DNA of 64,000 bases. Source: Cohaesibacter marisflavi (GTDB lineage: Bacteria > Pseudomonadota > Alphaproteobacteria > Rhizobiales > Cohaesibacteraceae). The position numbers and the translations under genes were made by a program. The notes under the pieces are model-generated. The model did no database searches, was not told where the DNA came from, and saw only the letters and a list, made by a program, of their open reading frames with translations. How positions within the stretch are numbered: position 1 is the first letter of the stretch; each line of letters opens with the position of its first letter. Positions 1 to 64,000 of this stretch are shown in pieces. The stretch covers positions 124,001 to 188,000 of the forward strand of contig NZ_FOVR01000001.1 in NCBI RefSeq assembly GCF_900115225.1, in the 5' to 3' direction.

Positions 1-228
1 CAGAAGCCCGAGGATAATCGCGCGGTCTGTCGCATGGCCCTTGCCGGTAAAGGCCAGCGAGCCATGCAGCGAACAGCTTATGCGACGGACGTCTCCAGCA
101 TCGACACCCATGAAGCGTCCCGCTCGCAAATCATCCATGAACCGCAAGGCCGCATTCATCGGCCCCATGGTGTGGGACGATGAAGGACCAATGCCGATCT
201 TGAAGATGTCGAAGATGGAGAGGAACAT
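1..228 (-). CDS. sdaA: L-serine dehydratase (L-serine ammonia-lyase), N-terminal part
   Basis: Only the first 76 codons lie in the window; the gene continues beyond base 1. The protein begins MFLSIFDIFKIGIGPSSSHT, the hallmark N-terminus of the iron-sulfur single-chain serine dehydratases (beta domain with the GPSSSHT motif), which convert L-serine to pyruvate and ammonia. It lies 30 bp downstream of gcvP on the same strand, so glycine decarboxylase and serine deamination look co-transcribed, which fits glycine/serine used as carbon and nitrogen source. The sequence around its start codon is nearly identical to that of the DUF4424 gene at 5688. Identity is secure from the motif; the iron-sulfur ligands lie outside the window. 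Confidence 0.9.
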   Translation of the reverse strand, partial: MFLSIFDIFKIGIGPSSSHTMGPMNAALRFMDDLRAGRFMGVDAGDVRRISCSLHGSLAFTGKGHATDRAIILGLL

Positions 229-242
229 GGGCGCTCACTCAA
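222..242 (-). repeat. 21-bp start-codon element, copy 1 (sdaA)
   Basis: On the minus strand the sequence from 14 bases before the sdaA ATG through its second codon matches 5682-5702 at 20 of 21 positions; the difference is a G/C change at plus-strand 233 versus 5693. Both copies sit in the same register on a start codon (ATG TTC). There is no classical Shine-Dalgarno, but a GAGTGAG stretch lies 8-14 bases upstream of the ATG. Confidence 0.6.
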
Positions 243-250
243 TGAGAGGT

Positions 251-270
251 GCTGCGGATCACTCCGCAGC
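251..270 (-). other. Hairpin enclosing the gcvP stop codon
   Basis: Perfect 8-bp inverted repeat (GCTGCGGA at 251-258, TCCGCAGC at 263-270). As RNA on the minus strand its loop is GUGA, a GNRA tetraloop, and the UGA of gcvP lies in that loop. There is no U-run after it, so it is more likely an intercistronic stability, processing or coupling element between gcvP and sdaA than a terminator. Confidence 0.55.
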
Positions 271-3132
271 TTCGTCTTCCTCATAGGCATCCACCGGTGG
301 GCAGGTGCAGATGAGGTGGCGGTCACCATAAACATTGTCGACGCGGTTAACCGGCGGCCAGTATTTATCCACTTCGAAGGCCCCCGCCGGGAAGCATCCC
401 TGTTTGCGAGAGTAGGGGCGGTCCCACTCGCCGACAAGATCGCGCACGGTATGTGGGGCATTTTTCAGCGGATTATTCTCCGCGTCGATTTTCCCGTCTT
501 CAATATCCTGTGCTTCGCGGCGAATGTCGAGCATGGCATTGATGAAGCGATCAAGCTCGGCCTTGGGCTCGGATTCCGTTGGCTCGACCATCAGCGTGCC
601 CGGAACCGGGAAGCTCATGGTGGGGGCATGGAAGCCATTGTCCATCAGGCGCTTGGCGATGTCATCCACGGTTACGCCGCAGCTATCCTTGAGCGGGCGG
701 GTTTCCAGAATACATTCGTGGGCCACAAGGCCGGCCTTGGAAGCATAAAGGGTATCATAGGCGCCCTTGAGGCTGGCCGCGATATAGTTGGCGTTGAGGA
801 TAGCCACCTTGGTGGATTGGGTTAGGCCAGCTCCGCCCATCAACAGGCAATAGGCCCAGCTGACTGGCAGAATGGAAGGCGAGCCGAATGGCGCCGCAGA
901 CACCGGTCCGATGGCTGCATCGCGCTCAGGGTGACCCGGCAAGTAAGGGGCAAGATGCGCCTTGACGCCAATCGGTCCCATGCCCGGACCACCACCGCCA
1001 TGGGGAATGCAGAAGGTCTTGTGCAGATTGAGATGGCTGACGTCGCCGCCAATGTCGCCCGGGCGGGAAAGACCCACCATGGCGTTCATGTTCGCCCCGT
1101 CAATATAAACCTGTCCTCCATGCTCGTGGGTGATGTCGCAGACATCCTGCACTGTTTCCTCGAAAACACCGTGGGTGGACGGATAGGTGATCATGCAAGC
1201 GGCCAGATTGGCGCTGTGCTTTTCGGCCTTGGCGCGGAAATCTTCCACGTCAATATCGCCATTCTCGGCTGATTTGACGACCACCACCTTGAAACCGGCC
1301 ATATGGGCCGAGGCAGGGTTGGTGCCATGGGCCGAGGTCGGGATGAGGCAGACATCGCGATGGCCTTCGCCGCGCGCCATGTGATAGTTGCGAATGGTGA
1401 TGAGACCGGCATATTCGCCCTGTGCACCCGAGTTCGGCTGCTGGGAAATGGCGTCATAACCGGTCACAAGGCAGAGCTTCTCGTTGAGATCGTCGATCAT
1501 CTCCTTGTAGCCCAGCGCCTGATCATCGGGCACAAACGGATGCAGGTTGGCAAATTCGGGCCATGTGATCGGGATCATCTCGATGGTGGCGTTGAGCTTC
1601 ATGGTGCAGGAGCCAAGCGGAATCATGGCCCGGTCGAGTGCCAGATCGCGGTCGGCGAGGCGACGCATATAGCGGGTGATCTCGGCTTCGGCACGGTTGA
1701 GATGGAAGATCGGGTGCGTGAGATACTCGGTCGTGCGCAGATTGTTGGTTGGCAGACGGTAGGGGATATCCTGCTCGCGCTCATGCTCGAAGGCACCATA
1801 GGTCAGCTCGCCACCAAAGCTCTTCCAGACCGCTTCCACGGTTTCTGGCCGGGTCTGCTCATCAAGGCTGATGCCGATCTTGGTGTTGCCCACCTTGCGC
1901 AGGTTGATGCCATTGGCGACAGCTGCGTTGAGGATCACGCCTTGCAGCGCGCCCACTTCCACCGTGATAGTATCGAAGAACACATCCGGCTCCGGCTTGA
2001 AGCCAAGTTTTTCGAGGCCGTCGACCAGACGTACCGTCTTGCGATGGACATATTGCGCAATCGCCTTGATGCCATCCGGCCCATGATAGACCGCATACAT
2101 GGAGGCGATGACAGCAAGCAGCGCCTGTGCGGTGCACACGTTGGAGTTGGCTTTCTCGCGTCGAATATGCTGCTCTCGGGTCTGAAGGGCGAGGCGATAG
2201 GCTTTGCGGCCATGGCTGTCGATGGTCACCCCGATGATGCGCCCCGGCATGGAGCGTTTGAAGGCATCTCGACAGGACATGTAAGCTGCGTGCGGTCCGC
2301 CATAGCCAAGCGGAACGCCAAAGCGCTGGGTAGAGCCGACGGCAATGTCTGCGCCCATTTCGCCCGGAGATTTCAGCAGCGCCAGTGCGAGCGGGTCGGC
2401 AATCACGATGCCAAGGGCCTTGTTCTCGTGCAGCGCGTCTATGGCAGAGGTGAAATCACGCACATGGCCATGGGTACCCGGATACTGGAAGATCGCACCG
2501 AAGACTTCGCTTGGCTCCAGCTCTTCAGGAGCGGCAACCTTCACTTCGATGCCCAGCGGTTCTGCACGGGTTTCGATGACAGCGATATTCTGCGGGTGAC
2601 AATTCTCATCCACGAAGAAAATGTTGGATTTGGACTTGGCTGCGCGCTTGGCCATGGTCATGGCCTCCGCTGCGGCTGTGGCTTCATCGAGCAATGAGGC
2701 GTTGGCGATCTCAAGGCCGGTCAGGTCGGATACCATGGTCTGGAAGTTGAGCAGCGCTTCAAGGCGGCCCTGGCTGATCTCTGGCTGATAAGGGGTGTAG
2801 GCTGTGTACCAGGCCGGATTTTCAAGGATGTTGCGCAGGATGACCGGCGGGGTGCTGGTGCCATAATAGCCCTGACCGATGAGCGAGGTGAGCAGCTTGT
2901 TCTTGGAAGCAACCTTGCGCATGTGATGCAGCGTGTCGCCTTCGGCCAGTGCACCACCCCATTTGAGCGGCTCTTTCTGGCGGATGGACGCCGGAACCGT
3001 TGCATCGATCAGCTCATCCAGTGTGGTGAAGCCTATCACCTTGAGCATTTCAGCCATTTCGCTCGGCGACGGCCCGATATGGCGTCGGTTGGCAAAATCA
3101 TAAGCTTCATAATCGGTCAGTTTGAAGGTCAT
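259..3132 (-). CDS. gcvP: Glycine dehydrogenase (decarboxylating), P protein
   Basis: Single-chain P protein of 957 residues, the usual length for the fused alpha-beta form. It decarboxylates glycine with PLP and passes the aminomethyl group to lipoyl-GcvH. The N-terminal half carries the [12 protein letters not shown] and [14 protein letters not shown] blocks (about 88-125). The C-terminal half has GSCTMKLNA (507-515) and the PLP-lysine segment [18 protein letters not shown] with Lys705. No gcvT or gcvH is adjacent: upstream is a divergent XRE-cupin regulator, downstream is sdaA. The start at 3132 is preceded by a GAGGAG-type ribosome site. A 7-bp hairpin lies 34-57 bp upstream of the start; I see no glycine riboswitch core. 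Confidence 0.97.
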
Positions 3133-3165
3133 TGCCTGCTCCTCAATCCTTGTCTTTGCCTGTGG

Positions 3166-3189
3166 CTGTCACACCCCGGATCGTGACAG
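3166..3189 (-). promoter_or_regulatory. Leader hairpin upstream of gcvP
   Basis: CTGTCAC (3166-3172) pairs with GTGACAG (3183-3189), a 7-bp arm and 10-nt loop, 34-57 bp before the gcvP start. It could be an operator or a 5' leader hairpin; no riboswitch family is recognised. Confidence 0.35.
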
Positions 3190-3293
3190 TCTCCCGCGGT
3201 TTTTCCAAGGGAAACGATCGGCTAGGGCTTTTAGGAAACATAGAGGATCGCGGAAAGCTGCCGATTCTTCACGTGGTTTCTTGCTAAGTTTCT

Positions 3294-3315
3294 TATAGGG
3301 GAATTTTCCCCTATA
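3294..3315. promoter_or_regulatory. Perfect palindrome, candidate operator between gcvP and the XRE-cupin gene
   Basis: TATAGGGGAA (3294-3303) and TTCCCCTATA (3306-3315) form a perfect 10-bp inverted repeat around a TT centre. It lies in the divergent control region, about 160 bp from gcvP and 124 bp from the regulator start. A dimeric HTH protein such as the adjacent XRE-cupin regulator is the obvious candidate ligand (inference). Confidence 0.5.
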
Positions 3316-3337
3316 TGCAATAATGATGCTTATGCTT

Positions 3338-3378
3338 GTCAAAATCTACCCCGGAGGGGTTTCATTGCAGATTTTGAC
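3338..3378. promoter_or_regulatory. Nested inverted repeat upstream of the XRE-cupin gene
   Basis: GTCAAAATCT (3338-3347) is perfectly complementary to AGATTTTGAC (3369-3378). Inside it, ACCCC (3348-3352) pairs with GGGGT (3356-3360). The element ends 60 bp before the regulator start codon. It may be a second operator or a leader hairpin in the regulator mRNA. Confidence 0.45.
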
Positions 3379-3438
3379 CTTGAGAGAAATTTGTGCGAAT
3401 TTGCAGCCCAATCAGGGCAGCGACGACAGGAGTGGAGC

Positions 3439-4116
3439 ATGGGTGATCTGGAACGCGGGGAATTTGGCACCATCGAAAGCCTCCAAGAGGACACGTCTGT
3501 CACGGAAGCCATTCCCGGTGTGCTTGCTCCGGCCGGTGCGTCGGCACCCGGTGCTCCCGGCATGGATCAGTTGGGCCAAATGGTGCGCGAGGCACGCAAG
3601 CGCAAAGGCTGGACGCTGGAAGAAACAGGGCGTCATGCGGGCATTGGTCGCTCGACCCTGTCCAAGATCGAGAATGGCCAGACCAGCCCGGGCTTCGACA
3701 TCGTGCGCCGTTTGACGCAGGCATTGGAGCTGGAAACGCCGAACCTGTTTCTGCAAAGCGGCAAGAGCGACCTGACCGGGCGGCGGGATGTTACCCGTAA
3801 GGGCGAGGGCGAAGGCAAGGTTACCGCGACCTATTCCCATGAGCTTTTGTGCAACGAGCTGACCAGCAAGGCGATGTTGCCCTATGTCAGCACGATCAAG
3901 GCGCGAGATATTTCCGATTTCGGCGACTGGATTCGCCATCGCGGCGAGGAATTTATGTATGTGCTCTCTGGCGAGCTCGAACTGCACACAGAGCATTACC
4001 GGCCTCTGGCTATGCAAGCGGGCGATAGCGTCTATTATGACAGCTCCATGGGGCATTGCTGTGTCACCACCAGCAAGGAAGATGCCGTGGTGCTCTGGGT
4101 GAGCCTCGAGCGCTGA
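3439..4116 (+). CDS. XRE-family regulator with C-terminal cupin domain
   Basis: 225 residues: a low-complexity N-terminal tail rich in Ala, Gly and Pro (about 1-42), a helix-turn-helix of the XRE/Cro type (about 46-100, including GRHAGIGRSTLSKIENGQTS), and a cupin_2 barrel (about 150-222, HRGEEFMYVLSGELELH...GDSVYYDSSMGH). This architecture is typical of small-molecule-sensing repressors of amino acid or polyamine metabolism. The ATG at 3439 is chosen because AGGAG lies at 3428-3432, six bases upstream. The gene is divergent from gcvP and 32 bp upstream of an acetyltransferase gene, so it may control either. The effector is unknown. Confidence 0.85.
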   Translation: MGDLERGEFGTIESLQEDTSVTEAIPGVLAPAGASAPGAPGMDQLGQMVREARKRKGWTLEETGRHAGIGRSTLSKIENGQTSPGFDIVRRLTQALELETPNLFLQSGKSDLTGRRDVTRKGEGEGKVTATYSHELLCNELTSKAMLPYVSTIKARDISDFGDWIRHRGEEFMYVLSGELELHTEHYRPLAMQAGDSVYYDSSMGHCCVTTSKEDAVVLWVSLER

Positions 4117-4148
4117 CCAGAATCCAGAAGCAAGGGGAGCATAGGATA

Positions 4149-4643
4149 ATGATCAGGTTTGCAAATCTGGATGATGCTTCCGCCATCGCAGAGATTTATA
4201 ACGATGCCGTGCGTACCACCACGGCCATCTGGAATGATGAAACCGTGACCGTTCAGAACAGGGCCGACTGGATTGCCTCAAAACAGACAGATGGCTGGCC
4301 GCTGTTTGTGATGGAAGACGAGCAGGGCGCTGTGGCTGGCTACGCAACCTATGGCCCCTGGCGCGCATGGGATGGCTATCGCCACACCGTGGAACATTCG
4401 GTCTATGTGCAAAAAGACAACCGGGGGCAGGGGATAGGCAAGGCGCTTATGCAAGCTCTTATCAGCAAGGCCAAACAGACTGACATTCATGTGATGGTAG
4501 CAGGCATTGAGGCTGGCAATGAAGCCTCCATCAGGCTGCACGAAAAGCTGGGCTTCAATCGGGCGGGAACCCTGCATGAAGTTGGCACAAAATTCGGCCG
4601 TTGGCTGGACCTGACTTTTCTGGAATTGAATCTTGGCGAGTAA
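4149..4643 (+). CDS. GNAT acetyltransferase of the phosphinothricin/methionine sulfone type
   Basis: 164 residues covering one GNAT fold. The start MIRFANLDDASAIAEIYN, the acetyl-CoA loop RGQGIGKAL (about 97-105) and the end block NEASIRLHEKLGF...GTKFGRWLDLTFLE match the PAT/MddA group, which N-acetylates phosphinothricin, methionine sulfoximine or methionine sulfone. The ATG at 4149 follows an AAGGGGAG stretch at 4131-4138. It is 32 bp after the XRE-cupin gene and probably in its operon. Family is clear; the natural substrate is not, since many chromosomal PAT homologues act on unidentified amino acids. Confidence 0.85.
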   Translation: MIRFANLDDASAIAEIYNDAVRTTTAIWNDETVTVQNRADWIASKQTDGWPLFVMEDEQGAVAGYATYGPWRAWDGYRHTVEHSVYVQKDNRGQGIGKALMQALISKAKQTDIHVMVAGIEAGNEASIRLHEKLGFNRAGTLHEVGTKFGRWLDLTFLELNLGE

Positions 4644-4698
4644 ACCTTGATACCATTCCTATCATAGCAAAAGGCACCAAGGTGCATCCGCCCAGCAT

Positions 4699-5688
4699 TT
4701 ACCAGTCCGGCATCTTCACGACCATAATGTCGAGATTCTGGTCGGGCACATAATTCTGGGCCCTGAATTCAAATTGCGTCGGGGCGATCTTGCGAATGCC
4801 GTTGATGCAGAGGGTGATCAAGTTGTCTGGCTGCATCTTGTCGATGACCAGCCGGAAGTCCCCGATGGGGCCAAGCCAGGTGTTGGCGGTTTTCAGAATA
4901 TAGCGAACTTCAGAGCTGACGGTGGTTTCATGCCCACCCTTCTTGAGCAAACGCCGAAAGCCCCGGATGAAGCTGTCATCGATGCAGAAGCGTTCGATAT
5001 TGTCACGAATGCCATATTGCTCATCAATCACGCCTCCACCAACGACCGGCGCATAGCTGTGGTCCAGCACGGTGCGGCTATTGGCCGGGAAGGTTTGCCA
5101 CCAATAATAGGTGGCTTTTACTTTCCATTTCTTGTCGAACCATGCCTCTCCCGGCACCCAGTTGATCAGGCCTTTCGCGGCCAGTGCCTGCTTGGCGGAG
5201 TCTGGAATATTCTCCAGTCGATCATAATAGTCCGGCGCAAAGCGGTGTAAAGGAACACCATTGCTGACCAGATCTTCGGTATAATCGCGGCCATTCATGG
5301 TGAGCTTGACTTCTAACTCAGGCCTGATCGGCTGGCCATTGGAATGCACAGTGAAGCCCAGAAAGTTGATCGGATCCGCATTGTTGATGCCATAATTCCA
5401 TTCCGGTTCAGCTTCTATTTCGGGAACCGGAAAGGCAACCAGCATGCGCTGGTCTTCAGCGGAATGGTTGAAGAATTCATAGTGAATGCGGATCTGCTCG
5501 GGACTGATATAGAGATCTTCCACGTCAAGGGAAATGGCGTTGGTCTCTACCAGACGTATGCCGCCAGCATCAAGCATCGCTGACGCATCATTGGCGCTGG
5601 CGTCTGTCGGCATGCTCACAGTGCCAAGCGCGAGTAAGGGCAGGATCAGATGGGAAAGACGAAAACGGCGGAATAATGACTGGAACAT
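4699..5688 (-). CDS. Secreted DUF4424 family protein
   Basis: 329 residues. A basic N-terminus and hydrophobic stretch (LSHLILPLLALGTVSM, about 12-27) ending at an A-N-A type site near residue 33 indicate Sec export. The mature part begins with SAMLDAGGIRLVETNAISLDVEDLYIS, the conserved opening of DUF4424 proteins, and has a beta-rich pattern throughout. Function is unknown; members are predicted periplasmic or exported proteins. It stands alone between a convergent acetyltransferase gene and the DUF533 gene. Its start codon sits in the 21-bp element also found at sdaA. Confidence 0.8.
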   Translation of the reverse strand: MFQSLFRRFRLSHLILPLLALGTVSMPTDASANDASAMLDAGGIRLVETNAISLDVEDLYISPEQIRIHYEFFNHSAEDQRMLVAFPVPEIEAEPEWNYGINNADPINFLGFTVHSNGQPIRPELEVKLTMNGRDYTEDLVSNGVPLHRFAPDYYDRLENIPDSAKQALAAKGLINWVPGEAWFDKKWKVKATYYWWQTFPANSRTVLDHSYAPVVGGGVIDEQYGIRDNIERFCIDDSFIRGFRRLLKKGGHETTVSSEVRYILKTANTWLGPIGDFRLVIDKMQPDNLITLCINGIRKIAPTQFEFRAQNYVPDQNLDIMVVKMPDW

Positions 5689-5702
5689 GGGCCCTCACTC
5701 AA
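5682..5702 (-). repeat. 21-bp start-codon element, copy 2 (DUF4424 gene)
   Basis: Second copy of the element at 222-242, 20 of 21 bases identical, again centred on an ATG TTC start with GAGTGAG upstream on the minus strand. Confidence 0.6.
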
Positions 5703-6031
5703 GCATGGCTCCACCTCCCCGCATATGAAAAGGGAAGAGGGCCGTTAACAAGAAACAACAATGACAGGGCTGAGGCATACGCTCTTGCGGTGCGCGCCCT
5801 CCTCCCTAGTCTATCAATATGTTCAAGGCTCCTATGGCGAGATTCTCTTAACAAAGGTCCAAAACTCTCCAAGCCCATATGTCTGTAGTTTAACGACTGC
5901 TCGTTCAGAGGGCCAGCACTCATGCCCCGAGGCTTGTATTTTCTCAATCAGGCCGCTTTATCCTACCGCGCCAAGAGGGAATTAGCGCGGTCTGAAAACC
6001 GATATCGTAGCGTTCGATTGAGCGGACCGAC
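5703..6031. other. Gene-less stretch between the DUF4424 and DUF533 genes
   Basis: I see no convincing gene or RNA gene. A 6-bp inverted repeat (CCGCGC 5966-5971, GCGCGG 5985-5990) lies 40-65 bp past the end of the DUF533 gene but lacks a U-run, so it is at best a weak terminator. The DUF4424 promoter must lie at the left end. Confidence 0.4.
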
Positions 6032-6835
6032 TCAGTCCGTTGCTTCCAGCAGGGTCTGATGAATTTGATCAATCAACTCTGGTTCGAGGCCAAGGCGTGC
6101 AGCCAGCAAAGACAAATAGGCTTGCTCGGAAGGAGTGTCCGGTTCAATGGCCATGAGAGAGGCCAGATAGATTTCCATGGCCTGCTCTGTGCTGCGTGCC
6201 TGAGAGACGATGCTATCAATATCGAGCGGCTTGTTGATCTGATCGAGCAAAAAGGCCTTTTCTTCAGCGCTCAGATCTTCCTGACCGATTTTCTCGAAGA
6301 TGGCCTGTTGCTCTAGCGCATCTATGGTGCCATCGGCTTTGGCTGCCGCAATCATGGCGCTCACAAGCGTTGCCCCGAAGCCCGTGGCGCGCTGGGTCAT
6401 TTCGTTTACTTCAAACCCGGAGCCCATGGGAACCACGGGCACATGGGTGATCTTGCGTGCTACCGCGCCTTCAGGGGCATGAAGATGGGCAGGAATCGTC
6501 TGATCGCCACGCCCGACCTGTCCGTCAACCACCGGAACGCCTGCCTTCTTGCCCTGATAATCCGAATAGGCCTTGTATGCCAGGCCTGCCACCAGTGCCA
6601 GCCCGCCATAGGTTGCGGCTTTCTTGGCCATTTTGCGTCCCTTCTTGGAACCCATCATATAGCCTGCCAGACCTCCGGCCAAAGCGCCGCCGCCAATGCC
6701 TCCCGCATTCTGTGAAAGATAATCCTTGCCCCTTTGCATCAAATCGCCATTGCCAGCCCCGGTGCCCTGAGACCGTGTTCCGGGGGCACCGGCTGCTCCC
6801 AGAAATTCATTGATCAGTTTTGATGCATCAAACAT
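6032..6835 (-). CDS. DUF533 (YebE-like) inner membrane protein with TerB-like domain
   Basis: 267 residues. The N-terminus is polar, followed by a Gly/Ala-rich segment (about 45-62, GGIGGGALAGGLAGYMMGSKKGRK), a hydrophobic helix (about 76-90) and a C-terminal helical domain (about 145-265) with ADGTIDALEQQAIFEKIGQ, an acidic TerB/DUF533 pattern. E. coli YebE is the model relative; its role is unknown. The protein is probably anchored in the inner membrane with its TerB-like domain in the cytoplasm. It stands alone. Confidence 0.85.
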   Translation of the reverse strand: MFDASKLINEFLGAAGAPGTRSQGTGAGNGDLMQRGKDYLSQNAGGIGGGALAGGLAGYMMGSKKGRKMAKKAATYGGLALVAGLAYKAYSDYQGKKAGVPVVDGQVGRGDQTIPAHLHAPEGAVARKITHVPVVPMGSGFEVNEMTQRATGFGATLVSAMIAAAKADGTIDALEQQAIFEKIGQEDLSAEEKAFLLDQINKPLDIDSIVSQARSTEQAMEIYLASLMAIEPDTPSEQAYLSLLAARLGLEPELIDQIHQTLLEATD

Positions 6836-7102
6836 TGATTACCCCTCTGCTAATTGTCCTTTTTACGTAGTCTCTTAAGGATATAAGGACAGTTCGTGCG
6901 GAGGCAAGGTGGCGCGCCCATCAATTTGCTTGGTCAATGGTCTCAATCGAAAGCATTGTTGCGATTATTACCAAATAAGAGTAGCCATTCGAAAAATCGG
7001 CCTTCTTTACTCTGCGATGCTGCTGGAAGCGATTAGGGGCAGAGACTGGTTACAAAAAAGCACAGGCACGTGAAGGCAGCCAAGAGCGGGAATTGCATTG
7101 CC

Positions 7103-7330
7103 ATGATGAAGACTCTGGACAGATTGCCATTGGGCACACTCGTGATGATCGCTCTGACATTGGGGCTGGCTCCCTTTGTGCCCGAACCGCACGTCTGGCA
7201 AAAGCTCAAGATGCTGGTCGCGGGTACGCTCACCCGACCCGTTGATATTTTCGATATGCTGTTCCACGGCGTTCCATGGCTGTTGTTGATTGCTAAATTG
7301 GGGCGGCAGGCGTCTCTCTCCAGAGGATGA
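7103..7330 (+). CDS. Small conserved membrane protein
   Basis: 75 residues from ATG ATG at 7103. Two hydrophobic stretches, LGTLVMIALTLGLAPFVP (about 10-27) and MLFHGVPWLLLIAKL (about 51-65), flank the polar block EPHVWQKLKMLVAGTLTRPVDIFD. I recognise this pattern from short proteobacterial proteins often labelled RND transporter although far too short to be one; their function is unknown. A GAGCGGGA stretch lies about 10-20 bp upstream. Reading frames on the opposite strand here lack protein-like composition. Confidence 0.65.
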   Translation: MMKTLDRLPLGTLVMIALTLGLAPFVPEPHVWQKLKMLVAGTLTRPVDIFDMLFHGVPWLLLIAKLGRQASLSRG

Positions 7331-7864
7331 TGCATCAAAGACAGTCGCTGGCCACTGGGGACGGTGAAAATGGGGTCACCGGTGATTCTCATCCATTCAC
7401 GCAAAACAGAGAGAGAATCGAAATTTCGCTTTATTGCTTGATTTGAAAGGTAATTTATTACCCGAGTGAGGCTGTGGACGAGTTCTGCGAATGGATGTCG
7501 TGACAATCTCATCGCTCTATCTTCAATTTCTAATATAGAACAGTTCGACAAAGATATTCGGGAAGGCAATCAGCATACAAAAACTTGCCATAAGCAGCAG
7601 CGCGCAACCAACAGAAAAAAAGTTGGTTAATTATCACTTGAGAGAGATCGTAAAGTTGGAATGAAAACAACTCTCCTAAAATAATACTACTTTAGAATTC
7701 AAGAAAAGAAGACGAATTAAACGGAATGGTTGCGTAATCGTTGCTTCTGCACTATGTCCGGAACATTGTTTTATCTCGATATTCCAAATTTTTCGCAATT
7801 TTGCTTTTTGGCGAACTTTTGCGATTTGAGAGGCGACAATCTTGTCATCCTGAGGTCATCTGTG
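7331..7864. other. AT-rich gene-less stretch before the AEP operon
   Basis: No gene supported. It contains a TCACCGGTGA palindrome (7376-7385) and a 7-bp hairpin (AACCAAC 7606-7612, GTTGGTT 7622-7628, loop of mostly A). Base composition is clearly lower in GC than the surrounding genes. The promoter of the LysR gene should lie at the right end. Confidence 0.4.
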
Positions 7865-7881
7865 ATCCACTAAATGTGGAT
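7865..7881. promoter_or_regulatory. Inverted repeat before the AEP LysR gene
   Basis: ATCCAC (7865-7870) and GTGGAT (7876-7881) form a 6-bp inverted repeat with a 5-bp spacer, 22 bp before the LysR start codon. Placement fits autoregulation. Confidence 0.35.
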
Positions 7882-7903
7882 AGCGACATATGGGTGACGG
7901 GAA

Positions 7904-8773
7904 ATGAAATTATCAATCAATCAGATGCGCGCAGTGGAAGCCGTTGTGCGCACTGGCAGCTTCTCTGCTGCGGCCAAAGAGTTGGGCATTTCCCAACCCT
8001 CGGTTTCCAACCATCTCTCTGCGTTGGAAAAGCACTATCGCACACAATTGATCCATCGAAACGGGCGTCAGGCCGAGGCGACGGAAACCTGCCGCGAAAT
8101 CCTGTCACGCATTCGTTCCGTTCTGGCTATGACCGACGAGATCGAACATGCCCTTGAAGGGCGCCGGCGCATGCAGGCTGGTTCACTGCGTCTTGGCTAT
8201 TCCACCTATCAGTTTGCTATGCCCATTTTGTCAGACTTCATGACCCAGTTCCCGGAGGTGGAGATTGAAGCGCGCGCCATGGCTTCGAATGACCTTTTGC
8301 CCCTGCTGGAAGATGGCAAGTTTGATGTTGTTTTCATTACCTCGGATGAGGCGCCAAGCAGTTTGTATGTCGAAAAGATCCGCACTGAGCGGATCGTTCT
8401 CGTTGTCCCGCCGGATCATCCACTCTGCGGGAAGGGCTCGGCCAGTTGGCAGGATGTAGCCAATGCGGCTCTCGTGCAGAGGGAAAACAGCTCAGGCACG
8501 CGTCGGGTGTTTGAAAAGGCTGCAACTTCAGCTGGAGTGAAGCTGAACACGGTGCTTGCACTGGGGTCCTGGGGCGCTATTGTAACCACGATCAACAGCG
8601 GTATGGGCATCGGCGTAGCGATGGAAGGCGAGGTGCTGCCTTCCAACAATTTGGTCATCATTCCCATTGAAGATGAAACCCTCTCCGTTTCGCACTATCT
8701 TGCTTGCCTGCCAGAGATGCAGCATGTCTCCGCGATCAGGGCAATGTTCAATGCCCTTCAAGACAATGAGTGA
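7904..8773 (+). CDS. LysR-type regulator of the AEP operon
   Basis: 289 residues. The N-terminal winged HTH (about 1-60, LSINQMRAVEAVVRTGSFSAAAKELGISQPSVSNHLSALEK) is textbook LysR, followed by a linker helix and a periplasmic-binding-like effector domain from about 90 (LRLGYSTYQFAMPILSDFMTQFP). It heads the operon in the same direction as the transporter and phnWX genes, with a 161-bp gap that holds a T-N11-A palindrome. LysR regulators next to phnW commonly respond to AEP or its aldehyde; here that is inference from context. Confidence 0.9.
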   Translation: MKLSINQMRAVEAVVRTGSFSAAAKELGISQPSVSNHLSALEKHYRTQLIHRNGRQAEATETCREILSRIRSVLAMTDEIEHALEGRRRMQAGSLRLGYSTYQFAMPILSDFMTQFPEVEIEARAMASNDLLPLLEDGKFDVVFITSDEAPSSLYVEKIRTERIVLVVPPDHPLCGKGSASWQDVANAALVQRENSSGTRRVFEKAATSAGVKLNTVLALGSWGAIVTTINSGMGIGVAMEGEVLPSNNLVIIPIEDETLSVSHYLACLPEMQHVSAIRAMFNALQDNE

Positions 8774-8842
8774 AAATAGAAGTGGAAATCCCCGGCGGGG
8801 TGCGCGTCAGAATTGTGACTGTTCTATGTCATGACCCAATTG

Positions 8843-8857
8843 ATAGCTTTAAGCTAT
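8843..8857. promoter_or_regulatory. LysR-type box before the AEP transporter operon
   Basis: ATAGCTT (8843-8849) and AAGCTAT (8851-8857) form a perfect 7-bp inverted repeat with one central T; the core is a T-N11-A LysR motif (8844-8856). It lies 78 bp before the substrate-binding protein start, suitable for activation by the upstream LysR. Confidence 0.55.
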
Positions 8858-8934
8858 AGATAATGAATGTTCATAAAACTGTTAAATAGTGTCTCTAGGA
8901 AGGGGCTGCTCGATCCAAACAGGGAGACCTTCCA

Positions 8935-10989
8935 ATGAGCCCCAAATCCGTTTTTCTCGCCGGAGCGGCCTATGTCGCGCTGAGCGCTTCTGCCTTTGCT
9001 GCTTGCCCGGTAGCGACTGTTGCAGATATGAAAGGCCTGACCTCTGCCTATCCTGAGCAGTTTGAGTTGGCCGAATTTCAAAAAGCAGGTAGCTGCGAGC
9101 TGTCCTTTGCCCAGAACCCGGATATTGCCAAATTCAACAGCCAGATCCTCGGTAACAAAGAGCTGCCTGCGCTTGCGGATCGTTTGCCGCAAGAGCCACT
9201 GGTCGTGGCTCCTTATGATACAGTCGGCACCTATGGTGGTGTGATCACCGGTCTTTCCAAGGGGACTGAATCCGGCACCTCGGATCTTCTCTCCGTGCGC
9301 CATGTGAATCTAGTGCGCTATGCCGATGACCTTCAGACTGTGGTTCCGAACATTGCCAAGAGTTGGGAATGGAATGACGACTACACGCAGCTGACCTTCA
9401 CCCTGCGCAAGGGTCATAAATGGTCTGATGGCGAGCCTTTTACCGCTGCCGATATCGAATTCTGGTATAACGATCTGATCCTGAACAAAGATGTTTACGA
9501 GAAGACGCCGGGCCGCTGGCTGTTCGCCGGAGAGCCTGCTGCTGTCAAGGCGCTGGATGATGTTACCGTCTCCTTCACCTTCCCTGTGCCGACACCAGGC
9601 ATTCTCAACCGCTTCGCCGTTGACTATGGTCAAGCTTTCCAGCCCAAGCATTTTCTCGCCCAGTTCATGCCGAAATACAACAAGGATGCCGACAAGCTGG
9701 CCAAGGATATGGGGCTTGAGAATGGCGTTGCGGCAATCAAGATGTATTATGGCGGCTCCGACTGGAAAGACGTGCCGAGCCCGCTGCTGAAGGATGCTGA
9801 AGTCGCTGAGAGATTCGGTCGTGCCGTGGTGCCGACGCTGGAATCCCACATTGTGGTGGAAGAAAATGCCGAAGGCCGCAAGCTGGTCGCCAACCCTTAT
9901 TTCCATATGGTTGACACCGCTGGCAATCAGCTTCCCTATATTCCAGAAATTGACGAAAGCTACGTCAAGGACAAGGAAGTCCAGAATCTGAAGATCATGA
10001 ATGGTGAAGTTGTCTGGAAACAGCAGGCCGTCTTCTTGGAGGACTTCCCGCTGCTCAAGGAGAATGAAGCCAAGGGCAACTATACCGTTTCCTACGCGCC
10101 GACCTTCGGGGAGAATATCTTCTTCTCCTTCAACCGCACCCACAAGGATCCGGTGCTGGCCAAAATGTTCAATGACATCCGCTTTGAACGCGCCATGTCC
10201 ATTGCGCTGGATCGTGAAGAAATCAACGAGATTGTCTATCTGGGGCAGGGGACGCCGGCACAGGGTGTACCGGCCGAACCAAAGACCGTGTCTTTTGTTT
10301 CCGAAGACATCCTCAATCAGGATATCGAATTCGATCCTGATCATGCCAGAGAGTTGCTCGCCGATATGGGCCTCAAGGATGCTGATGGCGACGGCACGCT
10401 GGAACGTCCGGATGGCAAGCCGCTGGTGATCCGCCTGATTTATTCCTCTCAGGGTGTGCCAGTGAAGATGATGGAACTGGTGCGCGACTATTGGTCCGCC
10501 GTGGGTGTTCGCATCGATCTCAAAGAGGTGACTTCTGATGAATATCGCGCTGGCGCCAACAACAATGATCTTGATCTGACGACCTGGAAATATGACGGCA
10601 CCGCCGGTCCTGCCATTTCTCAGGATGTGACTGCGTTCATCCCGCCATTCGGGGATGTCTTCAACCCGGGCACCGGCTTTGCTTGGGCTCAGTGGATGGA
10701 TTCCGATGGCAAGGAAGGCGTGGAGCCACCTGCTTATGTCAAGAAGCTCTATGACCTGTCCGAGCAGTTCCTACAGGTTTCCATGGGCTCTGAAGAATCC
10801 AATAAACTGGGTGCCGAGATCGTCAAGATCCATGTCGACAATCTGCTGAAAATAGGCACCGTCGGCGATATCGTCGCGCCATTCATGTATCGTAATGATC
10901 TGAAAAACGTCAAACCGATCAAAGCCAAGTCTTACGACTTCTACTGGACATACCCATACCGCCCACAACAGTGGTTCCTGTCCAAATAA
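8935..10989 (+). CDS. ABC importer substrate-binding protein, family 5 (Opp/Dpp type)
   Basis: 684 residues with a signal peptide (FLAGAAYVALSASAFA, cleavage near residue 22). The mature start CPVATVADMKGLTSAYPEQFELAEFQKAG... is an N-terminal extension of about 70 residues with cysteines near 23 and 53. The family 5 core follows (VPNIAKSWEWNDDYTQLTFTLRKGHKWSDGEPFTAADIEFWY, about 136-180). Dpp/Opp binding proteins are usually 500-550 residues, so this is a long variant. Ribosome site AGGGAGA at 8921-8927. It is the first of five transporter genes leading into phnW. The ligand is inferred to be AEP or a larger AEP conjugate. Confidence 0.9.
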   Translation: MSPKSVFLAGAAYVALSASAFAACPVATVADMKGLTSAYPEQFELAEFQKAGSCELSFAQNPDIAKFNSQILGNKELPALADRLPQEPLVVAPYDTVGTYGGVITGLSKGTESGTSDLLSVRHVNLVRYADDLQTVVPNIAKSWEWNDDYTQLTFTLRKGHKWSDGEPFTAADIEFWYNDLILNKDVYEKTPGRWLFAGEPAAVKALDDVTVSFTFPVPTPGILNRFAVDYGQAFQPKHFLAQFMPKYNKDADKLAKDMGLENGVAAIKMYYGGSDWKDVPSPLLKDAEVAERFGRAVVPTLESHIVVEENAEGRKLVANPYFHMVDTAGNQLPYIPEIDESYVKDKEVQNLKIMNGEVVWKQQAVFLEDFPLLKENEAKGNYTVSYAPTFGENIFFSFNRTHKDPVLAKMFNDIRFERAMSIALDREEINEIVYLGQGTPAQGVPAEPKTVSFVSEDILNQDIEFDPDHARELLADMGLKDADGDGTLERPDGKPLVIRLIYSSQGVPVKMMELVRDYWSAVGVRIDLKEVTSDEYRAGANNNDLDLTTWKYDGTAGPAISQDVTAFIPPFGDVFNPGTGFAWAQWMDSDGKEGVEPPAYVKKLYDLSEQFLQVSMGSEESNKLGAEIVKIHVDNLLKIGTVGDIVAPFMYRNDLKNVKPIKAKSYDFYWTYPYRPQQWFLSK

Positions 10990-11019
10990 AGCCATCGACA
11001 AGGCTGCTCTAACCAATCA

Positions 11020-11065
11020 GGTGCGGGGAATGCTCTCCGCACCGGTGCCTGCCCATGTCGGCAGG
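11020..11065 (+). other. Two tandem hairpins after the binding-protein gene
   Basis: First hairpin: GGTGCGGGGA (11020-11029) with TCTCCGCACC (11034-11043), 10 bp including one G-U pair and a 4-nt loop. Second: CCTGCC (11048-11053) with GGCAGG (11060-11065), followed by GTTTTCC. Such elements after a binding-protein gene often protect its mRNA or attenuate read-through so that the binding protein exceeds the membrane parts. Confidence 0.55.
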
Positions 11066-11087
11066 GTTTTCCTGTGGGGATCCGAGA

Positions 11088-12083
11088 ATGCTTCGTTTTA
11101 CGCTTGAGCGACTGGTTGGCATGATTGTCACGATGGTGCTTGTTTCCATGATGGTTTTTCTGATCATGGAAATCCCACCTGGTGACTATGCGGATCGCTA
11201 TGCCTTCCGCAAATATTCAGGCACCGGTATCGCCATTACGGAAGCGGACATTGAGGCCATCCGGCATGATTTCGGCCTCGATAAACCCATGGCACTGCGC
11301 TATGTCGACTGGATTGGCAACATCGTTCTACATGGCGATTTCGGGCAGGCCTTCGCCTTTGAGACCGATGTGACCAAGGTCATCGGCGACAAGGTCTGGC
11401 TGACAATGGCGATCCTGTTTGGAACATTGCTGCTCACCTATCTGATAGCCATCCCAATAGGCATCTATGCCGCTGTCAGACGGGCCTCTTTTGCCGATTA
11501 CGGTCTCACGATCTTTTCTTATCTGGGGCTGGCTCTGCCCAACTTCCTGCTGGCTCTCATTCTGCTTTATTTCGTCAATCTCTGGTTCGGTGCGGACATT
11601 GGTGGATTGTTTTCAACGGGCATGTCCGATGCGCCTTGGTCCTTTGCCAAGGCATGGGATCTGATCAAGCATCTGTGGCTTCCGGCCTTCGTGCTGGCCT
11701 GGTCTGCGGTCGCCTATCAGATCCAGACCATTCGCGCCACCATGTCAGATGAACTCAACAAGCTTTCGGTTACGGCAGCGCGTGCCCGTGGTGTGCCGGA
11801 GACCAAGTTGCTGATCAAATATCCCGCCCGCCTTGCCATCAATCCGGTGGTCTCCACCATCGGCTTTGACGTCAACCGAATCTTCTCCGAGCTCCCCATC
11901 GTTGCCGTCGTGCTGGGGCTGACAGAGCTCGGCGAATTGCTGCTCAATGCCTATCTCGATCTCGACATGTATGTCGCCGGAGCCATCCTGCTGATGCTTA
12001 CCTTTGTGATTGTGTTGATGAACTTCATTTCGGACCTGCTGCTGGCCTGGCTTGATCCACGCATCAAACTGGGGAGCAATTGA
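11088..12083 (+). CDS. ABC permease, DppB/OppB family
   Basis: 331 residues, several membrane spans, beginning MLRFTLERLVGMIVTMVLVS as in DppB-like subunits. The binding-protein-dependent permease signature with the coupling helix is around LNKLSVTAARARGVPETKLLIKYP (about 220-243). The ATG at 11088 follows a GGGGATCC stretch; an earlier in-frame ATG at 11055 falls in the loop of a hairpin and lacks a ribosome site. It forms the channel with the next gene. Confidence 0.9.
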   Translation: MLRFTLERLVGMIVTMVLVSMMVFLIMEIPPGDYADRYAFRKYSGTGIAITEADIEAIRHDFGLDKPMALRYVDWIGNIVLHGDFGQAFAFETDVTKVIGDKVWLTMAILFGTLLLTYLIAIPIGIYAAVRRASFADYGLTIFSYLGLALPNFLLALILLYFVNLWFGADIGGLFSTGMSDAPWSFAKAWDLIKHLWLPAFVLAWSAVAYQIQTIRATMSDELNKLSVTAARARGVPETKLLIKYPARLAINPVVSTIGFDVNRIFSELPIVAVVLGLTELGELLLNAYLDLDMYVAGAILLMLTFVIVLMNFISDLLLAWLDPRIKLGSN

Positions 12084-12085
12084 TC

Positions 12086-13261
12086 ATGGCAGATATCACA
12101 GACACCTGCGCTTCCATGGTGACCTCAACCAAAGGAAAGAAAGAAAGCGCGAAGGAACACAAGAAGCGCCTCAAATATTATTCAGCCAGCCAATGGACCC
12201 TGATCTGGTGGCGTTTCCGTCGCCATCGTGCAGCCATGGTTGCTGCTGCGGTGCTTATCTTCATGGCGTTGTTGGGCATCTTTGCCGAGTTCGTGGCGCC
12301 CTATGGCCCAACTAGCCGCGACACCAAATATCTTGATGGCGCGCCTCAAGTGCCGCTCTTCTGCGATCAGAATGGTTGCTCATGGCGCCCCTTCGTGCAT
12401 GGTGTCAGTACAAAGCGAGATCCCGTGACGTTGCGGGCTATTTCGGTGCCCGATCCCGAGAAGCGTGTCTATCTCACCTTCTTTGCCCAAGGGGAAAAGA
12501 CAGAGCTCTTGGGCTTTATCCCCTCCAAGACCCATTTCTTTTTGTTGGATGACAAGCGTGCCAAGCTGCATCTTTGGGGCACGGATGATCTGGGCCGCGA
12601 TGTCTTTTCGCGCACGATCTATGCAACCCGTACCTCGCTTTCTATCGGTGTGATTGGCGTGTTGATCTCTTTCGTGCTCGCTCTCATCATCGGTGGCGTG
12701 GCTGGCTATGCTGGGGGCTGGGTGGACAACATCATCCAACGCGTGACCGAGGTTATCCGTGTGGTGCCGATCATCCCGCTCTATATGGGGCTGGCCGCAG
12801 CCATGCCCAAGGAATGGTCCACCACAGAAGTCTATTTCGCGATGACGCTCATCCTAGGCTTTTTTGGTTGGCCCACGCTGGCTCGACGCATCCGCTCACA
12901 GTTACTTTCCATCCGTTCGGAGGATTATGTGGTGGCGGCACGGCTGGCCGGAGCGCGCCCGTTGCGCATTATTTCCCAGCATATGCTGCCCAGCTTCACC
13001 AGCTTTATCATTGTCGATCTGGTGATTTCGTTCCCCTACATGATCCTCAGCGAGACGGCGCTGTCCTTCGTCGGCCTCGGCTTGCGCCCCCCCACGGTGT
13101 CTTGGGGTGTTTTGTTGCAACAGGCCCAGTCGGTGCGAGTCATCGAGCAGACGCCTTGGCTGTTTATTCCCGCAATCTTCGTGGTGTTGGCCGTGCTGGC
13201 CTTCACTGTGGTGGGCGATGGTCTTCGCGATGCGGCCGACCCATATTCTGACGCACGATAG
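12086..13261 (+). CDS. ABC permease, DppC/OppC family, with long external insert
   Basis: 391 residues, longer than the roughly 300 of DppC. A basic N-terminus and first membrane helix (about 52-72) are followed by an insert of about 100 residues (TSRDTKYLDGAPQVPLFCDQ... to FFLLDDKRAKLHLWG) before the usual DDLGRDVFSRTIYATRTSLSIG segment. The coupling region SEDYVVAARLAGARPLRIISQHMLP lies near 280. Similar inserts occur in YejE-like permeases. Start ATG at 12086 follows GGGGAGC; it is 2 bp past the previous stop, so the two are translationally linked. Confidence 0.88.
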   Translation: MADITDTCASMVTSTKGKKESAKEHKKRLKYYSASQWTLIWWRFRRHRAAMVAAAVLIFMALLGIFAEFVAPYGPTSRDTKYLDGAPQVPLFCDQNGCSWRPFVHGVSTKRDPVTLRAISVPDPEKRVYLTFFAQGEKTELLGFIPSKTHFFLLDDKRAKLHLWGTDDLGRDVFSRTIYATRTSLSIGVIGVLISFVLALIIGGVAGYAGGWVDNIIQRVTEVIRVVPIIPLYMGLAAAMPKEWSTTEVYFAMTLILGFFGWPTLARRIRSQLLSIRSEDYVVAARLAGARPLRIISQHMLPSFTSFIIVDLVISFPYMILSETALSFVGLGLRPPTVSWGVLLQQAQSVRVIEQTPWLFIPAIFVVLAVLAFTVVGDGLRDAADPYSDAR

Positions 13262-13282
13262 GAAACGGGAAGGATATCAATC

Positions 13283-14284
13283 ATGCTGAAAGTAGAAAAT
13301 CTCTCCATTTCCTTCCGCACCGATGAAGGGCTGATCACGCCGGTTCAGGATATTGCTTTTGAAGTCCAGCCGGGGCGCACGCTGGGCATCGTTGGGGAAT
13401 CCGGCTCGGGTAAATCCATCTCCACCAAGGCACTGATGCAGCTATTGCCCGGCAACGGCATCATTTCCAGTGAAGCGAAAATTCTCTATACCGACAAATC
13501 CGGAAAGACACGCGATATCAACAGGCTGGGAAAGAAGGGAAGGGCCATTCGCCATATTCGGGGTGGCGAAATAGGTATGATCTTTCAGGAGCCCATGGCG
13601 TCCTTCTCTCCCGTTTACACCATCGGTAACCAGATGGTGGAAGCGATCCGGCTGCATCGCAATGTCGGACGCAAGGATGCGCGCCGCATCGCCGTAGAAA
13701 TGCTCGACAAGGTGGGTATATCCAACCCGGAAGCACGGGTGGATCAGTATCCTCACGAAATGTCCGGCGGCATGCGTCAGCGGGCGATGATTGCACTGGC
13801 CCTGTCGGCAGGGCCCGCTTTACTGATCGCCGACGAGCCGACTACCGCGCTGGACGTAACCATTCAGGCACAGGTGCTTGAATTGATGCGTAACCTTCAG
13901 CGCGATCTTTCCATGGGCATGATTTTCATTACCCATGATCTAGGCGTTATTTCCCATATCGCCGATGATGTGGCGGTGATGTATCTAGGGACGATTGTTG
14001 AGCGAGGCCCGACCGACAAGGTCATCCACGAGCCAGCCCATCCCTATACGCAAGGACTGATCAAGGCCTTGCCCAGCGTCGACCGGCTGCATGACCGCTT
14101 GACGCCCATTCCCGGAGACATCCCCAGCCCCAACGACCGGCCCACAGGCTGCCCGTTTCATACCCGCTGCACCAAGGTGATTGCCGGGCTCTGCGATCAA
14201 CATCAGCCGCAGATTTTACAGGTGGGAGAAGATCACACCGTGCGCTGCTTCCTGCATGAAAAACAGCAAAGGGCAAGCGCATGA
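13283..14284 (+). CDS. ABC ATPase, DppD/OppD family
   Basis: 333 residues: Walker A GESGSGKS (38-45), Q-loop FQEP with Gln102, signature MSGGMRQR (160-167), Walker B LLIADEP (180-186), and the C-terminal oligopeptide-transporter extension with its cysteine-rich motif PTGCPFHTRCTKVIAGLCDQ. Ribosome site GGAAGGA before ATG 13283. It overlaps the next gene by 4 bp (ATGA) and powers the importer with it. Confidence 0.92.
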   Translation: MLKVENLSISFRTDEGLITPVQDIAFEVQPGRTLGIVGESGSGKSISTKALMQLLPGNGIISSEAKILYTDKSGKTRDINRLGKKGRAIRHIRGGEIGMIFQEPMASFSPVYTIGNQMVEAIRLHRNVGRKDARRIAVEMLDKVGISNPEARVDQYPHEMSGGMRQRAMIALALSAGPALLIADEPTTALDVTIQAQVLELMRNLQRDLSMGMIFITHDLGVISHIADDVAVMYLGTIVERGPTDKVIHEPAHPYTQGLIKALPSVDRLHDRLTPIPGDIPSPNDRPTGCPFHTRCTKVIAGLCDQHQPQILQVGEDHTVRCFLHEKQQRASA

Positions 14285-15432
14285 CCATGGACGCAACAAG
14301 GATGGACAACAGCACCAAACAAGAGAACGAGCTTCTCATCGAGGTCAAGAATCTTGAAGTCCGGTTCCCGATCCGCAAGAAGAAGCTTTTTTCATCTGAA
14401 GTCTCCTATCTGCGTGCGGTCGACGATGTCAGCTTTGACATAAGACGAGGCGAAACGGTCGGGTTGGTGGGAGAATCCGGCTCTGGCAAAACCACCGTTG
14501 GCCGCGCCATCCTGCGCGCCATTGACCCCACTGCAGGCGATGTGATCTTCCACACTCGCGAGCATGATATCTATCTCGACGAGCTGGAAGGAGAAGAGCT
14601 GCGCCGTTTTCGCAAGAAAATGGGCATGGTCTTCTCTGAAGGTCCCCATTCGATTGCGAATATGGCGAGTGACATTCTGCGTTCCTTTCGCCCGCGCATG
14701 AGCCTTGTCTTTCAGGACCCCTATTCTTCGCTTAATCCGCGCATGACTGTGCGTGACATCATTGCCGAGCCTCTGGTCGCATCCGGCATGATGAAAAATC
14801 GCGACAAGATCGATCAGCGGGTGCGCGATATCGCAAGTCGCTGCAAGCTCAATCTGGAGCATCTGCGCCGTTTCCCCCACGCATTCTCGGGCGGACAACG
14901 CCAGCGCATCTGCATCGCGCGGGCCTTGGTAACGCGGCCTGATTTTGTCGTATGCGACGAGAGCGTTTCCGCGCTGGATGTGTCCATTCAGGCAGAGATC
15001 GTCAATCTGCTCAAAGACCTGCAGGAAGAAATGGGCGTCGCCTTTCTGTTCATTGCCCATGATCTGTCTGTGGTGGCCCAAATGTCCCATCGTGTGGCCG
15101 TGATGTATGTGGGCAAGTTTGTTGAATATGCGCCTACCGAGAGTCTTTTCTATAAGCCGCGCCATCCCTATACACACGCGCTTTTGTCGGCCATTCCGAC
15201 CATAGATCCGGACGAGAGTTTCGATCCGATCAGGTTGGAAGGCGAAATTCCCAACCCGCTCGCCGCGCCATCCGGCTGTCGCTTTCACACCCGCTGCCCC
15301 TATGCCACGGAGCAATGCGCCAGTGAAATCCCGACTTGGCAGGAAATAGCGCCAGAGCATTTTGTGGCTTGCCACAGGGTGGATGAGTTCGATTTCTCGC
15401 GCGACAAACAAAGCGCAGATACCACCGATTAG
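14281..15432 (+). CDS. ABC ATPase, DppF/OppF family, with duplicated Q-loop segment
   Basis: 383 residues: Walker [10 protein letters not shown] (64-72), Q-loop [13 protein letters not shown] with Gln145, signature FSGGQRQRI (202-210), Walker B VVCDES (223-228), and the Cys motif [15 protein letters not shown] at the C-terminus. Between Walker A and the Q-loop it has about 30 extra residues. There [12 protein letters not shown] (109-120) resembles [12 protein letters not shown] (135-146), so the approach to the Q-loop looks partly duplicated. It overlaps the previous gene by 4 bp. The gap to phnW is 79 bp. Confidence 0.92.
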
Positions 15433-15511
15433 AAACCAGACCCAAAAGGGAGCAACCAGCTCTGCTGCTTCCCCAATAACCAAGAAAGTCTAACGAGAAG
15501 AGGATCGTCCG

Positions 15512-16726
15512 ATGTCCAAGCTGGACAATGAACGTGCCAACAATCTGAAAAGCAGTTTGCTGCCTGATCCCGAAATGGGCGAACCCTTTCTGCTGACACC
15601 CGGTCCGCTGACCACCTCCTTTGCCGTCAAGCAGGCGATGCTGAGGGATTGGGGCAGTTGGGATGGCGACTTCCGTGCCATGACCGCCGATATGCGCCGC
15701 CGACTGCTCGCTCTTTTGGGGGCGGAACAAGGTGCCTTTGAATGCATCCCCATGCAAGGCTCCGGCTCCTATCTGGTCGAAGCGATGCTCGGCAACATGG
15801 TGCCTAAAGATGGCAAATTGCTTGTGTTGGCCAATGGGGCCTATGGCCTGCGGGCAGCAAAGACAATGGAAGCCATTGGCAGGGCTTATCATCTGCTCGA
15901 CAAGGGCGATTATCTGCCTCCGCGTGGTGCCGAGGTGGCTGATATCCTTGCCAATGATCCTGCCATCACCCATGTGCTGGCGATCCATTGCGAAACCAGT
16001 TCGGGCATTCTCAACCCCATCGCCGAGATTTCCCAAGTCACCTATGCCGCCGGGCGCAAGCTGCTGGTGGATTCCATGTCTGCCTTTGGCGCCGTGCCCA
16101 TGGAGCCCGATCAGATCCGTTATGAAGCGCTGGTTTCCTCGGCGAACAAATGCATCGAGGGGGTGCCGGGCTTTGGTTTCGCGCTGGTGCGCCGCAGTGA
16201 GCTTATCGCCACCAAAGGCAACTGCCATTCTCTCAGTCTTGATCTTCATGCCCAATGGGAAAATCTGGAAAAGAGCGGCCAGTGGCGCTTCACGCCGCCG
16301 ACCCACGTGGTAGCGGCATTTCTTGAGGCATTGAAAGCCCATGAGGCCGAGGGCGGTGTAGCGGTGCGTGGGGCCCGCTACACCAGCAATCGCGACGTGA
16401 TGGTCGCCGGGATGCGGGAGTTGGGCTTTGAAACCCTGCTCGATGCGCGCTGGCTTTCGCCGATCATCGTTACCTTTTTCTGCCCGGCCGATGAGCGCTT
16501 CGTGTTTGATCGCTTCTATGAGCTGATGAAAGACAAGGGCTTCATCATCTATCCAGGCAAGCTGACGGTGGTGGAAAGCTTCCGCATTGGCTGCATCGGC
16601 CAGATGGATGAAGCCATCATGCGTCGCGTGGTGGCTGCGGCAAAACAGAGCCTTGAGGAACTGGGCGTAACAAGCGCCGCCCCGCCTCAGGCAGCCTTTG
16701 AAGAACGCAAGAAACTGAACGCTTGA
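15512..16726 (+). CDS. phnW: 2-aminoethylphosphonate--pyruvate transaminase
   Basis: 404 residues, class V aminotransferase. FLLTPGPLTTSFAVKQAMLRDWGSWD (about 26-51) and QGSGSYLVEAML (82-93) are PhnW-like; the cofactor Asp is in LVDSMSAFGAVP (Asp187) and the PLP Schiff-base lysine is Lys213 in SSANKCIEGVPGFGF. It transfers the amino group of AEP to pyruvate, giving phosphonoacetaldehyde and alanine. The next gene, phnX, uses that product, which makes the assignment firm. It follows the ABC importer genes in the same direction with no terminator between. Confidence 0.96.
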   Translation: MSKLDNERANNLKSSLLPDPEMGEPFLLTPGPLTTSFAVKQAMLRDWGSWDGDFRAMTADMRRRLLALLGAEQGAFECIPMQGSGSYLVEAMLGNMVPKDGKLLVLANGAYGLRAAKTMEAIGRAYHLLDKGDYLPPRGAEVADILANDPAITHVLAIHCETSSGILNPIAEISQVTYAAGRKLLVDSMSAFGAVPMEPDQIRYEALVSSANKCIEGVPGFGFALVRRSELIATKGNCHSLSLDLHAQWENLEKSGQWRFTPPTHVVAAFLEALKAHEAEGGVAVRGARYTSNRDVMVAGMRELGFETLLDARWLSPIIVTFFCPADERFVFDRFYELMKDKGFIIYPGKLTVVESFRIGCIGQMDEAIMRRVVAAAKQSLEELGVTSAAPPQAAFEERKKLNA

Positions 16727-16749
16727 GGGCCATTCGGAGAGAGAAAATC

Positions 16750-17523
16750 ATGACACAGATAAAGGCGGTTATATTTGATTGGGCCGGAACGCTGGTGGAT
16801 TTCGGCAGCTTCGCGCCCATGGGCGTCTTCGTCAAATGCTTCGAGGAATTTGGCATCAAGGCGTCCATTGAACAGGCTCGTGCCCCCATGGGGTTGCCCA
16901 AATGGAACCATATCCGCACCATGATGGACGATGTCGCCATCGCAGCCCAATGGCAGGCCAAATATGGTCAGGCACCAACCGATGCCGATGTCGACAAGAT
17001 CTATGAGATCTTCGTACCAATGAATGAAAAGGTCGCTGCCGACTATGCCGATCTGGTGCCCGGTGCGCTGGAAACCATCGACTGGCTGCGTGCGCGCGGC
17101 ATCAAGATTGGCTCCACGACAGGCTATACCCGCTCGATCATGGAGCATGTCTTGCCTGTTGTGAAGAAACAGGGGTTCGAGCCGGACAATCTCATCTGTG
17201 CTGATGATCTGGCCGAGGGCCGCCCTGGTCCACTGGGTATGTATCAGAGCTTTGTGGATCTGGCTGTCTATCCGCCTTCTGCTGTCATCAAGGTGGATGA
17301 CACTGTGCCGGGCCTCAAGGAAGGTGTCGCCGCAGGCTGTATCACGGTCGGGCTGGCGCTCTCCGGCAATTTCGTCGGCAAGACGCCGGAAGAACTGGCT
17401 GCGCTTTCCGAAGGGGAAATTGCCAGCTTGCGAGAGGCTGCCACTGTGCTACTCAAAGAGGGTGGGGCGGATTATGTCATCGACACGGTGGCCGATCTGT
17501 CAGCCCTGATCGAAACACTTTGA
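16750..17523 (+). CDS. phnX: Phosphonoacetaldehyde hydrolase
   Basis: 257 residues, HAD superfamily. Nucleophile Asp10 in FDWAGT, Schiff-base lysine Lys51 in MGLPKWNHI (the feature that sets PhnX apart from other HAD enzymes), motif II STTGYTRS, and metal-binding CADDLAEGRPGP and KVDDTVPGLKEG. It cleaves the C-P bond of phosphonoacetaldehyde to acetaldehyde and phosphate. ATG 16750 follows GGAGAGAG; the gene starts 23 bp after phnW. Together they are the complete hydrolytic AEP pathway. Confidence 0.96.
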   Translation: MTQIKAVIFDWAGTLVDFGSFAPMGVFVKCFEEFGIKASIEQARAPMGLPKWNHIRTMMDDVAIAAQWQAKYGQAPTDADVDKIYEIFVPMNEKVAADYADLVPGALETIDWLRARGIKIGSTTGYTRSIMEHVLPVVKKQGFEPDNLICADDLAEGRPGPLGMYQSFVDLAVYPPSAVIKVDDTVPGLKEGVAAGCITVGLALSGNFVGKTPEELAALSEGEIASLREAATVLLKEGGADYVIDTVADLSALIETL

Positions 17524-17566
17524 TTGTTAAAAGATCCTTTGATCGGATTTGAGGAGAGCCCGTGCC

Positions 17567-19120
17567 ATGTCCAGACCCAATATCATTCTTATAACGGCCG
17601 ATCAGTGGCGCGGTGATTGTTTGGGCGTGGTGGGGCATCCGATTCTCAAGACCCCCAATCTGGATGCATTGGCGGCCGACGCGGTTTTGTTTCGCAATCA
17701 CTATTGTGCAACGGCTCCTTGCTCGCCGGCGCGGGCAACCCTTTACACCGGCCTTTACCAGATGAACCACAGGGTGGTGCGCAATGGAGCGCCATTGGCT
17801 GACGAATTTGATACGCTCGCCAAGGCCGGGCGCAGGGCTGGTTACAAGCCGACGCTGTTCGGCTACACCGACACGGCGCTCGACCCGCGCACTCTGGCAC
17901 CAGATGATCCGGCTCTGACCACCTATGAAAATGTGCTGCCGGGCATGGAGGTGGGGCAAGCGCTGCCCGAAGATGACAAGCCATGGCTGACATGGCTCAA
18001 GACGCGCGGCCATGATGTTGCGTCCCGCTTTGAGGCCCACACGCCGCCGATGGAGCCGGGGGAACGGGTCTCCATGCTGCCGCCTTGCTACGGAGCCGAT
18101 GAAACGCCGACGGCCTTTCTGCTGGAAAAAATGGAAGACTGGCTGGATGAGCAGCAGGGGGAGGACGCGCCTTTCTTTGCCCATCTCTCCTTCATTCGTC
18201 CGCATCCGCCCTTTGTTGTGCCAGAGCCTTACAACAGCATGTATGCATCCGGGGCGGCTCAAGACGCAGCACCTGCCTTCGATCGGCATCCCTGCGCTAC
18301 AGCCGAGGCGGCAAGCCACCCGTTTGCCGACTTGATGATGCAGCATAACGGGCTATCGAGCTTCCTCACCTATGATGAGGACGGCAACCCGAACCCGAAA
18401 GGATGTGTCAAGGATCTGTCAGCTCACGATATCAGCCGTATTCGCGCCCTCTATTATGGCATGATCTCGGAAGTTGACGCCGCCATTGGCCGCCTGATTG
18501 CCAGCCTCAAGGCGCGCGGGCTCTGGGAGAATACGGCCTTCATCTTTACCTCCGATCATGCCGAAATGATGGGGGATCACTGGATGCTCGGAAAGGGCGG
18601 GTTTCACGCTTCCAGCTATCACATTCCGCTGATTATCCGGACGCCGGACGGTGGCCGCGGCGAGACGGTTAGCGCCTTTACGTCCAGCGGCGACATCTTC
18701 CCCACCTTGCTTGAAATCCTCGGAGATGAGGCGATTAACGTGCTTGATGGCACCTCGCTTATGGAGCATGTCTGCGGCAATCCTGTAGGCGGGTGGCGCG
18801 ATGCCGCCTTTTACGAGTTTGATTTCCGTGCCCAGCGTGCAGGCAGCGCCGAACTCAAGGCCCGTATGCGGCAGGAGGACTGTTCGCTCGCAGTGTTGCG
18901 GGACGAAGCCTTCCACTATGTGCATATCCCCGGCTTTCCGGCCCTGTTGTTCGACCTGCAAAAAGACCCCCGGTGCCTTAACAATGTCGCCGAGGATGAA
19001 GCCTATCAGCGCACACGGCTCATTTATGCCGAGAAGCTGCTTGATGTAAGGGCGCGGCATATGGATGAAACACTGGCGCGCATTCTGATGACCCCACAAG
19101 GCGCGGTGATCACCGACTAG
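17567..19120 (+). CDS. Formylglycine-dependent phosphonate monoester hydrolase / phosphodiesterase (sulfatase superfamily)
   Basis: 517 residues, alkaline phosphatase/sulfatase fold. PNIILITADQWRGDCLG (Asp12, Gln13) supplies metal ligands. CSPAR (52-56) is the signature whose Cys52 is oxidised to formylglycine, and FTSDHAEMMGDH supplies further metal ligands. Length and motif spacing resemble the Rhizobium/Burkholderia phosphonate monoester hydrolases rather than arylsulfatases. It is 43 bp after phnX, so release of AEP or another phosphonate from an ester is the natural role (inference). No formylglycine-generating enzyme gene is in the window. No signal peptide, so it is cytoplasmic. ATG 17567 follows GAGGAGAG; a TTG six codons earlier is the alternative. 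Confidence 0.82.
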   Translation: MSRPNIILITADQWRGDCLGVVGHPILKTPNLDALAADAVLFRNHYCATAPCSPARATLYTGLYQMNHRVVRNGAPLADEFDTLAKAGRRAGYKPTLFGYTDTALDPRTLAPDDPALTTYENVLPGMEVGQALPEDDKPWLTWLKTRGHDVASRFEAHTPPMEPGERVSMLPPCYGADETPTAFLLEKMEDWLDEQQGEDAPFFAHLSFIRPHPPFVVPEPYNSMYASGAAQDAAPAFDRHPCATAEAASHPFADLMMQHNGLSSFLTYDEDGNPNPKGCVKDLSAHDISRIRALYYGMISEVDAAIGRLIASLKARGLWENTAFIFTSDHAEMMGDHWMLGKGGFHASSYHIPLIIRTPDGGRGETVSAFTSSGDIFPTLLEILGDEAINVLDGTSLMEHVCGNPVGGWRDAAFYEFDFRAQRAGSAELKARMRQEDCSLAVLRDEAFHYVHIPGFPALLFDLQKDPRCLNNVAEDEAYQRTRLIYAEKLLDVRARHMDETLARILMTPQGAVITD

Positions 19121-19125
19121 AGCCG

Positions 19126-19932
19126 CTAAAAGATGAAGCGATCCGAGCGATCCATGAAATCGTGCATATGCACCATGATCTGCTCTTCGTTGGCCAGCAC
19201 CACGCCATAGGCTGGAGCTTCGAAATTGCCATATTGCCCCTTCGGAGAGGATGTCATCTCAAGGGCCACCTGATGGTTGAGCCCGCGCATGCAGGAAACG
19301 GGCAGGCCGCGCCAATTGCCATAGACCATCCGATGGGCATGACCGACAAAAATATGCCGCACGCGATGGCGATGGAGCCTCAGGATCTGCCAGAAAGCCT
19401 CCGCATCTTCAAGGCGGCTCTCATCCATGTCGGGCAGACCAATGGCGAAGGGGGGATGATGCATGAACAGCATCACCGGCCCCGAGGTTTCGCTCAAGAC
19501 ACCTTTCAGCCATCCTTGCCTCTCTTCGCAATAACGCCCCACATCGCTGCCGCGCTGGCTGGTATCCAGAAACAGGCACAGGCCGAATGGCGTGCGCTTG
19601 GAGCCTTGAATGAAGCCGCAATCGCAGCGCTGTGCTTCGGGGAAATGAAAGCGGAAGGTACGCACGTCATCATGATTGCCAACGAGAAGATGGGACGGAA
19701 TGGACAGCCGCCGTAGTTCACGGGCAAATATTTCATAAGCAGCATCATCGCCATGGTGGGTCAGATCGCCTGTTATGACGACGAAGTCCGCATCATGATG
19801 CTCGCTGTTGATGCTGTCGATTGCCGCGCGCAACCTGCCTGCTGGCTGTTGGCCGTATACAGCACCGCCATCCTTGACAATATGGCAATCGGTCAGATGG
19901 ATGAATTTCAGCATATCGGGATTTTTGATCAT
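19126..19932 (-). CDS. Calcineurin-like metallophosphodiesterase (GpdQ/Icc type)
   Basis: 268 residues with the full class III phosphodiesterase set: TDCH (Asp15, His17), GDLT (Asp56), GNHD (86-88), MHHPP (His158) and GHAH (His198, His200). This layout fits GpdQ and Icc/CpdA, which hydrolyse glycerophosphodiesters or cyclic nucleotides; there is no signal peptide, so it acts in the cytoplasm. Its stop is 5 bp from the convergent stop of the ester hydrolase. It is divergent from the DeoR/Ugp-type operon, so it likely hydrolyses what that importer brings in. The first ATG is preferred over one six codons later because an AGGTG lies upstream. Confidence 0.85.
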   Translation of the reverse strand: MIKNPDMLKFIHLTDCHIVKDGGAVYGQQPAGRLRAAIDSINSEHHDADFVVITGDLTHHGDDAAYEIFARELRRLSIPSHLLVGNHDDVRTFRFHFPEAQRCDCGFIQGSKRTPFGLCLFLDTSQRGSDVGRYCEERQGWLKGVLSETSGPVMLFMHHPPFAIGLPDMDESRLEDAEAFWQILRLHRHRVRHIFVGHAHRMVYGNWRGLPVSCMRGLNHQVALEMTSSPKGQYGNFEAPAYGVVLANEEQIMVHMHDFMDRSDRFIF

Positions 19933-20277
19933 CTGGCAGGCACCTGTGTTTCAAGGCGGAAACGCTCGATGAGGTTCCCGAAGTCGGGCGACTATGCTCC
20001 GCAAAGATGACAATCAGATAATGGAATGACGACTCTTTGCTGACAAAAGACGAGACGGGCAGCATCAGCTCAGAGCACGGCCTTGCAGCACCGGAATCTG
20101 GCAGGAACGCCCTAACCAGAGCCGTCCCTATCGCTAGCCCTGTCATGCTTCCTTCATGCCGCGGGTTAAAAGCGATGGTCATTTGAGCATCTTTGCACGG
20201 TCGGGAAATTCAGAAAAGAATAGAAAATTCAGTCAGAAAAGAGATGGTTGTTAAAATCTCATGTTCATTTTCAATTT
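19933..20277. other. Divergent control region, left part
   Basis: No gene supported between the metallophosphodiesterase and the DeoR gene. The right part is AT-rich and contains ATGTTCATTTT (20261-20271), which resembles half of the palindrome at 20278-20305. Confidence 0.4.
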
Positions 20278-20305
20278 CATTTGAATGTCACATAACGTTC
20301 AAATG
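20278..20305. promoter_or_regulatory. Candidate DeoR operator
   Basis: CATTTGAA (20278-20285) and TTCAAATG (20298-20305) are an 8-bp perfect inverted repeat with a 12-bp spacer; each extended half reads A-C-R-T-T-C-A-A-A-T-G. Size and ATGTTC-like core resemble GlpR/DeoR-type operators. It lies between the two divergent transcripts. Confidence 0.5.
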
Positions 20306-20360
20306 GCTGAAATATTCCCGCCCTAACGTCCCCTCATAAACAGAGCAATTGAGCCTTTAG

Positions 20361-20426
20361 CCTCTCCAGGCGACGGGGGTGCAAGCTTTGGCGAAAGCCA
20401 CAAGTCGGCACCCCTGACTGGAGGGG
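20361..20426 (+). ncRNA. Candidate structured 5' leader RNA of the DeoR/Ugp-type operon
   Basis: Three stacked stems: P1 CCTCTCCAG (20361-20369) with CTGGAGGGG (20418-20426), 9 bp including one G-U; P2 GGGGTGC (20376-20382) with GCACCCC (20408-20414), 7 bp; P3 GCTTT (20385-20389) with AAAGC (20394-20398), loop GGCG. Asymmetric internal loops separate them (6 and 3 nt; 2 and 9 nt). It ends 52 nt before the DeoR start codon. There is no U-run, so it is not an intrinsic terminator. I do not recognise a riboswitch family; the resemblance to TPP elements is limited to GGGGTGC. Confidence 0.5.
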
Positions 20427-20478
20427 ACAAGGGCAAGGTAGCTTTTGGTGAGCTTCGCAAAGAGCGGATCAGGGCATT

Positions 20479-21297
20479 ATGAAACACTATAGCGAACGGC
20501 AATTGGAAATCATTCGGACGGTTACCGAAAGCGGCTTTTCAGCCATCGATGCCTTGTCCGAACAGTTCAATGTTTCCACTCAAACCATTCGCCGTGATGT
20601 CAACGCCCTGTGTGAACTTGGCGAGCTGCGTCGCGTCTGGGGCGGGGTTGAGCCACCACCCGTGAGCGGCAACTTGCTTTATGCCAAGCGCAAGATCATG
20701 AACGTAACCGCCAAGCGGCAGATTGCCTTTGAAGTTGCCAAACATATTCCCGATGGCAGCACCATAGCGCTCTCCATAGGCACCACCCCGGAAATGGTCA
20801 TCGAGGCCTTGCAGGAAAAGGCCAATCTCAAGGTCTTTACCAACAACCTCAATGTTGCCATGCAGGCAAGCGAACGCCACGACTGGTCTGTGACCATCGC
20901 GGGTGGCAGCGTGCGCCCGGGCGACAAGGACATTCTGGGCTCGGATGTGGAGGCCTTCTTTGATCGCTTCGAGGTGGACTTCGGTATTTTCGGCGTGGCG
21001 GGTGTGACGCCCGATGGCGGCCTGCTGGATTTCTCCGAGGCTGAAGTAGGGAGCCGCCGGGCCATCATGAAAAACAGTCGAAAGTCTTTTCTGGTCATGG
21101 ACCATACCAAATTCGGGCGCGCGGCCCATGTGCGGGGCGGGCATCTTTCTGATGTGTCCTGCATTGTCTGCGATGAACCCATTCCGCATCCATTTGAAAG
21201 CGGGCTTGGCTCGGCCAGCGTGATTATTGCCAATGAAACAAGCCGTGATGAGAAGGCTGACGCGAGCAACGACCCTTATGAGCGAGGCACGCGATGA
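20479..21297 (+). CDS. DeoR-family transcriptional regulator
   Basis: 272 residues. The N-terminal HTH (about 4-56, ERQLEIIRTVTESGFSAIDALSEQFNVSTQTIRRDVNALCELGELRRVWGG) is the DeoR signature. The C-terminal DeoRC domain holds IALSIGTTPEMVIEAL and TNNLNVAMQA, the phosphorylated-sugar binding loops typical of GlpR-like members. It overlaps the ATPase gene by 4 bp and leads the importer operon. Effector likely a phosphorylated metabolite of the imported compound (inference). Confidence 0.92.
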   Translation: MKHYSERQLEIIRTVTESGFSAIDALSEQFNVSTQTIRRDVNALCELGELRRVWGGVEPPPVSGNLLYAKRKIMNVTAKRQIAFEVAKHIPDGSTIALSIGTTPEMVIEALQEKANLKVFTNNLNVAMQASERHDWSVTIAGGSVRPGDKDILGSDVEAFFDRFEVDFGIFGVAGVTPDGGLLDFSEAEVGSRRAIMKNSRKSFLVMDHTKFGRAAHVRGGHLSDVSCIVCDEPIPHPFESGLGSASVIIANETSRDEKADASNDPYERGTR

Positions 21298-22379
21298 GCG
21301 CTGCACATCCGGCCCATCACGGGCGATCTATCGAGCTGCAGTCGATCTCCAAAAGCTGGGATCAGACCAAGGCGCTCGATAGCGTGAACATATCCATTCC
21401 CGCTGGTTCTTTTACAGCCTTGCTTGGACCATCCGGCTGCGGCAAGTCGACCTTGTTGCGCATCATTGCAGGTCTGGAAACCGCCACGGAAGGCACGGTT
21501 CGGATTGGCGATGAAGATGTTACTCGCCGCCCTCCAGATAAGCGCGATCTGTCCATGGTGTTCCAGTCCTACGCTCTGTTTCCGCATCTGGATGTGGCCG
21601 AGAATATCATATTTGGCCTCAAGACCCGCAAGGAGCCGAAGAAACAGCGCACCGAAAAGCTGCTCGCAGTTGCTGAGCTGATGGGCCTTGAAAAACTGTT
21701 GGATCGCAAGCCCGGCGCGCTTTCCGGCGGACAGCAGCAGCGCGTGGCGCTGGCCCGCGCCGTCATTGCAGAGCGTTCCATTTGTCTGATGGATGAGCCG
21801 CTTTCAAACCTTGATGCCAAATTGCGTCACGAGATGCGGGTCGAGCTGCGGGCCCTGCAACAAAAACTCGGTTTTACCATGGTCTATGTCACCCACGATC
21901 AGGCCGAGGCAATCACCATGGCGGATCAGGTGGTGCTGCTCAATGCAGGTCAGGTGGAACAGGTTGATGCACCACGCGCCCTTTATGATGCGCCACGCTC
22001 CACCTTTGCTGCCCGCTTTATCGGGACGCCTCCCATGAGCCTGTTCGAAGCCTCTGCGCTTGGCGATATGGGGCGGCAACTGAGCCGTGATGCCGGCACC
22101 GAACTGTTGCTCGGGCTTCGCCCGGAAGCAGTAACCCCTAATGAGAAGGGCCACTTGAAGGCCACCATCGCTGCCGCCGAGTTTCAGGGCGCAGACACCA
22201 TGCTCGATTGTCTGGTTGGCGATGAAATGATCACCGTGCGGGCCTCTGGCAGAAGCCATTTTGCTGCAGGCAGTCCGGTCTCCCTTTCCTTCGCTCCTGA
22301 GGAACTGGCCTTGTTCGACAAGGCATCAGGGGCACGTCTCATAAAGTCCCAAAAACTGGTCGAGGCCCTGCGGTCTTGA
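21294..22379 (+). CDS. ABC ATPase, UgpC/MalK type
   Basis: 361 residues. Walker A GPSGCGKS (45-52), Q-loop FQSYALFPH (90-98), signature LSGGQQQR (143-150), Walker B CLMDEP (164-169), D-loop SNLDAKLR, then a C-terminal TOBE-type domain (about 245-350). It is the energising subunit of a CUT1/Ugp-type importer whose other three parts follow. The ATGA overlap with the DeoR gene indicates translational coupling. Confidence 0.92.
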   Translation: MSAAHPAHHGRSIELQSISKSWDQTKALDSVNISIPAGSFTALLGPSGCGKSTLLRIIAGLETATEGTVRIGDEDVTRRPPDKRDLSMVFQSYALFPHLDVAENIIFGLKTRKEPKKQRTEKLLAVAELMGLEKLLDRKPGALSGGQQQRVALARAVIAERSICLMDEPLSNLDAKLRHEMRVELRALQQKLGFTMVYVTHDQAEAITMADQVVLLNAGQVEQVDAPRALYDAPRSTFAARFIGTPPMSLFEASALGDMGRQLSRDAGTELLLGLRPEAVTPNEKGHLKATIAAAEFQGADTMLDCLVGDEMITVRASGRSHFAAGSPVSLSFAPEELALFDKASGARLIKSQKLVEALRS

Positions 22380-22432
22380 TCGATAACCAAATCTATTTTT
22401 AACAGTCAAACAGGATGAAAAGGACCATACCC

Positions 22433-23713
22433 ATGGCTTCCCGTTTTCTCAAATCCACTCTTGCAGCAGCCATGCTTTCCGCTGTTGCCATGCCAGCATT
22501 TGCTGTTGACCTGCAATTCTATTTTCCGGTTTCTGTTGGCGGCAAGGCTGCTGATACCATCCAGTCGCTGACCGAAGACTATGTCGCGTCCCATGAAGAC
22601 GTGAATATCGATGCGATCTATGCAGGCTCCTATACCGACGCCCTGACCAAAGCCATGACGGCTGCCCGCGGTGGCAACGCACCTCAGCTTTCGGTGCTGC
22701 TCTCCACTGACATGTTCACCCTGATTGATCAGGACCTGATCGAGCCATTTGATGACTTCGTCACCGATGAAGAAGGCAAGGAATGGTTCGGCTCTTTCTA
22801 CCCTGCTTTCATGATGAACAGTCAGACCGGCGGCAAAACCTGGGGCATTCCTTTCCAACGCTCCACGCCCGTCATGTATTGGAACAAGGAAGCTTTCAAG
22901 GAAGCTGGTCTTGACCCGGACAAGGCCCCGGCAACCTGGGAAGAGATGGTCGACTATGCGCACAAGCTGACCAAAAAGGACGACAGCGGCAACGTAACCC
23001 AGTGGGGCCTGCGCATTCCGCTTGATGGTTTCCCTTACTGGCTATTCCAGGGGTTGTCCACGCCAGCAGGTGCCATTCTGGCCAATGCAGACGGCAACAA
23101 GACCGACTTTGCCAACCCGAAAGTGGTTGAGGCCCTCCAGTTCCTCGTCGATATGGCCAAAAAAGAGAAGGTCATCGAAGATGGTGTAACCTCTTGGTCT
23201 GCCACGCCGAAAGCCTTTTTCGAGCGTCAGTCCGCCATGATCTGGACCACCACCGGCAACCTGACCAACATCCGCACCAATGCTCCGTTTGATTTTGGTG
23301 TCGGCTTCCTGCCAAAGCATGAACGCTACGGCGCACCAACCGGTGGCGGCAACTTCGTTCTGTTCAAGGATGCCTCCGAAGACCAGAAGAAGGCCGCTGT
23401 CAATTTCGTAAAATGGATTTCTGCTCCGGAACAGGCTGCCAAATGGTCCATCGCAACCGGCTATGTCGCTCCAAGCCCGGCCGCATGGGAAACCGAAGCG
23501 ATGAAAGCCTACGCCAAGGACGTGCCGCAGGCTGCCGTTGCCCGCGATCAGCTTGAATATGCGGTTGCAGAGCTGTCCACCTATGAAAACCAGAAAGTGA
23601 CCAACTTCCTCAACGACGCCATTCATGCCGCTCTGGCTGGTGAGAAATCACCCAAGGAAGCGCTTGAAGAAGCTCAGAAGAAAGCGGAACGCGTTCTGAA
23701 AAACTATCGCTGA
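22433..23713 (+). CDS. ABC importer substrate-binding protein, UgpB-like (family 1)
   Basis: 426 residues. Signal peptide FLKSTLAAAMLSAVAMPAFA with cleavage near residue 24; mature start VDLQFYFPVSVGGKAADTIQ is close to the UgpB opening that binds the phosphate end of glycerol-3-phosphate esters. GKTWGIPFQRSTPVMYWNKEAFKEAGLDPDKAPATWEEM is the family 1 core. ATG 22433 is chosen because AAAAGGA lies at 22420-22426; the ATG six codons earlier has no spaced ribosome site. A sn-glycerol-3-phosphate or phosphodiester ligand is likely but not proven. Confidence 0.88.
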   Translation: MASRFLKSTLAAAMLSAVAMPAFAVDLQFYFPVSVGGKAADTIQSLTEDYVASHEDVNIDAIYAGSYTDALTKAMTAARGGNAPQLSVLLSTDMFTLIDQDLIEPFDDFVTDEEGKEWFGSFYPAFMMNSQTGGKTWGIPFQRSTPVMYWNKEAFKEAGLDPDKAPATWEEMVDYAHKLTKKDDSGNVTQWGLRIPLDGFPYWLFQGLSTPAGAILANADGNKTDFANPKVVEALQFLVDMAKKEKVIEDGVTSWSATPKAFFERQSAMIWTTTGNLTNIRTNAPFDFGVGFLPKHERYGAPTGGGNFVLFKDASEDQKKAAVNFVKWISAPEQAAKWSIATGYVAPSPAAWETEAMKAYAKDVPQAAVARDQLEYAVAELSTYENQKVTNFLNDAIHAALAGEKSPKEALEEAQKKAERVLKNYR

Positions 23714-23734
23714 TCCACTTTGCGATCGGCTTTT

Positions 23735-23766
23735 GCGAGGGGGATGTCTTCCCCTCGCTTCTTTTA
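23735..23766 (+). terminator. Terminator-like hairpin after the binding-protein gene
   Basis: GCGAGGGG (23735-23742) pairs perfectly with CCCCTCGC (23751-23758) and is followed by TTCTTTTA. It lies between the binding-protein and permease genes, so it probably gives partial termination and higher binding-protein levels. Confidence 0.7.
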
Positions 23767-23799
23767 TGACTTTGCGATGGATCGCATGTGAGGGCAAGA

Positions 23800-24669
23800 A
23801 TGAGACGCGACTGGATATATGCTCTGCTGCTGCTGTTACCGGCGATGGTGCTGCTCATGGGCTTTACCCATATTCCAGCTATTGAAACCGTCATCAGCAG
23901 CTTTTTCTCGACGCCCCACGGACGTCGTCCGGCGCATTTCGTCGGTATCGATAACTATCTCTATCTGCTCGAAGACGATGTGTTTATCCGCTCTTGCTGG
24001 AACAACCTCATCTATGCCGCCATCACGATCCCTGCTTCCATCATCATTGCTCTGGTCATGGCGCTGTTTGTGCATAGCCGCATGGCTGGGCTTTCCTTTC
24101 TGCGCATGGCCTACTTCACACCGACCGTGCTGCCGATGATCGCGGTGGGCAACATCTGGCTTTTCTTCTTTACCCCAAGCTTCGGGCTCATCGACCAGAT
24201 CCGCGCCCTGTTTGATTTGCCCGCGCAGAACTGGATGGGCGACCCTGATACGGTCCTTTATACGGTGCTGGTGGTTGCCGTCTGGAAGAATGCCGGTTTC
24301 TTCATGATTTTCTATCTCGCCGCCTTGCAGACCATTCCGGAACCCTTGCGCGAGGCGGCCAAGCTGGAAGGGGCAGGGCGCTGGACCTTCTTCCGCCGCG
24401 TCACCCTGCCGCTGATCATGCCCACGACCCTGTTCATTCTGGTGAACGCCATCATCAATTCGGTGCGCCTCATCGATCATATTTTCATCATGACCCTCGG
24501 CGGGCCAAACAATGCCTCCAGATTGCTGCTCTATCACATTTATGAAACGGCCTTTGAATATTGGGACACCGCTTCGGCCAGTGCGATGACAGTGGTCATC
24601 CTGTTCGTTCTCTCGCTGTTGGCCATTGGGCAATTCTTCTGGCTCGATCGTAAGGTGCATTACAAATGA
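23800..24669 (+). CDS. ABC permease, UgpA-like
   Basis: 289 residues, about six membrane helices, starting MRRDWIYALLLLLPAMVLLMGF. The coupling EAA segment EAAKLEGAGRWTFFRRVTLPLIMPT (about 188-212) is typical of CUT1 permeases. ATG 23800 follows AGGGCAAG. It pairs with the next gene, overlapping by 4 bp (ATGA). Confidence 0.9.
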   Translation: MRRDWIYALLLLLPAMVLLMGFTHIPAIETVISSFFSTPHGRRPAHFVGIDNYLYLLEDDVFIRSCWNNLIYAAITIPASIIIALVMALFVHSRMAGLSFLRMAYFTPTVLPMIAVGNIWLFFFTPSFGLIDQIRALFDLPAQNWMGDPDTVLYTVLVVAVWKNAGFFMIFYLAALQTIPEPLREAAKLEGAGRWTFFRRVTLPLIMPTTLFILVNAIINSVRLIDHIFIMTLGGPNNASRLLLYHIYETAFEYWDTASASAMTVVILFVLSLLAIGQFFWLDRKVHYK

Positions 24670-25499
24670 CTGCTCAAGACACCTCGCTTGCAGCCCGTCT
24701 CGATCGGGTGCTGATGACCTTCGGGGCCTGGCTACTTGCCCTTCTATGGATTTTGCCACTGGCCTATGCCGTCTGGACAGCGTTCCACCCCTCGGCCTAC
24801 GAGACCAATTTCACACTGACCGCCCCGCTGACGCTGGAAAACTTTCCAAAGGCGTGGGTGCAGGCGCCCTTTGCGCGCTATTTCCTCAACACCATGATTC
24901 TGGTGGCCATGACGCTCAGCGCGCAGTTGGTGCTCAGCACATTCGCCGCCTATGCCTTTGCGCGGTTGAAATTCCCCGGCAAGACCATCCTCTTCACGCT
25001 GGTGCTGCTGCAGCTCATGGTCACACCCGATATTCTGTTGGTCAAGAACTATGAGACCATGGGCACCTTGGGGTTGGTGGATAGCATTCTGGCAATCGGG
25101 CTGCCCTATTTTGCCTCTGGCTTCTGCATTTTTCTGCTGCGCCAGACCTTCATGACCATCCCCAAAGAGCTTGATGATGCAGCGCGGATCGAAGGGGAAG
25201 GGCTGATCGGAACTCTCTGGCGGGTCTATATTCCGCTGGCTAAACCCACCTATCTTGCCTTTGGCCTTGTGTCGGTTTCTGCCCATTGGAACGACTTCCT
25301 GTGGCCGCTGATTGTCACCAACTCGGTGGAAACCCGTCCGTTGACCGTCGGGCTCTCTGTCTTTTCCATGACAGAATCCGGAGTGGAATGGTCGGTCATC
25401 AATGCCGCAACGCTGATGACCTCCGGTCCTCTTCTTGTGGGCTTTCTGCTTTTCCAGAGACAGTTTGTTCAAAGTTTCATGCGAGCTGGTATTAAATAG
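24666..25499 (+). CDS. ABC permease, UgpE-like
   Basis: 277 residues, about six membrane helices. The EAA-type loop is DDAARIEGEGLIGTLWRVYIPLAKPT (about 174-199), and the C-terminus FQRQFVQSFMRAGIK is a standard MalG/UgpE ending. It completes the importer formed with the preceding genes. A 105-bp gap with small hairpins separates it from the isomerase/epimerase gene. Confidence 0.9.
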   Translation: MTAQDTSLAARLDRVLMTFGAWLLALLWILPLAYAVWTAFHPSAYETNFTLTAPLTLENFPKAWVQAPFARYFLNTMILVAMTLSAQLVLSTFAAYAFARLKFPGKTILFTLVLLQLMVTPDILLVKNYETMGTLGLVDSILAIGLPYFASGFCIFLLRQTFMTIPKELDDAARIEGEGLIGTLWRVYIPLAKPTYLAFGLVSVSAHWNDFLWPLIVTNSVETRPLTVGLSVFSMTESGVEWSVINAATLMTSGPLLVGFLLFQRQFVQSFMRAGIK

Positions 25500-25524
25500 G
25501 CCAAACCAACGAGTCGGCCCGACC

Positions 25525-25583
25525 TTGACCAAATAGTCAAAGCCAGAAAAACGGATCTGAAATACGGGCCTGAAAAACAGGCC
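25525..25583 (+). other. Hairpins in the gap before the TIM-barrel gene
   Basis: TTGAC (25525-25529) pairs with GTCAA (25536-25540), and GGCCTG (25567-25572) pairs with CAGGCC (25578-25583) around AAAAA. No U-run follows the second. Likely mRNA processing or stability elements inside the operon. Confidence 0.4.
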
Positions 25584-25604
25584 AGATAAAAGGAATTACA
25601 TCCC

Positions 25605-26426
25605 ATGCCTCCATTGCCAGTGCTTGGCGCTTCGCTCAAATATGATGAACTTGTTTCTCTGAAAGACTGGATTTTTGAGAAGAACCGCACCATCGAATTG
25701 CAGGATTTCTGCATGGTGGATGTTCTGGATGACGATCAGGACGACCTGATCGAGGCCTATAAGGATGTTCTGGATGGCTTCAGGGGCCTGCATGGCATTC
25801 ACGGCCCGTTTTTCAGTCTCGATCTGGCTGCAACCGATCCGCTGATCCAGCAGGTTGTGACGGTGCGTCTGCTTGATGCACTTAACAAATGCGAAAAGCT
25901 GGGCGCGACACACATGGTCGTGCATAGCCCTTTCACTTTCTGGCACAGCCTCAATTTCACCAACTATGCCTATCTCAAGCCGAATATCTTTGAAGCAGCG
26001 CAGCGGATACTGGAACCTGTTGTCCAGCGCGCCGAGCAGATTGGTTGCTGCCTGATGCTGGAAAATATCGATGATGCCGATCCGGCGTTGCGCTGCGAAT
26101 TGGTGGAAATCATCAATAGCCCGATGTTGCAGGTTTCCCTCGATACCGGCCATGCCCAACTGGCCCATGGCCAGTATAAGGCCCCTCCGGTGGCGGATTA
26201 TGTGACTGTCGCCGGTCCGCTTCTGGGGCATGTGCATTTGCAGGATGCCGACGGCTTTGCCGATCGCCACTGGCATCCGGGTGAGGGTTCTATTCCCTGG
26301 GGCGGTGTCTTCAAGGCGCTATCGGACATCCACGCCGCGCCGCGCCTGATCATCGAAGCGCGCGACCGCAAGGAGCTGTTGCCGCAAACGGTTAAACATC
26401 TCGAGGCGCTTGGTTTGGCCGAGTAG
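25605..26426 (+). CDS. Sugar phosphate isomerase/epimerase-like TIM-barrel protein
   Basis: 273 residues of the AP-endonuclease-2/xylose-isomerase-like barrel. Probable metal ligands are visible in order: Glu in MLENIDDADP, Asp/His in SLDTGHAQ, His in GHVHLQDADG, DRHWHPGEG, and Glu in LIIEARD. These enzymes isomerise or epimerise sugars and related polyols, but the exact reaction cannot be read from sequence. As last gene of the DeoR/Ugp-type operon it probably acts on the alcohol or sugar part freed from the imported compound. Ribosome site AAAAGGAATT before ATG 25605. Confidence 0.75.
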   Translation: MPPLPVLGASLKYDELVSLKDWIFEKNRTIELQDFCMVDVLDDDQDDLIEAYKDVLDGFRGLHGIHGPFFSLDLAATDPLIQQVVTVRLLDALNKCEKLGATHMVVHSPFTFWHSLNFTNYAYLKPNIFEAAQRILEPVVQRAEQIGCCLMLENIDDADPALRCELVEIINSPMLQVSLDTGHAQLAHGQYKAPPVADYVTVAGPLLGHVHLQDADGFADRHWHPGEGSIPWGGVFKALSDIHAAPRLIIEARDRKELLPQTVKHLEALGLAE

Positions 26427-26821
26427 CGGACGCTGCGCAAAGGGCGCTTCATGATTGCAATATCAAAAGGCGGTGCTGCGTGGCATCGCCCTTTGGTGCT
26501 GTTACTCGCAAATTACCTTTGGTTTACCTCGGATAGATCGCAAACAGGGCCTTTGGGCCCAATCTGCGACAATTGTGATCAGTTTCTCCACAAAAGGAAC
26601 CATTGGGATGGGTCTGATTGCTGGCCTTTGTGTCCATTCTTGGCTATGACCTTTGCCAGCCCGCACGCAGTTGGCATCAGCGCATATGAGCGCTATCGCC
26701 CTCTGAGCGTGCAGATTTTGAGCCTTTGGCTCGCGTGATCTGGAGTTGACCTGTCGGTGATTTCGAAAAAGGCCTCTCGGACCTTCGCTCCGGTGCCGCC
26801 TCAGATGCGGCTGATAGTGAC
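26427..26821. other. Gene-less stretch before bioMNY
   Basis: No gene supported. It has a short GGGCC/GGCCC hairpin (26547-26551 with 26556-26560). I looked for a BioR box of the TTATMKATAA type and found none. The bioMNY promoter should lie here. Confidence 0.35.
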
Positions 26822-27574
26822 ATGATGAACAATGCCATCGTCCTTGATGGGGTAAACCATCAATTGAATGACAAGCCCTTTTTCAAGGACCTGTCCATAG
26901 AGCTGCGTGAAAAGCGCATTGGTCTGATCGGGCGTAATGGCTCGGGCAAATCCACCTTGGCGCGCATGATTTCCGGTCTCATCGAACCTGAGGCCGGTGA
27001 AATCCGTGTGCATGGGGTCGACATCGCCAAGGATCGCAAAAAGGCCATCGAAACCATCGGGCTCATTTTTCAGAATCCCGATCATCAGATCATCTTCCCG
27101 ACAGTGGAAGAGGAAATTGCCTTTGGCTTGGAAAGCCTGTCTGGCAACCGCAAGCAGGCCCGAGAAGGAGCACGAAGCTTCCTTGCTTCCTTTGGTCGGC
27201 TCGATTGGGCCGAGCGGGGCACTTTTACGCTGTCGCAAGGGCAGCGGCATCTGGTCTGTCTGATGGCTGTGCTGGCCATGCAGCCCAAGGCGGTGTTGCT
27301 AGACGAACCCTTTGCCGGTCTCGATTGGCCTACCACGCGGCGGCTCTATCATTGGCTGGACGGGCTTGAGCAGCAAGTGGTGCTTGTCACCCACGATATT
27401 GATCATCTGGAGAGCTATGATCGCATTCTCTGGCTCGAAAAAGGACAGCTGATTGCGGATGGTGCCCCGGCCGATGTGTTGCCAGCCTATCGCGAAAAGA
27501 TGGAACGTCTGGTCTTCAGCGATGACGAAATTCTTGGCCCCGGCCTGCCCGCCACGAATGGGGAGCAGGGCTGA
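26822..27574 (+). CDS. bioM: Biotin ECF transporter ATPase
   Basis: 250 residues. Walker A GRNGSGKS (37-44), Q-loop FQNPDHQIIFPTVEEEIAFGLE as in ECF-type CbiO/BioM ATPases, signature LSQGQRHL (Gln in place of the second residue Gly), Walker B VLLDEPFAGLD. It is followed by an EcfT-type permease and BioY, so it energises biotin uptake. No clear ribosome site; ATG at 26825 is an equal alternative. Confidence 0.9.
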   Translation: MMNNAIVLDGVNHQLNDKPFFKDLSIELREKRIGLIGRNGSGKSTLARMISGLIEPEAGEIRVHGVDIAKDRKKAIETIGLIFQNPDHQIIFPTVEEEIAFGLESLSGNRKQAREGARSFLASFGRLDWAERGTFTLSQGQRHLVCLMAVLAMQPKAVLLDEPFAGLDWPTTRRLYHWLDGLEQQVVLVTHDIDHLESYDRILWLEKGQLIADGAPADVLPAYREKMERLVFSDDEILGPGLPATNGEQG

Positions 27575-28215
27575 TGCTGTCCTTGACCGTAGAGCAAAGA
27601 AGCTGGATGCATCGATTGCCAGTGTGGCTGAAGCTTCTTCTGCTGTGCCTCTTTACGCTGGTGCTCTGGCCGCTGGCTGACTGGCGCCTGCTGCTGGCCT
27701 CCTGCCTTCCTGTGGTTTTGCTCTATGCCTCTGCCGGACGCTATTTCGCGAAACTGGGCGCCCAGCGCTTGAAGCCGGTTGTCTATCTTGTTGCCATTAT
27801 TTTCATCTATCAGGTCGTCACAGGGCGCATCGAGGAAGGGCTCGCTATTTGTCTCAAGATAATAGCGACGGTCAGCCTTGCAAATTTGGTGACCATGACA
27901 TCGCGTCTTGATGATATGATGGCCGTAATCGAAACGCTGGCAAAGCCATTCCATGCGCTTGGCTTGCCGCCCCGTGCGCTGGGGTTTGCTATGGGGCTGG
28001 TCATCCGCTTCACGCCGCTGTTCCTGCAAAGAGGAACCCAGCTCAATCAGGCTTGGCGCGCACGCAGCCCTCGGCGGACAAGCCCGCGCCTGTTGGTGCC
28101 GCTGGCGCTCAGCGCCATTGATGATGCGGATCGAGTTGCCGAAGCGCTGAAGGCGCGCGGCGGGCTTCAGAATACAAAGACAAAAGAAACTCAGTCGGAT
28201 AGCGCGCCCCAATAG
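27574..28215 (+). CDS. bioN: Biotin ECF transporter T component
   Basis: 213 residues with about four to five membrane helices, a CbiQ/EcfT-type protein. The cytoplasmic coupling motifs with Ala-Arg-Gly/Ser character appear as QAWRARSPRR (about 155-164) and VAEALKARGG (about 189-198). Its start codon shares one base with the bioM stop (TGATG), so the two are translationally coupled. Confidence 0.88.
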   Translation: MLSLTVEQRSWMHRLPVWLKLLLLCLFTLVLWPLADWRLLLASCLPVVLLYASAGRYFAKLGAQRLKPVVYLVAIIFIYQVVTGRIEEGLAICLKIIATVSLANLVTMTSRLDDMMAVIETLAKPFHALGLPPRALGFAMGLVIRFTPLFLQRGTQLNQAWRARSPRRTSPRLLVPLALSAIDDADRVAEALKARGGLQNTKTKETQSDSAPQ

Positions 28216-28249
28216 CGCGTGCACTAAAATGTAAGGGAGAATACAGTTT

Positions 28250-28795
28250 ATGGAACGCCAAGTTGCCTTTATCGCTCTGTTTGCGGCACTCGTTGCCGCA
28301 TTGGGCCTCATGCCACAATTTATGCTACCGTTCGGAGTACCCGTCAGCGCCCAGAGCCTTGGTGTCATGATGGCTGGCGTCGTGCTGGGCGCGCGCCGCG
28401 GTGCTCTCTCCATGATCCTGTTCGTCGTGCTGGTTCTGGCCGGTTTGCCGCTGTTGGCTGGTGGACGTGGTGGGCTGGGCGTGCTTGCCGGTCCGACCGT
28501 CGGTTTCTTCCTTGGCTGGCCATTTGCAGCCTATGCTACCGGTCTGATCGTGGAGAAATGGGGCAAGGGCAACCTGCTCATCGCCGGTACCTTCGCGTCC
28601 ATCGTTGGCGGCATTTTCGTACTCTACCTGCTGGGTGTTCTGGGCATGGCTGTGCGCCTTGATAAATCCTTCATGGAAGCCGCTTCCATGGTTCTGGTCT
28701 TCATCCCGGGCGACGTGATCAAAGCCTTTGTTGCCGGTTTCGTGCTTCAGGGCATTGCCAAGGCACGTCCGAGTGCCTTGCTTTCGCGCGGCTGA
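28250..28795 (+). CDS. bioY: Biotin transporter substrate-binding membrane subunit
   Basis: 181 residues, about six membrane helices. PVSAQSLGVMMAGVVLGARRGALSM and LPLLAGGRGGLGVLAGPTVGFFLGWPFAAY are the conserved BioY blocks that form the biotin-binding S component. Ribosome site GGGAGA precedes ATG 28250. Biotin demand in this window is shown by the pyruvate carboxylase gene at 57863. Confidence 0.95.
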   Translation: MERQVAFIALFAALVAALGLMPQFMLPFGVPVSAQSLGVMMAGVVLGARRGALSMILFVVLVLAGLPLLAGGRGGLGVLAGPTVGFFLGWPFAAYATGLIVEKWGKGNLLIAGTFASIVGGIFVLYLLGVLGMAVRLDKSFMEAASMVLVFIPGDVIKAFVAGFVLQGIAKARPSALLSRG

Positions 28796-28870
28796 CCAAG
28801 TTGGCGGATCGTGTGCTGGTCGCATGACAGGGCGTTTGATGCGCACCATCCGCTTTCGGTCTATCAAAGA

Positions 28871-28899
28871 AGGGGCGCCAATCGGGTCGCCCCTTTTTT
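28871..28899 (+). terminator. Intrinsic terminator of bioMNY
   Basis: GGGGCG (28872-28877) pairs with CGCCCC (28888-28893), followed by six T. Confidence 0.85.
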
Positions 28900-28932
28900 C
28901 TGGACAAATGGGGCTTGTCTGGAAGGGCTTGT

Positions 28933-29349
28933 CTAAAGGGGGGCAACCTCGAGAAACCGGAAATAGTCCCCATGGGGAATGCGGTCGCTGTTTGAGAGAT
29001 CGTGTCTGTAGATATAGAGCCAGGCCTCAACCTGCGTTCCATCTTCAAGGCTTACCGGCATTTTGCAGCGCTCATATTCGAACGGCTCGGAAAAGTCGGG
29101 TCCGATGCCTTCATATTCATCAATAGCGCGCCAGAGGGGCTCTTCAGTTGGCAGGGCGAGCAGGTGCCCCACGATTTGCTCTTGCGGATCGTCAGACGGG
29201 ACTGCTCCGGGATAGTGCGCTATCTGATAAAGGCGTCCCTGAAACAGGGCGGGGCCTACATTGCGGGCATGATTGAAAAAGAGGCGAGAGATTTCGCTAT
29301 CGAAATGCTGACGTAACTTGCCATAGACAAAGAGGAAGTCTTCACACAT
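28933..29349 (-). CDS. Gamma-glutamylcyclotransferase-like (AIG2/GGCT) protein
   Basis: 138 residues. The opening FLFVYGKLRQ is the GGCT/AIG2 substrate loop (usually YGTLR), and the conserved acidic residue is in AIDEYEGIGPDF. The fold acts on gamma-glutamyl amines or peptides; the precise substrate is unknown. The start at 29349 is chosen because AAGGAAG precedes it; longer N-terminal extensions in the same frame lack a ribosome site. It is divergent from the next GNAT gene with only 35 bp between the start codons. Confidence 0.78.
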   Translation of the reverse strand: MCEDFLFVYGKLRQHFDSEISRLFFNHARNVGPALFQGRLYQIAHYPGAVPSDDPQEQIVGHLLALPTEEPLWRAIDEYEGIGPDFSEPFEYERCKMPVSLEDGTQVEAWLYIYRHDLSNSDRIPHGDYFRFLEVAPL

Positions 29350-29384
29350 GGTTTGGTCTTCCTTGAATGGGAGCAGAAGGTCAT

Positions 29385-29861
29385 ATGACGCAAAAGTTTG
29401 ATACAGTATCACTTTCGAAATGCAAAAGTGCAATTCCGGTGATTGCCCAATGGTTTTGTTACCAATGGTCTGACTGGTATGGGCCAGAGGGTCCTGGAGA
29501 TGCCATTGCCGATCTGGAAGAATGGGCTGATGGAGACGCCCTGCCTTTGGCTCGTCTGGCTCTCTCCCCTGATGGTGAGCCTCTGGGCATAGTGGCGTTG
29601 AAGAATGAGGGGTTGGGAGAAGAATATGGATTCGGGCCGTTCCTGTCTGCCTTTTATGTGCCGTCCGTCCATCGCCGCCGAGGCGTTGGGTTTGCGTTGA
29701 TTAGTGCTGTCGAGGAGGCCGCGAGAGACCATGGGCTCGGGGTAATTTACTGCACAACCGATGGCGCGCGCTCGTTGATCGAAAAGGCCTGTTGGGAGAA
29801 CACCGGTTTGACTTCACCTTCAGAGCGCGGTCTGCTGACGATCTATCGGAGATCCCTCTAA
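29385..29861 (+). CDS. GNAT family acetyltransferase
   Basis: 158 residues. The acetyl-CoA binding loop is HRRRGVGFALISAVEE (about 95-110), with the strand AFYVPSVHR before it. A charged N-terminal region with an aromatic cluster (WFCYQWSDWYGPEGPG) may be substrate-specific. ATG 29385 follows AGAAGG. Substrate unknown. Its 35-bp divergent gap to the GGCT-like gene means the promoters must overlap. Confidence 0.78.
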   Translation: MTQKFDTVSLSKCKSAIPVIAQWFCYQWSDWYGPEGPGDAIADLEEWADGDALPLARLALSPDGEPLGIVALKNEGLGEEYGFGPFLSAFYVPSVHRRRGVGFALISAVEEAARDHGLGVIYCTTDGARSLIEKACWENTGLTSPSERGLLTIYRRSL

Positions 29862-30103
29862 TGGGCAATTCCATGGGATTGCAGCTATTCGAAAAAGGAG
29901 CTTCCAAAGGCTCAAAGGCGGCCCTATAGAAAGGGAAAATTAATTTGGGGGATGAAAATAACATTGATTCCCTGTATGCAGAACGTGGTTCGGGCGAGAT
30001 GATATTGCCCCGGCGCAGTTTGGCAAAGACTTGCCATGGATTAAGGCGCTGTCTGTTGAAGTGAAACCTGTTTGTCAGACTATTAATTTGTGAGGGAAGC
30101 GCA

Positions 30104-31111
30104 ATGGCTTGGGAACTGGTTGCCGATGTTGGTGGAACCAATATGCGTTTGGCTGCCGCGGTGGATGGCCGCATCAAAGAACAGCATACTTTCGATACGA
30201 CCGGCACAATGCACTTGACCGATGCGGTCAAAAGCTTCGTTGGCAAGATTGGATCGAGCCCGCGCCATGTCGTGGTGGCCGCAGCGGGTGTTATCCAGAA
30301 TGGCTATGTCACATTGACCAATGCTGGCAATCAGCAATTTTCGCAGGCCGACCTCATCGTCGCGGCCGGAGCCGAGGGCGCGCGCATTCTGAACGATTTT
30401 GAGGCGGCTGCATGGTCTCTCGTCACGGCCGATCCGGATGACCTCACGCTTATTCAGGGCGCGCTTCCTGCGGCTCTGCAAACCCCGCCAGTCCCGACGC
30501 CGCCGCGCCTGATCATTGGTCCGGGTACTGGTCTGGGGGTTGGTACCCAAGTCTGGGCTGGCCATCAGCCCGAAGTGCTGCAAGGCGAGGGCGGCCATGT
30601 GCGTGTTGCGCCTCATTCCCTTGATGAGGTCGCCATATTCACCAAGCTGGCCGAACTGTGGCCCGAAACCCAGATGGACAGCACCCCTTGTCTTGCGTTG
30701 GAAGCCGAGGCAATCCTGTCGGGTACCGGTATTCCTTATCTGATGAAAGCGCTGGAGCTGCTTGACGGACAAGAGCCCTCCGAGATGTCGGCGCGCGATA
30801 TCTTTGATGTCGCCCGCACAGAGGGCAATCCTCTGGCCGTGCGCGCCATCAACATGTTTGCCCATCATCTGGGCGCTGTGGCGGGCGACCTGGCGCTTTA
30901 CATTTCTGCCTATGGCGGTGTCTTCCTGACCGGTGGTGTGCTGCAGAAGAATGAATGGATCTTCCAGAATCCACACTTCCTGCGCGGCTTCAATCAGGGC
31001 GGACGTCATACCAAATTCCGCGTCAATATGCCGATCTATCTATACCGTAATTCCAATTTCGGTCTTGAAGGGGCGATCAACGCCATGACCTTTGATCCGG
31101 ATTTGCACTAG
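30104..31111 (+). CDS. glk: Glucokinase
   Basis: 335 residues, bacterial Glk family (not ROK). Phosphate loop LVADVGGTNMRLA (about 5-17), catalytic Asp in ILNDFEAAAW (about 97-106), GPGTGLGVG (about 141-149) and GEGGHVR. It phosphorylates glucose with ATP. Ribosome site GAGGGAAG precedes the ATG. Followed by its own terminator and, 313 bp on, 6-phosphogluconolactonase, which fits Entner-Doudoroff glucose use. Confidence 0.94.
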   Translation: MAWELVADVGGTNMRLAAAVDGRIKEQHTFDTTGTMHLTDAVKSFVGKIGSSPRHVVVAAAGVIQNGYVTLTNAGNQQFSQADLIVAAGAEGARILNDFEAAAWSLVTADPDDLTLIQGALPAALQTPPVPTPPRLIIGPGTGLGVGTQVWAGHQPEVLQGEGGHVRVAPHSLDEVAIFTKLAELWPETQMDSTPCLALEAEAILSGTGIPYLMKALELLDGQEPSEMSARDIFDVARTEGNPLAVRAINMFAHHLGAVAGDLALYISAYGGVFLTGGVLQKNEWIFQNPHFLRGFNQGGRHTKFRVNMPIYLYRNSNFGLEGAINAMTFDPDLH

Positions 31112-31149
31112 AGCTGATCACTAGTCATCTCCTCCGTCGGGCTATTTCA

Positions 31150-31179
31150 GGCAGCGCTCCATCCGGGCGCTGCCTTTTT
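31150..31179 (+). terminator. Intrinsic terminator after glk
   Basis: GGCAGCGC (31150-31157) pairs perfectly with GCGCTGCC (31167-31174), then five T. Confidence 0.88.
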
Positions 31180-31424
31180 CAGGTCTCCCGCTCTTTTCCG
31201 ACAATCATAAAACTGCAATGTGCCAGCCCTAATAAGCCAGTGGTGGCATGGGTAGCGATTCGAGAGGGCCAATCTGGTCCTCCTGCTGTTTGCCAACGCG
31301 GTCTGGAATGGGGGCTCCTCATAAGGTCGCGCATTGCAACGGGCGGACATATTCATTCCAGAAAGAATAAACAGGGCCTGTTCCGCTGCAGAACCGCAGC
31401 ATGCTCTGAATGCAGGAGAAAAAC
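31180..31424. other. Gap between glk terminator and pgl
   Basis: No gene supported; the pgl promoter should lie here because a strong terminator separates it from glk. Confidence 0.4.
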
Positions 31425-32111
31425 GTGACTGAAACCCGAGTTTATCCCGACCGAGGCAGCCTGGCGGCGGGCCTTGCCGAACAGGTGGCAGCTGAACTGA
31501 ACAAGGCCATCCGCAAGAGGGGAAGAGCCACGCTTGCTGTTCCGGGCGGAGAAACCCCGCGTGCTTTCCTGAGCGAACTCAGTCTGCAAAATGTCGAATG
31601 GGACTGCGTCTCTGTCATCCTGACGGATGAGCATTTTGTGCCCGAAGCTTCCGGACACTCGAACGGGCGTCAGGTTCGCACACTCCTGTTGCAGAATCTG
31701 GCTGCTGAAGCCCAGTTCCATCCTTTTTATCACGAGGTTTCCGAGCCGGAAGATGCGCTGCCTCTGATCGCAACCGATCTGCATGAGATTCTACCGATTG
31801 ATGTGTGCATCCTGGGCATGGGAACGGATACGCGTGTAGCAGCGCTCCTTCCCAACTCAGACCAGCTTGAAGAAGCGCTGGGGCTTTGGGCGCCGACGGT
31901 CATGGTGGTTCGCGATCATGAAGATGGGGAGCCGCGTTTCACGCTAACGGCTCCGGTTCTGGAACGTGCCCGCAAGGCCCACGTGTTGATCGTGGGCGAA
32001 GAAAAGAAAGTTACCCTGCGTGAGGCCCAGAAAGTCGGACTCGTGGAAGACGCGCCAGTGCGGGTCATTCTCAATAGGGCTCGGGCCACAACCATTCATT
32101 ACGCAGACTAG
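31425..32111 (+). CDS. pgl: 6-phosphogluconolactonase
   Basis: 228 residues, DevB/SOL family. AVPGGETPRAFLSELS (start block), VILTDEHFVPEASGHSNGRQVRTLLLQ and ILGMGTDTRVAALLPNS are the family's conserved sequences. It hydrolyses 6-phosphogluconolactone in the pentose phosphate/Entner-Doudoroff routes. The GTG at 31425 is preferred: AGGAG lies at 31414-31418 with six bases spacing, while an ATG five codons upstream (31410) has no ribosome site. No zwf or edd is adjacent. Confidence 0.92.
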   Translation: MTETRVYPDRGSLAAGLAEQVAAELNKAIRKRGRATLAVPGGETPRAFLSELSLQNVEWDCVSVILTDEHFVPEASGHSNGRQVRTLLLQNLAAEAQFHPFYHEVSEPEDALPLIATDLHEILPIDVCILGMGTDTRVAALLPNSDQLEEALGLWAPTVMVVRDHEDGEPRFTLTAPVLERARKAHVLIVGEEKKVTLREAQKVGLVEDAPVRVILNRARATTIHYAD

Positions 32112-32701
32112 CTAGATACAACGGGCCGGGCCCTCTTCTGGCCAGCCCATATCGATAATCAATGTAAATTGTCGTGGAAAAAACGTGATTCTGAACAAAA
32201 CAATTGTAAAATTAGGCAATTCGATACAGAAAAGCTGTCCTCTCGGATCACTTCCATCTCTTTCACAAAGCGCTACAATCATCTAATGTGCAGTCAGTGC
32301 AGTATGGTTAGAAATTGCATACGGCTTGAGCCCACTGTGGCACAGAGAGATATGGTCCATATTGGCTCTTATGGAAAATATCCCGCCTGGCATCCATCCG
32401 GATGATTGCCGCGCTTATTGATTATGGAGACAGAAATCGAACTACTCAAAAAGTGGTTCTGATGACTGTAGGGAGTATGTCAAATCGTCTGATTTATCTA
32501 TGTGAATTTGCGTAAATGAGGAAAAATTACCACGATGCGGGACAAATTTTGGTAAATCGCACCGGATAACGCGCAACTGATCCACAAAGATGGCTTGGCA
32601 ATTTGACTTTGGTCTGCACTATAAGAGCCGGAGGGTAATTTGCTTCTTTGTTGGGGAGACTCAGCGGGGAGCATTAACATTTTGTGAGAAGGGAGTCTGT
32701 C
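32112..32701. other. Long AT-rich gene-less stretch before pntA
   Basis: 590 bp without a supportable gene. It holds a wide inverted repeat TTACCA (32527-32532) / TGGTAA (32550-32555) and a CATCCGGATG palindrome (32395-32404). The pntAB promoter and leader must be here. Confidence 0.4.
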
Positions 32702-34273
32702 GTGAAGATAGGTACACCTAAGGAGCTGTTCGAGGGAGAGGCGCGCGTAGCCATGACGCCGTCTTCGGCACAGCAGCTTCAGAAATTGGGATATGACTGT
32801 GTCCTGGAAAGCGGTGCCGGTGTTCTGGCCGGTTTTTCCGACGCGGTTTATGCAGAAGCGGGCGTTGAAATTGTCCCGAACGCGGCTGCGCTGTGGGAGG
32901 CTGCTGACATTGTTGCCAAGGTGCGACAGCCAGAGTCTGACGAACTGAAATATCTTGCCAAGGGCAAGACACTGATTTCGTTCTTCAACCCTGCAGGCAA
33001 CGAAGAAGGCATGGAAGCAGCCAAGGCTGCTGGCTCGAATGTCATCGCAATGGAAATGGTGCCACGTATTTCCCGTGCCCAGAAAATGGACGCTCTGTCC
33101 TCCATGGCGAACATTGCCGGTTATCGCGCTGTAATCGAAGCGGGTAACAATTTTGGTCGTTTCTTCACCGGTCAGATCACCGCTGCCGGTAAAGTGCCGC
33201 CTGCACGCGTTCTCATTGTTGGTGCCGGTGTTGCCGGTCTGGCCGCAATCGGTACGTCTGTTGCGCTCGGTGCTGTCACCTATGCATTTGACGTGCGTCC
33301 CGAAGTGGCCGAACAGGTCGAATCGATGGGCGCCGAATTTGTCTATTTGGATTTTGAAGAAGAACAGCAGGATGGCTCGGCCACTGGCGGGTATGCTTCG
33401 GTTCAGTCCGAAGAGTTCCGCAACGCCCAGCTTGCCAAATTCCGCGAAATCGCCGGCGACATGGACATCGTCATCACCACTGCGTTGATTCCGAACCGTC
33501 CCGCTCCAAAGCTTTGGCTTGAAGACATGGTCAAGGCCATGAAGCCTGGCTCCGTGATCGTCGACCTTGCCGCCGAACGCGGTGGTAACGTTGAAGGCAC
33601 GGTCAAGGACGAGAAAGTCGTAACCGACAATGGCGTAACCATCGTTGGCTACACCGACTTCCCATCTCGCATGGGCGCACAGGCTTCCGAGCTTTATGCA
33701 ACAAACATCCGTCACATGATGACTGACCTGACCCCTGAAAAGGATGGTCAGATCAACCACAACATGGAAGACGATGTGATCCGCGGCGCAACTGTGACCT
33801 TTGAAGGCGAAATTACCTTCCCGCCTCCACCGCCGAAAATTCAGGCGATTGCGGCTCAGCCGAAGAAGGAAGTCAAGGAAAAGACTCCTGAAGAAATCAA
33901 GGCCGAAGAAGAAGCTGCCGCCCGCAAGGCTGGTCGTCAGCAGATCGGCCTTCTGGTGGCTGGCGCAGTTATTATGGGGCTTATCGGCCTTTATGCACCT
34001 GCTGCCTTCATGGGCCACTTCATCGTGTTCGTACTGGCCGTGTTCATCGGCTTCCAGGTTATCTGGGGCGTCAGCCACTCCCTGCACACGCCTCTTATGG
34101 CTGTGACGAACGCCATTTCGGGGATTATCATCCTCGGCTCGCTCCTGCAGCTTGGCTCAGGGTCATGGATTGTGTTGCTTCTGGCATTCATTTCCATCCT
34201 GATCGCCTCAATCAACATCGTCGGTGGCTTCATGGTTACCCGTCGTATGCTGCAGATGTTCCAGAAATCCTGA
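32702..34273 (+). CDS. pntA: NAD(P) transhydrogenase subunit alpha
   Basis: 523 residues. The N-terminal alanine dehydrogenase-like NAD(H) domain starts MKIGTPKELFEGEARVAMTP and includes GAGVAGLAAIGTSVALGA (about 172-189). A proline then charged Lys/Glu/Ala linker (about 376-415) leads to membrane helices at the C-terminus. This is the E. coli-like fused form; many alphaproteobacteria split it into two proteins. GTG 32702 is chosen because GGGAG lies at 32691-32695. With PntB it uses the proton gradient to make NADPH from NADH. Confidence 0.95.
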   Translation: MKIGTPKELFEGEARVAMTPSSAQQLQKLGYDCVLESGAGVLAGFSDAVYAEAGVEIVPNAAALWEAADIVAKVRQPESDELKYLAKGKTLISFFNPAGNEEGMEAAKAAGSNVIAMEMVPRISRAQKMDALSSMANIAGYRAVIEAGNNFGRFFTGQITAAGKVPPARVLIVGAGVAGLAAIGTSVALGAVTYAFDVRPEVAEQVESMGAEFVYLDFEEEQQDGSATGGYASVQSEEFRNAQLAKFREIAGDMDIVITTALIPNRPAPKLWLEDMVKAMKPGSVIVDLAAERGGNVEGTVKDEKVVTDNGVTIVGYTDFPSRMGAQASELYATNIRHMMTDLTPEKDGQINHNMEDDVIRGATVTFEGEITFPPPPPKIQAIAAQPKKEVKEKTPEEIKAEEEAAARKAGRQQIGLLVAGAVIMGLIGLYAPAAFMGHFIVFVLAVFIGFQVIWGVSHSLHTPLMAVTNAISGIIILGSLLQLGSGSWIVLLLAFISILIASINIVGGFMVTRRMLQMFQKS

Positions 34274-34288
34274 TAGGCGGAGGTTATT

Positions 34289-35695
34289 ATGAACGCTGAA
34301 TTGCAAACCGCCGCCTACATCGCGGCTACTGTGCTGTTCATCCTGTCTTTGGGTGGACTGAAGGATCAGGAAAGCGCCAAGCGCGGCGTCTGGTTCGGCA
34401 TCGTCGGTATGGCGATCGCTGTTCTGGCCACCGTTTTCGGTCCGATCGATCCACATGATATCACTCTGGGCACTGTGCTTGCTGCCAGCCCTGTCGTTCT
34501 GCTCATCGCAGTTGTCATCGGCGCCGTCATCGGTGCTGTTGTCGCCAAGCGCGTTGAAATGACCGGCATGCCGCAGCTGGTTGCCATGCTGCACAGCTTT
34601 GTGGGTCTGGCTGCTGTCTTCATCGGTCTCAACTCCGATATGACTGCGCATGCTTTCCCGACCCCTGCCGAAGAGGTCATCCATGAGATCGAGATCTTCC
34701 TCGGTGTCTTCATTGGTGCGATCACCTTCACCGGCTCTCTGATTGCCTATGGCAAGCTGGCTGGCCGCATTGACGGTAAAGCCATGCTTCTGCCGGGCCG
34801 TCACCTCTGGAACATCGTGATGGTGGTTGTGTCCTTCATCCTGCTCATCATGTATATGAATGGTGCGGGCGCATGGACCCTCTATCTGATGACGCTGATT
34901 GCCTTCGTCATTGGTGTTCACATGGTTATGGCCATCGGCGGTGCCGACATGCCAGTTGTTGTCTCCATGCTCAACTCCTATTCGGGGTGGGCTGCTGCGG
35001 CAACCGGCTTCCTGCTCGGCAACGACCTGTTGATCGTGACCGGTGCTCTGGTGGGCTCCTCTGGTGCCATCCTGTCCTACATCATGTGTAAGGCAATGAA
35101 CCGTCACTTCATCTCGGTGATCCTTGGCGGCTTTGGTAACTCCACTGGCCCGGCCATGGAAATCGAAGGCGAGATGATCGCAATCGACGCTGATGGCGTT
35201 GCCGCCAGCCTTGAAGATGCAGATAGCGTGATCATCGTTCCCGGTTACGGCATGGCCGTTGCTCAGGCTCAGCAGAATGTTGCTGAACTGACCCGCCGCC
35301 TGCGCGCCAAGGGCAAGGAAGTTCGCTTCGCCATCCATCCGGTGGCTGGTCGTCTTCCCGGTCACATGAACGTGCTGCTGGCTGAAGCCAAGGTGCCTTA
35401 TGACATCGTGATGGAAATGGATGAAATCAACGAAGACTTCCCGGAAACGGATGTTGTCATCGTGATCGGTTCCAACGACATCGTGAACCCTGCAGCGCAG
35501 GAAGATCCGAACTCCCCGATCGCCGGCATGCCGGTTCTGGAAGTCTGGAAAGCCAAGCAGGTCTTTGTCTCCAAACGTGGTCAGGGCACAGGTTACTCTG
35601 GTATCGAGAACCCGCTGTTCTTCAAAGAGAACACCCGCATGTATTATGGCGATGCCAAGGCATCTCTGGACACGCTGCTTCAGCTGATATCATAA
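34289..35695 (+). CDS. pntB: NAD(P) transhydrogenase subunit beta
   Basis: 468 residues. About nine membrane helices occupy the first 260 residues; the NADP(H) domain follows, with [40 protein letters not shown] and [31 protein letters not shown], all highly conserved in PntB. It starts 15 bp after pntA with GGCGGAGG as ribosome site and is followed by a terminator. Confidence 0.97.
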
Positions 35696-35725
35696 GCTGT
35701 AGAGCTGCCCAACATGAATTGAAAG

Positions 35726-35753
35726 CGCCCGGGGTTATCCTCCGGGCGTTTTT
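35726..35753 (+). terminator. Intrinsic terminator of pntAB
   Basis: CGCCCGG (35726-35732) pairs with CCGGGCG (35742-35748), then five T. Confidence 0.88.
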
Positions 35754-35770
35754 GTTTGCCTGTCGTCCTC

Positions 35771-36679
35771 TCAAACGCGTGGGGCGTCAAACAGGCGCGC
35801 GGCCAACAGATGGTCGATCAATGCGCGTGTTCTGAGAGGCAAATGTTTGCGAGATGGATAGACCAGTGAAAAGATCATCGTCTCTCCGGTCAATTCAGGT
35901 AGAATAGGCACCAGCTGTCCTGCGGCCACCTCTTTGCGGATGGTGGACGGAAACATCTGTGCCAGCCCCATGCCTGCCATCGCCATGGCGATCACCATGT
36001 GCGGTGAATTGCAAAGCTCATAGTGAGCCGAAGTGATAGTAATCAGCTCTTTGCCGCGAAACAGCCGATGCACGCCGCCGGGACTGACATTGCTCAGACA
36101 GACCCAGCGATGCCGACTGAGCGCCTGCACATCAGCTGGCGTACCATGGGCGGCCAGATAGGTCCGACTGGCATAAAGCCCGAACCTGTCTTCATAAAGC
36201 ACCCTCCCAATCAGGCTGTCATCGCGGGGCAGGCCGATACGAATGCCCATGTCGATCCCTTCGGCGACGAGGTCAAGGCGCTCATCGCTGAGGATGATAT
36301 CCAGCTCTACATCGGGATAGCGGGCGCGGAAGCTTTCCAGTGCGGGCAGCAATTGCGAAACCCCGACATCGTGCGTCGCCGTAATGGAAACGCGGCCGGA
36401 CGGCTTTTCCTGCGTCGCGATTTCAATGGTTTCCTCAAGCAGGCGGGGCAGGGCGCGCACCTTGTCATAGACCCTGCGGCCTTCTTCCGTCAGCGACAAT
36501 TTGCGTGTGGAGCGATGCAGAAGGCGCACGCCCAGATCATCTTCCAACTGAGTGATCTGTTCTGAAACCCGAGAGCGGCTTGATTTGAGGGAACGGGCAG
36601 CCGAAGCGAAGCTGCCTTCATCGACAACCCGCACAAAAATTGCCAGCGGACGCAAATGCTGATATCCGATTGTACTCAT
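35771..36679 (-). CDS. LysR-type regulator divergent from qorB
   Basis: 302 residues. HTH at about 9-66 (LAIFVRVVDEGSFASAARSLKSSRSRVSEQITQLEDDLGVRLLHRSTRKLSLT), then the effector domain from about 92 (GRVSITATHDVGVSQLLPALESFRARYPDVELDIILSD), in the CrgA-like subgroup. It is divergent from the quinone reductase gene and a palindrome sits between them. A role in redox or quinone response is inferred from that neighbour only. Confidence 0.9.
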   Translation of the reverse strand: MSTIGYQHLRPLAIFVRVVDEGSFASAARSLKSSRSRVSEQITQLEDDLGVRLLHRSTRKLSLTEEGRRVYDKVRALPRLLEETIEIATQEKPSGRVSITATHDVGVSQLLPALESFRARYPDVELDIILSDERLDLVAEGIDMGIRIGLPRDDSLIGRVLYEDRFGLYASRTYLAAHGTPADVQALSRHRWVCLSNVSPGGVHRLFRGKELITITSAHYELCNSPHMVIAMAMAGMGLAQMFPSTIRKEVAAGQLVPILPELTGETMIFSLVYPSRKHLPLRTRALIDHLLAARLFDAPRV

Positions 36680-36702
36680 TTATGGAACTATCCATTCTGA
36701 AA

Positions 36703-36714
36703 ACTAGTTCTAGT
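36703..36714. promoter_or_regulatory. Candidate LysR site between LysR gene and qorB
   Basis: ACTAG (36703-36707) and CTAGT (36710-36714) form an inverted repeat with a TT centre, 24 bp from the LysR start and 88 bp from qorB. Confidence 0.4.
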
Positions 36715-36801
36715 GATAACAATGCAGCAACCCCATATTAGGGTCAACATCAATGATAAACCGACCGCCCACCAGCATGGGCAACGGGGAAAGGAAACAA
36801 A

Positions 36802-37656
36802 ATGATTGCAGTAACAGGTGCTTCTGGCCATCTCGGCCGACTTGTCATCAAAGCTCTGTTGGCGAAAACCGAAGCCAGCGAAATTGTCGCTCTGGTGCGC
36901 AACCCCGAAACCGTATCCGATCTGGCAGCTCAGGGTGTTAACGTGCGCAAGGCCGATTACGATCAGCCAGAGAGCTATGGCGAAGCCCTCAAGGGCGTCG
37001 AGAAGTTGCTGCTGATCTCCGGCAGCGCCGTCGGCCAGCGTGTGCCTCAGCATAAAGCCGTGATCGAGGCTGCCAAAGCCAATGGTGTCAAGTTCATGGC
37101 CTATACCTCCATCCTGAGGGCAGATCAGTCTCCGATGCTGCTTGCTGAAGAGCATGCGGCGACAGAAGCGATTCTGAATGCATCCAGCATTCCTCATGCC
37201 CTGTTGCGCAATGGCTGGTACAACGAGAACTACAGCGAAAACCTCGCTCCGGTGCTTGAAACAGGTGCCGTGATCGGATGTTCGGGTGAGGGCCGTGTTG
37301 CCTCTGCCTCGCGCGCAGACTATGCCGAAGCCGCTGCCGTGGTTCTGACATCGTCTGTTGAAGAGCAGGCTGGCAAGATCTATGAGCTGGCAGGGGACGA
37401 AGCCTTCACGATGAGTGCCTTGGCTGCCAAAGTTGCGACCCTGTCTGGCAAGAAGGCTGCATATATGGACATGTCCAAGGAAGACTATATCGCTGCGCTT
37501 ACGGGTGCAGGCGTGCCGGAAGGCTTTGCCCAGGTGCTTGCTGACTCCAGCGCCAACGCTGCGGGCGGCTGGCTTGAAGACAATTCCAAAACCCTGTCTG
37601 CCTTGATCGGTCGCCCGACAACGACCATTGCAGAAAGCATCAAGTCAGCCCTATAA
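36802..37656 (+). CDS. qorB: NAD(P)H:quinone oxidoreductase 2 (QorB/YtfG-like)
   Basis: 284 residues, atypical short-chain dehydrogenase of the NmrA type. MIAVTGASGHLGRLVIKALL is the dinucleotide-binding loop; VEKLLLISGSAVGQRVPQHKAVIEAAKANGVKFMAYTSIL and LRNGWYNENYSE match YtfG-like proteins, which reduce quinones with NADPH. Ribosome site GGGGAAAGG. Terminator at 37704-37737. Family is firm; the exact electron acceptor is not. Confidence 0.85.
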   Translation: MIAVTGASGHLGRLVIKALLAKTEASEIVALVRNPETVSDLAAQGVNVRKADYDQPESYGEALKGVEKLLLISGSAVGQRVPQHKAVIEAAKANGVKFMAYTSILRADQSPMLLAEEHAATEAILNASSIPHALLRNGWYNENYSENLAPVLETGAVIGCSGEGRVASASRADYAEAAAVVLTSSVEEQAGKIYELAGDEAFTMSALAAKVATLSGKKAAYMDMSKEDYIAALTGAGVPEGFAQVLADSSANAAGGWLEDNSKTLSALIGRPTTTIAESIKSAL

Positions 37657-37703
37657 GGCTCTCTCCTCCGCTTTCTCATTCTTTGAAGAAAAGCAGGTTC
37701 ATG

Positions 37704-37737
37704 AACCGGGGTACGCCGAGGCGACCCCGGTTTTTTT
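37704..37737 (+). terminator. Intrinsic terminator of qorB
   Basis: ACCGGGGT (37705-37712) pairs with ACCCCGGT (37724-37731), ending in seven T. Confidence 0.9.
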
Positions 37738-37807
37738 GCTCGCAGGCAAGCCTTACGAACCTTTTAGCGCCGGTGGATCTGTGTGTGCGGGCGCTCTTGT
37801 CATCACC

Positions 37808-37987
37808 GACTTGAATCAGTCTGTGAACGGCTTGAACTGTTTGAATCACACTTTCAACAGTGATGACTATCATTATGATAAGACTCGCGAATTTCCATTC
37901 ACTTGAAGTGATTTTCGAACGTGTTGGCACCGCGACTTGAATCGGTTTCTTAAGAATGAGACAGCTGACTTGAATCACAATCTCAAG
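37808..37987. repeat. Cluster of short GACTTGAATC repeats
   Basis: GACTTGAATC occurs at 37808, 37934 and 37967, with variants CTTGAACT (37831), TTTGAATC (37840) and CTTGAAGT (37902). The second and third copies extend to imperfect inverted repeats ending in TTAAG or TCAAG, 33 bp apart. They fill the space between the qorB terminator and the end of nagA. No gene is supported in 37738-38022. Confidence 0.45.
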
Positions 37988-38022
37988 TACCGATAGCTGT
38001 CCCTTGATGAGGAGTGTGCCCT

Positions 38023-39183
38023 TCAATGCGCCCGGTGAAAGCCATTGATCCAGCTATGCTTGACGGTCCATGTCTCCGGATCGAAGGCCACCAGATCGGC
38101 GCTGAAGCCAGGCGCAATCAACCCCAGCGATGTGTCCATGCGCATGAAGCTGGCCGGGTAGCGCGACGCCATCCGCAGGGCTTCCGATAGAGGTAGGCCG
38201 ATCAGTTCTACCACATTGCGCACCGCGCCTATCATGGTGAGGGCCGAGCCGGCTAGCGTGCCATCTTTGAGCTGGCAGCGTCCATCTTGAACCGTGACCG
38301 TTTGATCATGCAATGTGAAGGCTGCCTCGTCAGACCCCACGCTCGCCATGGCATCGGTCACGAGCATCACCTTGCCGCGCGGTTTGGTCTTGATGGCGTT
38401 GCGCATGGAAGCCGGATGCACATGAAAGCCATCCGCGATGAGACCACACCATGTATCGGGATCATCGAGCGCAGCGCCAACCACCCCCGGCTCACGACTG
38501 CCCATGGGCGTCATGGCGTTGAACAGATGGGTGAAGCCGCGCAGACCCGCCCGGATGGCTGCCGTCATATCCTGATAGCTGCCAGCCGTATGGCCTGCCG
38601 AAACCAGAGCCCCCTGATGAACGCACTCCCGAATGAAGCCCGGGCCGACTTTTTCCGGCGCTACCGTGATGAGGCGGACACCAAGATCGGGATGCGTCAT
38701 CAAATCCACTGCCCGATCATCTACCGGGCGCAATTGCTCTTCGGGATGGACACCCTTGCGGGCGGCATTGAGGTAGGGGCCCTCGAAATGCACGCCCTTG
38801 ATTGCGGACAGACTGCGATCTTCTCCCCAATGGCGGTGCGCCAGCTCGATCAGATGCGCAACATGCTCCATGGCGGGCCATGCATCGCTGATTAGGGTCG
38901 GTAGCATTGATGTGGTGCCATAGGCCCTGTGGGCATCTGCCATGGCCTCTAGCTGTGGCAGGGTTGTGTCTGCGTTGAGCATAACGCCACCACCGCCATT
39001 CACTTGCGCATCAACAAAACCGGGAGCCAGAACGAGCCCTGTGAGGTCATGCGGCTCATAGCCACCCAGTTTGTTGGGGCTGTCGATGATGGAGCTGATC
39101 CGACCGTCTTCCAGTGTCACGGCCTTGCCTGCGTGGAACTGGTCGCCATCAAACAGGCGGGCATGCATCAGAATCTGTGTCAT
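38023..39183 (-). CDS. nagA: N-acetylglucosamine-6-phosphate deacetylase
   Basis: 386 residues from the chosen start. Amidohydrolase motifs in order: APGFVDAQVNGGGGVMLN, GVHFEGPYLNAARKGVHPEE (metal Glu), VSAGHTAGSYQDM (metal His), GFTHLFNAMTPMGSREPGVVG (metal His) and LVTDAMASVG (catalytic Asp). It removes acetate from GlcNAc-6-phosphate. The start at 39183 (MTQILMHARLFDG) is set by homology; ATGs at 39213 and 39222 are in frame and 39213 has a better AGGA spacing, so the N-terminus is uncertain. It follows the GntR gene by 174 bp. Confidence 0.93.
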   Translation of the reverse strand: MTQILMHARLFDGDQFHAGKAVTLEDGRISSIIDSPNKLGGYEPHDLTGLVLAPGFVDAQVNGGGGVMLNADTTLPQLEAMADAHRAYGTTSMLPTLISDAWPAMEHVAHLIELAHRHWGEDRSLSAIKGVHFEGPYLNAARKGVHPEEQLRPVDDRAVDLMTHPDLGVRLITVAPEKVGPGFIRECVHQGALVSAGHTAGSYQDMTAAIRAGLRGFTHLFNAMTPMGSREPGVVGAALDDPDTWCGLIADGFHVHPASMRNAIKTKPRGKVMLVTDAMASVGSDEAAFTLHDQTVTVQDGRCQLKDGTLAGSALTMIGAVRNVVELIGLPLSEALRMASRYPASFMRMDTSLGLIAPGFSADLVAFDPETWTVKHSWINGFHRAH

Positions 39184-39357
39184 GGCATCGGTCCGGTTGG
39201 CAAGGAAGCACATGACGAGCATCCTGCGGCAAGAGGGATACTCCATCATAGCATCACAGAAGGGAGGCTCCACGCTTGGAGGCGGTTTTGACGGTTTATG
39301 AAGACAAAACACACAGCTCCGCCGAGTTGTTGGTGCATAGTTCTCCGACGGTTTGGG

Positions 39358-40224
39358 TCAAATTGTGGATTCGGAGACGAATTCATAGAGGTCTCCGCGG
39401 AAGTAGGCCCTCACAAATTCGATTGGATGATCCTCTTGCCTGATCAGACTGATTCTTCGGGTCGGCTTGTCTGGGTTAATGGGGGACGAAGGAGCTGTTG
39501 ATCCTGCTCCTACTCCGGCCCCCGATCCCGAGTACGCGTGGCGCTGCCGGATGAAGGATCGCCGCTCCACATAGAGACAGGCTGAGCCGGTTGGTACACC
39601 CAATAGATGGGCGTGGCTCACATCCAGCAATCGCGCCGACAGGGTTTGCACGCAACGGGTGGGGCGCTGATGGTGATCTTCCAGCCACGCGTAGAGCGAT
39701 GTCTCGATCGCAGTCGGGTCTGGCAAGACGCTGTGAGGGAGTACCGTATGCTCAAGACATACGGGCTTTTCATCCACCATGCGCAATCGATACAGCCTGC
39801 TGACAGGGCTTTCGGGCAGTATTTCCAACGCCTCACATTCCTCGGGGGTGGGCGGCCCGCTTGAACGCTCCAGCCATAGAGCGGCCGTCGCGTGCCCCTT
39901 TATTTGCATGTCTTCGGTAAAGCCTGTGATTTGCCTTGGGCGCAGAGCTTGGCTTGAGGCGACAAAGGTGCCCGCCCCATGGCGCTGCACCAGAATGCCT
40001 TTGTCTACGAGCACCCGAACCGCATTGCGCACCGTAACGCGAGATATGCCCAGCGCATGGGCTAGTTCTCGTTCGGCGGGCAAGGCATCATTGACCGCGA
40101 CAAGACCGGCCTCGATTGCCTTTTCGATGCCGCGCTGAAGTCTTAGATAAAGCGGCGTAGCGCTGGGGGTTTCAAGATCTGCGACCTGCCTGACATGCTC
40201 GATAAGGCGGCCAAACTCAACCAT
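39358..40224 (-). CDS. GntR/HutC-family regulator, likely NagR-type, with Gly/Ser insert
   Basis: 288 residues. Winged HTH at about 18-88 (PLYLRLQRGIEKAIEAGLVAVNDALPAERELAHALGISRVTVRNAVRVLVDKGILVQRHGAGTFV), then a UTRA effector domain. Near the end, between LYVERRSF and HPIEFVRAYFRGDLYEFV, about 35-40 extra residues rich in Gly, Ser, Ala and Pro (about 224-265) interrupt the usual UTRA strand pair. Start ATG 40224 overlaps the kinase stop by 8 bp. UTRA regulators in such operons sense GlcNAc-6-phosphate or glucosamine-6-phosphate; that is inferred here. Confidence 0.88.
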   Translation of the reverse strand: MVEFGRLIEHVRQVADLETPSATPLYLRLQRGIEKAIEAGLVAVNDALPAERELAHALGISRVTVRNAVRVLVDKGILVQRHGAGTFVASSQALRPRQITGFTEDMQIKGHATAALWLERSSGPPTPEECEALEILPESPVSRLYRLRMVDEKPVCLEHTVLPHSVLPDPTAIETSLYAWLEDHHQRPTRCVQTLSARLLDVSHAHLLGVPTGSACLYVERRSFIRQRHAYSGSGAGVGAGSTAPSSPINPDKPTRRISLIRQEDHPIEFVRAYFRGDLYEFVSESTI

Positions 40225-41152
40225 GACCGTATCGTTCTTTGTAACCCATATCCTGCTCATGGTTTGGCTGAAGAGGAGGGAGGGTACCGCCAGCCATGAG
40301 AATGGCTCCATCACGCGCATCATAGAGCCGAGGAACAATCAGGGATGTGGTCTCCGCTTCCAGCCATGGTTCAACCGCTTCAGCGAAGCTGCCCATCAGG
40401 GCAATTTGATTGATGCCGCGCCACGCCAGAGCACGCAACATGGCGCTGGCTTGTGTGCCACAGTCAGACATGAGTTTGAGGGCCACCGGATCTTCCTTTT
40501 CGGCGAACCGCACCACAAGATGACCATAACCGGCAAAGTCCGGCGGTGTGGCTCTGCTCGCCCATAGGGCCATTTCTTCCTGACTGTCCCCGAACATCGC
40601 CATGATATGGTCTGTCATCGTGCTGACTTCATAAATGCCATCCAGCGCCGCGATTGCATAGCGCAAGGCCAACACGCCCACTTGTGCCGCGCTTGCCATG
40701 TCTGAAAGGTCAAAGCCCCAGCCGCCGACATTCACCGAGTGGCCCTTGACCAGACCATATCCGCAACTGCCTGTGCCAAGGATCAGAATGCCGCCGTCGC
40801 GCGCGCCCGCATGTCCTCCAAGACAGGCGATGTGAGCATCGCTGGAGACCCGCAAGGAGGCGAAGGGATGTTCCCAGTTGCGAAAGGCTTCCTTGTCCGC
40901 GCTGATATGCAGCTCTGCAAGGCCTATCCCCACATGGGTCGTCTCCAACACTTCTGCACCGAAGCCTGCATCCTTGAGGGTTTCCCGCGCGACACGCGCG
41001 ACCTGCTCCTGCGCTGCCATGATGCCTTGACTGGTTTGTGCCGGGCCACTGATTGCTTCTCCAAGAAGGGATCCGTCTCCACTTCTCAGACGTCCGCGGC
41101 AATTGGAGCCGCCTCCGTCTATCCCCATATACAGGGTCTCTGAACTTGCCAT
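40217..41152 (-). CDS. BadF/BadG-type ATPase, probable N-acetylglucosamine kinase
   Basis: 311 residues. Phosphate loop LYMGIDGGGSNCRGRL (about 7-22), SSDAHIACLGGHAGARDGGILILGTGSCGYG (second phosphate and catalytic region, about 104-134), VGGWGFDLSDMASAAQVG, and ALMGSFAEAVEPW. These are hallmarks of the GlcNAc kinase-like BcrAD/BadFG family. The co-transcribed GntR gene (8-bp overlap) and nagA support GlcNAc as substrate. ATG 41152 follows AGGAGA; an upstream TTG at 41158 is less likely. Confidence 0.85.
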   Translation of the reverse strand: MASSETLYMGIDGGGSNCRGRLRSGDGSLLGEAISGPAQTSQGIMAAQEQVARVARETLKDAGFGAEVLETTHVGIGLAELHISADKEAFRNWEHPFASLRVSSDAHIACLGGHAGARDGGILILGTGSCGYGLVKGHSVNVGGWGFDLSDMASAAQVGVLALRYAIAALDGIYEVSTMTDHIMAMFGDSQEEMALWASRATPPDFAGYGHLVVRFAEKEDPVALKLMSDCGTQASAMLRALAWRGINQIALMGSFAEAVEPWLEAETTSLIVPRLYDARDGAILMAGGTLPPLQPNHEQDMGYKERYGHG

Positions 41153-41574
41153 TGCCAAATCTCCTCACTGGGCGCTTAATGCGCTCCCGTCCCCATTTGC
41201 AATGGACTGGCTGATGAGCCTTCAGGTGAGCCAACCCATCTACCAAGAGTAGAAGACCAATCAAAGCCAATTTCAATTCGTCTTCCGAATGACGGAGCAA
41301 ATACAATCGTTAGCGGATGAAAGTTATTTGACAGACTTTATTGGTACGAAGGTGGTATCGGCCTTTTTGAACAAGACAAATTCATTCAATGGGGCACTGG
41401 GGGAACCGTCCAGAGAATGACCTTGCGGGCTTCTCCCCATAAAGGAATGCGAGCCTCGTCATATGGCCGCTTCATTTTGGACTGGTATCAGGAATTCCCC
41501 TGAGGCATAGTGCACAGCGCTGCCCGATGCTAGTACCCACCCTGCCTTTGGCAAAGACGACTATAGGACAAATG
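41153..41574. other. Divergent control region between the GlcNAc operon and guaD
   Basis: No gene supported in 422 bp. It must hold promoters for both directions. I saw no clean HutC-type palindrome (TGGTCTAGACCA-like), only loose TGGTCTT/CTTGGTA stretches near 41235-41262. Confidence 0.4.
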
Positions 41575-42873
41575 ATGGCTGAAACGATCCTGCGCGGAAG
41601 ACTGCTAACTTTTTTGCGAGAGCCTCAGATGCCCGAGGATGACAGCGCACATCTCTATATCGAAGATGGTGCGCTGTTGATCGAGGGTGGCCTGATCAAA
41701 GCCAGAGGCACCTTTGAACACGTGCAGGCAGAGGCGAGCTCAGAGGCGATCATCAAGGATCATCGCCCTCATTTGCTCGTGCCGGGTTTGATCGACACTC
41801 ATTTGCATTTTCCGCAGGTGCAGGTGATTGCCAGCTGGGGAGCACAGCTTCTGGACTGGCTGGAAAACTACACTTTTCCGGCGGAAGCCCGCTATGCCGA
41901 TCCGGAGCATTGTGCCACGATGGCCGCGCGCTTTTTTGATGAGATTATCGCCAATGGTACCACCACCACAGTGGCTTATTGCTCATCGCACAAAAGCTCG
42001 GCAGATGCCTATTTCGCAGAAGCCGAACGACGCAACATGCGTGTGATTGGTGGCAAGGTTCTGATGGACCGCAATGCACCAGAAGGGGTGCGGGATACGC
42101 CGCAATCCGGATATGACGATTCCAAGGCGCTGATTGCCACATGGCATGGCAAGGGAAGGGCGCATTATGCCATCACGCCGCGTTTTGCCATCACCTCGAC
42201 ACCAGCGCAAATGGAAAGCGCCCAAGCTCTGGCCGCAGAGCACCCTGATTGTTACATCCAGACTCATCTGGATGAGAACCACGCGGAAATCGAACAGACC
42301 ATGGCGCTTTATCCCGATGCGCCGGACTATCTGGGGATTTATGAGCAGTATGGCCTGCTGCGCGCCAACGCGCTGCTTGGCCATTGCATCCATATGCAGA
42401 CGCGCGAGATCGATATTTTGATCGAGACAGACGCACGTCCCGTCTTTTGCCCGACCTCCAACCTTTTCCTTGGCTCGGGACTGTTTGACTATGAAGGCTT
42501 GCGGGCTCGTGGCGCCACATGTGCCATCGCGACCGATATTGGTGGCGGTACGTCCTATTCCATGCTGCGTACCCTGCATGAAGGTTACAAGGCGCTCGCC
42601 ACGCGCGACGACACCAAAATGCATCCCTTGCGCGCCTTCTATTGGGCGACATTAGGCAACGCCCTTGCGCTCGGTCTGGAAGACAGGATCGGTACCCTGG
42701 ATGTTGGCTCGGAGGCAGATATCGTCGTGCTCGACAGCGCAGCCACCTCCGCCATGGCTCTGCGCATGGAGACCTGTCAGTCTCTGTCAGAAGAACTGTT
42801 CATTCTACAGATCATGTCCGACGATCGCTCCGTGGCCGAAACCTATGTGGCAGGGGTGCCGATGAAGAAGTAA
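41575..42873 (+). CDS. guaD: Guanine deaminase
   Basis: 432 residues, amidohydrolase. LVPGLIDTHLHFPQVQVIASWG (metal His76 and His78; the PQ after the histidines is typical of guanine deaminase), EIIANGTTTTVAYCSSHKSSADAYF, TPRFAITSTPAQM, QTHLDENHAEIE, LLGHCIHMQ and CAIATDIGGGTSYSML. It converts guanine to xanthine. ATG 41575 is chosen over 41572 because AGGA at 41565-41568 has better spacing. No xanthine dehydrogenase genes are adjacent. Confidence 0.92.
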   Translation: MAETILRGRLLTFLREPQMPEDDSAHLYIEDGALLIEGGLIKARGTFEHVQAEASSEAIIKDHRPHLLVPGLIDTHLHFPQVQVIASWGAQLLDWLENYTFPAEARYADPEHCATMAARFFDEIIANGTTTTVAYCSSHKSSADAYFAEAERRNMRVIGGKVLMDRNAPEGVRDTPQSGYDDSKALIATWHGKGRAHYAITPRFAITSTPAQMESAQALAAEHPDCYIQTHLDENHAEIEQTMALYPDAPDYLGIYEQYGLLRANALLGHCIHMQTREIDILIETDARPVFCPTSNLFLGSGLFDYEGLRARGATCAIATDIGGGTSYSMLRTLHEGYKALATRDDTKMHPLRAFYWATLGNALALGLEDRIGTLDVGSEADIVVLDSAATSAMALRMETCQSLSEELFILQIMSDDRSVAETYVAGVPMKK

Positions 42874-42940
42874 ATATTTTTCTATTCACTTGCTTAGGTG
42901 ATTGTTTAAATCCTATAGTTGTGGGGTAGGGAGTTAAGCA

Positions 42941-43711
42941 ATGACAGAACATTGGGCGGGTCGAAATTTACTTCCTTTCGCTTTGTCTAGGCGGAAAGTA
43001 CATGCAATTTTGAATGGAATAGATCCAATATGGGGGCGGCCGTTCGAGTTGGTGTGGGCTGCGTTGATACTGCTATCAGCTTTCTTTTTAGCTTTAGAGA
43101 CCGAACCAAAACTCTCAGAAACCATGCGGAGCATTCTGGCTTTGGAAGAAGCCACCATCGTTTCTTTGTTCAGTACCGAATACATTCTGAGGATATGGTC
43201 TGCTCCGAAACGTTGGCAATATATATTCAGCTTCTGGGGGGTGGTTGATTTACTCGCAATTCTACCATTCTATCTATCTTTAGGAATTGACTTGCGAGGT
43301 TTACGCGCAATTCGACTTCTTCGACTATTTAGAATATTGAAGCTGGTGCGTTTTGTTGATGCCGTTGAACGTCTGCGCATGGCATTCGCCGACATCAAGC
43401 ATGAGCTCTTAGTCTTTGCTTTTATGTCCCTCATTGTTCTTTATTTGGCGGCTGTTGGAATTTACTATTTTGAAAACGAGGCGCAGCCAGGCAAATTTTC
43501 TTCAGTATTTCAGTCACTTTGGTGGGCCGTTGCGACATTGACAACCGTGGGATATGGCGACGTCTTTCCGATTACCACGGGAGGGAAGGTGTTTACTCTC
43601 TTCGTTTTATTGATTGGGATCGGCATCATTTCTGTTCCAAGTGGCTTGATTGCGTCTTCACTCACGAATGCTCACAAAAGAAAGTCAGAAAAGAAGCTGG
43701 AGCAAGATTAG
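42941..43711 (+). CDS. Voltage-gated potassium channel (six-helix type)
   Basis: 256 residues: S1 (about 38-52), S2 (about 68-86), S3 (about 98-113), S4 with repeated arginines RGLRAIRLLRLFRILKLVRF (119-138), S5 (about 156-177), pore helix and selectivity filter TTVGYGD (201-207), S6 (about 216-240). This is a complete KvAP-like subunit, expected to form a tetrameric inner-membrane K+ channel. The gene is visibly more AT-rich than its neighbours, which may point to horizontal acquisition. It ends 34 bp from the convergent reductase gene. Confidence 0.93.
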   Translation: MTEHWAGRNLLPFALSRRKVHAILNGIDPIWGRPFELVWAALILLSAFFLALETEPKLSETMRSILALEEATIVSLFSTEYILRIWSAPKRWQYIFSFWGVVDLLAILPFYLSLGIDLRGLRAIRLLRLFRILKLVRFVDAVERLRMAFADIKHELLVFAFMSLIVLYLAAVGIYYFENEAQPGKFSSVFQSLWWAVATLTTVGYGDVFPITTGGKVFTLFVLLIGIGIISVPSGLIASSLTNAHKRKSEKKLEQD

Positions 43712-43745
43712 TATTTTCGATAACTCATATGTTGAGCATTCACCA

Positions 43746-44999
43746 TCACCCTCGCTTCATCAGCACTTTGAGGTCAATGGCGGTGTTGCTCACAACAGCA
43801 GGGTCAGCCGTCTTGCCCGCTTCGATGAGCCGCTTGCCGACCATATAGGCACGGCCGTCATTCATGGCGTCAACAGCCAGCAGTTCCTCGCCCTTGTAAT
43901 ACCAGTGAGACGCGACGCCTTCACCAACGTCACGAATGACCACATGATCATAGCCGCTGTTAAGGCCTGCAATCTGGAATTTGACATCATACTGATCTGA
44001 CCAGAACCACGGTTTGGCGATATAGGGCTTCATTGCCTCGCCCTTGAGACTCTCGACAATATTGACAGCGACGGCCTTGGCCTGATCAATGGCGTTGCCT
44101 ACGCTTTCCAGCCGGATGCGCCCACCTCGATAGGGAAAGCTTGTGCAATCGCCTGCGGCCCAGATATGCGGATCGGAGGTGCATGAGAAGTCATCTGTCC
44201 GGATGCCATTTTCCAGTGCCAACCCAGCTATTTCTGCCAGCTCGACAGACGGCTTAAGCCCGATGCCGCAAATCGCAAAGTTGGCCTCCAGCTCTTCTCC
44301 TGTGCCCAACCGCGCTCCGCAGACATGCCCGGCCGCACCGGCTTCCTTATCCCCGATAAGCGTAACCGACTGTGCCCCTTCGATGATGCGGACGCCGTGG
44401 GTCTGATGCAGCTTGCGGAAATAGTCAGATGTTTCTGGTGCCGCCACCCGTCGTAGGATGCGTTCTGAAGCCACCACGAGTGTGACATCAAGGCCGCGCT
44501 TGGAACAGACCGCAGCGGCTTCAAGCCCGATATAGCCCCCGCCAACAATCAACACCTTACGGCCTGCCAGGATCTGCGGTTCCAGTTTGTTGATGTCATC
44601 AATCCCGCGGATGGGGTAGAGCCCGGCCAGTCCTCCGCCCTGTGCTGTAGGCAGGCAGGCTGCGTCACCACCGGTGGCCAGCACCAGATGGTCATAGGCA
44701 ATGGTCTCCTCTGCGAGATTTATGGTTTGGCTGGCGGGATCTATGGCGGTGACTGCCGTGCCGAGTTTCAGAGTGACCTGCTGCTCGTCATAAAAGCTTT
44801 GCGGGCGCAGGGTCAGGCCATCCAGATCCATGTCGCCCAGCAAATAGGCTTTAGAGAGCGGTGGACGCTGATAAGGCAGATAGGGTTCTGCCCCAATCAG
44901 GGTCAAGGCGCCGTCATAGCCCAGCTCTCGCAGTCTCTGCACCAGTGTGGCTCCGGCCTGTCCAGCCCCCACAACGACAACATGTTTGGCTTTGCTCAT
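43746..44999 (-). CDS. FAD-dependent ferredoxin/rhodocoxin-type reductase
   Basis: 417 residues. FAD loop HVVVVGAGQAGATLVQRLRELG (about 6-27), PYQRPPLSKAYLLG, NAD loop VLIVGGGYIGLEAAAVCSKRGLDVTL (about 148-173), second FAD contact DPHIWAAGDCTSFP, and a C-terminal reductase domain with PWFWSDQYDVKFQIAGL. This is the rhodocoxin/putidaredoxin reductase family that passes electrons from NADH to a [2Fe-2S] ferredoxin. No ferredoxin or P450 gene is nearby, so the partner is unknown. Confidence 0.88.
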   Translation of the reverse strand: MSKAKHVVVVGAGQAGATLVQRLRELGYDGALTLIGAEPYLPYQRPPLSKAYLLGDMDLDGLTLRPQSFYDEQQVTLKLGTAVTAIDPASQTINLAEETIAYDHLVLATGGDAACLPTAQGGGLAGLYPIRGIDDINKLEPQILAGRKVLIVGGGYIGLEAAAVCSKRGLDVTLVVASERILRRVAAPETSDYFRKLHQTHGVRIIEGAQSVTLIGDKEAGAAGHVCGARLGTGEELEANFAICGIGLKPSVELAEIAGLALENGIRTDDFSCTSDPHIWAAGDCTSFPYRGGRIRLESVGNAIDQAKAVAVNIVESLKGEAMKPYIAKPWFWSDQYDVKFQIAGLNSGYDHVVIRDVGEGVASHWYYKGEELLAVDAMNDGRAYMVGKRLIEAGKTADPAVVSNTAIDLKVLMKRG

Positions 45000-45356
45000 C
45001 TTGGTCTTCCTGATTTATGTCTATCGGCCCTGCGGTTTCTTAGCTGGCTAACGCTCCGGCAGGGTCAAGTCAACGCAATCTCTGTATCAAATTGCATCAA
45101 ACTGTTGCAGCATTTTTGCTGGTCTGCCCATGTGTAAGGGTCAAAATCCGCATGCACATAGCGAAAGAAAGGTAGCAAAAGGCAAAATTACGAAATTTTC
45201 ACGGCAAAACCTGTCAAACTCTCTTTTGTTCACGGCTCGAACCCTTTCCTATCGCGCAACAGTTGGCTAATGTCCCGCTCAATCTTTGATTGGCTCTTTC
45301 CTCCTCAAAAGAGGCGGTCCAGTGCCTTATTCGTTTGACTGAAAAGAAACAGACCC
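45000..45356. other. Gene-less stretch between the reductase gene and purU
   Basis: 357 bp with promoters expected in both directions. I see only short A/T-rich sequence and a small CAATC/GATTG inverted repeat near 45277; no gene or recognised riboswitch. Confidence 0.35.
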
Positions 45357-46229
45357 ATGAGCATGATTTTGAAAATGACATGCCCCGATCAGCCCGGTGT
45401 TGTGGCTGACCTGAGCGCGCGTCTCCTCTCCTTCGGATGCAACATTCTGGAGAGCAACCAGTTCTTCCAGCCCGCAGCGGATTCCAATCGGGAAGATGGT
45501 CTTGGTTCTTTCTTCATGCGCGTTGTTCTGGCGACCCCGGAAGGCTTGGACTTTGCCACTCTGCAAAGCTCGATTGACGAGTTCGCGACCAAATTTGACG
45601 CCAATATCTCGTTGCAGCCCGCCGACAAGCAGGTTTCGACCATTCTTATGGTCTCCAAATTCGATCATTGCCTGCAGGATATTCTCTATCGTGTGCAGAA
45701 AGGCACATTGCCGCTGGATATCAAAGCCGTGGTGTCCAACCACGCCGATGCCCGCAACACGGTGGAGCGCCTTGGCATTCCTTTCTATCTCTGGCCTGTG
45801 ACCAAGGATAACAAGAAAGAACAGGAAGCCAAGATGGACGAGCTGATCGAGCGTACTGATGCCGAGCTCGTTGTTCTTGCCCGCTACATGCAGATCCTGT
45901 CCGATGACTTGTCCAGCAAGCATTTCGGCAAGATCATCAACATCCACCACTCCTTCCTGCCAGCCTTCAAGGGGGCCAAGCCCTACCATCGCGCATGGGA
46001 ACGCGGCGTGAAGCTGATTGGTGCCACGGCCCACTATGTAACGCCGGATCTGGATGAAGGTCCGATTATCGAGCAGGATACCGAACGGGTGAATCACGCC
46101 TATAACCCGGACGAGCTGGTCAGCCGCGGCCGCGATATCGAGGCGCGTGTGCTCTCGCGCGCACTGCGCCTGCATGCAGAAGGCCGTGTCTTTATCGATG
46201 GACATCGCACGGTGGTCTTCAGCAAATAG
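45357..46229 (+). CDS. purU: Formyltetrahydrofolate deformylase
   Basis: 290 residues. N-terminal ACT domain (about 1-80, ILKMTCPDQPGVVADLSARLLSFGCNILESNQF) and C-terminal formyltransferase-fold domain with the catalytic Asn-His-Asp set in INIHHSFLPAFKGAKPYHRAWERGVKLIGATAHYVTPDLDEGPII. It hydrolyses 10-formyl-THF to formate and THF and helps balance one-carbon units, relevant to glycine cleavage. The ribosome site before ATG 45357 is weak. Confidence 0.95.
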   Translation: MSMILKMTCPDQPGVVADLSARLLSFGCNILESNQFFQPAADSNREDGLGSFFMRVVLATPEGLDFATLQSSIDEFATKFDANISLQPADKQVSTILMVSKFDHCLQDILYRVQKGTLPLDIKAVVSNHADARNTVERLGIPFYLWPVTKDNKKEQEAKMDELIERTDAELVVLARYMQILSDDLSSKHFGKIINIHHSFLPAFKGAKPYHRAWERGVKLIGATAHYVTPDLDEGPIIEQDTERVNHAYNPDELVSRGRDIEARVLSRALRLHAEGRVFIDGHRTVVFSK

Positions 46230-46260
46230 CCGACTGTCCTTCGGCACCTTACATATAGAC

Positions 46261-46298
46261 AAGCCGGCTTTCAGATGCGCTCTGATGGCCGGTTTTTT
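46261..46298 (+). terminator. Intrinsic terminator of purU
   Basis: CCGGC (46264-46268) and TCAGA (46271-46275) face TCTGA (46281-46285) and GCCGG (46288-46292), followed by six T. Confidence 0.8.
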
Positions 46299-46325
46299 GT
46301 GTCGGATTTGGCGGAAATTAGTAGT

Positions 46326-46339
46326 CTGAAACGTTTCAG
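46326..46339. promoter_or_regulatory. LacI-type operator palindrome without an adjacent target
   Basis: CTGAAACGTTTCAG is a perfect 14-bp palindrome with the central CG and AACGTT core typical of LacI-family sites. No LacI-type regulator is in the window, and the nearest downstream gene is the TetR gene 337 bp away. Confidence 0.55.
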
Positions 46340-46348
46340 GTATTAAGC

Positions 46349-46388
46349 GACCATACCGCGCCATATCTGGGGGAGGCGCGGTATGGTC
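46349..46388. repeat. Perfect 14-bp inverted repeat with 12-nt loop
   Basis: GACCATACCGCGCC (46349-46362) and GGCGCGGTATGGTC (46375-46388) are exact complements. No U-run follows on either strand, so it is not a standard terminator. It is 10 bp from the LacI-like palindrome. Confidence 0.7.
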
Positions 46389-46640
46389 TATGGCATATTT
46401 CCGTGGGTCTAGTGGGGACTAAATCAGGAAATTTATGCCATTTCACGACAGATGGTACCTAGGAAGGGCTTCTGCATGGCCAGTCTGCACGCTCGATTTT
46501 TCTCTTTATTCACAAACGAGAAACTACATGCCGAATCTTGCTATAAGATGGCTACTGCATAGAGCTATGCATTTCGGTCTTCCTCCGGGTCATCTGAATC
46601 CGGTGAAACTCATTTCCAAATACGAAGGCCGACCCCTGTG
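46389..46640. other. Remainder of the gene-less stretch before the TetR gene
   Basis: No gene supported; a short forward reading frame here has an unlikely composition and no ribosome site. Confidence 0.4.
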
Positions 46641-46656
46641 TAGACCGAATGGTCTA
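46641..46656. promoter_or_regulatory. TetR operator
   Basis: TAGACC (46641-46646) and GGTCTA (46651-46656) form a perfect inverted repeat around GAAT, 19 bp before the TetR start codon. TAGACC/GGTCTA is the known pattern bound by LmrA/YxaF- and NemR-like TetR proteins, so autorepression is likely. Confidence 0.7.
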
Positions 46657-46675
46657 GTGCTGTAAAGATAAAATA

Positions 46676-47305
46676 ATGGAACATTCCACATATCAGAAAC
46701 TCGTTGTCGCAGCAGCCAACTTGCTGCGTCAAAAAGGCTACGCAGCCACTGGTATTTCCGACATCCTGAAAACTGCGGGGGTGACGCGCGGGTCGCTATA
46801 TCATCACTTCCCCGGCGGCAAAAGGGATCTTGCTATTGCCGCTGCCCGTTACTCCGCAGAATTGCTTCTCGATATGATCGAAGCGGCTTGTCGCAAGGCG
46901 CATTCCGAAGGGGGCGATTATCACGATGCGATGATCGAGTTTTGCAAAAAGATTTATGCGTCTTTTGAGAAAAACGGAAACTGGCGTTTCATGACGGTGT
47001 CTGCAACCTTGCAGGAAGGGGGAGAACGCAATGAAATTTTTAGCAAGGAAGCACGCAAGCATTATGCAAGAATCAGAATGAAAGCCATTGATGAAGGAGG
47101 GAAATTCGGACTCTCCGCCGAGGCATCCTATCTGCCTTTGCGCAAGGCGATGCTGATACTGGAAGGCAGCTGGCTGCTGTCAAGAGTCCTGGGTGATACA
47201 ATGCCGATGCGATCGGCGGTGAAATTCATCGAAGAGGAAAAACTGTTTCATGAACTGCGTCAGCAGGCGCAGCTGCAAATATCCCATGATGAAACCCTCT
47301 CATAG
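46676..47305 (+). CDS. TetR-family regulator (LmrA/YxaF-like)
   Basis: 209 residues. N-terminal HTH (about 5-50, YQKLVVAAANLLRQKGYAATGISDILKTAGVTRGSLYHHFPGGKRDLAIAA) with the GVTRGSLYHHFPGGK form typical of the LmrA/YxaF group, and an all-helical ligand domain. These usually repress efflux pumps or dehydrogenases, but the only operator I see is its own; it is followed by the convergent pbpC gene. Ligand unknown. Confidence 0.9.
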   Translation: MEHSTYQKLVVAAANLLRQKGYAATGISDILKTAGVTRGSLYHHFPGGKRDLAIAAARYSAELLLDMIEAACRKAHSEGGDYHDAMIEFCKKIYASFEKNGNWRFMTVSATLQEGGERNEIFSKEARKHYARIRMKAIDEGGKFGLSAEASYLPLRKAMLILEGSWLLSRVLGDTMPMRSAVKFIEEEKLFHELRQQAQLQISHDETLS

Positions 47306-47315
47306 CAATGACCCG

Positions 47316-49454
47316 TTATGGGGTTTCACTTGGCACTTGCAGAAAGACGCTGACACTGTCTGCCCGACCGGCAGCATCAATGACCGTCAGGGTTGATTGG
47401 CCCTGCCCGTCGGGCATCCAGTTGATGCGCCGCTTGCGACCGTTTGCCGCAAAGACACGCCCGTTGCCCAGCCAGCGGAAGGGTGGTCTGCCATTTTGGA
47501 GTTTGACGACCAGAGGCATTTGTTTGCCCTGTGCTGTCGGGGTGAGTTCAATTCTTGCCCCATCCGGCGGGTAGCTGATTTGAGGCGCAGCCTCAGGCAC
47601 CAAGGATGGGGTGGACCAGAGGTTGGAAATCCTGAAATGTTTGAGCGTTGGTGGCAGGTCGACAAAGGCTTGCTCTTGCGTGCCGGACGGCGCCTTGGGG
47701 AAGGGCGTAAGCGTTAAGCCAGAGCGGGCAAAGGCGTCGTAAAGGATGGGGGCGGCGGCGGTGCGCCCCGTGATGCCCGGCACGGCACTGTTGTCCGGTT
47801 TACCAACCCAAACGCCAATAACATAGCGACCTTCGAAGCCAACTGACCAGGCATCGCGATAGCCATAGGACGTGCCGGTCTTGTAGGCGATGGGAAGCGT
47901 GCCAGTGCCTCGTGGCGGGGTGGCATCCTTGAGAATATTGCCGACATGCCAACTGGCATTGCGGTCCAGCACTGGCGCGCGGACGATCTCTCTTGCGGAA
48001 GGGGACAGAGGCTGGTCATGCAGCCGCTTGATCCGGCCATCATTGACAAAGCTCGTATAGAGCTGGGTGAGATCCTTAAGGGTAATACCCAGCCCGCCAA
48101 GGCCGATCGCCAACCCCACATCGCTGCCTTCAGGCAGTTTGACCGATACGTCGCCACGCTTCAATCGTTCCATCAGGCGAGCTGGCCCAACCGCATCGAG
48201 CAACGCCACGGCGGGCACGTTGAGCGAGAGCAGCAACGCATCATGGATGCTCACATCGCCCTGATAGCCCATATCGAAATTCTTGGGCCTGTAGCCGCCA
48301 AAATCCACGGGACTGTCTGTGATCTGGGTCTGGGCGCGGATCAGCCCTTCCTCGAAGGCCAGACCATAGATAAAGGGCTTGAGGGCCGAGCCCGGCGAGC
48401 GCTGTTTGCGAGTCATATCAATCCAGCCTGAGCGGGCAGCGCTGAGATAGTCTGCCGAGCCCACCTCGGCCAGAATGGCCCCGCTCTTGCCATCGGCCAA
48501 TATGAGGGCGGCGGAGAGATCCGGCGCCAGCTTGCCGGTGGCATCCAGAAGCACTTGCTCCATCTTTTCCTGAAGCTCCCGATCCAACGTTGTTTGATGC
48601 TTCCGCTGTAATGACGACTTACTGTATAGGCGATCTGCCACATGGGCCGCCAATTGCGGCATGGTATGACGCACAGACTCCAGCGGTTGCGCCGAAGCAC
48701 GGGTCACTTCGCTTTCGGGTATGAGACCGGCGATTGCCATGCGCTCGAGTACGGTGTTGCGTGCAGCAAGGGCGCGCTTGGGCGAAATATCCGGCCTGCG
48801 GGCCTCTGGCGACTGGGGCAGGGCCACCAGCAGCGCGGCCTGCGCTAAGCTCAGCTCTTTGGGCTCCTTGGCGAAATAGGCGAGCGATGCCGCGCGGATG
48901 CCCTCAAGGTTGCCGCCATAGGGGGCGAGCGTGAGATAGGCGGTCAGAATTTCCCGCTTGCTCATGCGTTCTTCGAGTTGCAGGGCGCGCAACATCTGCC
49001 AGAATTTGGCTTTGAAGCTCCGTTTCTCGCGTGGTTCAAGAAGGCGGGCAAGCTGCATGGATATGGTGGATGCGCCCGAAATGATCCGGCCATTTGAGAG
49101 CAACTGCCAACTGGCCCGCAGGATGGCGCGCAGGTCTACGCCTGCGTGGTCCCAGAAGCGCTTGTCTTCATAAGTCAGCAGAATGTCGATGAATTCGGCA
49201 TCGACGCCATCAAGATCCGAGCCAAGGCGCCATTGACCGGCCTTGTTGGTATAGGCGCGCAACAAGGCTCCATCCCGGTCGACCACTTCAACGGAGAGAT
49301 CTGTGAGTTTGTCGAGCGGTGGCGGATTGACCCGGTCAAAGAGCAAGAAGCCGCCGACGCTTCCCAGACCTACAAGGATGAGAAACCCCAAGCCAGCGAC
49401 CATGCCAAAGAGCATCTTCGGCATGGCTTTCTGTCTGTTACGCAGCTTCAACAA
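47316..49454 (-). CDS. pbpC: Penicillin-binding protein 1C
   Basis: 712 residues. Membrane anchor (about 13-36), glycosyltransferase 51 domain (YEDKRFWDHAGVD and GASTISMQLARLLEPREKR), transpeptidase domain with SPGSALKPFIYG (SxxK), LSLNVP (SxN) and YKTGTSYGYRDAWSVGF (KTG), and the C-terminal BiPBP_C domain. It polymerises glycan and may crosslink peptidoglycan in the periplasm. It starts 18 bp after the alpha-2-macroglobulin gene, the same pair as yfhM-pbpC in E. coli. Confidence 0.95.
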   Translation of the reverse strand: MLKLRNRQKAMPKMLFGMVAGLGFLILVGLGSVGGFLLFDRVNPPPLDKLTDLSVEVVDRDGALLRAYTNKAGQWRLGSDLDGVDAEFIDILLTYEDKRFWDHAGVDLRAILRASWQLLSNGRIISGASTISMQLARLLEPREKRSFKAKFWQMLRALQLEERMSKREILTAYLTLAPYGGNLEGIRAASLAYFAKEPKELSLAQAALLVALPQSPEARRPDISPKRALAARNTVLERMAIAGLIPESEVTRASAQPLESVRHTMPQLAAHVADRLYSKSSLQRKHQTTLDRELQEKMEQVLLDATGKLAPDLSAALILADGKSGAILAEVGSADYLSAARSGWIDMTRKQRSPGSALKPFIYGLAFEEGLIRAQTQITDSPVDFGGYRPKNFDMGYQGDVSIHDALLLSLNVPAVALLDAVGPARLMERLKRGDVSVKLPEGSDVGLAIGLGGLGITLKDLTQLYTSFVNDGRIKRLHDQPLSPSAREIVRAPVLDRNASWHVGNILKDATPPRGTGTLPIAYKTGTSYGYRDAWSVGFEGRYVIGVWVGKPDNSAVPGITGRTAAAPILYDAFARSGLTLTPFPKAPSGTQEQAFVDLPPTLKHFRISNLWSTPSLVPEAAPQISYPPDGARIELTPTAQGKQMPLVVKLQNGRPPFRWLGNGRVFAANGRKRRINWMPDGQGQSTLTVIDAAGRADSVSVFLQVPSETP

Positions 49455-49472
49455 GGACGTGCTCGTTTCTTC

Positions 49473-52400
49473 CTAGCGGATGACATTCATCCAGCCGCTT
49501 GCTGTGCGTGCCGCCTTTTCAGGCCGGTACATGTCTTCAATCACCGCAGCCGGATGCATGAAGCTGCCCGGAGAGACGGCCCGCACCGTGTAGGCGATGG
49601 TGAAGTCCTTGACCCCGCCCTGTTCGCGGTTGATGGCTGCGAGCACCCGATCCTTGCGGAATTCCACATGGGCGACATCCGTCTTCGGCAACCAGCTGAA
49701 ATTCTGTTGCTCGGCGCTTTTCACGAGATGCGGATTTTCTACCTCAAGACCAGCCGGCAGCAAGTTGCTGATCATCAGGCGAGAAGGCACATCGTCAAAC
49801 TGGGTCGCATTGACCACCACGACAAGGCGTTCATTCTGCTTGATCTCAGCCACATTGACCGGGCTGCCATCCAGTGCGTGATAGCTGCGCGAAATGGCAA
49901 AGCCGTTTCCACCTGCAGGCAGAGGCTCTGATGGTGAAGCAACCACGGTTACGAGCGCTTCCAGAGGGGCTTCGCCGCCATTGACGATGGTGACAGGCTC
50001 TTCATCGATGGCTTGCCCATTATAGGCGGCCACCAGAGGCCCCGAACTGGCCACGCCATTAACCGCGATACCCAGATCAGCGGTGGCTTCTGCCTGTGCG
50101 CGAGCTGCCAGAACCATCCAGACCTGTTCCTGCGTATTGAGACGCTTTTCCGGATCATGAATGCGGCGGGCAAGAGCTTTGATCCCTTCAAGGTTGCCTA
50201 GGGCAGGGCTGACCTCGGAAGCCAGCGCCAACATGCCAGCCACATCGCGCTGAAGGCTTGAGAAGCTGTAAACGCTGCCTTCTGATATCGCCATGTTGCC
50301 TTCGCGCCGTTCCGCCAGCCAGAGGGCTGAATCAAAGGCCCGTTCGGCGCGCGTGCGATCCCCATAGAGCGCGAGTGCTGCGCCCAGTTGGGCCCGAGAG
50401 AAGGGGCTGTCAAAGCTATCCAGCTTGGTCTCCACATAGTAGCGCAGGTCTCCGGCCGAGGCCATGCGATTGCGTGCCAGATCATACAGACCATAGGCAA
50501 CGCTGGCAGAATCCCGCTGCAGATCGCTCTGATAGGCGAGGCGATTCTTGATGTCTTGCAAGGCCCGCTTCATTGCTACTTCTGGCACCTTGAAGCCCTG
50601 CTCTTGTGCTCTTGTCAGGAAGTCGGTGGCATAGGCCGTGAGCCATGGATCGTCGACATAGCCGCCGCCCCAAAGGCTAAAGCCCCCCATGTCGCTCTGA
50701 TAGGACAAGAGCTTGTCGATGGCTTTCTGGATGCGTTCCTTCATAGCGGTGCCTGAAAGGCTAGCCAGCTCTTCAGGCAGGTTGAAGGCCAGTTCCTTGG
50801 CATAGAGCAGAGGCAGGGCACGACTCGTGATCTGCTCGGCGCAGCCATAGGGGTAGCGATCCAGCTGCATGAGCAGAGAGGCAACATCATAGGTGCCCGG
50901 TTCATTCACCGATACCGAGACGGTAGCATTGTGCTTTTGCAATCCGGCCATCCATGCCGCATCCAGCTTCAGCTCACCGCCCCCGACGGCTAGCGGCACG
51001 CGGGTCACGGTGGTCAGCGGAAGCACGCCAGAGCGCACCGGCATCTGCGCATCATAAAGAATGCCCAGTCCGTCGCCAGAAGTGGAGGTCAGCTTGACGG
51101 TGACATCGCCCATGCCTTCCTTGAACCCGGTAAGGGGCACAGAGAGGGAGACCATCTCATCCTTGTTGAGGGTGACGGTTTCTGGTGCCTTGGCGATATC
51201 CAGCGCAAGGCTCTCGCTGGTGATCAATTCCAGATGATAGTCCCCCTCGGGGGCTTCCAGATTGGTCAGTTCGACAATGGCGCGGGAGGTGTCGCCCGGT
51301 GCCAGAACCTTGGGCAAGCTGACATGCACAACGATTGGGTCGCGGATAGTGGCGTCTTCATCGCTGCTGCCAACCGCATCGTCGGTCCAGGCGGTCGCCA
51401 TCAGGCGCGCGGTGCCGTTGAACTGCGGAATGTCGAAAGAGACCTTGGCTGCGCCATTTTCATCAAGGCGCACGATGCCGGAGACGAAGGCAACCAGTTC
51501 CTGTGTCGGCACATCGCCGCTGGCATCCATCTGTGGTCCTCCGCCGTCACCGCCCGTGCGCAGGGCACCGAAAGCACCATTCGAGCCATCGATCAGACGG
51601 CCGTAAAGGTCGCGAATATCGACGCCCAGACGCCGCTGGCCGAAATAGCGCCCGACAGGATCAGGCGTCTTGTATCCGGTGAGATTGAGGATGCCCTCAT
51701 CCACCAGAGCCACCGTAACATAGGCTTCCTCTCCGGCCTTGAGGCCATCAACTTTGACCGGAACTTCCATCTGTTCACGTGGGCGGATGGTTTCTGGTGC
51801 CTCCATGCTGATGGAAAGGGCGCGCTCTTCAGGCGAGACGCCCAGCCATTCCACACCGATGGCTCGCATCGGATTGCGCGACGCACCTTTGTCGGACGGG
51901 CGATAGAGATTGGCCAGCAGATAGGCGCCAGCGCCCCAGTCTTCTTCCACCGGAATGTCGAGCGTGGTGCCTTCAGCCGGAACATCGACAGACAGCGTCT
52001 TGCGGATCCGGTCTGTGCCGATGGCAAGGAGAAGCTTGCCTGCAAAGCGCGGCGAAACCTTCAGCTTGGCAGTCTCGCCAGCCTTGTAGCTTGGCTTGTC
52101 AAGCGCCAGCTCCAACCCGTCTGGCGTATCGAGTGAGCCTGCGCTGGCCCAACCTGCGCGGAATTCAACGCTGGTGCTGTCGCCAAGGGTCAGCCGATAC
52201 CGGCCCCATTCAACCGGGAGAGACAGTTTGGCAGGATCGCCCGTGCCCAGATCGACCTGACCGTCAGCCACTTTGCTTTCCAAATCCACCGATTCCGAGT
52301 ACCAGCTAGATCCGTTGCGATACCATTGATACTGGCGCTCGATTTTGACGAGGGACCAATCCACGCTAGATTGGCTCGCCCGGCTGGCATCCGGAGATAC

Positions 52401-55028
52401 GGCTATGAGCTGGAACTGTGCGTCACTATTCTCGCTCACCTGATTGCCGTCAAACTGGGGCTTGATGCCCAACATGATATCGTCGGGTTCGACGCGATAT
52501 TGCGCCCGACGCTCAATGGCGCGGCCGGAGCCTTCCTGCATCCGCACAACCAGATCAGCGATCTTGGGGCGGGTGGAGGCACGCAACGCTCCGAGGCTGA
52601 AGTCATATTGGCCCTTGCCTTCGGCATCCAGTGCGGGCAGTGGGCCCAGCGGTATCCGCTCTATGCCGGTATCTTCTTCTTCGGCCAGACCAAAGAGATA
52701 GCCTTCAAAGCCATCCATCTTGCGGGTTTCGCGCACCAGTATATCGCCGGAAAGGGCGAGACCGGCAGCCGGAGCGCCATAAAGATAGCGCCCTTCGATG
52801 GCACCGGTTGCGCTATCGCCAACGGCAACAACGTCTCCGTCGGGCGTCAGGGTCATATCGGTACGATCAGGGATGAAATCCTCGACAAGGAAACTCACTT
52901 CGCCAAGGGCCGGTTTCTTCGGATCGGCAAAGATCTGAACCCGCCAGCCGCCGCGCTTGGCGTTACTGAGAAGGGGCAGATCCACTGAATACCCCCCAAG
53001 CGCCTTGCCAGAGCCGATCAGACGTTGGGCTTCCACGCCATCGGGGCGCAAGAATGAGAAGGTGAGCGGCAGATCCTTAACAGCACGGGCGGTGTCATCG
53101 CGCGCCAAAGCAGAGACATGCACCTCCTCGCCGGGGCGATAGACCCCACGCTCGGTCCATGCATAGACATCGACCCCTTCCGGCGACGGCCGACCGGTGA
53201 CACCTCTATCAGAGAGGTCAAAACCGGCTCGGGTCAGATCGAGAAAGACAAAATCATTCTTGTCTGAATTGCTGGCCGTCAGAACCGCCGGAGCCAATCC
53301 GTCCGAGCCACGCATGAGCCCGGCATCGAAGGTGACCATGCCGGTGGCATCGCTGGTGCCGCTGCCCAGAATTTCGTTGTTGCGGGCGATAAGCTTAACC
53401 TTGATGCCGGAGAGCGGTGCTGCGCTTTCCAGCGAGCGCGCAAAGACCTGAAGGCCGCCCAGATCACCACCGGCCTGGCTGCTGCCGCCTGCGGGCAGGG
53501 ATTTGGTGCTCGAGAAGGTCGTCAGTCCGATGTCTGAAATCACGAACCACTGGCTTGCAGCCGAGGGATAGTCATTCAGATCAATGGTCGTGGCGGCGGC
53601 CGTCATGAGATAGACCCCCGGCTCGCGCTCGGGCAGGGCCTCGTCGATCGGAATGGCGGTGACCACTTCACGGTTCTTTTCCGGAGTAATCGCCATTGAG
53701 CCTTCCCAGACCGGAGAGCCCATGGTCTCTGTGAGGTCTGAAAGCTGCCACTCTTCAAGTTGGCTGAGGAAACGGGAGCCCCGCACCAGTTGCGCCAGAG
53801 AGCGGTCATTGATGCGATAGAGCGCTAGCTTGGCTTCATCGGCATTGACCGACACCAGAGGAAGACCACGGCGGTTGCTGGCTGGCAGCACATAATTGTT
53901 GCCGCTAAAGCGCATGCCCGGCTTGCGGTCGCGCACATATAGATCAAGTTGCAGGTTGGAAAGCAGTTGCTCGCCATTGTCCGCAGGCAGGCCTTCGCGT
54001 ACATCCAACTGATAGCTGTTGCCGTGCGCAAGCCCTTCCACACAGATCTGCCGCTTGCTCACATCAAGCGCCTTGGGCTCTTGCTGGTTGATGCGGATAT
54101 AGGAGGCATAATCGCCAAAGCCCTTTTTCAGTTCTTCGGAGAACTGAATGCAAATGCGCGGATTTTGCAAATCCGCATCAATGCTGTGATTGATCATGCG
54201 GAAACCATGGCTTTCCAGAAGGCGGCGATAGTCTGCGCGGTCTGCCGGATTTTCGCGCATTTCTAGCGCTAGCTTGAAACTGTCTATAGCTTCGCGGAAG
54301 CGTGCTGTCGCCTCCAGTGCGCGGGCAAGCTGGGAGAGGGCCGCCGCACGATTGGTGCGCGTGCGAGAACTCGTATAGGCATTGAGAGCTGCATTGATGG
54401 CTGAGGCCCGTGCCGTGCGGGCTTCTCTCAAGTCTTGAGTGGTGCGGGCAGCTTGCGCCGCAGCCTGTGAGTAGGCGTGCCAGATGTCGCTCGCTTCGGG
54501 ATATATCGCCAAAGCGCTACGGAACAGATCCATGGCTCGGGTTGGATCATTAAAGTCCATTGCGCCATAGCCGCGCTTGATCAGCTCATCAAAGCCGATG
54601 GTGCCAGCTCCAACGTCGGGGCTAGAGGATGACACCTCTTTATACATCTTGGCGGCGGCATTATGGATGCTCTGTGGCAGATTGGTAAGGGGAGCGGCTT
54701 TGCCGATATCTTCTTCTTCAAAGCGGGGGGCGATGCGCCCTGAAATCGCGCCCTTGAACGGGGTTGCCTTGGCAAAATCGGATTTCAAAAAGCAGAATTC
54801 GGCTTTGACATTATAGGTAAAGGCCTTGCAGTTTTGGGCCTTCAAACAGGCCGACTGACATTGATCCAGCGTCACCTTTTTCAGCGTCTTGAAGTCGAAG
54901 CCATAAAAATCCGTATCTCGCGAGAGGATCACTTCATCACGATAGGTGCCATCAAGGGCCCATACCTTTTGCGATGCGGAAAATGAAATGAGAATTAGAG
55001 CGACTATCGCAGATAGAATCCGGGCCAT
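49473..55028 (-). CDS. Bacterial alpha-2-macroglobulin with N-terminal PAN domain
   Basis: 1851 residues. Signal peptide (about 1-24, ILSAIVALILISFSASQKVWA) without a lipobox cysteine, unlike lipoprotein YfhM. A PAN/apple-like domain follows (about 30-100, with C-x3-C and CKAFTYNVKAEFCFLKSDF), then a helical region, MG domains, and the thioester motif YGCAEQ with Cys1396 and Gln1399. Such proteins trap proteases that attack the envelope, by bait cleavage and covalent thioester capture; pairing with pbpC suggests defence and repair of the periplasm. Length is slightly above the usual 1500-1700. Confidence 0.93.
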   Translation of the reverse strand: MARILSAIVALILISFSASQKVWALDGTYRDEVILSRDTDFYGFDFKTLKKVTLDQCQSACLKAQNCKAFTYNVKAEFCFLKSDFAKATPFKGAISGRIAPRFEEEDIGKAAPLTNLPQSIHNAAAKMYKEVSSSSPDVGAGTIGFDELIKRGYGAMDFNDPTRAMDLFRSALAIYPEASDIWHAYSQAAAQAARTTQDLREARTARASAINAALNAYTSSRTRTNRAAALSQLARALEATARFREAIDSFKLALEMRENPADRADYRRLLESHGFRMINHSIDADLQNPRICIQFSEELKKGFGDYASYIRINQQEPKALDVSKRQICVEGLAHGNSYQLDVREGLPADNGEQLLSNLQLDLYVRDRKPGMRFSGNNYVLPASNRRGLPLVSVNADEAKLALYRINDRSLAQLVRGSRFLSQLEEWQLSDLTETMGSPVWEGSMAITPEKNREVVTAIPIDEALPEREPGVYLMTAAATTIDLNDYPSAASQWFVISDIGLTTFSSTKSLPAGGSSQAGGDLGGLQVFARSLESAAPLSGIKVKLIARNNEILGSGTSDATGMVTFDAGLMRGSDGLAPAVLTASNSDKNDFVFLDLTRAGFDLSDRGVTGRPSPEGVDVYAWTERGVYRPGEEVHVSALARDDTARAVKDLPLTFSFLRPDGVEAQRLIGSGKALGGYSVDLPLLSNAKRGGWRVQIFADPKKPALGEVSFLVEDFIPDRTDMTLTPDGDVVAVGDSATGAIEGRYLYGAPAAGLALSGDILVRETRKMDGFEGYLFGLAEEEDTGIERIPLGPLPALDAEGKGQYDFSLGALRASTRPKIADLVVRMQEGSGRAIERRAQYRVEPDDIMLGIKPQFDGNQVSENSDAQFQLIAVSPDASRASQSSVDWSLVKIERQYQWYRNGSSWYSESVDLESKVADGQVDLGTGDPAKLSLPVEWGRYRLTLGDSTSVEFRAGWASAGSLDTPDGLELALDKPSYKAGETAKLKVSPRFAGKLLLAIGTDRIRKTLSVDVPAEGTTLDIPVEEDWGAGAYLLANLYRPSDKGASRNPMRAIGVEWLGVSPEERALSISMEAPETIRPREQMEVPVKVDGLKAGEEAYVTVALVDEGILNLTGYKTPDPVGRYFGQRRLGVDIRDLYGRLIDGSNGAFGALRTGGDGGGPQMDASGDVPTQELVAFVSGIVRLDENGAAKVSFDIPQFNGTARLMATAWTDDAVGSSDEDATIRDPIVVHVSLPKVLAPGDTSRAIVELTNLEAPEGDYHLELITSESLALDIAKAPETVTLNKDEMVSLSVPLTGFKEGMGDVTVKLTSTSGDGLGILYDAQMPVRSGVLPLTTVTRVPLAVGGGELKLDAAWMAGLQKHNATVSVSVNEPGTYDVASLLMQLDRYPYGCAEQITSRALPLLYAKELAFNLPEELASLSGTAMKERIQKAIDKLLSYQSDMGGFSLWGGGYVDDPWLTAYATDFLTRAQEQGFKVPEVAMKRALQDIKNRLAYQSDLQRDSASVAYGLYDLARNRMASAGDLRYYVETKLDSFDSPFSRAQLGAALALYGDRTRAERAFDSALWLAERREGNMAISEGSVYSFSSLQRDVAGMLALASEVSPALGNLEGIKALARRIHDPEKRLNTQEQVWMVLAARAQAEATADLGIAVNGVASSGPLVAAYNGQAIDEEPVTIVNGGEAPLEALVTVVASPSEPLPAGGNGFAISRSYHALDGSPVNVAEIKQNERLVVVVNATQFDDVPSRLMISNLLPAGLEVENPHLVKSAEQQNFSWLPKTDVAHVEFRKDRVLAAINREQGGVKDFTIAYTVRAVSPGSFMHPAAVIEDMYRPEKAARTASGWMNVIR

Positions 55029-55445
55029 GGGTCCCCTCCGGTCATCAATGAACGGTCCGCTATCTCTTTCTTCTCAATGATAATAGGCTATGAGCGAGAG
55101 GTTGGCGGCATTTATGAAATGTAAGCAACAAACGAGTTCTGACAGTATGTAGCATTATTGCGACGATTTTGAGAGCAAATATGTCATAAGAGAAATAAAA
55201 TGTTTTTGATTGATGCGCGTTTGTCCCCTTTTGATACGGCCTGTAAAGCTGCGCTTGTCACCTCTCATGCGGACGGCACTGCGGCGCTTTTGCGCTGCAT
55301 TTGCTCTTCTACAGTCATGGCAAACAATCAAAATGACTTGATTGTCTGTGCCAAAATTATGCAAACAGGCTCATAAAATGGTAACGCTTTTATATTGTGT
55401 TAAGCAAAGATTCGCGTCGAATTTGGCGAAATAAGGGGTTTGAGA
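55029..55445. other. Gene-less stretch between alpha-2-macroglobulin and Sel1 genes
   Basis: AT-rich, holding promoters in both directions. One clear hairpin: TGCGGCGC (55280-55287) with GCGCTGCA (55292-55299), 8 bp with one G-U, loop TTTT, followed on the plus strand by a T-rich but not continuous run. No gene supported. Confidence 0.45.
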
Positions 55446-57044
55446 ATGGCTGGCAATTGGATTGGAACAGGCAGGATGGTACTAAGAGGCGCAGGACTTG
55501 GGGGCGTGTCTTTGCTGCTTTCCACGGTCCTGTCCCATGCCCAGGCGGTCGATGTCACAACCACTGTGTCGTCTATCAATGACTCGGGAGCCATCGAGCT
55601 GGTCCTGCCCAAAGACAGCATGGTTGCCATTGGTGACAAAGTCGAATTCGACACGCCACTTTCCGGCAAGGATGCCGATGGTGCAGATGGTCAATCGACC
55701 GTTGAATGGAGCGTGCAGGGCCTTGGGGATGGCGTGATCATCGCTGAACCCAGCGCAAAGCCGGAAAATATGCCCGAGCAGGGCTATCGCGTAACCATCA
55801 AGACCTTGGCCAATCAGCCGATGATCCTCTCTTCGAGCGAAGCCAAAATCAAAGCCGCTGAGGTCAACTCGGCAGAACCCGAAATAGCCGACGCTACAAC
55901 CGATCAGATGGGGCATGATCAAAAGGCTCCTGTCGCAGAAAAGACTGAAACCGCAAAACCCTCGGTAGAAAAACCCTCGGGAGCAGAGGCCGCCGATGCA
56001 AAGGCGCCAGTTGAAGAAACCTCTGAACCCAAGACAGATGATATAACAGAGCCAGTTAAGCCCGAAGAGCCTTCCATGGCTAAGGAGCCTGCACCAGAGG
56101 CATCTGCTGCCTCTCAAATGGCCCAACCTGAAGAAGCGTCAAAGCCAACCGCTACGCTGGAGACAACAAAGAAAGTTCCAGAGAAGGCATCTGTCGAGGA
56201 AAAGGCTGACGCTCCTTTAGCAAAGGAACCTGAAGCACCAAGCGTTGAGCCCGAGAGTGCCGAGCCAAAAGCAACTGACCCCGTTGCGAAACAAACGCCT
56301 GTCGCACCCGCACCAGAAATGGCCTGTGACCGCATGGCTGCCCATCCTTTCGATCCCGATGCCGTTGCCAAAGGGGTATTCTATGCCGATCTTGATGCAG
56401 ACAAAGTGATCGCCGCCTGTCAGGACGCCATTGCCGCCTATCCGCAGGAAGCACGCTTCTATACCCAGCTGACACGCGGGCTGCATAAGGCAGGCAAGCC
56501 AGCGCTTGCCCATGCTGCGACCCAAAAAGGGGCAGATCTTGGCAGCGGCCAATCCATGGCCTATCTGGGCGTCATGTACAAGAATGGTGAGCAGGTCGCC
56601 GAGGATCAGGCGCAGGCCCTTCAATGGTTTGAGAAGGCCGCAGAGGCCGGCAATCCGGGCGGCATGGTGTTCGCTGCCTCCATGTATCGCGATGGTGTGG
56701 GCACCGCGCGCAACTACAAGCGCGCTGCGGAGCTCTACCAGATGGCCAGCGACAAAGACATTGCCGAAGCGTCAGCCGATTTGGGCATCTTCTATGATCG
56801 CGGGCAAGGCGTTGAGCGCAGCCCCCAGCAGGCAGCAACCCTGTTGCTAAAAGCCTATGTGCAGGATGACAAGGACACGCAGCAAATATTCTTTGAAGCC
56901 CCCGGCGTGCTCTCTGAAGAAACACGCAAGGCCGTACAGATCATTCTTAAAGACAAGGGCTTCTACAAAAGTGCCATCGACGCCGATTTTGGCTCGGGCA
57001 CCCGTAGGGCGCTGATCCTTTATAAGCGGAATACCCGTCGTTAA
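55446..57044 (+). CDS. Exported Sel1-repeat protein with long Pro/Glu/Lys/Ala linker
   Basis: 532 residues. N-terminal signal-like stretch (GAGLGGVSLLLSTVLSHAQA, about 15-34), a small beta-like domain (about 35-135), a low-complexity acidic linker rich in Glu, Lys, Pro and Ala (about 140-290), then Sel1/TPR repeats (about 350-470: MAYLGVMYKNGEQVAEDQAQALQWFEKAAEAGN, MVFAASMYRDGVGTARNYKRAAELYQMAS, ADLGIFYDRGQGVERSPQQAATLLLKAY). The end, IILKDKGFYKSAIDADFGSGTRRAL, resembles a peptidoglycan-binding type 1 motif. Likely periplasmic envelope protein; function unknown. ATG 55446 follows AAGGGG. Confidence 0.78.
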   Translation: MAGNWIGTGRMVLRGAGLGGVSLLLSTVLSHAQAVDVTTTVSSINDSGAIELVLPKDSMVAIGDKVEFDTPLSGKDADGADGQSTVEWSVQGLGDGVIIAEPSAKPENMPEQGYRVTIKTLANQPMILSSSEAKIKAAEVNSAEPEIADATTDQMGHDQKAPVAEKTETAKPSVEKPSGAEAADAKAPVEETSEPKTDDITEPVKPEEPSMAKEPAPEASAASQMAQPEEASKPTATLETTKKVPEKASVEEKADAPLAKEPEAPSVEPESAEPKATDPVAKQTPVAPAPEMACDRMAAHPFDPDAVAKGVFYADLDADKVIAACQDAIAAYPQEARFYTQLTRGLHKAGKPALAHAATQKGADLGSGQSMAYLGVMYKNGEQVAEDQAQALQWFEKAAEAGNPGGMVFAASMYRDGVGTARNYKRAAELYQMASDKDIAEASADLGIFYDRGQGVERSPQQAATLLLKAYVQDDKDTQQIFFEAPGVLSEETRKAVQIILKDKGFYKSAIDADFGSGTRRALILYKRNTRR

Positions 57045-57088
57045 GCGCGCCATTATTGCTATCTTGATACATTCAGTGAGACGACACT

Positions 57089-57529
57089 ATGCGTATTGGA
57101 CCTGATACACGAGCCGACTACAAGACGTTTCAGGTGGTTCCGACTCGTTGGAACGACAATGACAGCTTTGGTCACCTCAACAACGCTGTTCATTATTCCC
57201 TGTTTGACAGTGCCATTGCTGGCTGGCTGATGGAAAATACATCCCTTGATGTGGCCAATGATGAGCAGATCTGCGTCGTCGTGGAAAATGGCTGCAACTA
57301 TTTTGAGGAGATCTCTTTCCCCGATGTGGTCACCGTAGGCTTGAGGATCACGCATATCGGCACCAGCTCGGTGCGCTATGAAATCGGGCTGTTCCGCAAT
57401 GATGACCTGGTAACGGCAGCACGCGGCCACTTTGTTCATGTTTATGTCAATGAGAAAAGCCGCGCGCCCGAACCCATGAGCGACACCGTGCGAGCGCTCT
57501 TCACGTCGATTTTGAAAAGCGAAGACTGA
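57089..57529 (+). CDS. Hotdog-fold acyl-CoA thioesterase
   Basis: 146 residues. PTRWNDNDSFGHLNNAVHYSLFDSA (about 17-41) carries the catalytic Asp and His-Leu-Asn-Asn motif of the 4-hydroxybenzoyl-CoA/YbgC thioesterase group, and the later strands (VTVGLRITHIGTSSVRYEIGLFRND) complete the hotdog. It hydrolyses an acyl-CoA; which one is not evident. No pathway partners adjacent. Confidence 0.85.
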   Translation: MRIGPDTRADYKTFQVVPTRWNDNDSFGHLNNAVHYSLFDSAIAGWLMENTSLDVANDEQICVVVENGCNYFEEISFPDVVTVGLRITHIGTSSVRYEIGLFRNDDLVTAARGHFVHVYVNEKSRAPEPMSDTVRALFTSILKSED

Positions 57530-57728
57530 TTGTCTCCACTTCGGCTATGACGATGACAAAAGGGGACGATGGTCCACAAGTCATTGAAGGGCTATTGTTC
57601 TTCGCTTTCGATTTGATATAAATCAAGGGAGGAGGCAATGTCCACAAAACCTGTATTACGATGCGACAATAGGTATATTTCTCACAAAAGTGCTTGGTAG
57701 AATTACCCGTATAACGTGATAATGCAGT
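57530..57728. other. Upstream part of the pyc control region
   Basis: No gene supported; AT-rich, likely promoter region of pyc. Confidence 0.35.
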
Positions 57729-57773
57729 GCCCTATCCAATAAGGCCGTCGGGGACGGGCTTGAGATAGAGGGC
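57729..57773 (+). promoter_or_regulatory. pyc leader hairpin 1
   Basis: Outer stem GCCC/GGGC (57729-57732 with 57770-57773) and TATC/GATA (57733-57736 with 57764-57767) with a 2-nt bulge; inner hairpin AAGGCCGTC (57741-57749) with GACGGGCTT (57753-57761), one G-G mismatch, loop GGG. Confidence 0.4.
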
Positions 57774-57806
57774 GGGACAGGAACCCATCCTTTTCGATCA
57801 TCCTTA

Positions 57807-57843
57807 CCCTTCGGCGAGAGGCATCTAGGGGCTCGCTCAAGGG
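57807..57843 (+). promoter_or_regulatory. pyc leader hairpin 2
   Basis: CCCTTCGGCGAG (57807-57818) pairs with CTCGCTCAAGGG (57832-57843), 11 of 12 positions including one G-U, with a C-C mismatch and a 13-nt loop. It ends 19 bp before the pyc start codon. Confidence 0.45.
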
Positions 57844-57862
57844 ACAGAAACCGGGAATAGTT

Positions 57863-60800
57863 ATGGCTGACTTCAAGAAGATTCTGATTGCTAACCGTGG
57901 CGAAATCGCCATTCGAGTCATGCGCGCAGCAAATGAGCTGGGCAAGCGAACAGTTGCCATCTATGCGGAGGAAGACAAACTCTCCCTGCACCGGTTCAAG
58001 GCGGACGAAGCTTATCGTGTTGGGGCTGGCATGGGCCCTGTTGCTGCATATCTCTCCATTTCCGAGATCATCCGCGTTGCCAAGGAATCTGGCGCCGATG
58101 CCATTCATCCAGGCTACGGGCTGCTGTCCGAGAATCCCGAATTCGTGGATGCCTGCACCGAGGCCGGAATCACCTTCATCGGCCCGAGAGCGGAAACCAT
58201 GCGCAAGCTTGGCGACAAGGCGTCGGCGCGTAAGGTGGCAATCGAGGCGGGTGTTCCGGTTATCCCGGCAACCGAAGTGTTGGGCGATGACATGGAAGAG
58301 ATCGCCCGTGAAGCCGAAAAGATCGGCTATCCCCTCATGCTGAAAGCCAGCTGGGGTGGCGGCGGTCGCGGCATGCGCCCGATCAATGGGCCGAATGAAC
58401 TGGAAGGCAAGATCCGCGAAGGTCGGCGCGAAGCCGAAAACGCCTTCGGCAACGGCGAAGGTTATCTGGAAAAGATGATCATCAAGGCCCGCCATGTCGA
58501 GGTTCAGATTCTGGGCGACAGCCACGGTGGCATGTATCACCTGTTTGAGCGCGATTGCTCTGTGCAGCGCCGGAACCAGAAAGTGGTCGAGCGCGCGCCT
58601 GCGCCTTATCTAAGCGAAGAACAGCGCAAGGAAATCTGCGAACTAGGCTACAAGATCTGCAAGCACGTAAATTATGAATGCGCCGGTACCGTCGAGTTCC
58701 TGATGGACATGGAGAGCGGTAACTTCTACTTCATCGAAGTGAACCCGCGCGTACAGGTCGAGCACACGGTGACGGAAGAAGTGACCGGCATCGACATCGT
58801 GCAATCTCAGATCAAGATCGCCGAAGGCAAGACCATCGAGGAAGCCACCGGCGTTGCCAGTCAGGAAGAGGTCCAGCTGCACGGCCACGCCCTGCAGTGC
58901 CGTGTGACCACTGAAGACCCGCAAAACAACTTCATCCCCGACTATGGGCGTCTCAATGCCTATCGTTCGGCCACCGGCATGGGTGTGCGTCTTGATGGCG
59001 GCACCGCCTACACCGGCGGTGTCATCACCCGCTATTATGATAGTCTGCTGACCAAGGTGACCGCATGGGCTCCAACGCCAGAACAGGCCATTGCTCGCAT
59101 GGATCGCGCCTTGCGTGAATTCCGTGTGCGCGGTGTTTCAACCAACATCCGCTTTGTCGAGAATTTGCTCAAGCATCCGACCTTCCTCGAAAATAGCTAC
59201 ACGACCAAATTCATCGATACCACGCCGGAACTCTTTGACTTCAAGAAGCGGCGCGACCGTGGCACCAAGGTGCTCACCTATATCGCCGATATCACAGTGA
59301 ACGGGCATCCTGAAGCCAAGGATAGACCGCGCCCGGCCGAGGGGCTGCGCGCACCTGTCATCCCAGCGCCTCGGGCGGAGAAACCAGCAGCAGGCACCCG
59401 CAACTTGCTTGATGAGAAAGGCCCGCAGGCGGTTGCCGACTGGATGAAGGAGCAGAAGCAACTGCTGTTGACCGACACCACCATGCGTGATGGACATCAG
59501 TCCCTTCTGGCAACCCGGATGCGCTCCATTGACATGATCAAGGTGGCACCGAGTTACGCGGTCAACCTGCCGCAGCTCTTCTCCGTTGAAGCGTGGGGTG
59601 GGGCAACCTTCGATGTGGCCTATCGCTTCCTGCAGGAATGCCCATGGCAGCGTCTGCGCGATCTGCGCAGCCATATGCCCAACATCATGATCCAGATGCT
59701 GCTGCGCGGATCAAACGGTGTTGGCTACACCAATTATCCGGACAATGTGGTCCAGAGCTTCGTCAAACAGGCCGCCATCTCGGGCGTTGACCTGTTCCGC
59801 GTGTTCGACTCCCTCAACTGGGTCGAGAATATGCGTGTTGCCATGGATGCTGTGCTGGAAAATAACAAGCTGTGCGAAGGCACCATCTGTTACACCGGCG
59901 ATATTTATGATCCAAACAGGGCCAAATATGATCTCAACTATTATGTGAAGATGGGTAAGGAGCTGCGCGACGCTGGTGCGCATATCCTCGGCCTCAAGGA
60001 CATGGCCGGTCTTTTGAAGCCTGCCCAAGCGCGCGTGCTGGTCAAGGCCCTGAAGGAAGAGGTCGGCCTGCCCATCCATCTGCACACCCATGACACCTCC
60101 GGTATTTCCGCCGCCACCGTTCTGGCCGCAAGCGAAGCGGGTGTGGATGCGGTGGATGCTGCCATGGACGCCTTCTCCGGCTCTACCTCGCAGCCTTGCC
60201 TTGGGTCCATCGCCGAGGCTCTGCGCAATACCGATCGGGATTCCGGTCTTGATGTAGAAGCGATCCGCGATATTTCCCGTTATTGGGAAGCGGTTCGCGG
60301 CCAGTATGCGGCCTTTGAAAGCGGCACCGCCGCACCGGCTTCCGAGGTATATCTACATGAGATGCCCGGCGGACAGTTTACCAACCTCAAGGCACAGGCC
60401 CGCAGCATGGGGCTGGAAGAGCGCTGGCACGAAGTCGCCCAGACCTATGCTGACGTAAACCTGATGTTCGGCGATATCCCGAAGGTGACCCCGTCATCCA
60501 AGGTGGTCGGCGATATGGCTCTGATGATGGTATCTCAGGGGCTGACACGTAAACAGGTGGAAGATCCAACGGTTGACCTATCCTTCCCGGACTCTGTCAT
60601 CGACATGATGCGCGGCAATCTGGGCCAGCCGAAAGGAGGGTTCCCGGCCAATATCATCGAGAAGGTGCTCAAGGGGGACAAACCCAATACCGAGCGTCCG
60701 GGCAAGCATTTGCCTCCGGTGGATCTGGAAGAGGTGCGTGCCAAGCTTTCCGAAGAGCTGGAAGGCTTTGCCATCGATGATGAGGATCTCAACGGCTATC

Positions 60801-61309
60801 TGATGTATCCGAAGGTGTTCCTCGACTATATGGGCCGTCATCGCATGTATGGTCCGGTGCGCACGCTGCCAACAAAAACCTTCTTCTATGGCATGGAGCA
60901 GGGCGAAGAGATCTCGGCAGAGATTTCTCCGGGCAAGACGCTGGAAATCCGCATGCAGGCCATTTCGGAGACCAACGATGAAGGCGACGTGAAGGTCTAT
61001 TTCGAACTGAACGGCCAGCCACGCTCCGTCACCGTACCGAACCGCATGGTCAAGTCCACCACCGCCATGCGTCCGAAGGCCGAGCCGAACAATCCAAATC
61101 ATATCGGTGCCCCGATGCCCGGTGTTGTCGCTACCATCGGCGTCAAGGCCGGTCAGCAAGTCCGCACGGGCGATCTGCTGCTCACCATCGAAGCGATGAA
61201 AATGGAAACCGGCATTCATGCCGAACGCGATGCGGTGATCAAGGAAGTGCATGTGTCACCGGGTGGCAAAATCGATGCCAAGGATCTGCTCATTGAATTT
61301 GAGGCATAA
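57863..61309 (+). CDS. pyc: Pyruvate carboxylase
   Basis: 1148 residues, the standard single-chain length. Biotin carboxylase domain (about 1-455, FKKILIANRGEIAIRVMRA; GGGGRGMR; ATP-grasp; FIEVNPRVQVEHTVTEEVTG), carboxyltransferase domain (about 535-800, LLLTDTTMRDGHQSLLATRMR; metal site near HLHTHDTSG), allosteric/PYC_OADA region, and C-terminal biotinyl domain with EAMKMET, biotin on Lys1113. It makes oxaloacetate from pyruvate, the main anaplerotic step on sugars and C3 substrates. Two leader hairpins upstream; strong terminator after. Confidence 0.98.
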   Translation: MADFKKILIANRGEIAIRVMRAANELGKRTVAIYAEEDKLSLHRFKADEAYRVGAGMGPVAAYLSISEIIRVAKESGADAIHPGYGLLSENPEFVDACTEAGITFIGPRAETMRKLGDKASARKVAIEAGVPVIPATEVLGDDMEEIAREAEKIGYPLMLKASWGGGGRGMRPINGPNELEGKIREGRREAENAFGNGEGYLEKMIIKARHVEVQILGDSHGGMYHLFERDCSVQRRNQKVVERAPAPYLSEEQRKEICELGYKICKHVNYECAGTVEFLMDMESGNFYFIEVNPRVQVEHTVTEEVTGIDIVQSQIKIAEGKTIEEATGVASQEEVQLHGHALQCRVTTEDPQNNFIPDYGRLNAYRSATGMGVRLDGGTAYTGGVITRYYDSLLTKVTAWAPTPEQAIARMDRALREFRVRGVSTNIRFVENLLKHPTFLENSYTTKFIDTTPELFDFKKRRDRGTKVLTYIADITVNGHPEAKDRPRPAEGLRAPVIPAPRAEKPAAGTRNLLDEKGPQAVADWMKEQKQLLLTDTTMRDGHQSLLATRMRSIDMIKVAPSYAVNLPQLFSVEAWGGATFDVAYRFLQECPWQRLRDLRSHMPNIMIQMLLRGSNGVGYTNYPDNVVQSFVKQAAISGVDLFRVFDSLNWVENMRVAMDAVLENNKLCEGTICYTGDIYDPNRAKYDLNYYVKMGKELRDAGAHILGLKDMAGLLKPAQARVLVKALKEEVGLPIHLHTHDTSGISAATVLAASEAGVDAVDAAMDAFSGSTSQPCLGSIAEALRNTDRDSGLDVEAIRDISRYWEAVRGQYAAFESGTAAPASEVYLHEMPGGQFTNLKAQARSMGLEERWHEVAQTYADVNLMFGDIPKVTPSSKVVGDMALMMVSQGLTRKQVEDPTVDLSFPDSVIDMMRGNLGQPKGGFPANIIEKVLKGDKPNTERPGKHLPPVDLEEVRAKLSEELEGFAIDDEDLNGYLMYPKVFLDYMGRHRMYGPVRTLPTKTFFYGMEQGEEISAEISPGKTLEIRMQAISETNDEGDVKVYFELNGQPRSVTVPNRMVKSTTAMRPKAEPNNPNHIGAPMPGVVATIGVKAGQQVRTGDLLLTIEAMKMETGIHAERDAVIKEVHVSPGGKIDAKDLLIEFEA

Positions 61310-61332
61310 GAAACAGACATCCTTACACTAAG

Positions 61333-61373
61333 AAAAAAGCCGCTGCGGGAGAAATCCTGCAGCGGCTTTTTTT
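61333..61373 (+). terminator. Intrinsic terminator of pyc, probably bidirectional
   Basis: AAAAAAGCCGCTGC (61333-61346) pairs with GCAGCGGCTTTTTT (61359-61372) around a 12-nt loop. The A-run on the left side makes it usable on the minus strand too, after the cytochrome b561 gene. Confidence 0.92.
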
Positions 61374-61445
61374 ACGCTTTGGCACGATGCTTACGCTTCA
61401 ATGCATGCCCCTATGCAAGGGCCTGACGGCCCGGAGGGTTTGCCG

Positions 61446-61979
61446 TTAGTTCGTCTTTCGGAAAGTGATGCGATCGAACACATGGTCTTTCTGCACGAAA
61501 TGATGATAAAGCGCAGCGAGCACATGCAACACCAGCGCTGCAATGAGCAAATTGGCCGTGAGGCTATGCACAAGCATCGGCCAGATACGGTGAGCGGCCT
61601 GATACCCTTCATAGTCACCACTCTCGACAAAGCTGCTCAGCCCGTAGATCGACATGGCGATCATGCCGGTTGCAACCATGATAAGTGGCAGAAGATAGAG
61701 AAGACCTTCAACAGCCTTTGAGGCTTTTGCCTGCCATTGCGGCCAGGAAGGATCTGCAGCAGGGCGTGCATTGATGAAAAAGAACACCAGCCGTATTAGA
61801 AATAGGGCGCCGGTGGCCAGACCTGCATAATAATGAAAAGAAAGAAGCTGCATTTTGCTGGCTCCCGTCATGTCCTCCATAAGAGAACCAACGATAATTA
61901 GGCCGATTATTAATAATGCGCCAAGCCAATGTAGAAGGATAATAGCACTAGAATATTTCTGAGGTGCATTGCTGGTCAT
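61446..61979 (-). CDS. Cytochrome b561 (bacterial, CybB-like)
   Basis: 177 residues, four membrane helices. Candidate haem-ligand histidines lie in ILLHWLGALL (helix 1), SFHYYAGLATGALFL (helix 2) and in the last helix HSLTANLLIAALVLHVLAALYHHFVQKD. It is a di-haem b-type quinol-linked electron carrier of the inner membrane. Start 61979 is chosen because CGGAGATT lies just upstream; a longer form would add a non-family N-terminus. No operon partner. Confidence 0.9.
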   Translation of the reverse strand: MTSNAPQKYSSAIILLHWLGALLIIGLIIVGSLMEDMTGASKMQLLSFHYYAGLATGALFLIRLVFFFINARPAADPSWPQWQAKASKAVEGLLYLLPLIMVATGMIAMSIYGLSSFVESGDYEGYQAAHRIWPMLVHSLTANLLIAALVLHVLAALYHHFVQKDHVFDRITFRKTN

Positions 61980-62258
61980 AACAATCTCCGAGAAAGGCCC
62001 AGCCAGACAGTCTCGTCTTGATTGTCGCCGGCCGGTGCTCTGTAAGTCTTGATAAACAGGGCCGGAAAAGGTCCTCATGAGCCGAAGATGCGTGGAAGCC
62101 TGGTCCGCTTGTATAGCATCATGTGTACTGCCTTTTTAAAGGAATATACGGATTACTGCTCATGTTATAATTCTCTATATTCGAATTATGTCATCTTATA
62201 GACAATAGGGTTGCAAATAGAGCGCAATACCGCCTTTTCGATTGGAATGACGCGAATC

Positions 62259-63215
62259 TCAGTGATTGTTTGCTGGCTTTGCCTGTTTGGCCAGAAAGAA
62301 TCGCGCATAACACCAGCAAACATAACCCACCACAAGCGTTGCTCCGATCAGCTCCAGTCTGGCCAGCCAGAGGAGTGTCGCCACTGTGCCATCGCTTGCG
62401 CCCCACTGCGCCAGAAAGGGAACGGATTTGAAAAGTGCGGTGGCTCCGATCACCATGGGGAAGGTGAAGGAGGCATAGCCCGGAGAAAAGGGCAAACGAA
62501 GCAGTCTGATAAAGCCCAGATAGGTGATCGCCGTCATCAGAATGGCGATGCCGAGCAACATCAAAACCAGCAGCCCGGAAGGGGCTGGGGAAATCGCCAG
62601 ATAGCCCGCGAGCGAGAGGCTTGCAGGAGCCGCCAGAATGGCAATGGTCGGTTTGGCTGCATCGGGCACTTCCGGCTCGAAAATGAGCCGATAGATCATG
62701 ACAGGGAGCATGATGGCATAGCTGATGAGCCCGAACCAGAAAAGCGCCATCGCCAATCCTGCCCAACTGCCTCCCGGACTTGTAAGATCTGCCACAATAA
62801 TGCCGACAGGCGGAATATACCAACTGGGCACCAGTTGCGGCAATCGGAAGCTCTTTCCTCGCTCCCAAAAGAAAATCAGCAGCAGGATAATGTGGAGGCT
62901 TACCGCCAGAAGCCACAGGCCGGTGCCAACCCGTCCACTAATAGCGGCAGACACAAGCATCAGAGCCATGCTGTAGGTCGGCAGGATGCTACCGATCACG
63001 GGATGCTTGAGCTCGTCTTTGAGAAGGTTCGGAGCCCTGAGGAACTTGACCAACAACAGGGCAAGAAGGATGCCGCTCAGAATGGCGCCTGTGGTTGCTG
63101 CCATGCCTGTAAACAGGCCGGTATTCTCAAGACACCAGCCCAGACTGCCAATGCCAAGCGCCAGGCCAGCCAAGGGAGTGGGTAGGGAAGTTGGGCGGAA
63201 ATAGCTGCTTGCCAT
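62259..63215 (-). CDS. TDT-family transporter (TehA/SLAC1-like)
   Basis: 318 residues with about ten hydrophobic helices. The order of short helices and PSWYIPPVGIIVADLTSPGG is characteristic of the tellurite-resistance/dicarboxylate transporter family (TehA, SLAC1), whose members pass anions or small organic acids. The substrate here is unknown. Start 63215 (MASSYFRPTSL) has GTAGGTGT upstream; an upstream in-frame ATG gives a non-family N-terminus. Confidence 0.82.
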   Translation of the reverse strand: MASSYFRPTSLPTPLAGLALGIGSLGWCLENTGLFTGMAATTGAILSGILLALLLVKFLRAPNLLKDELKHPVIGSILPTYSMALMLVSAAISGRVGTGLWLLAVSLHIILLLIFFWERGKSFRLPQLVPSWYIPPVGIIVADLTSPGGSWAGLAMALFWFGLISYAIMLPVMIYRLIFEPEVPDAAKPTIAILAAPASLSLAGYLAISPAPSGLLVLMLLGIAILMTAITYLGFIRLLRLPFSPGYASFTFPMVIGATALFKSVPFLAQWGASDGTVATLLWLARLELIGATLVVGYVCWCYARFFLAKQAKPANNH

Positions 63216-63342
63216 GATACACCTACAGGGCTGAAGAAACGGGAGGGACGGCATCAAGACAGTCCTGCCGCTCGCTAAACAGATGATGAACGATATTTGA
63301 AGTATTTCCTATACTTGAATTTAGCCTTTGCGACAACAAAAG
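63216..63342. other. Divergent control region, TDT gene side
   Basis: No gene supported; AT-rich, promoter region for the TDT transporter gene. Confidence 0.35.
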
Positions 63343-63400
63343 GTGCGGTAAGCAACCGGCCACGAAGACCGTTGTTTAAAAACGGCTGTTGCATCCGCAC
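63343..63400 (+). ncRNA. Candidate nested RNA fold upstream of the last gene
   Basis: GTGCGG (63343-63348) pairs with CCGCAC (63395-63400); inside, GCAAC (63352-63356) pairs with GTTGC (63388-63392); inside that, CCGTT (63369-63373) pairs with AACGG (63381-63385). All three stems are perfect. It lies 135 bp before the oxidoreductase start. Family unknown. Confidence 0.4.
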
Positions 63401-63467
63401 ACTAGCCGCCATACCAGAACATGACTTGCCAAACAGGACTGTTTCGATCATCGTTACAGGAAGCAAG

Positions 63468-63515
63468 ATGAATGCACCGGCAGACCAAAGTCTGGATCAA
63501 CCAGACAAAGAATAG
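63468..63515 (+). CDS. Possible 15-residue leader peptide
   Basis: MNAPADQSLDQPDKE, preceded by AGGAAG six bases before its ATG and ending 19 bp before the next gene. It could be a translated upstream reading frame that couples ribosomes onto the oxidoreductase gene, or chance. Composition gives no function. Confidence 0.25.
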   Translation: MNAPADQSLDQPDKE

Positions 63516-63534
63516 GCCGGGTGATGGAGGGACC

Positions 63535-64000
63535 ATGAAGCTTGCAGTAATTGGGTTGGGGATGGCCGCGCGTGCCCATGTTGCCGCGCTTGAGTCCTTA
63601 CATGAGCGTGTCGAGTTGACCGGGCTTTACATGCGAAACAAGAACCGGTTGGCATCCGCCGCCGAGGCGATGCAGGTCAAGGCGTTTCCGTCTCTGGAAG
63701 CCATTGCCGAGGACAGTGAAACAGACGCAGTCTTGCTGCTGACACCGCCCGATAGCCGGCTGGATATCGTAAAGCTGCTGTCCGAGGCTGGAAAACATGT
63801 GCTGATGGAAAAGCCGCTTGAGCGCACCCTTCCGGCAGCAACTGAGCTTGTCGAACTGTGTGAAAAGGCTGGGGTGCACTTGGGAACCGTACTCCAACAT
63901 CGCGTTCGTCCAGGGTCTTTTCGCCTGAAAAAACTGCTTGATGAAAAGCAGCTTGGCGAGATCGCTATGGTGCGCGTGGATGTGCCCTGGTGGCGCTCGC
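63535..64000 (+). CDS. Gfo/Idh/MocA-family oxidoreductase, N-terminal part
   Basis: 155 codons before the window ends. Rossmann loop MKLAVIGLGMAARAHVAALE at the start, ETDAVLLLTPPDSRLDIVKLLSEAGKHVLMEKPLERTL with the EKP motif that contacts nicotinamide, and LGTVLQHRVRPGSFRLKKLLDEKQLG. NAD(P)-dependent dehydrogenase of sugars or inositols; substrate not evident. Ribosome site GGAGGG at 63526-63531. Confidence 0.92.
   Translation, partial: MKLAVIGLGMAARAHVAALESLHERVELTGLYMRNKNRLASAAEAMQVKAFPSLEAIAEDSETDAVLLLTPPDSRLDIVKLLSEAGKHVLMEKPLERTLPAATELVELCEKAGVHLGTVLQHRVRPGSFRLKKLLDEKQLGEIAMVRVDVPWWRS

Follow-up and report, generated by a model that had tools for sequence, protein, structure and literature searches.

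The DNA analysed here, a window of 64,000 nucleotides from Cohaesibacter marisflavi, carries an operon (7904-19120) that, judging by its sequence, probably serves the uptake and use of esterified 2-aminoethylphosphonate (AEP). In the same joint reading, the adjoining phosphodiesterase (PDE) and DeoR-Ugp-TIM genes would form a separable system for a different phosphate-containing compound. The original prediction had described a single block that takes up and opens esterified phosphonates and phosphodiesters, and all the genes it named were recovered as open frames in the same order (Table 1). The claim was strengthened for the AEP operon, which looks built for an esterified phosphonate because its importer is linked to a phosphonate monoester hydrolase (PMH) beyond the window and because non-orthologous replacement of the PMH occurs, while joint use by the two modules was not upheld. 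The LysR, SBP5, OppBCDF, PhnW, PhnX and hydrolase genes are a single compact unit with intergenic spacing of -4 to 161 bp, and the spacing within the DeoR-Ugp-TIM unit is -4 to 105 bp. The PMH and PDE genes are convergent and 5 bp apart; PDE and DeoR are divergent, with 546 bp between them. Base composition, considered as a sign of a recent foreign island, was uninformative (55.7% GC in the AEP operon, 55.5% in the window).

Table 1. Positions and assignments of the features of the two modules within the window.
Feature	Position	Strand	Basis or remark
PhoB-box-like direct repeat TTGTCAT-N4-nnGTCAT, putative	7842..7859	+	45 bp before LysR start
LysR-type regulator	7904..8773	+	best model phn_lysR TIGR03339; LysR_substrate and HTH_1 domains
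Family-5 solute-binding protein SBP5, proposed AEP-ester binder	8935..10989	+	PF00496; signal peptide-like N-terminus
OppB-type permease	11055..12083	+	family models
OppC-type permease	12080..13261	+	family models
OppD-type ATPase	13283..14284	+	family models
OppF-type ATPase	14281..15432	+	family models
PhnW, AEP:pyruvate aminotransferase	15512..16726	+	above equivalog cut-offs TIGR02326, TIGR03301, NF010006
PhnX, phosphonoacetaldehyde hydrolase	16723..17523	+	TIGR01422
D-type PMH, predicted	17549..19120	+	CSPAR motif; Tyr and Asp at PMH-vs-arylsulfatase positions
Calcineurin-type PDE, SpdA/GpdQ-like, own transcription unit	19126..19932	-	metallophosphoesterase motifs
PhoB-box-like site in PDE/DeoR gap, doubtful	20140..20157	+	2 mismatches
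DeoR/GlpR-type regulator, second module	20479..21297	+	family models
UgpC-like ATPase	21294..22379	+	376 bits, cut-off 432
UgpB-like binding protein	22415..23713	+	phosphate-holding residues kept; three glycerol-contacting ones replaced
UgpA-like permease	23788..24669	+	family model
UgpE-like permease	24666..25499	+	family model
AP_endonuc_2 TIM-barrel protein, epimerase-like fold	25605..26426	+	domain match

Both core enzymes exceed the cut-offs of their NCBIfam equivalog models: PhnW scores 467.1 bits against 400.8 (TIGR02326) and PhnX 330.7 bits against 220 (TIGR01422). The LysR protein, at 207.1 bits against the 341.1 required by the AEP-associated model TIGR03339, is related to that family and lies outside it. 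In the proposed mechanism, SBP5 would capture AEP esterified at one phosphonate oxygen (glyceryl-AEP derived from phosphonolipids and oligosaccharide-bound AEP are candidates for this monoester), and OppBCDF would import it. A cytoplasmic aspartate-type PMH (D-PMH) would cut the P-O-C bond to yield AEP and an alcohol, after which PhnW would transfer the amino group of AEP to pyruvate, giving phosphonoacetaldehyde and alanine, and PhnX would split the phosphonoacetaldehyde into acetaldehyde and phosphate. The substrates, the cytoplasmic location and the direction of flux, as well as the regulation, are what we infer; gene content, PhnW and PhnX membership, PMH signature residues, linkage counts and the separability of the modules are read directly from the sequences. 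The genome also encodes the C-P lyase PhnJ and phosphonate-binding (PF12974) proteins, another phosphonate route, whose presence counts against the proposal.

The hydrolase, predicted originally as a formylglycine-type enzyme, does have the Cys-x-Pro-x-Arg motif (as CSPAR), and its name can be narrowed. Positions 105 and 107 (RlPMH numbering) are occupied by Tyr and Asp, and the available text of PMC5488252 assigns Tyr with Asp or Thr to PMHs and Lys with His to arylsulfatases. By these discriminating residues the enzyme is, on sequence grounds, a D-PMH. It also keeps D12, Q13, R61, N78, H218, D324, H325 and K337, which we take to be the remaining active-site positions of PMHs. Sequence family, formylglycine motif and active-site residues are common to RlPMH (2VQR), BcPMH (2W8S) and 4UPH, which is its best PDB match and is named ArPMH in the accessible part of PMC12421950. 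RlPMH and BcPMH, however, have threonine in place of the aspartate, and unlike these PMHs the window enzyme belongs to an AEP operon that includes importer genes; the gene of RlPMH itself adjoins a Dpp-type importer that is not the one of the window, and the 20 kb shown there contain no phn gene. Against the PehA equivalog NF045661 the window enzyme reaches 455.8 bits, under the cut-off of 900, and no signal peptide was seen by eye. The genome encodes one protein with the formylglycine-generating enzyme domain PF03781, a domain that also covers other enzymes, and this protein may be the candidate formylglycine former for the PMH. The PMH of the Cohaesibacter MAG McBI.23 (L077) has CSAAR instead of CxPxR, which counts against the ester reading. 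That the hydrolase is a sulfatase, and that the operon also releases sulfate, would agree with the Pfam Sulfatase domain match and with two loci (G113 and G036) in which sister importers are accompanied by an arylsulfatase-type enzyme with Lys and His instead of a PMH, but the PMH-type Tyr and Asp of the window enzyme and its best match to ArPMH make this reading extremely improbable. The same two loci also weigh against the ester reading.

The importer, an Opp/Dpp-type system, has two ATPases and a family-5 binding protein of 684 residues, and in this it differs from PhnCDE, PhnSTUV and AepXVW, which likewise serve AEP catabolic genes according to the available sections of PMC10574752. Among SBP5 rows above 500 bits, a PMH lies within 10 kb in 12 of 22 loci, versus 0 of 51 for the weaker rows, which are distant relatives (Fisher P 3.5e-8); outside the genus Cohaesibacter the linkage is found in 8/18. 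A wider set comprised 22 loci whose flanks were long enough; in 18 of them a hydrolase of the PMH family or of arylsulfatase type stands by the importer (in Ruegeria conchae at 9 kb, in G122 spanning two contigs), and 16 of these 18 hydrolases have PMH residues. The phn-linked SBP5 proteins (eight rows, including that of the window) make up one side of a branch with 100/100 support in a 23-row tree, and linkage of importer and PMH also occurs where phn genes are absent (L306-L312). The sister importers of R. conchae and G051 are accompanied by glutamine-synthetase-family, aldehyde/alcohol dehydrogenase and phosphatase genes, a setting that would suit a small amino-alcohol ester. A broader reading, somewhat short of probable, is that SBP5-OppBCDF and D-PMH form a widespread unnamed module that would import aminoethyl phosphonate monoesters and aminoethyl phosphodiesters and open them in the cytoplasm, of which glyceryl-AEP and glycerophosphoethanolamine may be examples. 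One group would feed PhnW or PbfD plus PhnX, sister groups would feed an IMPase/glutamine-synthetase-type amino-alcohol route, and the module would represent the natural role of many PMHs.

The best PDB match of SBP5 is 7ver (SPH1118), whose ligand we take to be pectin, and the solved proteins most closely related to SBP5 are binding proteins of the sugar or peptide type, which counts against an AEP ester as the ligand. The closest solved structure and the Opp/Dpp type of the importer would suit phosphonopeptides or AEP-bearing oligosaccharides, from whose sugar or other alcohol the PMH would release AEP, and the accessible text of PMC5649143 describes phosphonate esters on marine polysaccharides and suggests that PMHs may act on them. 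Nevertheless, peptidase and glycosidase genes are absent from the operon and the neighbours in R. conchae and G051 fit a small amino-alcohol ester, and we consider this alternative improbable.

The esterified-AEP reading draws further on a Rhodobacteraceae plasmid, pSC52_2 (L301), with a similar AEP operon. Its proteins are 76% (SBP5), 82% (OppB), 80% (OppC), 69% (OppD), 70% (OppF), 68% (PhnW) and 73% (PhnX) identical to those of the window, and the PMH that ends the operon, only 33% identical, belongs to another subfamily and is closest to another PMH, 4upk. Since a non-orthologous PMH ends an otherwise similar operon, ester cleavage looks selected. A PMH also lies beside PhnX with a TIGR03364/PbfD-type enzyme in place of PhnW at L041, L092 and L300, which have other importers; the PMH, PhnX and PbfD-type combination is likewise found at L242 and L244, and at L042 with the importer as in the window. 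A 117-row PMH tree requires seven changes of the label 'next to PhnX', and well-supported branches force at least five of them. Where both occur, PMH and PhnX are nevertheless usually unlinked, which counts against the ester reading: they lie within 10 kb in 7 of the 15 genomes having both in the order sample, and in 3/18 in the class sample (hand count). PhnX was not seen in the fetched flanks, some of them short, of 75 of the 80 best PMH loci, and in Rhizobium lentis the PMH adjoins galE, an Mgl-type sugar importer and an M19 peptidase. Moreover, one genome (G100, L262) has SBP5-OppBCDF-PbfD-PhnX with no PMH nearby, so an unesterified aminophosphonate may be a further substrate of the importer. 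If the importer took free AEP or N-methyl-AEP, the PMH would be a loose member of the operon acting elsewhere, for instance on phosphodiesters, which PMHs also hydrolyse (PMC5649143, available part); the G100 locus and the 8 of 15 genomes with unlinked genes would agree with this. Such an arrangement is unlikely, however, as it accords poorly with importer-PMH linkage where phn genes are absent, with the contrast between close and distant SBP5 relatives, and with a different PMH at the same position of the pSC52_2 operon.

PMHs serve as models for the study of catalytic promiscuity, for the most part with synthetic substrates. Nitrophenyl compounds are among these substrates (PMC5488252, available text), and no physiological substrate is named in the accessible parts of the PMH literature examined. 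The operon, the importer group and the non-orthologous replacement tie PMH to AEP breakdown, and the natural job of these enzymes becomes directly testable; if the reading is true, marine bacteria could use esterified phosphonate, in phosphonolipid or polysaccharide form, beyond free AEP. The hydrolytic PhnW-PhnX pathway, with PbfA, PbfB, PbfC, PbfD and PbfF, has its core enzymes in common with the Cohaesibacter operon, and its clusters likewise comprise a substrate-widening ancillary gene, a transporter and a regulator (PMC12366243, PMC10590968, both in part). Unlike the Pbf enzymes, the ancillary enzyme of the Cohaesibacter operon would take off an ester. As regards such an enzyme, 'ester' and 'sulfatase' do not occur in the available text of PMC12366243; in that of PMC10590968 'sulfatase', 'monoester' and 'diesterase' are absent and 'ester' appears three times, each time unrelated, and in that of PMC10574752 'monoester' and 'esterase' are absent. 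Within the open-licence PMC literature, subscription papers being outside the scope, 'phosphonoacetaldehyde hydrolase' together with 'sulfatase' gave no match, and the two papers pairing PMH with aminoethylphosphonate name PEH and phnWX, or phnY, separately in their accessible text. The arylsulfatase mentioned in the available part of PMC9381506 accompanies the biosynthesis of phosphonates and not their breakdown.

The AEP operon is probably controlled by the LysR protein and the PhoB-box-like element upstream of it. This repeat, a predicted site that follows a weak consensus, is present about 45-47 bp before the LysR start in 4 of the 5 Cohaesibacter genomes looked at; G119 keeps it despite different flanking sequence, and in the form listed in Table 1 it was not found in L077. 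A Pho box in the PDE/DeoR gap was discarded, its place not being conserved: among the gaps of four relatives only that of G175 matches well, at another place and on the other strand.

The original prediction had the two modules adjacent as one island, and across relatives they were found apart, an outcome that the prediction itself had named as refuting. The AEP operon occurs without the Ugp module in L077 and on pSC52_2, Ugp, PDE and TIM genes occur without the AEP operon in G084 (such a locus is L039), and PDE and TIM genes occur without either operon in G197 (PDE and TIM without Ugp at L040). A conserved two-module island is rejected because the modules are separable and a locus without the AEP operon exists; this operon may be an acquisition of some Cohaesibacter, or G084 and G197 may have lost it. 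The modules abut in the window, but in 4 of 6 Cohaesibacter genomes two other genes stand at the corresponding place, these being AraC-type and isochorismatase-family genes in G175 and G119. Joint action of both modules on esterified phosphonates and glycerophosphodiesters would be in keeping with their contiguity or near-contiguity in the four genomes of the Cohaesibacter sample that have the AEP operon (G119 lacking PDE). Given the separating loci, the intervening genes and a UgpB-like protein without the glycerol-contacting residues, it is very unlikely.

The second module does contain the full gene set of a Ugp-type importer, as predicted, although its UgpB-like protein scores 175.7 bits, far below the equivalog cut-off of 411. 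The phosphate ligands of UgpBAEC are conserved in it, Tyr64, Ser143, Ser266 and Tyr342 corresponding to Tyr, Ser, Thr (a conservative change) and Tyr. In contrast, Glu88, Gly303, Arg393 and the Trp188/Trp191 clamp correspond to Ser, Gly, Thr and Trp/Arg, and Glu88, Arg393 and Trp191 are glycerol contacts of the solved UgpB (MED193 numbering; PMC12718374, available part). These three are replaced in 9 of 9 orthologues of at least 65% identity, the window included and a tenth, G173, left out of the comparison. Glycerophosphodiesters, the import substrates suggested earlier, are therefore doubtful. The protein predicted as a TIM-barrel isomerase is better described as a TIM barrel of the AP_endonuc_2 family with an epimerase-like fold. 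Twenty of 26 such rows outside the genus were fetched: eight loci have a Dpp-type importer and two a PhnD-like protein; two of the scanned loci have a PF01663 phosphodiesterase, neither matching an NCBIfam model at 1e-8, and others, some with the same importer, have a sugar-acid dehydratase or unrelated genes. With neighbours so mixed, a phosphodiester role by context was dropped and no function is claimed. For the PDE, predicted as GpdQ/Icc-like, GpdQ is the best PDB match and SpdA the best family model; the metallophosphoesterase motifs align with GpdQ, but unlike SpdA proper the protein reaches only about half the cut-off of the 2',3'-cNMP phosphodiesterase model NF050112 (213 against 400 bits). 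A constant association of the PDE with the Ugp module was rejected: the PDE is missing in G119, and none was seen at the six loci fetched for close relatives of UgpB from outside the genus (58-68% identical; L071-L074, L273, L274). Full-length homologues of the PDE outside the genus are at most 45% identical, and in several genomes a PDE homologue is encoded no more than about 3 kb from a UgpB homologue that is less closely related (35-37%, and 48-51%).

The finding of the present analysis is the AEP operon and not the island. The operon probably represents the known 2-aminoethylphosphonate (AEP) pathway equipped with an ester-opening front end, whose substrates are predicted. The gene set and arrangement at window positions 7904-26426 had been described correctly in the original prediction, all genes lying in the order given there; its reading of the two modules as one system is not supported. 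In the AEP operon, the PhnW and PhnX genes share a 4-bp overlap, and 25 bp separate PhnX from the start of the hydrolase frame. The genome carrying the window (contig C28) is 5.34 Mb in size, and the proteins encoded by the corresponding region of Cohaesibacter haloalkalitolerans are 83-95% identical to those of the window, with the exception of PDE (64%), which assigns the window to the genus Cohaesibacter.

Features of the window and of comparison loci (SBP5, family-5 solute-binding protein; PMH, phosphonate monoester hydrolase; PDE, GpdQ/SpdA-like phosphodiesterase)
Feature	Genome or locus	Position	Strand	Observation
AEP operon	Window	7904-19120	+	Compact; order LysR, SBP5, OppB, OppC, OppD, OppF, PhnW, PhnX, hydrolase
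PDE (metallophosphoesterase)	Window	19126-19932	-	5 bp from AEP operon, convergent to it
DeoR, UgpC, UgpB, UgpA, UgpE, TIM-barrel gene	Window	20479-26426	+	In that order, 546 bp beyond PDE
ECF-type importer genes (ECF-type ATPase, CbiQ-like T component)	Window	26822-28215		After TIM-barrel gene; same side also in G149, G175, G084, G197
UgpE-like fragment (43%)	L040 (G197)	8503-8664		Short; at place of relatives' Ugp operon
PMH	L077 (Cohaesibacter MAG McBI.23)	10001-11551		CSAAR; other PMHs listed fit CxPxR
PMH near PhnX	Bosea psychrotolerans (L092)			TIGR03364-like enzyme before PhnX
PMH near PhnX	Rhizobium terricola (L082)			TIGR03364-like enzyme before PhnX
PMH near PhnX, about 8 kb	Ectorhizobium quercum (L146)			TIGR03364-like enzyme before PhnX
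PMH near PhnX	Pararhizobium qamdonense plasmid p2 (L300)			TIGR03364-like enzyme before PhnX
PehA/arylsulfatase-like, formylglycine-type hydrolase near PhnX	L221	10177-11844		Further lineage
Choline-sulfatase-like, formylglycine-type hydrolase near PhnX	L217	4312-5172		Another lineage
PhnW, PhnX, PDE	L044 (G079:C19)	7878-10646		Consecutive, one strand; PDE 38% identical to window's
RlPMH (structurally solved) gene adjoining Dpp-type importer	L302 (Rhizobium johnstonii 3841 pRL9)	3499-10711		Binding protein 61% identical to that of L064
TIM-barrel homologue, Dpp-type importer, PF01663 phosphodiesterase	L064	2419-12141		GDPD and HAD genes as well
TIM-barrel homologue, Dpp-type importer, PF01663 phosphodiesterase	L066	10009-17649
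C-P lyase PhnJ, phosphonate-binding (PF12974) protein	G000:C28	456970-462193		Elsewhere on window's contig

Among solved structures, 4UPH is the closest relative of the window hydrolase by sequence, followed by 2W8S, 2VQR and 4UPK; PMC12421950 identifies 4UPH as ArPMH. PMHs and related arylsulfatases differ at two positions, Tyr and Asp/Thr versus Lys and His, with Asp in most PMHs at the Asp/Thr position (PMC5488252). Since Tyr and Asp occupy these positions in the window hydrolase and the other active-site residues checked are also present, it is by signature an aspartate-type PMH. Judged by eye, a signal peptide is seen on SBP5 and none on the hydrolase, and therefore the hydrolase should meet its substrate inside the cell. 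The name PehA was withheld because the score of 456 bits lies below the equivalog cut-off of 900. Formation of the formylglycine would depend on a single candidate protein of this genome with PF03781, a broad domain of formylglycine-generating enzymes. This breadth slightly lowers confidence in the ester-opening front end and slightly raises that in an importer taking up free AEP, an alternative considered rather unlikely. The CSAAR motif of the L077 enzyme may reflect failing formylglycine formation or an assembly error.

The best single argument for a selected PMH activity, although one case, is the occupation of one operon slot by two different PMHs. Plasmid pSC52_2 of Rhodobacteraceae bacterium SC52 (sea-cucumber intestine; typed mobilizable) has the gene order of the window from SBP5 to the hydrolase. 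Its seven proteins from SBP5 through PhnX are 68-82% identical to those of the window, and its hydrolase, which carries the PMH residues, only 33%; this hydrolase is closest to 4UPK, an entry named phosphonate monoester hydrolase. A branch supported at 100/100 sets the eight phn-linked SBP5 proteins, including that of the window, apart from the rest; a tree built without the window protein also shows this split. In two genomes of this group, G017 and G100, a PbfD-type enzyme replaces PhnW; G100 has no PMH nearby.

Linkage of the importer with PMH was scored in the order sample (199 genomes; 73 SBP5 rows at E 1e-60 or better) as a PMH of at least 300 bits within 10 kb. It was found in 12 of 22 SBP5 rows above 500 bits and in 0 of the other 51 (Fisher P 3.5e-8, which overstates the case because rows from the same genus are related to one another). 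The 12 rows, four from Cohaesibacter, are spread over four families (f1, f18, f41, f51); outside the genus the count is 8/18. A closer set comprised 22 loci whose flanks were long enough. The order sample contributed 19 of its 22 rows (G016, G057 and G096, on short contigs, were left out); the other loci were L077, pSC52_2 and Ruegeria conchae. A formylglycine-type hydrolase lies by the importer in 18, including Ruegeria conchae (9 kb away) and G122, where it is beside oppF but on another contig, taken as one operon broken by assembly; none was found in G100, G044, G037 and G018. PMH residues are present in 16 of the 18 and the arylsulfatase pair in two (G113, G036).

The Ruegeria conchae region combines a sister importer (49%) and PMH with genes for DeoR, an IMPase-family phosphatase, N-formylglutamate amidohydrolase, a glutamine-synthetase-family protein, and aldehyde and iron-alcohol dehydrogenases, every NCBIfam match being below cut-off. 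This set recurs in G051; of its members, G018 has those for the glutamine-synthetase-family protein and aldehyde dehydrogenase, and G088 has an IMPase gene. The flanks examined at the remaining sister loci hold no such set, except single aldehyde dehydrogenase matches. The sister loci may thus encode a pathway that uses a phosphorylated amino alcohol, e.g. glycerophosphoethanolamine, the phosphate counterpart of glyceryl-AEP. Read in this way, they suggest that both phospho- and phosphono-esters of the aminoethyl type are handled by importer and PMH acting together.

In the order sample, PMH (300 bits) occurs in 38 genomes, PhnX in 30 and both in 15, within 10 kb in seven (four Cohaesibacter, G017, G058, G098). 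The class sample (385 genomes) has 67 with PMH at 1e-70, 39 with PhnX at 1e-40 and 18 with both; by hand comparison the two lie within 10 kb in three (the window's genome, G320, G423), and 14 kb apart in G543. The N-methyl-AEP oxidase PbfD1 is annotated within TIGR03364, according to PMC10590968. On the PMH tree (117 rows, quick search, SH-aLRT support; L300 and L301 left out), adjacency to PhnX, scored as present in 13 rows including L146, requires seven changes, at least five forced by well-supported branches, so the association has arisen or been lost repeatedly. The absence of PhnX from the flanks examined in 75 of the 80 best named PMH loci counts against the association. The distances to PhnX in L217 and L221 are about 1.4-3 kb. 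In the L044 AEP cluster, the place of PMH may be taken by a GpdQ/SpdA-like enzyme.

A PhoB-box-like motif, TTGTCAT-N4-nnGTCAT, precedes LysR by about 45-47 bp in four of the five Cohaesibacter genomes examined, and persists in G119 although the surrounding sequence differs. The best site in the 209 bp upstream of LysR in L077 has three mismatches, and scans upstream of LysR in L042 and of SBP5 in L301 found nothing comparable. The count of four in five again slightly weakens the ester-opening reading and slightly favours uptake of free AEP.

The Ugp module of G197 seems to be decaying or to have been cut out. In L302, no phn gene occurs in the 20 kb examined around the RlPMH gene, and genes for a sugar importer and a sugar phosphate isomerase/epimerase are present within about 6 kb. 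The PhnJ and PF12974 genes on C28 constitute a second phosphonate system.
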